DNA of 32,981 bases from Anaerolineae bacterium (GTDB lineage: Bacteria > Chloroflexota > Anaerolineae > Promineifilales > Promineifilaceae): assembly GCA_024762395.1 (NCBI GenBank), contig JANTHP010000010.1, forward strand, positions 1 through 32,981, written 5' to 3'. Both the position numbers and the translations under genes were made by a program. The notes below the pieces were generated by a model that did not search any database, was not told the origin of the DNA, and saw nothing but the letters and a program-made list of their open reading frames with translations. Positions 1 to 32,981 of the stretch are shown piece by piece; position 1 is the stretch's first letter, and each line of letters begins with the position of its first letter.

Positions 1-2502
1 CTTATCAAATATGATCCGTACAGCGAGGCGGCGCGGCGGCAGATGATGCGTTTGCTGGCGCGCAGCGGGCAGCGCAACGCGGCGCTGGCGCATTACGACC
101 AGTTCCGCCAATTTTTGGCCGACGAGATTGGCGTTTCGCCGCAGCCGGAAACGAATGCGCTGTATGAACGGATTAAATTGGCGAATCCCCAACAGCACAA
201 TTTGCCGCCGCAGCCAACGCCGTTTGTGGGGCGGACGGCCGAATTGGCGGCCATCGAAAAACGGCTGACTGATCCCGACTGCCGTTTACTGACTATCGTC
301 GGGCCGGGCGGGATGGGAAAAACGCGGCTGGCGGTGGAGGCGGCGGGGCGGCAGGTGGGGCGTTTTTTGAATGGGGTCTTTTTTGTGTCGTTAACGGCCG
401 TTACCCCCATCCCCTCCTCTGACGCCGCCGACCTCATTGTTGAAGCAGCAGCGGAATCGGTGGGATTTGCGTTTCAGGGCGGTGACTCGCTCCAAAATGA
501 ACTGGTTGATTATTTGCGGCAGAAGGAACTGCTGCTGATTCTGGATAATTTTGAACATTTGCTGGCGGCGACGCCGCTGCTGGGCCATATTTTGGCGCAA
601 GCGCCGGATGTGGAACTGCTGGTTACGTCGCGGGAGCGGCTGCGTTTGCAGGGAGAATGGGTGTATGAACTGCATGGTCTGCCGCGCCCGGCTTCCGATC
701 AATCCGACATGATGCAATCGGAGGCGGTGCAGTTATTTTTGCAAAGCGCACGGCGGGCGGGGATGGCTTTTGAACTGGATACGGCCACTTCGACAGGCTC
801 AGCGCTGGCCGTTTATCCCGCCATTAGCCGCATTTGCCATTTGGTACGCGGAATGCCGTTGGCCATTGAGTTGGCCGCCAGTTGGGCGCGTTTGCTCACT
901 CCCCAGGAAATAGCTGCCGAGATTGAGAACAATCTCTCTTTTCTCACCTCAACGCTGCGCGATTTACCGGAACGACACCAAAGTATGCAGGCGGTCTTTG
1001 ACGCCTCCTGGCAGCTTTTGCAGCCGGATGAGCAAGCGGCGATGGCGCGATTGTCGGTTTTTCGGGGACGGTTCAGCCGCGAGGCGGCGCAAATCGTGGC
1101 CGATGTCTCGCTGTCCGGGCTGTTGGCGTTGGTGGATAAGTCGTTGGTGCGGAAGATGAATGGCGCTTTTCAACTCCACACATTGCTGCGCCAATATGCC
1201 GGGGAGAAGTTGACCCGACACCCTGAATGGGAAATGACGGCGCGGGAGCGATACGGCCGTTACTATGCCCAATTTTTGCAGCAACGGGAACAATCCCTGC
1301 TGCAGCGCGGCCAAAAACAAGTCCTGGCTGAAATCAGCGCCGAGTTGGACAATGTACGCGCCGCCTGGCAGTGGCTAATTCAGGGAAAAAGGGTGGATTT
1401 ACTCGATCAGGCGTTGGCGGGGATGTACCTTTTTTACTGGGCGCGTAGTTGGCTGAGCGAAGGCGGCGCCGCTTTCCAAAGCGCCGCTGCCATCGCCGAC
1501 GATGAGCTGGTTTTGGCGCGCATTTTGTGGCGCCAGGCTGATTTTGCCGCCTGGCTGGGCCATTTTGACGAGGCCCAATCCTTGTTTGCCCGCAGTTTGG
1601 CGATTTTGCACGCCGGTCATGCCTGGCAAGAGTTGGCGATGGCTTTGGAAGCGAACGGCCGTCTTTGCTACTGGCAGGGTAACTACGCCGCCGCCCGGCA
1701 AAAATTCGAGGAAAGCCTTGCCATTTCCCGTGAAATTGACGACCCGTTTGGACAGGCGCAGTCGCTGAACAGTTTAGCCAATGCTTTGTGCGCGGAGAGC
1801 TGCGATTACGCCGCCGCTGAAGAGCTGCTTGCCGAAAGTTTAGCTATCTCACAAAAATTAGGCGACGGCTTCGGCATCGCTAAAGTGATCATCAACCAGG
1901 GCGCAACCGCGCAAGAGACCGGCGATTTGGAACGCGCCCGGCAGCTTTTCCAACGAAGTTTGGCTCTTTACCGGGAAGTTGACTACCAGTATGGGATTTC
2001 GGCGGCGCTTGGTTATCTGGGTCAAGTGACAGCGGAGATGGGCGATTATGAGGCGGCGGCGGATTTAATAGAACAAAGTCTGGCGATTTATCGGGAATCG
2101 GGCAACCGGCGCGCTGTTGTTGACGCTTTGGGGCAATTAGCCGAGGTTGTCATCCAAAACGGCGATTTGGCGGCGGCGAAACGCCATTATGCGGAGGCGC
2201 TGCTTTTGGCGCAGACGCTGCGATTGCCCCGGTTGGTTCAGGAATTGTTGACGGCCGTTGCCCAATTAGCCCACACCGAAGGAGACAGCCTTCAGGCTCT
2301 CAAAATAATCGCCTTTGTGCTGGCTCAACCCGACGTCGGGCCAGCGTTGCAAGAGAGCGCCAACGGTCTGCTAAATCAGCTAACGGCAGCCATCCCGTCC
2401 GCCGAAGCTGACAACTACCGCAAACAAGGCGAAAGCATGACCGCCAAAGCCCTAATCCAAGAAGTTATGAGCAAGATGTTACTCTTGAAACAACAAATAT
2501 GA
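1..2502 (+). CDS. BTAD (SARP-type) transcriptional regulator with STAND/NB-ARC-like ATPase and TPR repeats, 5' partial at the window edge
   Basis: Frame 1 is open from base 1 (LIKYDPYSEAARRQMMRLLARSGQRNAALAHYDQFRQFLADEIGVSP, BTAD-like); Walker A VGPGGMGKTRL; LLILDNFEHLL Walker B; C-terminal TPR-like repeats. The N-terminal winged helix would lie upstream of the window. Confidence 0.9.
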   Translation, partial: LIKYDPYSEAARRQMMRLLARSGQRNAALAHYDQFRQFLADEIGVSPQPETNALYERIKLANPQQHNLPPQPTPFVGRTAELAAIEKRLTDPDCRLLTIVGPGGMGKTRLAVEAAGRQVGRFLNGVFFVSLTAVTPIPSSDAADLIVEAAAESVGFAFQGGDSLQNELVDYLRQKELLLILDNFEHLLAATPLLGHILAQAPDVELLVTSRERLRLQGEWVYELHGLPRPASDQSDMMQSEAVQLFLQSARRAGMAFELDTATSTGSALAVYPAISRICHLVRGMPLAIELAASWARLLTPQEIAAEIENNLSFLTSTLRDLPERHQSMQAVFDASWQLLQPDEQAAMARLSVFRGRFSREAAQIVADVSLSGLLALVDKSLVRKMNGAFQLHTLLRQYAGEKLTRHPEWEMTARERYGRYYAQFLQQREQSLLQRGQKQVLAEISAELDNVRAAWQWLIQGKRVDLLDQALAGMYLFYWARSWLSEGGAAFQSAAAIADDELVLARILWRQADFAAWLGHFDEAQSLFARSLAILHAGHAWQELAMALEANGRLCYWQGNYAAARQKFEESLAISREIDDPFGQAQSLNSLANALCAESCDYAAAEELLAESLAISQKLGDGFGIAKVIINQGATAQETGDLERARQLFQRSLALYREVDYQYGISAALGYLGQVTAEMGDYEAAADLIEQSLAIYRESGNRRAVVDALGQLAEVVIQNGDLAAAKRHYAEALLLAQTLRLPRLVQELLTAVAQLAHTEGDSLQALKIIAFVLAQPDVGPALQESANGLLNQLTAAIPSAEADNYRKQGESMTAKALIQEVMSKMLLLKQQI

Positions 2503-5500
2503 CGGAGCGACTGAATATACAATTGTTGGGAAGTATGACGGTGATGCGCGGGAGCAAGCCGGTGACGGGGTTGGTCACGCGCAAGGCGGAGGCTTTGTTG
2601 GCGTATTTGGTTATGCAGAAACGGCCGTTTCCCCGCGAACTTCTAGCCGATTTACTCTGGGACGACCGCTCCCAGGAGCAGGCATTGGCCAACCTGCGCT
2701 CCCTCCTCTCCAGCTTGCGACGCAAACTCAAGCCATACCTCATTGTCACCCGCCAGACCATCGCCTTCAACCATGAGAGCGATTACTGGCTGGATGTGGC
2801 GGCGTTTGAGGCGGGATTAGAGATTGGAGATCAGAAATTAACTACGAATCTCCAATCTCCAATCTCCAATCTCAGCGAAGTGATTTCCCTTTACCATGAC
2901 GATTTTCTGGCCGGTTTTCACATTCGGGAGGCGCACCGTTTTGAGGAGTGGGCGATTTTGCAGCGGGAACGGCTGCGGCGGTTGGCGGCGATGGCTTTGC
3001 GGCGGTTGGCGGATGATAGTTTGCGTAACGGCCGTTACCCCCAAGGCATTGACTACGTTAACCGGCTTATCAGCCTGGACAACCTCAACGAACGCGCCCA
3101 TCGCCAAAAAATGCTCCTGCTGGCCCGCAGCGGACAGCGCAACGCCGCCTTGCAGCAGTACGAAGCGTGCCGCCAAATCCTGAGCGAAGAACTAGGCGTC
3201 GAACCGGCGGCGGCGACGACGGAACTATTTACGCGGCTGCGCGGGCTGACTTTCCCGCCGCCGTACAACCTGCCGCCGCCGCCCAGCCCGTTCGTGGGGC
3301 GCAGCGTGGAGATGGCCGACGTGCGCCGCCATCTGCTCAATCCGGCCGAGCGGCTGGTGACGCTGGTCGGCCCCGGCGGGATTGGCAAAACGCGGCTGGC
3401 GCTGGAAACGGCTCGGCGCATGGTCCAAGAACAGCCGGGACAATTTTTTGACGGCGTGTTTTATGCGCCTTTGGCGGCGGTAACGGCCGTGCAGCAGCTT
3501 CCCAACCAAATCGCCCACGCCATTGGGTTTGCCTTTCAAGGTTCCGAACCACGCGGCGCGCAGCTTGTCAACCATCTGCGCGACAAGGAAGCGCTGCTGA
3601 TTTTGGACAATTACGAGCAGTTTCTGGGCGCGGATGACGCTTGCGCGGCGCTCATCGCTGCTATTTTGCGGGATGCGCCCCATGTTACCCTGCTTGTCAC
3701 CTCCCGCGAGCGGCTGAATTTGTATGAGGAGGCGGTGTTTGAGACGCATGGTTTGCATGTGCCGCCGCCGGATGCGGAAGAGCCGGAGCAGTATACGGCC
3801 GTCAAACTGTTTATGCAGCGCGTCGCCCGTCTGCGCCGCGACTGCCGTCCGTCGCCGAATGAGCTGGCTTCCATTGTCCGCTCTTGCCGCCTGCTAGACG
3901 GGGCGCCGCTGGCGATTGAGTTGGCCGCCGGTTGGACGCGCCGGCATAGTTTTGCCGAGATTGAAGCTGAAATTGCGGCTAGTTTTGATTTTCTGCAAAC
4001 GAATTTTCGCAATGTGCCCGCGCGTCAGCGCAGTATGCGGGCTGTTTTTGACCATTCGTGGCAGCTTCTGACGGCGCAAGAGCAGGCGGTTTTTGCCCGG
4101 CTGGCCGTTTTCCCGGATAGTTTTACGCTGGCGGCGGCGCAGGCTGTTGTCGCTAATTTGTCGGATGAAGGGCTGATTATGGCATTGGCGGACAAGTCGC
4201 TGCTGGAGCGGGAGCCGGACGGCCGTTACCAAATTCATCCCCTTTTGCGCCAATATGCGCGGGAGAAGCTGGGCGCGGAGGAGGCGCTGGCAACGGCCGT
4301 CGCCCAACGGCACAGCGCGTACTACCTGACTTTTATTGAGCAAATGGAAAGCGGCGAATCCCTGCCCGAGCGCGCCGCCATCGAGAAAGAACTGCCAAAT
4401 GTAACGGCCGTGTGGCAGCGCGCGGTTCGCAGCCAGGCTTTTGCCGACCTGGATCGCATCATTCCTACCCTGCAAAATTTTTACAATATCCAAAGCTGGT
4501 TTCAGGAAGGGATAGATTTATTCCAATTCGCTCTCGACCAACTAGGCGAGGCTGCCGACGCGGCTCAGGCGCAAACCGTATGCGATTTATGGGCGCGAAA
4601 AGCGCGGCTGCACATCCACATCGGCCAAATGCGCCAGGCGGAGACGGCGCTGGCGCAGGCCGCCGCCGCATTGGGCCGCGTGGACGACCCGGAGCGGCGT
4701 TCGCTGATTCTCAGCTACCTTTCCATGACCAATTTTTATGCCGGCCGTTACGATGAGGCGATTCGGCTGCTGCATGAAGCGCTGCCGCTGGCGCTGCAAG
4801 CCGACGACATGGACGGCATCGCCTTTTCCTACAATTTTCTGGGAAGCTGTTACAAGGCGAAAGGGGATTATGCGCAGGCGAATGCCAGTTTTAAGCAGTC
4901 GCTGGACGCTTACCGGCAGTTGGGGGACGAGGTGGGCGCGGGGATCGCGCTGCATAATTTGGGCAATCTGGCGCAGGCGATGGGCGAGTTTGAGCGTTCT
5001 TTGGCTTATTACCGGCAATGTAATGCGCTGTTTAAGGCAACAGATTACACGCAGGGAGTGGCGACGGCTTCGGCCAATGCGGGGCGGCTGGCGCTGCAAA
5101 TGGAGAATTATGCCGAGGCGGAAAAGCTGCTGGCGGAGGCGCTGCGGCTTAAGGAGCAGATACATGATGAGCGGGGAATGGCGGTGGCGTTGGTGGGACT
5201 GGGTGCGGTGGCGGCGGAAACAGGCCGGTTGGCGGCGGCGCGGGAGCATCTGGCGCGGGGGCTGGCGCTGGCGCAGCAGTCGGGCGATGTGAAGACGACG
5301 TTGGAGGGGGTGGGGGTGACGGCCGTTTACGCTCATCGTCTCCATCAATCCCAAACGGCCGCGCAGTTGGCTGCCTACATCCTCAACTACCCGATGGCGG
5401 CGCAGGAGGTGCGTCAACAGGCGGAGAAGCTGGCGAGCGAATTGGAATTGACGGCCGTGCCGCCGTCCAAGGAACTGGATGAATTGGCGACGGAGTTGCT

Positions 5501-5525
5501 GGCTGGTTTGCTGGCGGGGGAATGA
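2499..5525 (+). CDS. BTAD (SARP-type) transcriptional regulator with STAND ATPase and TPR repeats; paralog of the upstream gene
   Basis: 1008 aa; N-terminal winged-helix and BTAD (LNIQLLGSMTVMRG...LLADLLWDDRSQEQALANLRSLLSSLRRKL), Walker A LVGPGGIGKTRLALETA, TPRs; ATGA-type 4-bp overlap with the upstream stop. Confidence 0.92.
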   Translation: MTERLNIQLLGSMTVMRGSKPVTGLVTRKAEALLAYLVMQKRPFPRELLADLLWDDRSQEQALANLRSLLSSLRRKLKPYLIVTRQTIAFNHESDYWLDVAAFEAGLEIGDQKLTTNLQSPISNLSEVISLYHDDFLAGFHIREAHRFEEWAILQRERLRRLAAMALRRLADDSLRNGRYPQGIDYVNRLISLDNLNERAHRQKMLLLARSGQRNAALQQYEACRQILSEELGVEPAAATTELFTRLRGLTFPPPYNLPPPPSPFVGRSVEMADVRRHLLNPAERLVTLVGPGGIGKTRLALETARRMVQEQPGQFFDGVFYAPLAAVTAVQQLPNQIAHAIGFAFQGSEPRGAQLVNHLRDKEALLILDNYEQFLGADDACAALIAAILRDAPHVTLLVTSRERLNLYEEAVFETHGLHVPPPDAEEPEQYTAVKLFMQRVARLRRDCRPSPNELASIVRSCRLLDGAPLAIELAAGWTRRHSFAEIEAEIAASFDFLQTNFRNVPARQRSMRAVFDHSWQLLTAQEQAVFARLAVFPDSFTLAAAQAVVANLSDEGLIMALADKSLLEREPDGRYQIHPLLRQYAREKLGAEEALATAVAQRHSAYYLTFIEQMESGESLPERAAIEKELPNVTAVWQRAVRSQAFADLDRIIPTLQNFYNIQSWFQEGIDLFQFALDQLGEAADAAQAQTVCDLWARKARLHIHIGQMRQAETALAQAAAALGRVDDPERRSLILSYLSMTNFYAGRYDEAIRLLHEALPLALQADDMDGIAFSYNFLGSCYKAKGDYAQANASFKQSLDAYRQLGDEVGAGIALHNLGNLAQAMGEFERSLAYYRQCNALFKATDYTQGVATASANAGRLALQMENYAEAEKLLAEALRLKEQIHDERGMAVALVGLGAVAAETGRLAAAREHLARGLALAQQSGDVKTTLEGVGVTAVYAHRLHQSQTAAQLAAYILNYPMAAQEVRQQAEKLASELELTAVPPSKELDELATELLAGLLAGE
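2814..2874 (+). repeat. GATTAGAGATTGGAGAT ... ATCTCCAATCTCCAATCTCCAATCTC word array inside a coding region
   Basis: Same words as the intergenic arrays at 9327, 19104 and 20093; translated in frame as LEIGDQKLTTNLQSPISNLSE. Confidence 0.85.
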
Positions 5526-5532
5526 GGCTCGG

Positions 5533-5901
5533 ATGGAAAAAGAAACAAAACGCAAGACGATACACGGCCGTCTTTCCGGCTATTGGGAACAGGGGATGGA
5601 GGGACGTATTGATTACACGTTGGAACCGGATGATCCGAAAGACCGGGTGGATGGCAAATGGCCTATCCCGATACAGAACGGCCAATTTTTACGCATTTTT
5701 GATGAGAACGGCCGTGTGCTGTGGGCCGGAGAAATCAAGCTAAAATCGCGCCGCCGCTGGCTGTTTTTCTATGAAAAGCACGATTTGCCCAATGACATCT
5801 GGAATGATTGGACGCAAAAGGGTGTGCCTTATAAAACGTGGATTGGCTGGTTCTGGCAACGGCCGTCTTTACGCGCCGAATTGACAATTTGTCAAATTTA
5901 G
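5533..5901 (+). CDS. Small uncharacterised protein (about 122 aa)
   Basis: Internal ATG at 5533 of ORF 5479..5901 (MEKETKRKTIHGRLSGYWEQGMEGRIDYTLEPDD...) follows the regulator stop. The C-terminus (LTICQI*) is encoded by repeat sequence ATTTGTCAAATTTAG. Confidence 0.6.
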   Translation: MEKETKRKTIHGRLSGYWEQGMEGRIDYTLEPDDPKDRVDGKWPIPIQNGQFLRIFDENGRVLWAGEIKLKSRRRWLFFYEKHDLPNDIWNDWTQKGVPYKTWIGWFWQRPSLRAELTICQI

Positions 5902-6120
5902 TCTGGTAAGCGCTTGGTCATGCTAGAAAATTTGGTTCTTTGGGAACTCGCGGGGTTTTAGGTTGCGAGTGGCGAGTGGCGAGCAGCGAGTGGCGAGCAG
6001 CGAGTGGCGTGTCCAGAGAACTTACTCGCTACCCGCCACCCGCCACTCATGTCAACCCCGTGAAATTCTAGAGACCCGAAAATTTGACAAATCTTCTTGG
6101 CAGCGCTGTATAGTTACAAG
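5888..6120. repeat. Interrupted copy of the TTTGTCAAATTT...AAATTTGACAAATCTTCT..CTGTATAGTT element
   Basis: Left part 5888-5934 and right part 6078-6120 align to the contiguous copy at 6645-6724; about 143 bp of unrelated word-array sequence between them. Confidence 0.75.
5941..6050. repeat. Heptamer word array (GCGAGTG/GCGAGCA run, then ACTCGCT/ACCCGCC run) capable of hairpin formation
   Basis: gcgagtg gcgagtg gcgagca gcgagtg gcgagca gcgagtg ... actcgct acccgcc acccgcc actc read directly. Confidence 0.85.
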
Positions 6121-6144
6121 TTAAAAACGAACGAACCTGTAAGA

Positions 6145-6339
6145 TTACTCCCCGTTTGTTTCATCTGGGGCGGTTTTATCAAGTTGTTGTAAAAAGAAAA
6201 TGAGTTGGGTCATATTGGCAAAGCCGTGCCGCTCGCCGGTATGGGGGTCTTCCAGCATCGCACGGAAAGGTAAATCGGGTGTTTCGCGCCACAGACGCAG
6301 TAGGAAGGCCCAGTAATTTGCTTGTGTTTGGTCGCTCAT
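6145..6339 (-). CDS. Small conserved-looking hypothetical protein (about 64 aa)
   Basis: Start chosen at MSDQTQANYWAFLLRLWRETPDLPFRAMLEDPHTGERHGFANMTQLIFFLQQLD; amphipathic, coding-like composition, in an otherwise non-coding 0.9 kb gap. Confidence 0.55.
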   Translation of the reverse strand: MSDQTQANYWAFLLRLWRETPDLPFRAMLEDPHTGERHGFANMTQLIFFLQQLDKTAPDETNGE

Positions 6340-6461
6340 CGTGCTTGTATCCTTTTCTCTCCCATTCACAGCAGTGTAGATGTCCAGCGATCAAAAAACG
6401 ATCGAGCGTTGACATTTCTAAATTACTAGCGTTGCTCCTAAATAACAGAACCTGGATTTTT

Positions 6462-6532
6462 GGACGCAGATTAACGCTGATTGCGCTGATTTTTGGCTTT
6501 TTATCTGTGTTATCTTGCGTTTATCAGCGTCC
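6462..6532. repeat. About 9-bp word array/inverted repeat (GGACGCAGATTAACGCTGATTGCGCTGATTT ... ATCTGTGTTATCTTGCGTTTATCAGCGTCC)
   Basis: Outer arms GGACGC/GCGTCC plus repeated acgcagatt-like words and their complements. Confidence 0.6.
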
Positions 6533-6644
6533 TATTTTAACTTTTCCGACAGCCTGCTAGACAAATCGCTGAAATTTCACTATATTCCCATTGGTATTCC
6601 CACCCCACTGAAATTTTAAATGGTAACTATTCGGGCATCCTCTT

Positions 6645-6724
6645 AGATTTGTCAAATTTGGCCTGGTCAACGTATGGTCATGCTAAAAAATTTGACAAAT
6701 CTTCTCGCCAGTGCTGTATAGTTG
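6645..6724 (+). repeat. Contiguous copy of the AGATTTGTCAAATTT ... AAATTTGACAAATCT inverted-repeat element, possible promoter-bearing leader
   Basis: 15-bp perfect inverted arms; contains TTGACA (in AAATTTGACAAATC) and TATAGT separated by 19 bp, about 95 bp upstream of the phosphofructokinase ATG. Confidence 0.65.
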
Positions 6725-6816
6725 CTTTAAATGTAAGGGTTCAGCATCTGATGATGAACTGAGTGTCTAATTTGCGCTGATTTGCTGAACGCTAATTTGT
6801 ATAAAAGGAGTACACA

Positions 6817-7983
6817 ATGAGAATTGGTATTTTGACAGGCGGCGGGGATGTACCCGGCCTAAATCCATCTATCAAAACGGTTGTCTATCGGGCAATTGAT
6901 GAGGGGCATGAAGTTGTCGGCATCCGGCGCGGCTGGGGTGGCTTATTGGAGTTTAATCGGGATAATCCTGACAGTGTTTCTCATCACGTTATTCCCTTGG
7001 ACAAGCAGCGCGTGCGTACGGTTGACCGAACTGGCGGCACATTTTTGCATACCAGCCGCACGCACCCCGGCAAGGTAAGACCTGACGCCGTGCCGGATTT
7101 TCTGCGTGATCCGGAACACCTGGAAGCAGAAGAAAATGACACAAACTTGCGCGATTTCACGCCGCATGTTCTAAAAAATCTGGAATATCTGGGTATTGAT
7201 ACGCTTATCCCTATTGGCGGCGATGATACGTTGAGCTATGGCGAACGGCTGCACAGTGAGGGCTTCCCGGTGGTAGCTATTCCCAAAACGATGGATAACG
7301 ATGTGTATGGAACGGATTATTGTATTGGATTTAGTACGGCCGTTACCCGCAGCGTCCAATTCATCAACCAGTTACGCACCAGCACCGGTTCCCACGAGCG
7401 TATTGCTGTTGTAGAGTTATTCGGCCGTAACAGCGGCGAAACCAGCCTCATCAGCTCCTATTTGGCCGGCGTAGACCGCGCCCTCATCTCTGAAGTTCCC
7501 TTCGACCCCGAACGGCTGGCCGAATTAGTTATGCAAGATAAAGCCTCCAATCCCAGCCATTACGCCATGGTCACTATTAGCGAAGGCGCCCACATGATTG
7601 GCGGCAAAATCGTTGAATATGGGGAAGCGGATGCTTACGGCCACAAAAAATTAGGCGGTATCGGGGAAATCACCAGCGAGGCAATTAAGAAATTGACGGG
7701 GCACAGCATCATCAACCAACGTCTCGGTTATTTGATGCGTTCCGGCGCGCCCGACGCACTGGATTTAATGGTTGCCGTTAATTTTGCCAATATGGCGATG
7801 GATTTGATTACTTCTGGCGCCAGCGGGCGCATGGTGGCTTTGCGCGATGGCACGTATACGCACATTCCAATGAATACCGTTACCAGTGGCGTCAAGCGCG
7901 TGGATGTTGACGAGTTGTACGACAAAACACAATACCGCCCCAAAGTCCGTCACGTTTTGGGCAAACCGATGTTCCTTTACTAA
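6817..7983 (+). CDS. 6-phosphofructokinase family protein (PPi-type-like active site)
   Basis: [67 protein letters not shown] ribosome-binding site just upstream. Confidence 0.9.
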
Positions 7984-7994
7984 AAAGCTAGAGG

Positions 7995-8053
7995 ACGGAG
8001 ATAGAGATAGAGAGGAGCATCTTCTACCTCTATCTCCAAACTCTATCTCTTAA
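7995..8053. repeat. Hairpin word array between convergent genes (GAGATA run / TATCTC run)
   Basis: ggagatagagatagagaggagcatcttctacctctatctccaaactctatctc; the minus-strand stop codon at 8050-8052 lies at its edge. Confidence 0.75.
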
Positions 8054-9174
8054 CTTTCATCTCCCAGGCAAGTGCCAACATGGCGGGCGGTTTTTACCCA
8101 GGGATGTTCCGGCGGTACCGATTTTCGTTTACCAACGACTTGCTCTAAAGGCACAGCCTCCGCGTATTCGCCTTTGGCAGCAACCATGACGCCATAAACG
8201 CCATCTCGAATATATTCGGCGCACGCTGTACCTAGTCGGGTTGCCAAAATGCGGTCAACGGCCGATGGCGTACCGCCTCGCTGGACATGGCCCAAAATTG
8301 TAACGCGGGATTCTAATCCGGTGAGTGTTTCCAATTCGTGGGATAGCTGCCAGGTGCTTCTTGTTTGTTCCTGCTCGATTTGCTTTAACTCGATTTTGGC
8401 TTTTAATTTTTCCTCGTCGTTTTCGGCGGTTTCTTTTTGATTGGCGAGCGTTTGGATGGCAACGGCCGTTTTCTTCGACACAGCCCCCTCCGATACAGCC
8501 ACAATACTAAACCGATGTCCCCCCCGGCTGCGATGGCGAATCGCCTCCGCAACAATTTCCACATCATACGGAATTTCAGGAATCAAAATCACATCGGCCC
8601 CGCCGGCAATACCGGCCCCCAGCGCCAGCCAACCCGTGTTGTGCCCCATAATTTCCACCACAATGATGCGATGATGGCTGTGCGCTGTACTGTGCAGACG
8701 GTCAATTGCTTCCGTAGCAATCCCCAGCGCCGTATCAAAGCCAAATGTTGCGTCCGTCATGGCGACGTCGTTATCAATCGTCTTGGGCAGTGTGATGACG
8801 TTCATCCCTTTTTGCATGAGGCGGTACGCATTTTTTTGCGTGCCGCCGCCGCCCAAACAGACCAGCGCATCCAAATGATGCCGGTGGTAGGTGTCCATCA
8901 TCACATCCGTCATATCCATCACTTTGCTGCCGATGGGCATTTTATGGGGTTTGTCGCGGCTGGTTCCCAATATCGTGCCGCCAATAGTGAGGATGCCGGA
9001 TAATGATTCGCTGTCCAGGCGGTAAGTACGGTCATTCATCAGTCCGCGAAAGCCATCACGGAAGCCGACGATATGCATTCCCATCCCCAAAACGGCTTTC
9101 CCCACGCCGCGAATGGCTGCGTTTAGGCCGGGACTATCGCCGCCGGCGGTTAAAATACCGATGAATTTTGACAT
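8050..9174 (-). CDS. 6-phosphofructokinase family protein, mixed-substrate-like (GGGGT variant)
   Basis: [80 protein letters not shown]. Start set at MSKF (CAT 9172-9174), not the ORF-track MTQ start. Confidence 0.9.
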
Positions 9175-9326
9175 TGGTCGTCTCCTTCTTTCTCGTTTTG
9201 CGTGTGCCTGCGTCAAGCATAGCTAAAGAGGGCGGTGTTGTCTAGCAAGGCGTAGAAATTGAAGATAGAATTGCTGTAACTGTAAAACCTCTTAGGGTTC
9301 GCTCGTTATTAACTTTGAACTTTGAC

Positions 9327-9392
9327 CGGAGATTAGGGACTGGAGATTAGAGACTAGAGATTAACCAGTCTCCAGTCTCCAGTCTCCAATCC
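9327..9392. repeat. Heptamer word array (GGAGATTAGGGACT... / AGTCTCCAGTCTCC...)
   Basis: ggagattagggactggagattagagactagagattaaccagtctccagtctccagtctccaatcc; arms complementary. Confidence 0.85.
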
Positions 9393-9514
9393 CGCAAAGC
9401 GCCAAGTTGTTTCTGATTGACCCCTTACGCATCACGTTTCACGGTTAGTCAACCCCGCGAATTCCCAAAGAGTCAAAACTTATCAGGTCTGTATAGTACA
9501 AGGAGAATTATCCC

Positions 9515-11002
9515 ATGCAGGTAAATGTAGTTCGGGGCAGTATTCAAGACCAAACGGCCGATACCCTCATCGTCAATTTATTTGAAGGCGTTACAATCCC
9601 CGGCGGCGCGACCGGCGCAGTGGATAAGGCGCTGGATGGCGCCATTAGCGAGCTAATTGCCAACGGCGACATCAGCGGCAAGATAGGCGAAGTCGGCGTC
9701 TTGTACCCGCGCGGCGCAATGGCGGCCAAACGTGTTTTGATTGTCGGATTAGGCCAACGAGACGAATTTGATTTGGAGGGCGTGCGTAAAGCGGCGGCGG
9801 CAGCCATCAAACGCGCCCGCGATTTGAACGCTAAACAGGCGGCGACGATTGTTCACGGCGCCGGCATTGGCGGGCTGGATGCGGCAGATGCGGCGCAAGC
9901 GGCAGCAGAAGGGTCGCTGCTGGCGCTGTACCAATATGATGCGCCCAAGAAAAAGGAACCGCAAAATGAGATTGAATCGTTGACAATTGTGGAATTTGAT
10001 GGGAGTAAAGTAGCAGAGATTGAACGCGGGGTGGAAACGGCCGTATCCATCACAGCCGGAACCACATTAGCCCGTGACCTCGTCAACATGCCCCCCAACA
10101 TCGCCACCCCCACCCGCCTGGCCCAGGCCGCCAAAGAAATCGCTGCCGCGTATGGCATGAAAATTACCGTTGGCGGGCGCAAATGGGCCGCCAAACGGAA
10201 GATGGGCGGCTTCTTAGCCGTCGCCAAAGGCGCAGGCGAACCGCCCAAATTCATCGTGCTGGAGCATAACAGCGACCGAGACGATTTGGACACCATCGTC
10301 CTGGTGGGCAAAGGCATCACCTTCGATACTGGCGGCATCTCCCTCAAACAGGTAGCCGGTATGGGCAAAATGAAATCGGATATGGGCGGCGCGGCGGCCG
10401 TGCTGGGCGCAATGGAGGTTGTCGGGCGGCTCAACATCCCCCTGCGCGTCATCGGTATCGCGCCTTGCACCGAGAACATGCCCGACGCCAACGCCTACCG
10501 TCCGGCCGACGTCATCACCGCCAGCAACGGCAAAACCATCGAAATCATCAGCACAGACGCCGAAGGACGCATGGTTTTGGCCGATGGGTTGGTGTATGCT
10601 GAACGATACCAACCAAAAGCGGTGATTGATTTGGCAACGCTGACAGGCGCGTGTGTGATTGCCTTGGGCGGACAGGCGGCGGGGCTGTTCAGCACGGATG
10701 ACAGTTTGCGCGATAAGATGGTGGCGGCGGGAACGGCCGTACACGAGCGCGTCTGGCCCCTGCCTTTGTGGGATGACTACCAAAAAGCCATCAAATCCGA
10801 CGTTGCCGACATGAAAAACGGCGGCGGCCGATACGGCGGTGTGGGCACATCGGCCATCTTCCTCAAAGCATTTACCGATTACCCCTGGATGCACCTGGAC
10901 ATTGCCGGCGTCGCGCTTACCGAAAAAGAGTCCGACTACACCCCCGCAGGCGGAACCGGCTTTGGCGTGCGGCTGCTAATCGAATTCTTGCGGCATTGGT
11001 AA
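9515..11002 (+). CDS. pepA: Leucyl aminopeptidase (M17 family cytosol aminopeptidase)
   Basis: GKGITFDTGGISLK, MKSDMGGAAAVLGAM, STDAEGRMVLADGLVYA: M17 metal/active-site signatures. Confidence 0.95.
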   Translation: MQVNVVRGSIQDQTADTLIVNLFEGVTIPGGATGAVDKALDGAISELIANGDISGKIGEVGVLYPRGAMAAKRVLIVGLGQRDEFDLEGVRKAAAAAIKRARDLNAKQAATIVHGAGIGGLDAADAAQAAAEGSLLALYQYDAPKKKEPQNEIESLTIVEFDGSKVAEIERGVETAVSITAGTTLARDLVNMPPNIATPTRLAQAAKEIAAAYGMKITVGGRKWAAKRKMGGFLAVAKGAGEPPKFIVLEHNSDRDDLDTIVLVGKGITFDTGGISLKQVAGMGKMKSDMGGAAAVLGAMEVVGRLNIPLRVIGIAPCTENMPDANAYRPADVITASNGKTIEIISTDAEGRMVLADGLVYAERYQPKAVIDLATLTGACVIALGGQAAGLFSTDDSLRDKMVAAGTAVHERVWPLPLWDDYQKAIKSDVADMKNGGGRYGGVGTSAIFLKAFTDYPWMHLDIAGVALTEKESDYTPAGGTGFGVRLLIEFLRHW

Positions 11003-11155
11003 CGCCCCGCCCCGCCGAAATCTCTGGAGACCGGCGAGGTTTTCTACAAAACCTTGCCGGTCTAAACAGTTACCAAATGCTTGCCTCATCCCCAAAATCT
11101 TCCTAAACTAGATAAAACGGTATTCCCACCGAACATTCCCGCTTCATTTGAATAA

Positions 11156-11224
11156 TTGTAACTATACAGGTGACAGTCACTGTTTAGTAAGTGACTGTCA
11201 TCTCTGGTAGTTGTATAGTTACAA
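11156..11224. repeat. Long inverted-repeat element, TTGTAACTATACAGGTGACAGTCAC ... GTGACTGTCATCT...TTGTATAGTTACAA
   Basis: Outer arms TTGTAACTATACA/TTGTATAGTTACAA and inner arms GTGACAGTCAC/GTGACTGTCA read directly; second family member at 26487-26580. Confidence 0.8.
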
Positions 11225-11259
11225 ATAATTTTTGTAACCCGAACAAGTGGAGGCAACCC

Positions 11260-12432
11260 ATGTCTATACCTACCCCCCCATTAACTCTTGGCGTCGAGGA
11301 AGAATATCAAATCATTGATCCCGACTCTCGAAATCTGCACTCTTACATCACAAAACTGCTTTCGCAGGATGAGAAAAGGGATGACCGGCTCGACCTGAAA
11401 CCGGAATTCATGCAATCTCAAGTAGAGGTGGGCAGCCACATTTGCCGCAATATCAAGCAAGTGCGGCAAGAAGTTATCCGTCTGCGCCGCGCAGTTTTGG
11501 ATATGGCCGATGAGAATGGGTTAGCCATCGTTGCCGCCTCTACGCACCCTTTCGCCCGCTGGGATGAACAATCTATCACCGAAGGTGCGCGTTACAAGGA
11601 ATTATTGGATGATATGCAAGGCGTCGCGCGGCGTTTGTTGATTTTCGGGATGCACGTCCATGTTGGTTTTGTAGAACCGGGGCTGGAACCTGATTTGGAC
11701 ACGAAAAACCTGATCATGGACATTATGAATCAGGCACGGTATTTCATCCCCCACATCCTGGCTTTATCAACCAGCTCGCCGTTTTGGCACGGCCGTAACA
11801 CCGGCCTCAAATCATATCGCAGCGTCGTTTTTGAATCCATGCCCCGCACCGGCATTCCCCACTCCTTCGATTCCTGGGGCGAATACAAACGATACGAAGA
11901 CACAATGGCTAAAGTCGGGGCTTTTGGCCGGGGGATCACAACCGCCAAAATCTGGTGGGACATCCGGCCGCACCCCATCTTCCACACCCTGGAATTCCGC
12001 ATATCCGATTTATGCACAACCGTTGAAGAAACCGTTTGTATTGCCGCTACCTTCCAGGCCATCGTTGCCATGCTGCTGAAAATACGGCAGCAAAACATGA
12101 CCTGGCGACGCTATCGGCACGTACACATCTCCGAAAACAAATGGCGGGCCGTGCGCTACGGCATTCATGGCAACCTCATTGATTTTGGCAAACGCGAAGA
12201 AGTGCCCTTCCATTTCCTAATGGAAGAACTGCTGGAATTGTTAGACCCCGTTTTAGACGAACTAGGCAGCCGCAAAGAAGTCGAATACATCCGCACCATC
12301 CTCAAAAACGGAACCAGCGCCGACCGCCAATTAGCCGTTTACCGGCAGCATGGCGGCGACGACAACCGCGAAGAAGCCCTCAAGGCCGTGGTAGACCATT
12401 TAATTGAGGAAACGAAGCAAGGCGTATATTAG
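11260..12432 (+). CDS. Glutamate-cysteine ligase GCS2 / YbdK-like carboxylate-amine ligase
   Basis: MSIPTPPLTLGVEEEYQIIDPDSRNL; internal ATG at 11260 with GTGGAGG ribosome-binding site preferred over the 11191 ATG, which lies in the inverted repeat. Confidence 0.88.
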   Translation: MSIPTPPLTLGVEEEYQIIDPDSRNLHSYITKLLSQDEKRDDRLDLKPEFMQSQVEVGSHICRNIKQVRQEVIRLRRAVLDMADENGLAIVAASTHPFARWDEQSITEGARYKELLDDMQGVARRLLIFGMHVHVGFVEPGLEPDLDTKNLIMDIMNQARYFIPHILALSTSSPFWHGRNTGLKSYRSVVFESMPRTGIPHSFDSWGEYKRYEDTMAKVGAFGRGITTAKIWWDIRPHPIFHTLEFRISDLCTTVEETVCIAATFQAIVAMLLKIRQQNMTWRRYRHVHISENKWRAVRYGIHGNLIDFGKREEVPFHFLMEELLELLDPVLDELGSRKEVEYIRTILKNGTSADRQLAVYRQHGGDDNREEALKAVVDHLIEETKQGVY

Positions 12433-12450
12433 TTACTATTAGGATAGTTT

Positions 12451-14397
12451 ATGTTACAAACACCAGCGCAAATCAAAGCCGCGTTAGAACGAATTTTGCC
12501 GCGCGTAGCCAAACCCGGCCGTTACACCGGTGGCGAATATAACCAAATCGTCAAGAATTGGGACGAAATAGATTTCAAAGTCGCTCTGGCCTTTCCCGAC
12601 ATCTACGACATCGGCATGTCCAACCTGGGCTTGATGATCCTTTACGATCTCATCAACAAGCACAAAAATCTGCTTGCCGAGCGCGTCTATTCCCCCTGGA
12701 CAGACATGGAAGCCATCATGCGCCAGCGTGAAATGCCGCTTTTCTCGTTGGAGAGCAAACGCCCCATCCGCGATTTTGACCTGTTGGGCATTAGCCTGCC
12801 CTACGAACAATTATTCACCAACGCCTTGAATTTGCTCGATTTGGCCGGAATGCCGGTGCGTTCGCTGGATCGAGACGCCAGCTACCCGCTGGTCGTGGCC
12901 GGCGGCCATGCTTGCTATAACCCGGAACCGATGGCGCCTTTCATTGATGTGTTTGTCATTGGCGAGGGCGAAGAAGCTATCCTCAAAATCATTGGCGTAA
13001 TGAGGGCCGCCGCTCATCTGGATCGGGAAATGCAACTGCGTTACATTGCCCAAATCGAGGGCTGTTACGTGCCTCGCTTTTACGATGTGGCCTATCACGA
13101 TGACGGCACGATCAAAGCTATCACGCCGAATAGGCCGGAGGCGCCTGCCAAAGTTTTGAAAACGATTGTGCCCGTCATGCCGCCGCCGGTGACGAATTTC
13201 ATCATTCCCTTCATCGAAACGGTTCACAACCGCGCCCCCATTGAGATTATGCGCGGTTGTACGCGCGGCTGCCGTTTTTGCCATGCGGGTATGGTGACGC
13301 GCCCCGTGCGCGAACGGCCGGTTGAAGAAGTGCTGACGGCGATGGACAAAATTCTGGAAAGTACCGGCTATGAAGAAATTGCTTTGTTGTCGCTTTCTTC
13401 CAGCGATTACACGAATGTTTTAGAATTGACGCGAAAAATCGGCGAACGGTTCGGCCATTTGGGGCTGAACATCTCGCTGCCGTCGCTGCGGATTGAGAGT
13501 GTTTCGACGCAGTTGATGGACAATTTGGGCGATAGCAAGCGGGGCGGCTTTACGCTGGCTCCGGAAGCGGCGTCGGAAAAGATGCGTCGTACCATTAACA
13601 AGTTTGTGACACATGAAGATTTGCTGGAAACGGCGCGGGAAATTTATAAGCGTAACTGGCGCACCATCAAATTATATTTCATGATTGGGCATCCGATGGA
13701 GGAGATGGAAGATGTGGAAGCGATTATTGATCTGGCGCGGCAGGTGTTGTTTGTGGGGCGGGAGTATCACGGCAAGAAGGCCAGCGTGAATGTGGGCGTC
13801 AGCACGTTTATTCCCAAGCCGCATACGCCGTTTCAGTGGGAGCCGATGGGCGACATGGATGAGATTTATGCCAAGCTGGATCGGTTGAAGCGGAAGGTGC
13901 GCGGGCCTGGGCTGCGGCTGCGCTGGAATAATCCGAAGGAATCGGTGTTTGAGGGATTTTTGAGCCGGGGCGACCGGCGAATTGCCGAGGTTGTGGAGCT
14001 GGCCTGGCGCAAGGGGGCCAAGTTTGACGCCTGGCGAGAGCATTATGATGAAGAGGCGTGGCAATCGGCGTTGGAGGAGATGGGGCTGGACCCGGCTTTT
14101 TATACGCATCGCCGCCGCCGGATTGATGAGGTGTTTCCCTGGGAGCATATTGATATTGCGGTGACGAAGAAGTTCCTGACAGAAGATTATTTGATGAGTC
14201 AGGAGCAGGAGACGCGGGTGGACTGCCGAGAGCAATGCTTTGCTTGCGGTATTTTGCCTAAGTTGAAGGATTTGCGTCGGGAGACAGAGGATGAAGCCTG
14301 GAAATGTCCGCCGGTTCCGACGCGCAAGCATCACAAGCCGCGCCAGGAGCGGGTTCCGGTGGTGGAGGGGATTCCGTTGACGGTTATTTCGAGTTGA
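12451..14397 (+). CDS. Radical SAM protein, TIGR03960-like (B12-binding-like N-terminus plus radical SAM core)
   Basis: IEIMRGCTRGCRFCHAGMVTRPVRERPVEEV (CxxxCxxC), FPDIYDIGMSNLGLMILYDLIN N-terminal region. Confidence 0.9.
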   Translation: MLQTPAQIKAALERILPRVAKPGRYTGGEYNQIVKNWDEIDFKVALAFPDIYDIGMSNLGLMILYDLINKHKNLLAERVYSPWTDMEAIMRQREMPLFSLESKRPIRDFDLLGISLPYEQLFTNALNLLDLAGMPVRSLDRDASYPLVVAGGHACYNPEPMAPFIDVFVIGEGEEAILKIIGVMRAAAHLDREMQLRYIAQIEGCYVPRFYDVAYHDDGTIKAITPNRPEAPAKVLKTIVPVMPPPVTNFIIPFIETVHNRAPIEIMRGCTRGCRFCHAGMVTRPVRERPVEEVLTAMDKILESTGYEEIALLSLSSSDYTNVLELTRKIGERFGHLGLNISLPSLRIESVSTQLMDNLGDSKRGGFTLAPEAASEKMRRTINKFVTHEDLLETAREIYKRNWRTIKLYFMIGHPMEEMEDVEAIIDLARQVLFVGREYHGKKASVNVGVSTFIPKPHTPFQWEPMGDMDEIYAKLDRLKRKVRGPGLRLRWNNPKESVFEGFLSRGDRRIAEVVELAWRKGAKFDAWREHYDEEAWQSALEEMGLDPAFYTHRRRRIDEVFPWEHIDIAVTKKFLTEDYLMSQEQETRVDCREQCFACGILPKLKDLRRETEDEAWKCPPVPTRKHHKPRQERVPVVEGIPLTVISS

Positions 14398-14450
14398 TAG
14401 TTGGTAGTTTGGTGGTTGATAATCATCTCGGAAGAGACTGTCAACTGTCA
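14392..14450. repeat. Degenerate heptamer word array (AGTTGAT AGTTGGT AGTTTGG... / ACTGTCA ACTGTCA)
   Basis: Runs from the radical SAM stop (tTGA in agttgat) to the stop of the convergent minus-strand gene (tca at 14441). Confidence 0.55.
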
Positions 14451-15151
14451 CGGTTGTGGAATTCTGCTAAGTCCCGATTAGCTTTCTCTATCATTTCTCT
14501 GGTTTCGTTAAACAGTTTCCAGGTTGCATCAGCAGCTTCTTGAACAACCTCGTCTATGTTCCCAGTCATAGTTAGATACAGTTCATCTCCATACAAGTTA
14601 TAAAGATGTTTAAATCCTAACCACCATTGATGATGTGACTTATAACCATTTTTTTTCAGGTGTGTCTTTAGTGCGCTTACTGATTGTAGTTGCCAGTATT
14701 CACCCCTCAGTTCCTTGTTTTCGGATGCAGAAATACCTAAATTTATAAAATCGTTAGTGCGGTGAATACTAACAAATAAACATGGGGCATCATCCTTTTC
14801 GCTTTCAGGGATATACAAAAAGGAGCTGCCAGCATAAGGTTTTGTCCACTCTTTGGAAGTCTTTCCTAATTTCCACCTATTGTTTAGATCGTTTACGCTA
14901 AGTTTCTCAAGTTGACGATGTAAGGCTGCCCCAAAAGAACATTGAAGTTCTTTTTTAATTGGTTTGATTCGCCTGCTTATGGCTTGAGCAATTCTCAAAT
15001 TTTCTGGATCTGACAATATCCGAGCGACGGGTTTGCTGAGATTATCAAGGCCTTGTTTCTGCAAGGTATCTAATGCGCGTTGCGTTTCCAATGCTATTGC
15101 CAGATTGTCCGCTCGCATTAAAAAGTGTGTGATTGGGTCTTGGTTGTTCAT
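14441..15151 (-). CDS. Uncharacterised protein, probable operon partner of the upstream PD-(D/E)XK nuclease
   Basis: 236 aa; 4-bp overlap with the nuclease ORF (15148); no domain I can name. Confidence 0.75.
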   Translation of the reverse strand: MNNQDPITHFLMRADNLAIALETQRALDTLQKQGLDNLSKPVARILSDPENLRIAQAISRRIKPIKKELQCSFGAALHRQLEKLSVNDLNNRWKLGKTSKEWTKPYAGSSFLYIPESEKDDAPCLFVSIHRTNDFINLGISASENKELRGEYWQLQSVSALKTHLKKNGYKSHHQWWLGFKHLYNLYGDELYLTMTGNIDEVVQEAADATWKLFNETREMIEKANRDLAEFHNRDS

Positions 15152-15900
15152 GGTAGTTCCTTCAGGTTATTTATTAGCTGTAGATATTGCTCGATAACGG
15201 CCGTTATCCGCGGCGACTCTACCTTTTTAAGAGCCTCCAACAACCATTGATAAATGTTTTCACTGTAAGAAAGCCTGAAACATGGCGCGTCCTCGGCTGA
15301 GTTGGCTTTTCTTCCGTTTGGCGTCAAAAAAAGGAGAGCTTGCTTTGGATACTGACTTTTGTGTGTTTGCATCCATTGCCAATAATAATGAAGTTGTCGT
15401 GTACTTTCATTAGCGAGAACTTTATTTTCGATAACGCAAAGAAAACCGAGGTCTTTACATTGAATAACGATATCGAGCCGACCATGTTCTTCGGTAACAT
15501 TTTCCTTTTTTATTTGCCATTTGTAGGAATCAATTTTTTCTGGCAGCGCAGGGAATGCGACAGGGTGATTGGCGCTGGCTATTGGGAGATTTTTCTGGCA
15601 ATACTTCAGAAAAGATTCGAGAAACAAGAAATCATGTTCATGTTTTTCGTAAGGATTTAATAGGTTGGCCAAGAAGGTCGAGTGGGTTTTTTCTTGATAA
15701 GCAATGCCCAGAAAATAAAAAATATTAAATCTGGGAGTAGTCTGGCGAGCTTGTTGTCTGGCTTTTATAAAATTGTTTTTCAATCGTTCAAATTGCTCAG
15801 GGAACACGGCCGTTCGGAAACGTTTTACAAAGTCAGTAATGTCGTCAATATGAACTTCGTCCACTGTTATCTCCCTCTGCTTCCACAAAAATCTAAACAA
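15148..15900 (-). CDS. PD-(D/E)XK nuclease superfamily protein (PDDEXK_4-like)
   Basis: FNIFYFLGIAYQEKTHSTFLANLLNPYEKHEHDFLFLESFL and GRLDIVIQCKDLGFLCVIENKV (D...ExK) motifs. Confidence 0.82.
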   Translation of the reverse strand: MFRFLWKQREITVDEVHIDDITDFVKRFRTAVFPEQFERLKNNFIKARQQARQTTPRFNIFYFLGIAYQEKTHSTFLANLLNPYEKHEHDFLFLESFLKYCQKNLPIASANHPVAFPALPEKIDSYKWQIKKENVTEEHGRLDIVIQCKDLGFLCVIENKVLANESTRQLHYYWQWMQTHKSQYPKQALLFLTPNGRKANSAEDAPCFRLSYSENIYQWLLEALKKVESPRITAVIEQYLQLINNLKELP

Positions 15901-15921
15901 ACCCTAATGGTTGGAAGTGAG

Positions 15922-16308
15922 TTAATCGAGAAGTTGTTGAATTTGTAGAAAAGCTTGTTTGGCGATCGTCAAGGCTTCTTGAGCTTGTTCTTGACCCGGC
16001 AAACCATCTGGCAAAGCTCCGGGAAGTGCATCTGGGTATCGAGTGGGGATATAAAAATCGTCTAACGACATGAGCGATTCGCGCAAATCGACAAGCCAGT
16101 CTTCTGACAATAAGTTGACTAAATCAGTAATTGCATGGGTGCGTGGCGGCGTTTTTTCTTGAGACACCAACAACCCTTTCAGTGCTTTTTCAACACATTG
16201 TTGTGCATGAAAACAGACCTGGTTGTAGATTTTCCGTTCCCAAACCAGTTCGGCAACCTGCAAATCTTCTTGAGCAAAGATAAACCAACGCTTACTGTTT
16301 TCGTTCAT
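15922..16308 (-). CDS. HEPN domain protein
   Basis: WFIFAQEDLQVAELVWERKIYNQVCFHAQQCVEKALKGLLVSQ...RTHAITDLVNLL: HEPN (PF05168-type) pattern; adjacent MNT partner. Confidence 0.85.
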   Translation of the reverse strand: MNENSKRWFIFAQEDLQVAELVWERKIYNQVCFHAQQCVEKALKGLLVSQEKTPPRTHAITDLVNLLSEDWLVDLRESLMSLDDFYIPTRYPDALPGALPDGLPGQEQAQEALTIAKQAFLQIQQLLD

Positions 16309-16636
16309 AAATGACTTTGCTCTTGCCTAGGATTTCTTGCTGGAAAAACGGCCGTTCTGCCTTCATCTTTTCCCATTCGTCCGGTGTATAAACCAGGATG
16401 TCTGTCCCTACTTTCGGTTGAAGAAGCCGACGAATTTCGCGCAGCCTTTTCCAAAATGACAGGTCTGTTTTTTGCACAAGTACCAGGTCAATATCTGACC
16501 AGGCATGTACATCTCCTGTCGCCAACGAGCCAAAAATCAGAATTTTATCCAGGTTTTTTTGTTTGCGAAGCAGGTTGACATAGCGAAATAATTCGTTTTC
16601 TAGCAATGTCTTCCGATCCACCGTTGTCGTTGCCAT
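16292..16636 (-). CDS. MNT-type nucleotidyltransferase domain protein
   Basis: ILIFGSLATGDVHAWSDIDLVLV (GS...DxD); overlaps the HEPN ORF by 17 bp. Start set at MATTTVDRK (ORF track gives 16672). Confidence 0.85.
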   Translation of the reverse strand: MATTTVDRKTLLENELFRYVNLLRKQKNLDKILIFGSLATGDVHAWSDIDLVLVQKTDLSFWKRLREIRRLLQPKVGTDILVYTPDEWEKMKAERPFFQQEILGKSKVIYERKQ

Positions 16637-16712
16637 ATTGGTTATCATACCGGTTTGCAGGTGCGAAATCAACCATTCAGACTTGTGAGGGGGAAACCGC
16701 GCAGGTTGTGTG

Positions 16713-18071
16713 TCACGCTAACGGCCGTGCATACGCCGACTCCCAATCCCGATCAAAAATGGCCTGGGCTTGCCGGATGAGGGCCGGATGGTCGGTATTG
16801 AAGCTGCCGCCGATGGTTTCGTGGAAGTAGCCCCAGGTCATGTTGGATGTGCCGATGTTGAGCCGGTTGTCGGTGACGATGAATTTGGCGTGGTTGACGC
16901 GGCTGTGGCCGGGATAGCGCCGATTTTCGCCTTCTACGCTGTCCCAACCGGGGATGAGGAAGCGTTTGATTTGCAAACGGCCGTTTCCCCCGCCATCTAC
17001 CGCATCCATTTGCAAGGCAGCGACCGTTTCCCCCAGCGTTTGTAAAAATGGCACAGTACCGGGATAGGTGTACGCCCACCAGCCTAACAAAAAGCGCACA
17101 TCCACGCCGCGATTGATGACCGCTTGCAGCAGCGCGTCACTAATTTTCGGCCACCAAAACAAGCGCTCATCAACAAAGCCGGTAGGCGAAAAAATCATTA
17201 CGCTGAGGCAGACGGAGGTTTGGGCTGTGTGAATGGTGTGCAGGATGCCGTCCAGGTCGTCGGTACGGCCGTTATCGGTCAATTCCGGCGGTGATGCGGT
17301 GAGAAAGGCAGAGGCTGGTTGTTCATGGCTGATCAGCGGCAAAGGCCGGGCCATGTTGTGGGGCGTAGATGCGGTAAGCGGGGAAGGGGAACGGCCGTCG
17401 CCCGCCAACGGCGACCACGACGGCACACGCCGCTTTATCTGCGCTTTTGCATCATACACTTCGACCGTTTGCGGTTCCAGCGCGGCAAACTGCCACCACG
17501 TCTCGAACTGCCGGGCGGCGTCGGCGGCGATGGCGGGCTGGTTTTCGACGATGACGCCCAGCTCTTTCACTTGCGTCAGCGACCGCCAATCCATGTTAGC
17601 CGAGCCGAGATAGAGGGAACGGCCGTCCACAATCCACAATTTATGGTGCATGATGCCGCCGCCGTACCAATCGGCTAAATTCACCTGCCGGACGTGAACC
17701 TGGTCGGGAAACCGCTCCACCAGGCGGACGGTTTCCCACATCTCTTCGCTAAAACCGGGGCTTTGCAAAATGCGAATCTGTACGCCGCGCCAGACTGCAT
17801 CTTCCAATGATTGGTACAAAGCCAAGCCATGTTCAGCGCCCAAATCCGTCAATTCGGATTCAGACAAGCCGGCCATGTCTTCTGCGCCTGAAGATGTGAG
17901 CAAGCTCCAGTAAACGGCCGTGACATCAATCGTTTGTTCCGCCCCGTCAACCAGCCGTTTAAGCGCCGTTTTCGTGTCGGCCACGCCCTCCGGTTGGGGT
18001 AAATCACCTAAATCTAATGGCATAGATTCGACTAAATACGCATGAGAATTCATTGTCATCACTCCCGGCAA
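16713..18071 (-). CDS. Phospholipase D superfamily protein, PLD3/PLD4-like, two HKD motifs
   Basis: HHKLWIVDGRSLYLGSANMDWRSLTQVKELGV and VNHAKFIVTDNRLNIGTSNMTWGYFHETIGGSF...AIFDRDWESAYARPL. Confidence 0.92.
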   Translation of the reverse strand: MPGVMTMNSHAYLVESMPLDLGDLPQPEGVADTKTALKRLVDGAEQTIDVTAVYWSLLTSSGAEDMAGLSESELTDLGAEHGLALYQSLEDAVWRGVQIRILQSPGFSEEMWETVRLVERFPDQVHVRQVNLADWYGGGIMHHKLWIVDGRSLYLGSANMDWRSLTQVKELGVIVENQPAIAADAARQFETWWQFAALEPQTVEVYDAKAQIKRRVPSWSPLAGDGRSPSPLTASTPHNMARPLPLISHEQPASAFLTASPPELTDNGRTDDLDGILHTIHTAQTSVCLSVMIFSPTGFVDERLFWWPKISDALLQAVINRGVDVRFLLGWWAYTYPGTVPFLQTLGETVAALQMDAVDGGGNGRLQIKRFLIPGWDSVEGENRRYPGHSRVNHAKFIVTDNRLNIGTSNMTWGYFHETIGGSFNTDHPALIRQAQAIFDRDWESAYARPLA

Positions 18072-18128
18072 TGTTTAGAATAGCGCTATCATCCCCCAGC
18101 AGGGGCAATTCGTCAAAAGGATAAATTT

Positions 18129-19106
18129 ATGCGCTTACACATTCACCTCACCTATCCACCCTCGCCAGAATCGCTGGCCGATTTACAAAGCTGGCTGCTG
18201 CCGGACATTCAGGTTACAACGGGCGATGATGTGCCGGACACGGTTGATGTGTTGGTTTCAGGACGGCCGTCTCCCGAACAAATGGCCGCCAGCTCCCGCT
18301 TACGCGCCCTCATCGTTCCCTGGGCGGGCGTATCCGCATATACCCGCAGCCTGATGGCTGATTTTCCGGCCGTTTCGGTGCATAATTTGCACCACAACGC
18401 CGTGCCGGTAGCCGAATTGACTTTGAGCTTGCTTTTGGCGGCGGCTAAGCGGATTGTGCCCTTTGACCAGGCCTTGAGACAGAATGATTGGACGGTGCGT
18501 TATAAACGGCCGTCCCCCGCCATCCTTCTATCTGGCAAAACAGCCGTCATTCTGGGGTATGGCGCCATTGGGCAGCGCGTCGCCCGCCTTTGCCGCGCAT
18601 TGGACATGGATGTTTTGGCAACCAAACGCCATCCCACGAAGCTCTCCGACGAGTTCGCCAACGAAATCCATCCGCCGGAGGCGCTGTCCGATTTGCTGCC
18701 CCGCGCTCATGCCCTCGTTATTTGCCTGCCACACACGCCGGAAACGGAGGGATTGATTGGGGCAAAAGAGTTGGGGATGTTGAAACGGCCGTCTCTCCTC
18801 ATCAACATCGGCCGCGGCCCCATCGTGCAGCAGCGAGCGCTGTACGAAGCGCTGCGCGACGGTGTTCTGGACGCAGCCGGATTAGACGTCTGGTACAACT
18901 ACCCACCTGACAAGCCATCCCGCGCCCACACCCCGCCCGCCGATTACCCCTTCCACGAACTGGACAATGTGGTCATGAGTCCCCATCGCGGCGGCATGAC
19001 CGGCGAGACGGAACGGCTGCGGATGACCCATCTGGCGCGGCTGCTCAACGCGGCGGCGAAGGGTGAACCGATACCAAATCGGGTTGATTTGCAGAGAGGG
19101 TATTGA
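18129..19106 (+). CDS. D-isomer-specific 2-hydroxyacid dehydrogenase
   Basis: VILGYGAIGQRVARLCRALDMDVLATKR (Rossmann), LLINIGRGPIVQQRALYEALRDGVLDAAGLDVWYNYP, SPHRGGMT. Confidence 0.93.
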   Translation: MRLHIHLTYPPSPESLADLQSWLLPDIQVTTGDDVPDTVDVLVSGRPSPEQMAASSRLRALIVPWAGVSAYTRSLMADFPAVSVHNLHHNAVPVAELTLSLLLAAAKRIVPFDQALRQNDWTVRYKRPSPAILLSGKTAVILGYGAIGQRVARLCRALDMDVLATKRHPTKLSDEFANEIHPPEALSDLLPRAHALVICLPHTPETEGLIGAKELGMLKRPSLLINIGRGPIVQQRALYEALRDGVLDAAGLDVWYNYPPDKPSRAHTPPADYPFHELDNVVMSPHRGGMTGETERLRMTHLARLLNAAAKGEPIPNRVDLQRGY

Positions 19107-19147
19107 GATTGGGACAATCAATCTCTAATCTCCAGCCCCCAATCCCT
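19104..19147. repeat. GAGATTGGG / CTAATCTCC word array overlapping two convergent stop codons
   Basis: tgagattgggacaatcaatctctaatctccagcccccaatccc; TGA 19104-19106 (+) and TAG at 19125-19127 (-) lie inside. Confidence 0.75.
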
Positions 19148-20090
19148 GTTCTTTAGGAAAAGTCAGGGACAGAATGACGCTAAAAGCGGCCCAAATGAGG
19201 ACAAAAATATAGATGTAGGCCCGTTGGGCGATGACGAAGTTGAGTGCGCCGGTTTGGGCAACGCCGCCCAGTTGTAGCAATCCCAACCAGCCCAGGTCAA
19301 AAATGCCCAGCCCGCCGGGGGTAACGGCCGGAATCAGACTAAGTTGGGCAAATGAAAATCCGGCCAGATAGGTTGTGGCGGATGCGACAACAGCAACGGC
19401 GCGGCCGATGTAATAAAAGCTGAAGGCTAACACGCCGTTGAGCAAAATTGTCCAGCCCAGAGCGGCCAGGGCGGCGGGCGGCGTAGGGAATAGGGCGCGG
19501 CCAGATTCGGACGCTTGTTGCAGGCGAGGGCCAATCCAGGGCAATTTTTGCGCCCATTTTGCCCAAAGAGCAATGCGTTGTTCAGCCATCCCCCACCAGA
19601 TGATGATGGCTAGTAGGAAGATGATGAGGAGAACGGCCGTTACAAACCCCACTATCCCCAACTGCCCCCGCAAAAAGAACCAGGACGGCGGCAAAAGCGC
19701 GGTCAACAGCAGCACATCAAACAAATTATCCGCCATCACAATCCAGATCGCCCGTTTGAGCGACACGCCAAAAGCGCGTAAAGCGACGGATTTGCCGCCA
19801 ATCGTACTTAAACTGCGCGGCACAATCAGCCCCAAAGCGCGAGTCGTCATCGTCAGGTAGTAAAGCCGCCGCCAGGAGAAGGGCGACCGGCCGGATAGGG
19901 CGCTGGTTACGGTGCGCAGCCGTAAGGTGGCAATCATGCCTGCCGCGCCGCGCAGCGCCAGCGCCGCTAAAATAAAGCGCAGTTCGCCGGAGAGGATTTG
20001 CCGCCAGGGTTCGGCCCCGCCGTACCACAAAATCCCCCCAAACAGGGCTAAACTGAGGAGTTGGAAGGCGCGTTTCAGCCAAACTTTCAT
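19125..20090 (-). CDS. Flippase-like / lysylphosphatidylglycerol synthase TM-region integral membrane protein
   Basis: About 321 aa polytopic; TPGGLGIFDLGWLGLLQLGG resembles the conserved motif of the LPG_synthase_TM (UPF0104) family. Confidence 0.8.
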   Translation of the reverse strand: MKVWLKRAFQLLSLALFGGILWYGGAEPWRQILSGELRFILAALALRGAAGMIATLRLRTVTSALSGRSPFSWRRLYYLTMTTRALGLIVPRSLSTIGGKSVALRAFGVSLKRAIWIVMADNLFDVLLLTALLPPSWFFLRGQLGIVGFVTAVLLIIFLLAIIIWWGMAEQRIALWAKWAQKLPWIGPRLQQASESGRALFPTPPAALAALGWTILLNGVLAFSFYYIGRAVAVVASATTYLAGFSFAQLSLIPAVTPGGLGIFDLGWLGLLQLGGVAQTGALNFVIAQRAYIYIFVLIWAAFSVILSLTFPKEQGLGAGD

Positions 20091-20092
20091 GA

Positions 20093-20162
20093 CAGAGATT
20101 GGGGATTAGAGAGTGGGGATTGATTCATCTTTCATCTTTAATCTCCAATCTCTAATCTCTTG
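20093..20162. repeat. GAGATTGGGGATTAGAG / AATCTCCAATCTCTAATCTCT heptamer word array
   Basis: cagagattggggattagagagtggggattgattcatctttcatctttaatctccaatctctaatctct; complementary arms; overlaps the stop of the GT87-like gene. Confidence 0.85.
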
Positions 20163-21385
20163 TTTTTCATTCCTTCCCATAATTGTTTGATTTCGAGACC
20201 GACTAATACGGCTAAACTGAGCAGGGGCAGGGGCAAAAACAGGAGCGGGTTCTCCGAATCGCCGGCGACGGTTTGCAGGAACAGCGCCCAGGGGAAGATG
20301 ACAAGGATAAGCATGATACCGGCGATGAGCCAGCCGCCCGCTTTACGCGAACGAAGCCGGGATAACCAATCGAAAAGGGGGATGAGGAGCAGGGTTTGGT
20401 TGGTGGTTCCGGTTTGGAAGAGGATGAGCAGACTGGCGATGATGGTCCAGTAGGTTGCGCGGAGGAACGGCCTGCTCTGAGTTTGCCGAAGGGGCCGCCC
20501 CCCCTTATTTCGCAACTCCCGCCGCCAGGCCCACAACATCGCCGCCAGCAAAAAAATGGTCAGAGCGGCTCGAACGGCCCCGCCTGCGCCCGGCCAAACC
20601 TGTTCTACTAACACAATCAGCGGATTTTTGCCGCCTGCCACCGCAGCGTACCGTTGAATATCCTCAAGAAAGCTGATGGGCCAGCGCGGGAAAAAGGGCA
20701 GCGACAGCAAAAACATAATCGTGCCGCCGCCTAACAAGCCCCAAATAAAACGCCATCGTTTATGCGCTATGGCCCAAATAACCAGCCAGGGGCCGATGAG
20801 GACGACCATTTGTGGTTTTACGGATGTGGCCGCCAGTAGAACGCCCGCCCAACCGTCACGGCCGTTGCGCAGCGCCAGTAACATCCCCACCAAAAACAGC
20901 GTCACATGCAGCGTAAACTGCCCCAACAAAATGCTGCGGGCGACGGGATACAGGAACAGCGTCCCCAACATCATCCCGGTTAAGGCCGGCAGGGATGGCT
21001 GCCAGCGGGCGAAGCGGAACAACAAATAAACCGTCGCCACCACCACCCATTGCAACACAACCATCCAAACCGCCTGCGCCCAGGCATAGGAAACGTAAGA
21101 CAGCGGCAAAAACAGGAAGATGACATGCAGCGGATAGGCAAAACTACCTTTTCCTTCCAGCGCCGGGTCTAACCCTTTGGCAAGCTGGATTTCGGCCGTC
21201 ACATCCAGGCCATACGGGTCGCGCCCTTCCACCAGCAGCGCCCTGGCCCCTGCCCAGCGAGAGTAAAAATCGTTGCCGCCGGGGTTGGCGGTGGTAAATT
21301 GATTGTGCAGCGCGATACTTTCACCCACAGATAGAAGGATGAACAGCAGCCCGGCCAATAATGCTTTCTGATATTTCATCGTCAT
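20138..21385 (-). CDS. Glycosyltransferase family 87 (DUF2029)-like membrane protein
   Basis: Polytopic; GGNDFYSRWAGARALLVEGRDPYG luminal-loop motif typical of GT87/DUF2029; 4-bp overlap with the upstream gene. Confidence 0.8.
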   Translation of the reverse strand: MTMKYQKALLAGLLFILLSVGESIALHNQFTTANPGGNDFYSRWAGARALLVEGRDPYGLDVTAEIQLAKGLDPALEGKGSFAYPLHVIFLFLPLSYVSYAWAQAVWMVVLQWVVVATVYLLFRFARWQPSLPALTGMMLGTLFLYPVARSILLGQFTLHVTLFLVGMLLALRNGRDGWAGVLLAATSVKPQMVVLIGPWLVIWAIAHKRWRFIWGLLGGGTIMFLLSLPFFPRWPISFLEDIQRYAAVAGGKNPLIVLVEQVWPGAGGAVRAALTIFLLAAMLWAWRRELRNKGGRPLRQTQSRPFLRATYWTIIASLLILFQTGTTNQTLLLIPLFDWLSRLRSRKAGGWLIAGIMLILVIFPWALFLQTVAGDSENPLLFLPLPLLSLAVLVGLEIKQLWEGMKNKRLEIGD

Positions 21386-23049
21386 CCCAAATAGCCCAAA
21401 TCTTTTAGCCGCTGCCGCACGGCGTCCTCATCTTCGCCGGAAAATTCAACGAAACTTTTTTCGGCCCTGACATCGCTTTCGCTGCGGGTTAGCCGTTCGT
21501 CTGACACCCATTCCGGGCGCAGGGCTTCGGTGAGGATACGGCCGTCCATATCCCTTGGAACCTGCTGCCCCATCAAATACAACACAGTGGGCGCAATATC
21601 CTCGATTTTAGCCTCTTGGAGGGCTTGTCCCGCTTGAATAGGCGCGCCGTGCAGCAGCGCCATCCCCGGCCGCCGATGCCAGCCGGTAATGCCATACGAT
21701 GGGTCTACCAACTTATTCGAGGCAAATTCATACTCGCCAAAAGAGAGGTAGCGGAACCCTTTAGGCACAAAAACTATATCCGGCATCCGCTCCAAAAATG
21801 GCCCAGAATACAACATTTCCCGCGTGTAAACTTCATCCACCATCAGTTCGCCTGTTTCCGGGTCGCGCATCGCCTTTAATCGGTCAATCACATCCTGGCG
21901 GACGGCTTCGTACTGCGCCGGGTCCACTGCGCCCATCGGCTCGCGCCCTTTCAGATTGATCCATAACTGTCCTACATTCCCCAATGAATACACGGTCGTG
22001 GCGGCCCAATCAATATCGTTGAAGGAGAGGAAGAAGCGGGCCAGTTTTTGGTTTCCCTTGCCTTTTGTCACCTTGCCCTTCAGCCCGCCCAGGCCCAGCT
22101 TAAGCATCTGGTTGTAAATGGAGACGGGGGTAATGCCCAGGTTGAAGGCGGCCTTTTTTAGCTGGGTTAGCGGCCCGCGACGCAGACGCAGCAGGCCCCA
22201 TTTGAGCAGCCAATTGTTCATGTAAATGTATTTGTGGAAGGGGCCAAACCCATGATCGGACATGAGGATGAGAACGGTGTTTTCGTCGAATTCGGCCGTC
22301 ATCTCGCCTAATTGCTGGTCAATGTATTGGTAATGGTCGCGGATGGCGTGGCGGTGTTCTTCTGTGCCGGGCGCGCCGTGTAGAGGATGGGTCTCGTCCA
22401 TGAAATGCCAGAGGCCATGCGAGAGTCGATCCGGGCCGCGAAAAACGTACATGGCGAAGTCCCAATCGTTTTCTTTGAGTAAGCGGCGCAGGTGGGTGAG
22501 TTGGTTTTCGGTGGTGTCGCGGATGGCCTGGGTGAATTTTTCGATGTTGCCGCGAGCATAGGATTGGGGGGAGTGGATGGTGTAGCCGGTTTCGCGTAGT
22601 TTTTGGGCCAGTTCGGGCGGGTGGGTGAAGTTGGATTTTTCGGATGGGGTCATCAAGCCGCTGACAAGGAGGCCGTTGACGGGTTCGGGCGGGTAGGTGA
22701 CGGGGACGTTGACGACGACGACTTTTTTGTCGCCAGCGCCGAGGTATGACCAGAGGGAACGGCCGTTCCGCACCGAAGCGTTAATGGGCGACACCGAGTA
22801 AGAATCGGGCCGCCGAAAGACAAAATCCACCAGCCCATGCTTGCCCGGGTTTTTGCCGGTGATGAAGGATGACCAGGCGGGTGCGGTGATGGGCGGCATG
22901 GTGGAATCCAGTTCGCCCCAAACGCCCTCCTGCATCAGCCGTTGGAAGGTGGGCAAATATCCTTCATCGGCCCAGGGTTTAATCAAATCAAAGGTGCCGC
23001 CATCTAACCCCATGATGACGATGCGTAATGGTTTTTCCCAGGCATTCAT
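21382..23049 (-). CDS. Alkaline phosphatase superfamily protein (type I phosphodiesterase/nucleotide pyrophosphatase)
   Basis: IMGLDGGTFDLIKPWADEGYLPTFQRLMQEG...MPPITAPAWSSFITGKNPGKHGLVDF...LILMSDHGFGPFHKYIYMNNWL. Confidence 0.9.
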   Translation of the reverse strand: MNAWEKPLRIVIMGLDGGTFDLIKPWADEGYLPTFQRLMQEGVWGELDSTMPPITAPAWSSFITGKNPGKHGLVDFVFRRPDSYSVSPINASVRNGRSLWSYLGAGDKKVVVVNVPVTYPPEPVNGLLVSGLMTPSEKSNFTHPPELAQKLRETGYTIHSPQSYARGNIEKFTQAIRDTTENQLTHLRRLLKENDWDFAMYVFRGPDRLSHGLWHFMDETHPLHGAPGTEEHRHAIRDHYQYIDQQLGEMTAEFDENTVLILMSDHGFGPFHKYIYMNNWLLKWGLLRLRRGPLTQLKKAAFNLGITPVSIYNQMLKLGLGGLKGKVTKGKGNQKLARFFLSFNDIDWAATTVYSLGNVGQLWINLKGREPMGAVDPAQYEAVRQDVIDRLKAMRDPETGELMVDEVYTREMLYSGPFLERMPDIVFVPKGFRYLSFGEYEFASNKLVDPSYGITGWHRRPGMALLHGAPIQAGQALQEAKIEDIAPTVLYLMGQQVPRDMDGRILTEALRPEWVSDERLTRSESDVRAEKSFVEFSGEDEDAVRQRLKDLGYLG

Positions 23050-23073
23050 ATGAGTTCCTCAATGATTTTATGG

Positions 23074-23234
23074 GACGCGGAGATACGCGGAGGGGCGGAG
23101 ATGCGCGGAGAAAGAAAGAGGGGAGAAAAGAGTTGTTTCATGATCATAAATATAGCGTATGCAACAATCAATCGAATTTTCTGCCTCTATTTTATCTCTG
23201 TGAATCTCTGCGTTTGCTCCGCGAATCTCCGCGT
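23074..23234. repeat. ACGCGGAGATACGCGGAG ... CTCTGCG/CTCCGCGAATCTCCGCG split word array
   Basis: Left run 23074-23110, right run 23191-23234, complementary words, about 80 bp spacer. Confidence 0.75.
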
Positions 23235-23242
23235 AATGTTTT

Positions 23243-24109
23243 TTAACTTTTGTGCAGCGAGACGACTAAATCGGCGATGAGACCGAGGACGGCCGTCTGA
23301 AAAGTGATCGTGAGCAATACAACTGTCGTCGTCGCCAGATGGAAATCGTAAGCGGTGATGTCGTAGATGACTTTAGCCAAACTGAGGAGACTTAACAAGA
23401 TGACTAAAGGCACAAAAACGCGCAGCGGCCGGTAGGAAAGGACGACCCGGACGACCAGGGAGAAAAAGTTAATGGTGTCTTGAAACGGCCGTATCTTCGA
23501 CTTCCCCGTCCGCTGAAAATAATCAATGGGGACATACAGCACATTGTAATCATTCGTCAGCAGCGCCAGCGTGATGGAGGTGGTGAAGGAAAAACCGGAC
23601 GGCAGCAGCCGGAAATAGTTGATGGCGACATCCCGCTTGAAGGCGCGTAAGCCGGAATTGAGATCGGGAATCTCCATGCCGCTGAGATAATTCGCCAGCC
23701 GGGTCAGCGCCCATTTGGCCGGGCGGCGGATGAGCGGGATGTGCACCGTCTCGCCGGTGCGCGCACCCACAACCATGTCGTAATCGGCCATTTTCGCGGC
23801 CAAAACGGGGATCATATCAATCGGGTACGTGCCATCGGCGTCTATGATGAGGATGTTTTCGTATTGGGCTTGCCGGATGCCGGTTTTGAGCGATGCGCCG
23901 TACCCTTTGTTTTGGGGATGGACGAATAAACGCACGCCGGAGACTTGTTGGATGGTTACGGCCGTATCATCCGTCGAACCATCATCCACCACAACAATCT
24001 CGCTGACCAGATTGGCCGCCGTGGTTACTTGTTTTATCTTTTCCAATGTGGGTAGAATGGCTCCCGCTTCATTGTAGGCGGGGATGACGATGGATATGGG
24101 TTGAGTCAT
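23243..24109 (-). CDS. Glycosyltransferase family 2 (polyprenyl-phosphate mannose/glucose synthase-like) with C-terminal TM segments
   Basis: MTQPISIVIPAYNEAGAILPTLEKI...VVDDGSTDDTA...IIDADGTYPIDMIP; start set at MTQ (CAT 24107-24109), since the 29-aa ORF-track extension is word-array sequence. Confidence 0.92.
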   Translation of the reverse strand: MTQPISIVIPAYNEAGAILPTLEKIKQVTTAANLVSEIVVVDDGSTDDTAVTIQQVSGVRLFVHPQNKGYGASLKTGIRQAQYENILIIDADGTYPIDMIPVLAAKMADYDMVVGARTGETVHIPLIRRPAKWALTRLANYLSGMEIPDLNSGLRAFKRDVAINYFRLLPSGFSFTTSITLALLTNDYNVLYVPIDYFQRTGKSKIRPFQDTINFFSLVVRVVLSYRPLRVFVPLVILLSLLSLAKVIYDITAYDFHLATTTVVLLTITFQTAVLGLIADLVVSLHKS

Positions 24110-24124
24110 GAGGTGAATCTCCAT

Positions 24125-24207
24125 AGCAAGGTGGTAAAGTGGCAAGGCGGCAAAGTGAAATAGTTCTGCAACTCTGCAACTTTGCAACTTTGTCACTCTG
24201 CAACTAT
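24125..24207. repeat. 8-bp word array (AAAGTGGCAAGGCGGCAAAGTG / TCTGCAAC TTTGCAAC TTTGTCAC TCTGCAAC)
   Basis: Read directly; same word family as 29480-29642. Confidence 0.85.
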
Positions 24208-24208
24208 A

Positions 24209-26260
24209 TCACGGTTGGAGTTCATATAAAATGTACGCGCCGGCAATGTCGGTGATGGGGGTTAGGTGATGGGTTTGTAAGGCCTGGACAACGGCCGTAT
24301 TCACCGGTTCGTCTGATTGAAGGCGTGCGGCCGTCATAAACTCGTACCCTTTTTGATAAAGCAAAAGATGAGTCACGCCGCTTTCCCGCCAGTTGGCGGC
24401 AATGCCATCTGCATCGCCATGTAAATGAACGAGGTGTCCCAATTCATCCAGACTGCTGTCAGGGCGGCAGTCGTGGTCACAATAATAACTGCGCGGTTCA
24501 AACAAAAAAGCGACGACGCTTTCCGGCGGCAGCTCGTTAATGGCCTCCATAGCGCCATAATGCGCCCCCAAATGACGACGCAGCAGTTCCGCTTTTGTGT
24601 CTGAACCAACGACATAAGTCCAGGGCGCAAAAGGCAGCCAGGCCGTGATTTGTCCCACCAGGTTGAGGAGTAGCACCAGCCCGATGACCAGGTTCAAAAA
24701 ACGATGAAGTGAAAATTGAGGATGATCCAGCCGCCTTAAATCATTGAGCAGCCAGGCTAACGCCGGAACCAACGCCGCAAAACAGGGTAAGAGAACGCGG
24801 CTGATTAAAAATCCTTTTGAATTCATGGCGCCAAGCAGCCAAAATCCGTACTGGCTAAGGGCAAACAGCAGCAGCCAGCTTAACGCCGCCGGGACATCTT
24901 TGCGCCGGCGGGAAAAGGCCAAAATGAGGATGAGGGGTAAAAATGCCAGCAGCAGCGGCCCGATTTGAGCATCCTGGTTCACATCAATGAGGCCCAGCGT
25001 AAGGTCGTAGGGAAGGCGCAGGATGGCGATGAGGTCCAGGCCGAGGCCGGTGCCTGATTCGGTGAAGGCGGCCGCCAGATAATTGTCCCAGTAACGGCCG
25101 CCTCCAAACGGATAGACCGGATTCCCCACCAGCAGCCAGCTTTTGAGGTAAATGGGCAGCGCCGTCAGGGTGGTGGCTGCTGTCAGCAGGGCTAATGGCT
25201 TGAACATGGCCGAAAGCCGCTTTCTGACTGTCCAGGCGGTAAATCCTGCCAGCGTCAGCGGCGCGACGAAGCTGGTGTATTTGAATCCCATTGCCAACCC
25301 GCAAAATATGCCGCTTAACAGCAGCCAGGACGATTGGCGGTTCTGCCGCCATGTCAGCCAGAAATACAGCGCCCCGATTTGATAAAAGGCCAATCCCAAA
25401 TCGTTGTAAGCCCAGCCGGCCAGCGACAATATCATGGGGATGGCGTAGAGGAGGAGAACGGCCGTCCACCCCTCTTTCATGCGCAGTTGTTTCCGGGCGG
25501 TCTGAAAAATCAGCCCCGCCAGCATGAGATGAAAGATGAAATGGAGCAGTTTGGCGGTCACATCGCTGCGTAATGCCATCGCCATCATGAACAGCATCTC
25601 AAACAGCGCCGGATAATGCAGGGGAAAGATGTCGTAAGCGTGGATTCGGCCGGCCGCCAGGTACAGTTTTGGCCCTTTGAGGTGGTAAAACAGGGCGTCA
25701 AAACTGGTCGGCGGCAGTAACGCCAACGTTAACGCCATACCCAACGCTAAAAACAGATAAACGGCGGCGGGGCGCGACGGCCGTTCCCACCGCAATCGCC
25801 GTACACATTCAAACGCTTTTTTACTGGTCAGCAGGGTTAAAATGATGGCGATGGCGTAGAATACGGCCGTTTCCAACCAACCAACCATCCCCAAAAACAA
25901 CGTCAGCAGCCCCAACGCGCCAAATCCCAGCCCCAGCCCAAACAAAAGCCGCGCGCCCGGACTCATTTCCAGCCTAAACCGCTCCAGCAGCCACAACCCT
26001 GCGCCCAACGCAAACCAGGCCATCCACAACGCCGCCGCCACATCCAACAGCGAACGCCCCACCGCCGCTGCCGAGAAGGGGAAACGCTGCCAAATGACGG
26101 CCGTTTCCGCCAAAAACGCCAACTGCGGCCCGCTAAACGGCTTCTGCACCACATAATAAGCGCTCAAACTAAAAAACAGCCAACCAATAAAGAGCGCAAC
26201 CCCGCCCCACTTCAGCCAATCAGAAAATTGAACGCCGTTTGTTTTATCCGATTCAATCAT
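24209..26260 (-). CDS. GT39/PMT-like polytopic glycosyltransferase (membrane protein)
   Basis: 683 aa, many TM segments; LPPTSFDALFYHLKGPKLYLAAGRIH resembles the GT-C first-loop acidic motif. Confidence 0.78.
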   Translation of the reverse strand: MIESDKTNGVQFSDWLKWGGVALFIGWLFFSLSAYYVVQKPFSGPQLAFLAETAVIWQRFPFSAAAVGRSLLDVAAALWMAWFALGAGLWLLERFRLEMSPGARLLFGLGLGFGALGLLTLFLGMVGWLETAVFYAIAIILTLLTSKKAFECVRRLRWERPSRPAAVYLFLALGMALTLALLPPTSFDALFYHLKGPKLYLAAGRIHAYDIFPLHYPALFEMLFMMAMALRSDVTAKLLHFIFHLMLAGLIFQTARKQLRMKEGWTAVLLLYAIPMILSLAGWAYNDLGLAFYQIGALYFWLTWRQNRQSSWLLLSGIFCGLAMGFKYTSFVAPLTLAGFTAWTVRKRLSAMFKPLALLTAATTLTALPIYLKSWLLVGNPVYPFGGGRYWDNYLAAAFTESGTGLGLDLIAILRLPYDLTLGLIDVNQDAQIGPLLLAFLPLILILAFSRRRKDVPAALSWLLLFALSQYGFWLLGAMNSKGFLISRVLLPCFAALVPALAWLLNDLRRLDHPQFSLHRFLNLVIGLVLLLNLVGQITAWLPFAPWTYVVGSDTKAELLRRHLGAHYGAMEAINELPPESVVAFLFEPRSYYCDHDCRPDSSLDELGHLVHLHGDADGIAANWRESGVTHLLLYQKGYEFMTAARLQSDEPVNTAVVQALQTHHLTPITDIAGAYILYELQP

Positions 26261-26280
26261 AACCCAGCCCGCAGCCCTTC

Positions 26281-26343
26281 ACGCATCACGTTTCACGTTT
26301 CACGCATTACGTATCACGCATTACGCATCACGTTTCACGTTTC
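26281..26343. repeat. Nine tandem heptamers (ACGCATC ACGTTTC ACGTTTC ACGCATT ACGTATC ACGCATT ACGCATC ACGTTTC ACGTTTC)
   Basis: Exactly 63 bp = 9 x 7; two further units of the same word at 9427-9440. Confidence 0.95.
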
Positions 26344-26397
26344 AAACGATAATAGATTCCCCGCAAAATGACAACAGACATCTGGTACCAATCCCAA

Positions 26398-26436
26398 TTC
26401 ACTCTTTTTATACGCGCAAATTCACCCTTTTTATAC
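26398..26436 (+). promoter_or_regulatory. Direct repeat TTCACTCTTTTTATAC / TTCACCCTTTTTATAC with 23-bp period, upstream of the secreted amidase gene
   Basis: 16-bp units differing at one base; start-to-start 23 bp. Confidence 0.45.
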
Positions 26437-26486
26437 TTTGGAAGACGGCCGTTCCTGCTATGATCGCGCAATAAATAAACTCAAAA

Positions 26487-26580
26487 GGTAACTACTAAGG
26501 TGACAGTCACTTTCTCCAGAGGCAATGGTTATAACAAATCGCTATATTAAGTGACTGTCACCTCTGAGGCGTAGTTACCT
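26487..26580. repeat. Long inverted-repeat element GGTAACTACTAAGGTGACAGTCACTT ... AAGTGACTGTCACCTCTGAGGCGTAGTTACC
   Basis: Arms read directly; shares GTAACTA outer and GGTGACAGTCACT inner blocks with 11156-11224. Confidence 0.85.
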
Positions 26581-26598
26581 CAAAATAGGAGTTTCCCC

Positions 26599-29478
26599 AT
26601 GAAGTACAAAATAGTCACACTGCTAAGCCTATTCGTTTTACTGGCCGTTCAAGAGTTAACCACCGTACAATCCGCGCCGGCAGGCGTTTCAATCCACAAT
26701 ATCGAGCTAAACGCCGCCGATTTCGCCGGGGGGACCGGCACAGGCTATGCCATCACAGCCGATGGTTTAACAATGGCCGACGATGCGGTAACGGCCGTCT
26801 ACACCTCCCCCGTCATCCAATCGCCCATTCCCTTTAACGCGGCCGTGCCCCAATGGTTCGCCACCGTTCCCGACATGACCAGCATGGAACTGCATGTGCG
26901 AACCAAAGCGGCTGCCGGCGAATGGGGCAAATGGGTAGACATTCACGAAAATGACGATTGGACGCTGCCCGACGATCCCGACATTGTCGGCGAGATGCTC
27001 GCCGTCCCCGCTGCGGATGTCACCCACCACCAACTCCAATTTTCCGTCATTTTCAGCCGTTATGCCGGGGAACCCGCGCCGGTTTTTGAACAGTTAACCC
27101 TGACCGTTATTGACACAACCGATGGCCCTACCCTCGAAGAGATGCAAGCCCGGCAGGCCGAGCTAGATGCCGCCAACGCCAGCCTTAACCAGACGCCCAA
27201 CGACAGCTACCCACGCCCAACTGTCATCAGCCGTGAAGTATGGTGCTACTACGATGACTGCAATTATGATCCTGCGGATTTGGCGTACAGCCCTTACACG
27301 CACATGGTCATCCATCATACCGTTTCATCCAATGAAAGCAGCGATTGGGCCGCCATCGTTCGCGCCATCTGGAACTTCCACACCTACACGCGCGGCTGGG
27401 GCGACATCGGCTACAATTACCTGGTTGACCGCACCGGCGTCGTTTACGAAGGCCACCTGAATGAGGATTACCTGAACCTGGATGTGGTGGGCACGCACGC
27501 CTCAGCCGCCAACACGGGCGGCATGGGCGTGGCCCTCATCGGCACATTCTCCACGCCGGACGAATACCCCGGTTTTGATGAAACGCCGCCGCCGGAAATG
27601 CAAGCGGCCGCCGTTGAACTGCTCTCTTGGAAGGCTGACCAACGGGATATTGATGTGTATGATGCCAGCCGCATGGTCTACACCGATTGGGGCCTGCCGC
27701 ATTTGATGGGGCATCGGGATGTGTACGGAGGCACTTCAACAACCTGTCCGGGGGCGAATGCGTATGGGCTGCTGCCGGCGCTGCGCGATGCGGTCGCGCA
27801 GCAAATCGGGTTTGTTTCGCCGCATATGTATGTTGATGAGTTGAGCGACGCTTTCACGATGAGCGACAGCGTCTGGTACGAGGGGCCGGAAGGGTGCGGT
27901 AATAACGGTCATTCCTACTACACCTGGAATGTAACCGATGAGGCGTTGAGCGATAATTGGGGCGAATGGCGTCCGGATGTGCCGGAATACGGCCGTTACG
28001 AAATTGAAGTGTACGCCCCCTACTGCGACACCAACGCCCCCGAAACGGATGGCGCTATTTACACCGTCACCCACGCCGACGGGACGGATACCGTCACCGT
28101 CAGCCATAACGCCAACGTCGGCTTGTGGATGTCGCTGGGCGAATTTAACCTGAATGCCGGAACAGGCAATCTCATCCGTCTGACCGACCTGACCAGTGGC
28201 GACCTCACCGATTACGATTACGGCGTCTGGTTTGACGCCATTCGTTTGCGCCTGATCGAAGGCTCGGCAAGCAACGCCGCGCCGCCGGATGACGCCTGGG
28301 TGACGCAGCAGTCAGTTGATTTCGCCTGGGAGATTGTCAATCCCGGCACAGTTCTGACAACGACGCTGCAAGTGGCGACGGACCCGGCGTTTAGCGACAT
28401 GGTTTACACGGAAAGTTGGGGAACGGCCGTTACCAACACTGTCCACACCTTCAGCCAGGATTATGCCGACCTGTATTGGCGGGTACGTTTGAATCTAAAC
28501 GCCGGCGATCAGGTAGAGTCGGCCGCCACGCGCTTTGGGCTGGACTCGGCGCCGCCAACTTCCAGCGTAAACGCCCTGACATTTTATCCCGCCGAAGGCT
28601 ACTATGAACTGGGTTGGCAGGGCAGCGATAATCTTTCCGGCATAGCCGGCTACAACATCGAATACCGGGCCGACAGCGACCTGACATGGACTACCCTTTT
28701 GAGCGCGACAACGCTCATCACTGCCACCTTCACACCGCCCGATCCGGCGCAAATGTATTGGTTCCGCAGCCAGGCCAGCGATGCCGCCGGCAATACCGAA
28801 CCGGCCCACAGCGGCGACGGCGACATCAACACCGAGCAGGCCGACGTCATTTACACCATCCATGTCCAAAACGAGACCCCGGCGGCCGATGTGTGGCTGA
28901 ATGGGTTGTCGGTTGATTTTTCCTGGGCCATTACGACGGCGATTGATATTTCAACAACGACCTGGGCGGTGGCAACTGACCCGGCTATGACCAATGTGGT
29001 GGCAGCGCAGAGCTGGGGAACGGCCGTTACCCAAACCCTCCACAGCTTTACCCAGGATTACGCCGACCTGTACTGGCAAGTAACGGTAACGGACACCGAA
29101 ACCCTCTCCGCCTCATCCACGCCCACGCGGTTTGGCCTGGATACAACCCCGCCTACATCCCAGGTTACAATGATTTATGAATTGTCTACCGGCTCCTACT
29201 TTTTGCTGTGGCAAGGGGATGACGCCGGGTCCGGCCTCGCTCTCTACACAGTCGAATACCGCGCCCAGGGAGAGACGGATTGGATAACGCTGGTGGATGG
29301 GGTAACGGCCGTTTCCGCCATGTTCGACCCACCCGTACCAGGGCAAATTTACGAATTCCGCAGTCAGGCCACCGATTTAGTCGGCAATATCGAACCGCCC
29401 CATCCCAACCCGGATATGGACACCACACAGGCAATTTTGCTCTCTCATGCTATAATGCTGCCGATTATTCAGCGTTAA
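26599..29478 (+). CDS. Secreted PGRP/N-acetylmuramoyl-L-alanine amidase (amidase_2-like) with golvesin-like domain and two duplicated C-terminal modules
   Basis: Signal peptide MKYKIVTLLSLFVLLAVQ; MVIHHTVSSNESSDWAAIVRAIWNFHTYTRGWGDIGYNYLVDRTGVVYEG...HRDVYGGTSTTCPG; golvesin-like DAFTMSDSVWYEG...YYTWNV...GRYEIEVYAP. Confidence 0.9.
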   Translation: MKYKIVTLLSLFVLLAVQELTTVQSAPAGVSIHNIELNAADFAGGTGTGYAITADGLTMADDAVTAVYTSPVIQSPIPFNAAVPQWFATVPDMTSMELHVRTKAAAGEWGKWVDIHENDDWTLPDDPDIVGEMLAVPAADVTHHQLQFSVIFSRYAGEPAPVFEQLTLTVIDTTDGPTLEEMQARQAELDAANASLNQTPNDSYPRPTVISREVWCYYDDCNYDPADLAYSPYTHMVIHHTVSSNESSDWAAIVRAIWNFHTYTRGWGDIGYNYLVDRTGVVYEGHLNEDYLNLDVVGTHASAANTGGMGVALIGTFSTPDEYPGFDETPPPEMQAAAVELLSWKADQRDIDVYDASRMVYTDWGLPHLMGHRDVYGGTSTTCPGANAYGLLPALRDAVAQQIGFVSPHMYVDELSDAFTMSDSVWYEGPEGCGNNGHSYYTWNVTDEALSDNWGEWRPDVPEYGRYEIEVYAPYCDTNAPETDGAIYTVTHADGTDTVTVSHNANVGLWMSLGEFNLNAGTGNLIRLTDLTSGDLTDYDYGVWFDAIRLRLIEGSASNAAPPDDAWVTQQSVDFAWEIVNPGTVLTTTLQVATDPAFSDMVYTESWGTAVTNTVHTFSQDYADLYWRVRLNLNAGDQVESAATRFGLDSAPPTSSVNALTFYPAEGYYELGWQGSDNLSGIAGYNIEYRADSDLTWTTLLSATTLITATFTPPDPAQMYWFRSQASDAAGNTEPAHSGDGDINTEQADVIYTIHVQNETPAADVWLNGLSVDFSWAITTAIDISTTTWAVATDPAMTNVVAAQSWGTAVTQTLHSFTQDYADLYWQVTVTDTETLSASSTPTRFGLDTTPPTSQVTMIYELSTGSYFLLWQGDDAGSGLALYTVEYRAQGETDWITLVDGVTAVSAMFDPPVPGQIYEFRSQATDLVGNIEPPHPNPDMDTTQAILLSHAIMLPIIQR

Positions 29479-29479
29479 G

Positions 29480-29642
29480 CGTGGCAGGGTGGCAGGGTGG
29501 CAGGGTGGCAGAGTGGCAGAGTGGCAGGGTGGCAAGGTGGCAGAGTGGCAGAGCAGCAAAGTCACCTTGCAACCTTGCAACCTTGCAACCCCGCAACCCC
29601 GCAACCTTGCACCCCCGCAACCCCGCAACCCTGCAACCCTGC
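29480..29642. repeat. 8-bp word array (GTGGCAGG/GTGGCAGA run, then CTTGCAAC/CCCGCAAC run), about 160 bp
   Basis: Read directly; begins 2 nt after the amidase stop and ends just before the GGAGAG of the next gene. Confidence 0.95.
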
Positions 29643-29659
29643 TCCGGAGAGATTCTAAC

Positions 29660-30841
29660 ATGCCCCAATCTGTTGATGTTCTCATCGTCGGTTCCGGCCC
29701 TTCCGGCACATCCACCGCCTTGCATCTCGTTCGCCAAGACCCGGCCTGGGCCAAACGCATCGTCATCGTAGATAAAGCCGTCCACCCGCGTGAAAAATTA
29801 TGCGGCGGCGGCGTCACCCACATCGGCCAAAACATCCTGGCCCAGTTAGGCCTTCCCTTTGAGCCGGAAAATTTTGCCGTGAATGAAGTGCGTTTGATCT
29901 ACCAGGATAAGCAGTACTCTTTCTACGGCAATCCGGTTTTTCGGATTGTGCGCCGGGATGAGTTTGACCATTGGCTGGTGAAAATTTGCCAAAAGTTCGG
30001 TATTCCCGTTCGACAAGGCGAGGCAGTGACAAAAATCACGCCGCATGACGATTATGTTGAGGTAGCGACTGAAAAGACGACTTTTCACGCTCAGGTTGTG
30101 GTGGGGGCCGACGGTTCGCGCAGTTTTGTGCGCCGCACGCTGAAATGGGCCGATGAGTCCCGCGTTGCCCGCCTGCTGGAGGTATTGACGCCGGAAAATG
30201 CCAATATCCAGCCGGAATTCCGTGATGGCATAGCCGTGTTTGATTTCACGCGGATGACGGATGGTTTGCAAGGATATTATTGGGATTTTCCCAGTTTTGT
30301 GGCGGGACGGCCGTTCATGAACCGGGGACTCTTTGACAGCCGTGCCCGGCCGGAACGGCCGAAAGCTCATCTCAAACAAGAACTGGGCGATGCGCTGCAA
30401 GCAAGGGGCCGGGATTTGGCGGATTACCAGCTAAAAGGGCATCCGATTCGCTGGTGGGCTAAAAACGGCCGTTTCGCCATCCCGCGCGTGTTGTTGGTGG
30501 GCGACGCCGCCGGGGCCGACCCGCTTTTTGGCGAGGGGATTTCGTTTGCGCTGGGATACGGCCGTGTCGCCGCTCCCGTCATCAGCGACGCCTTTGCGCG
30601 TCATGATTTCAGCTTTGCCGATTATGACGGCCGTTTACGGAATGATCCCCTGTTCAAGCAGTTACAAATCCGCGTGCGGCTGGCCCGCATTGCCTACCGC
30701 ATTCGCTCCCCCTGGCTGGTGCGGTTGGGCTGGGCGTTGATGAGCTGGGGCGTCAAATTTACCCGCTGGCGCGACCCCAACTTCGTCCCTGCCGAACAAC
30801 CGCAAACCCTCTTAACCGACAGCATGCAGCAATCAGCTTAA
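29660..30841 (+). CDS. Geranylgeranyl reductase-family FAD-dependent oxidoreductase
   Basis: MPQSVDVLIVGSGPSGTSTALHLV (FAD GxGxxG), VVGADGSRSFVRR, VLLVGDAAGADPLFGEGISFALGYG. Start moved to 29660; the upstream 57 codons are word-array translation. Confidence 0.88.
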   Translation: MPQSVDVLIVGSGPSGTSTALHLVRQDPAWAKRIVIVDKAVHPREKLCGGGVTHIGQNILAQLGLPFEPENFAVNEVRLIYQDKQYSFYGNPVFRIVRRDEFDHWLVKICQKFGIPVRQGEAVTKITPHDDYVEVATEKTTFHAQVVVGADGSRSFVRRTLKWADESRVARLLEVLTPENANIQPEFRDGIAVFDFTRMTDGLQGYYWDFPSFVAGRPFMNRGLFDSRARPERPKAHLKQELGDALQARGRDLADYQLKGHPIRWWAKNGRFAIPRVLLVGDAAGADPLFGEGISFALGYGRVAAPVISDAFARHDFSFADYDGRLRNDPLFKQLQIRVRLARIAYRIRSPWLVRLGWALMSWGVKFTRWRDPNFVPAEQPQTLLTDSMQQSA

Positions 30842-30845
30842 AACG

Positions 30846-30879
30846 AAAAGTCCGATTTTTCTTCAAAAATCGGACTTTT
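30846..30879. terminator. Bidirectional hairpin terminator
   Basis: AAAAGTCCGATTTTT-CTTC-AAAAATCGGACTTTT: perfect 15-bp stem, 4-nt loop, between convergent genes. Confidence 0.88.
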
Positions 30880-30885
30880 ATGCTG

Positions 30886-31047
30886 TTATTTGTCTTTGTT
30901 TTGACTGGCTCGCGCCTTGGCCAAAGCATCTTCCAGGTCGTCCAGCCGCTGCAACAGGGCCGGCGGCACGGAATGAGCCGGCCACTGCTTCTTTAATGCG
31001 GCAATTTCTGCTTCCAGCGCTTTGATTTGTTCTGCTTTGTCATCCAT
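30886..31047 (-). CDS. Small coiled-coil-like protein (53 aa), absent from the supplied ORF track
   Basis: Translated by hand: MDDKAEQIKALEAEIAALKKQWPAHSVPPALLQRLDDLEDALAKARASQNKDK*; ends at the terminator. Confidence 0.65.
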   Translation of the reverse strand: MDDKAEQIKALEAEIAALKKQWPAHSVPPALLQRLDDLEDALAKARASQNKDK

Positions 31048-31090
31048 GAAAATCTGTGTCCAAACTCGGTTTAGGCCAATTCAAAAAAAC

Positions 31091-31176
31091 AATGATCCGC
31101 AGATTACGCCGATTAACGCAGATTCTTTTCCCTAATCTGCGTAATCTGTGTAATCTGCGGATAAAAAATGGATCAT
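31091..31176. repeat. 9-bp word array (AATGATCCGCAGATTACGCCGATTAACGCAGATT / AATCTGCGTAATCTGTGTAATCTGCGGAT...ATGGATCATT)
   Basis: Read directly; complementary arms. Confidence 0.88.
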
Positions 31177-31193
31177 TTATTTTTGGTTTAGCC

Positions 31194-31772
31194 TTACTTG
31201 GGACGGCCGTACAACCACCAATACGTCTTCATCGGATAAGCCGCCTGCCAGACCAGCGGCCAGACAAACTCGCCTACCAGCCAGCGCCCCTTCAAATTCT
31301 TGTCCAGTGCAGCCACCTCATCCAGAATACGCTGGTCAAGCTGATAGGACGGTTTCATCAGCTCATCAATCATCGCCGTAATGACCACGCGCACGTCGGC
31401 GACGCTGGCGTAATAATCTACATCGGCCATCATGCGGCTGGACATGTGGCGTAGATAATTACTCCAATCGCTCAAGCGAGCGTGTAACTCCTGGTGCATC
31501 CGCTTCTCAAACTGTACTACATTGCCTGCCAACTTACTTTCAAATGCCTCCAGCGTCGCGTCCAGTCGGGCCTGAGCGGCGGCATCCATCTTGTCGCGCA
31601 CCACCGGAAGCCGGTGGCGGCGCATCAGACAGCCGCCAATGGTCAGCTTGGGCATATCCCCTTTTTCCATCGTCCAGTGGGTTGCCTCGCTTATCAAATA
31701 GTCGTCCACCTCGGCAACCATCACCTCTAAAATTTTTAGATCGCGCAGGATAATTTGATGTTCGTCGTTCAC
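31194..31772 (-). CDS. Uncharacterised protein (192 aa)
   Basis: Long ORF with coding-like composition; no domain recognised. Confidence 0.75.
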   Translation of the reverse strand: MNDEHQIILRDLKILEVMVAEVDDYLISEATHWTMEKGDMPKLTIGGCLMRRHRLPVVRDKMDAAAQARLDATLEAFESKLAGNVVQFEKRMHQELHARLSDWSNYLRHMSSRMMADVDYYASVADVRVVITAMIDELMKPSYQLDQRILDEVAALDKNLKGRWLVGEFVWPLVWQAAYPMKTYWWLYGRPK

Positions 31773-31910
31773 GGCAAAACCCCTTTTCGCACACAGCTAA
31801 ACCACTATATTTACAGGATACCGAAATTGGGGAACGGCCGTCAAGAGTTTCCACGAATTGTAGTGACTGGGGCGCTTTGACCGTTTCCTGTTGGCGTTTA
31901 TAATCGCCCT

Positions 31911-32831
31911 ATGCAAACGGAAAAGGACTTTTCACCCGACATGCCTATCACCGAAATGGGGAGGCAGGTAATGGCCGGTCAGTTAGCCATTATCCACACC
32001 TATGCTGAAGATTTGGACCAGGAAACCTCGGTAACGGCCGTTCACGAAACCCGCAAAGCCATCCGCCGCACCTTTTCCGCCATTAAACTGTTCCGCCCCT
32101 ACTTTGAACCGGGCCTTCTGGATGGCTATCGGCGGCGTTTGCGTAAATTGATGAAGCGGTTGGAACCATGCCGGGATACGGCCGTTTTTCTGGGAAAATT
32201 GCGCGATTATGCCATAAACGCCCCCATACCTCTGGATGAACTGGCAGCGTATTGGCAAACCCGGCTTGAAACGGCCAACGCCAACCTGCGCGTCTACCGC
32301 CAGCGGCCCCAATGGGCTGTATTTTGGGATGAGTACGCCGCCTTTACAACAACACCAGACCAGGGCGCGTTACCCGTCAGGTTTGGCGTCCCGATTCGAG
32401 TGCGGCATTTGATGCCGGTTTTGCTGTACCAACGCGCCGCCGACGTTCTCGCATACGATGATTATGTCAATGGCGATGAGCCATTATCGGTGGAAATGCT
32501 GCACAAAATACGCATTCGGTGCAAAGAATTACGCTACACATTCCAATTTTTTACCCCGCTGTTAGGGGCTGAAATCGGGGATGTGATTGATGTGTTGAAA
32601 TGGCTCCAGGTCAATTTAGGCGATCTGAATGATGCGCGGGTAGCGTTGGCGATGTTGGATGGTCTGGAGCCGGAAACGGCCGTAACCGCATCGCTCAATA
32701 CGGCCGTCGTCCACTACAAAAAAGTCCAACAAGCCGAAATCAACCGCTTGCTGACAGAATTTCACCCGCTTTGGGCCGCGTTAAACGCGCCCCAATGGCG
32801 AAAAAATTTGGCGGCGGCAATAGCAGCATAA
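31911..32831 (+). CDS. CHAD domain protein
   Basis: VTAVHETRKAIRRTFSAIKLFRPYFE...LRKLMKRLEPCRDTAVFLGKLRDY...MLHKIRIRCKELRYTFQFF: paired H..RK/R-type CHAD motifs. Confidence 0.9.
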   Translation: MQTEKDFSPDMPITEMGRQVMAGQLAIIHTYAEDLDQETSVTAVHETRKAIRRTFSAIKLFRPYFEPGLLDGYRRRLRKLMKRLEPCRDTAVFLGKLRDYAINAPIPLDELAAYWQTRLETANANLRVYRQRPQWAVFWDEYAAFTTTPDQGALPVRFGVPIRVRHLMPVLLYQRAADVLAYDDYVNGDEPLSVEMLHKIRIRCKELRYTFQFFTPLLGAEIGDVIDVLKWLQVNLGDLNDARVALAMLDGLEPETAVTASLNTAVVHYKKVQQAEINRLLTEFHPLWAALNAPQWRKNLAAAIAA

Positions 32832-32922
32832 TGAAAGCGGGCAATTGCCCGCCACGAATGAGTGAAAACCGCAGCCCGATTTGGTAGAGGGTGCATTTCA
32901 AATGAGTTGAGAAAAGTGCGTG

Positions 32923-32981
32923 TTTCGGGAATTGGAATTCCCGAAACGTTGAGCCAAGTATCGGGAATTCCAATTCCCGAT
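32923..32981. repeat. Two hairpins of mutually reverse-complementary words (TTTCGGGAATTGGAATTCCCGAAA and ATCGGGAATTCCAATTCCCGAT), possibly continuing past the window
   Basis: Read directly. Confidence 0.8.

Follow-up and report, generated by a model that had tools for sequence, protein, structure and literature searches.

A HIP-type palindromic octamer in one Chloroflexota family and in tailed phages

The palindromic octamer ACGGCCGT is enriched in a single family-level clade of Chloroflexota, in which it is maintained above neutral expectation at the DNA level. We interpret it as a HIP-type element that is independent of HIP1 and unrelated to it in sequence. Since 1995, HIP1 has posed a puzzle; to our knowledge, it is known only from cyanobacteria. 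Here, we describe the distribution, conservation and variants of ACGGCCGT, as well as its carriage by tailed phages, and weigh the explanations that have to be considered for it.

Results

We counted the octamer in the window, i.e., the whole stretch of 32,981 nucleotides that was analysed. ACGGCCGT occurs there exactly 61 times (Table 1), the number that a preliminary description had estimated by hand. Sixty of the 61 start positions given there were correct, while the site placed at 32686 starts at 32676. The number expected by chance in the window is 0.85 according to dinucleotide shuffles (the largest value in 100 shuffles was 4) and 2.3 under a third-order Markov model. ACGGCCGT is the top-ranked 8-mer of the window, and the next ranks are held by words that overlap it. 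The preference at the outer base, also pointed out in the preliminary description, was borne out: NCGGCCGT occurs 70 times in the window, with A in 61 cases and C, G and T in three cases each. The flanking sequence differs between copies. A conserved radical-SAM gene in the window lies within 3.4 kb that hold no ACGGCCGT (11797–15196).

Table 1. Positions in the window of the octamer sites and of a conserved gene that holds none
Feature	Position	Strand	Remark
ACGGCCGT site 1	394..401		exact count
ACGGCCGT site 2	1253..1260		exact count
ACGGCCGT site 3	1655..1662		exact count
ACGGCCGT site 4	2251..2258		exact count
ACGGCCGT site 5	2621..2628		exact count
ACGGCCGT site 6	3028..3035		exact count
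ACGGCCGT site 7	3483..3490		exact count
ACGGCCGT site 8	3795..3802		exact count
ACGGCCGT site 9	4219..4226		exact count
ACGGCCGT site 10	4293..4300		exact count
ACGGCCGT site 11	4404..4411		exact count
ACGGCCGT site 12	5319..5326		exact count
ACGGCCGT site 13	5451..5458		exact count
ACGGCCGT site 14	5564..5571		exact count
ACGGCCGT site 15	5708..5715		exact count
ACGGCCGT site 16	5859..5866		exact count
ACGGCCGT site 17	7336..7343		exact count
ACGGCCGT site 18	8462..8469		exact count
ACGGCCGT site 19	10037..10044		exact count
ACGGCCGT site 20	10733..10740		exact count
ACGGCCGT site 21	11789..11796		exact count
ACGGCCGT site 22	15197..15204		exact count
ACGGCCGT site 23	15806..15813		exact count
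ACGGCCGT site 24	16348..16355		exact count
ACGGCCGT site 25	16721..16728		exact count
ACGGCCGT site 26	16977..16984		exact count
ACGGCCGT site 27	17265..17272		exact count
ACGGCCGT site 28	17391..17398		exact count
ACGGCCGT site 29	17619..17626		exact count
ACGGCCGT site 30	17914..17921		exact count
ACGGCCGT site 31	18263..18270		exact count
ACGGCCGT site 32	18506..18513		exact count
ACGGCCGT site 33	18785..18792		exact count
ACGGCCGT site 34	19633..19640		exact count
ACGGCCGT site 35	20858..20865		exact count
ACGGCCGT site 36	21538..21545		exact count
ACGGCCGT site 37	22759..22766		exact count
ACGGCCGT site 38	23289..23296		exact count
ACGGCCGT site 39	23485..23492		exact count
ACGGCCGT site 40	23958..23965		exact count
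ACGGCCGT site 41	24291..24298		exact count
ACGGCCGT site 42	25458..25465		exact count
ACGGCCGT site 43	25777..25784		exact count
ACGGCCGT site 44	25863..25870		exact count
ACGGCCGT site 45	26097..26104		exact count
ACGGCCGT site 46	26445..26452		exact count
ACGGCCGT site 47	26791..26798		exact count
ACGGCCGT site 48	27989..27996		exact count
ACGGCCGT site 49	28423..28430		exact count
ACGGCCGT site 50	29020..29027		exact count
ACGGCCGT site 51	29305..29312		exact count
ACGGCCGT site 52	30307..30314		exact count
ACGGCCGT site 53	30465..30472		exact count
ACGGCCGT site 54	30558..30565		exact count
ACGGCCGT site 55	30627..30634		exact count
ACGGCCGT site 56	31203..31210		exact count
ACGGCCGT site 57	31834..31841		exact count
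ACGGCCGT site 58	32034..32041		exact count
ACGGCCGT site 59	32178..32185		exact count
ACGGCCGT site 60	32676..32683		exact count (earlier printed as 32686)
ACGGCCGT site 61	32700..32707		exact count
conserved radical-SAM gene, zero ACGGCCGT	12451..14397	+	relatives' copies hold 0–2 sites

The preliminary description had allowed for an excess limited to the window. This is not the case, since 7,806 copies are spread over the 4,908,454 bases of the genome (1 per 629, ~1,590 per million); the backwards palindrome TGCCGGCA has 176 copies in the same 4.9-Mb genome. When sites were masked, ACGGCCGT stood 70-fold above a third-order Markov model in 953 kb of site-rich relatives, and its enrichment ranged from 43 to 70 fold over expectation. 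Sites occur once per 581 bp in coding DNA and once per 851 bp in non-coding DNA, and all three reading frames are used. The frequent peptides encoded by the octamer are TAV, NGR and DGR.

Many members of the family carry 6,000–12,900 copies per genome, compared with 0–290 in genomes from different families within this order and class. Outside the family, the highest count in ~300 other Chloroflexota genomes was 471. The nearest named relatives of the window are Chloroflexota metagenome assemblies; Promineifilum-labelled sequences fall inside the same clade, and the site-rich clade is probably Promineifilaceae. In a single-protein tree, loci with ACGGCCGT were spread through the clade and outgroups were devoid of the word.

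Next, we compared the fate of the sites with that of control words in aligned DNA. In close relatives (88% identity, 68 kb aligned), 236 of the 257 ACGGCCGT sites were intact, a count into which every conserved pair was entered from both sides and to which a trio of genomes contributed, among others; in the same alignments, the intact fraction was 43% for octamers of the same composition, 41% for other NCGGCCGN and 44% for further GC-rich palindromes. Twelve further pairs from other genera (78–93% identity) kept 78–100% of their sites, compared with 22–63% of same-composition octamers. Synonymous codons were 98–100% identical within sites and 45–82% identical elsewhere. For CGT codons, all 44 within sites were identical versus 99 of 221 outside; for ACG codons, the numbers were 119/120 and 468/670, respectively.

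The conserved unit is exactly 8 bp, since conservation is already at background level at the first flanking base. Weak palindromic preferences nevertheless extend beyond the octamer, and these differ between the word variants (dialects) described below. Words deviating from ACGGCCGT at one inner position occur at 0.67–0.91 of expectation, while those deviating at an outer position are enriched 2.44-fold; the outer base excepted, there is no decay cloud of one-letter variants. In the hosts, 82 pairs of sites lie within less than 50 bp of each other, where chance predicts 141. Apart from this deficit of very short gaps the spacing is nearly random, so that nothing points to an upper limit on the distance between sites. 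Selection and biased repair fit these data alike, and neither is singled out by them.

Several relatives without ACGGCCGT use alternate words, i.e., TCGGCCGA, GCGGCCGC, CGGCCG (same core) and TGCCGGCA. There are 9,414 copies of TCGGCCGA versus 198 of ACGGCCGT in genome G032, and 7,668 versus 85 in G009, while G015 has 85 copies of GCGGCCGC in 60 kb. In G018, G073 and G007, CGGCCG is found at 10–18 times expectation with an outer base free of preference. G012 holds 3,665 copies of TGCCGGCA, and CGGCCG is avoided in it. In the DNA sampled, G011 and G022 had no such enriched word, and G021 had a mild, 5-fold excess of CGGCCG. The outer base is A, T or G depending on the genus, and A or T in most genomes. 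Word switching is recent, since G018 and G032 are congeneric. When a ACGGCCGT genome was aligned to a TCGGCCGA or GCGGCCGC genome, the core was kept at only one of 48 sites, which come from one locus per type and are partly non-independent. This contradicts an in-place swap of the outer base between types; thus, the dialect switch looks like the replacement of an entire site set rather than in-place editing. The mild CGGCCG excess of Promineifilum-like GC-rich genomes is ordinary, as it is not conserved.

Tailed phages carry the word as well. A scan of IMG/VR for two ACGGCCGT copies 60–90 bp apart retrieved at least 120 loci, and 31 loci among the matches listed were word-dense. Whole-record counts of the viral matches listed form two groups: dense records (e.g., 226 copies in 100 kb, 227 in 65.5 kb, 93 in 40 kb, 111 in 54 kb and 139 in 74 kb) and sparse records with 3–9 copies in 40–129 kb. 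Comparison with PHROGs identified virion genes in all six dense records checked: a tape-measure protein, a head maturation protease and an endolysin in G371; a portal, a terminase, a tape-measure protein and a head protease in G372; and a portal and a large terminase in each of G373, G375, G376 and G378. The density of ACGGCCGT in these metagenomic phages reaches twice the usual value of hosts, which were assigned to them by the shared word alone. The peak among the matches listed is 1 per 288, while the densest host sample (at least 20 kb) has 1 per 481. Between phages, 82% of sites were conserved versus 29% for controls. No phages of the TCGGCCGA type were found among the matches listed. A parallel scan for cyanobacterial HIP1 revealed viral contigs in which this word is dense (1 per 336 to 658); thus, viral carriage seems common to both words.

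None of the enzyme families tested (the main DNA-methyltransferase families, Vsr, MutH and DndC) accounts for the word, and no reader protein was found among them. We looked for the orphan methyltransferase for CGGCCG or GGCC that the preliminary description had envisaged, and no such common factor emerged: PF00145, PF01555, Vsr, MutH and DndC are patchy or absent. PF00145 is present in 23 of the 52 family genomes and absent from the densest. Methyltransferases forming m5C were rejected as the cause, since none occurs in G000 or in G003 and G024, which are the densest genomes; an m5C group is present in the bare-CGGCCG genomes G018, G073 and G074 and in G025. PF01555 is patchy across the family genomes. 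Its orphan 'DPPYNL' group (query G003:C87; G000:C443:2117-3073) occurs in 13 ACGGCCGT-bearing genomes and is not a necessary factor; among its carriers, G027 is mildly ACGGCCGT-bearing and G025 is the one clear exception. As about half of the ACGGCCGT genomes share this group, the octamer may have a modification role.

PF02086 was found in all 22 genera, and the one member classified belongs to the Dam family. The Dam-type enzyme is the sole near-universal methyltransferase. It also occurs in relatives without the word, and its housekeeping gene neighbourhood is common to genomes with and without it, on which grounds Dam/D12 enzymes were rejected as the GGCC methyltransferase. Vsr was found in 8, DndC in 6 and MutH in none of the 52 family genomes. 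Neither PF00145 nor PF01555 is found at E ≤ 1e-10 in the site-rich genome G020 (rated 100% complete), which holds a Dam-type enzyme only, and G007 has neither of the two families at this threshold, nor PF02086. No group within PF00145, PF01555 or PF02086 was found to be common to all site-rich genomes and linked to the word. A cognate methyltransferase may come from another family or may have been lost from drafts.

Discussion

We see an about even chance that the sites are read by a strict host factor that favours any DNA carrying them, the octamer being a HIP-type element of one Chloroflexota family. Each site would be recognised by a strict, probably dimeric factor, and any resident DNA, whether chromosome or phage, would be fitter the more regularly it carried the site. 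The outer-base specificity of the factor would have changed several times, each change being followed by replacement of the whole site set of the genome. In the version we prefer, the site would serve as a protective or maintenance tag read by a putative protein, following a Chi-like logic in which presence protects, and would not be the target of a conserved methyltransferase. Against this reading stand the nearly random spacing, the assignment of phage hosts through the word alone, the negative result for TCGGCCGA-type phages among the matches listed and the PF01555 orphan group shared by about half of the ACGGCCGT genomes.

The main alternative, possible but doubtful, is the ratchet that Elhai proposed for HIP1, in which a cytosine methyltransferase acting on CGGCCG or GGCC is combined with methyl-directed mismatch repair. 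Repair would copy the strand with the methylated word, and the word would accumulate without selection for its own sake. The fixed core, the variable outer base, the outer-biased one-off words and the alternate words agree with such a process, as reported for HIPs (PMC4390886), and so does the occurrence of the PF01555 orphan group, with its one clear exception, and of the m5C group in bare-CGGCCG genomes and G025. However, G020 and G007 lack the candidate enzymes, Vsr and DndC are infrequent and MutH is absent in the family, and the published model wants a G before the methylated C, where A or T mostly stands here. In addition, the phages exceed their presumed hosts in density, which fits selection on the phage better; we therefore rank a host factor reading the sites above the ratchet.

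The sites might also be a self tag, a suggestion that we regard as speculative and rather unlikely. A putative host system would attack or disable DNA in which the word is not frequent, so that phages would have to write it into their genomes, and an arms race would switch the words. Such protection by presence would invert the logic of restriction, in which a site condemns the DNA.

That the octamer does no more than bind a nucleoid-organising or chromosome-segregation protein is improbable. Such a protein would fit the thousands of scattered palindromic sites, whose extended flanks are weakly palindromic and which are located in coding and non-coding DNA alike. In tailed phages, however, the density of the word equals or exceeds that in the chromosome, and segregation alone, a role named in the preliminary description, is therefore disfavoured; repair or recombination, also named there, may be involved. 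The phages refute a chromosome-only role unless the protein organises phage DNA too. More improbable still is a DNA-uptake signal built up through biased natural transformation, with lineage dialects such as those known for Neisseriaceae and Pasteurellaceae: the word is short, dispersed, strongly enriched and has clade-specific variants, but it is a perfect palindrome, lacks an inner one-off cloud and is enriched in phages. An artefact of codon usage, composition or dispersed repeats, for which the frequent peptides encoded by the octamer might speak, is refuted by the retention of sites relative to same-composition octamers and by the 99% synonymous conservation, and deserves practically no credence; the 70-fold excess over the masked Markov model, the use of all three frames and the flanks not shared between copies speak against it too.

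ACGGCCGT provides a second HIP case, in another phylum: its word is different, close relatives use several dialects, and phages carry it. It supplies the comparative material that was lacking in cyanobacteria, whereby HIP function becomes testable by comparison. Two standing ideas are weakened, namely that a cognate methyltransferase is required and that the role is confined to the chromosome, and the case points to something that acts on any resident DNA. The word also offers an easy sequence mark by which phages and plasmids can be linked to these uncultured hosts.

Comparison with known systems

HIPs are palindromic GC-rich oligomers that occur ~500–2500 times per million bases, far above expectation; the next most enriched 8-mers are overlaps, deviations are biased to the first and last positions, and a strict core is accompanied by a variable outer base and by alternate words in some relatives (PMC4390886). 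The term 'HIP1-like', used in the preliminary description, is apt: density, strictness, outer-base behaviour, alternate words of relatives and DNA-level conservation all match reported HIPs. HIP1 is reportedly maintained by selection, according to the passage of PMC6604393 that cites Xu et al. 2018. Both HIP1 (GCGATCGC, cyanobacteria) and ACGGCCGT are GC-rich palindromic octamers found once per few hundred to thousand bp. They differ in word and phylum, and the Chloroflexota octamer is not HIP1 proper. Genomes with a HIP would also be expected to encode a methyltransferase that recognises it; among PF00145, PF01555 and PF02086, no group common to all the genomes rich in ACGGCCGT was linked to the word. 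The published GmeC-dependent mismatch-repair model for HIP1 demands that G precede the methylated outer C, which does not hold for the Chloroflexota word, with A or T as outer base in most genomes. In the literature searched, we found no report of phage carriage of HIPs for comparison, no use of ACGGCCGT as a genomic word and nothing linking HIP1 with Chloroflexi.

DNA uptake sequences (USS/DUS; PMC1939737) resemble ACGGCCGT in being short, dispersed and strongly enriched and in having lineage dialects. Unlike them, ACGGCCGT is palindromic, has no inner one-off cloud and is enriched in phages. An exact palindromic specificity of 8 bp, as in restriction, also resembles ACGGCCGT, and GCGGCCGC is the word of G015. 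Such 8-bp sites are reported to be avoided as a rule (PMC4687349). The avoidance seen with restriction-modification does not apply to ACGGCCGT, which is strongly over-represented in both genome and phage. Chi (RecBCD/AddAB) is likewise a word of octamer scale from which the carrying DNA benefits, as we propose for ACGGCCGT. However, Chi is non-palindromic and orientation-dependent, while ACGGCCGT is palindromic and exceeds the density of Chi in E. coli several times over.

GATC depletion and modification enzymes

The tetramer GATC was strongly under-represented in genomes that use ACGGCCGT, with 1.5–3.5 occurrences per kb across the family loci, and its observed/expected ratio (O/E) in the window (1–32981) was 0.32. 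Depletion extended to most of the site-bearing phages (O/E 0.54–0.80), with one phage at 1.00. In most of the relatives that use a different word, or no word at all, GATC was at a normal level (4–7 per kb); nonetheless, most of these relatives carried Dam-type enzymes. Most family genomes, whether or not they carry the word, have a Dam-family methyltransferase that lacks a restriction partner and lies in a conserved gene neighbourhood.

An m5C methyltransferase group, whose members are 66–76% identical, was shared by the bare-CGGCCG genomes G018, G073 and G074 and the Promineifilum-like G025, and is a candidate for the CGGCCG enzyme. In the relative G012, which uses TGCCGGCA, CGGCCG was strongly avoided (3 found vs 26 expected; loci L188–L191), as if the old core were subject to restriction. 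Separately, six genomes of the family, that of the window among them, carry DndC-like phosphorothioation genes.

Viral HIP1 and other window features

Some IMG/VR viral contigs carried cyanobacterial HIP1, GCGATCGC, at high density, one per 336–658 bp; these are presumably cyanophages. The window contains a small low-G+C defence-like island, and even there three ACGGCCGT sites were present. It also has an adjacent pair of phosphofructokinase genes. Numerous short tandem arrays, mainly intergenic and with a unit of 7–8 bases, recall the heptamer repeats of filamentous cyanobacteria.

Location of features in the window, family genomes and viral contigs
Feature	Location	Detail
Dam-family methyltransferase neighbourhood	L149, L153, L155, L157, L159, L163, L169	
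m5C methyltransferase group	L016, L017, L018, L034	
DndC-like phosphorothioation genes	G000:C467:6-1043; L671-L674	
GCGATCGC-dense viral contigs	L565, L628, L652, L655	
Defence-like island	window 15148-16672	PD-(D/E)XK nuclease, HEPN protein, nucleotidyltransferase
Phosphofructokinase genes	window 6817-7983, 8050-9216	convergent
Short tandem arrays	window 2847-2873, 5965-6009, 9324-9388, 20094-20160, 24126-24212, 26278-26344, 29481-29642
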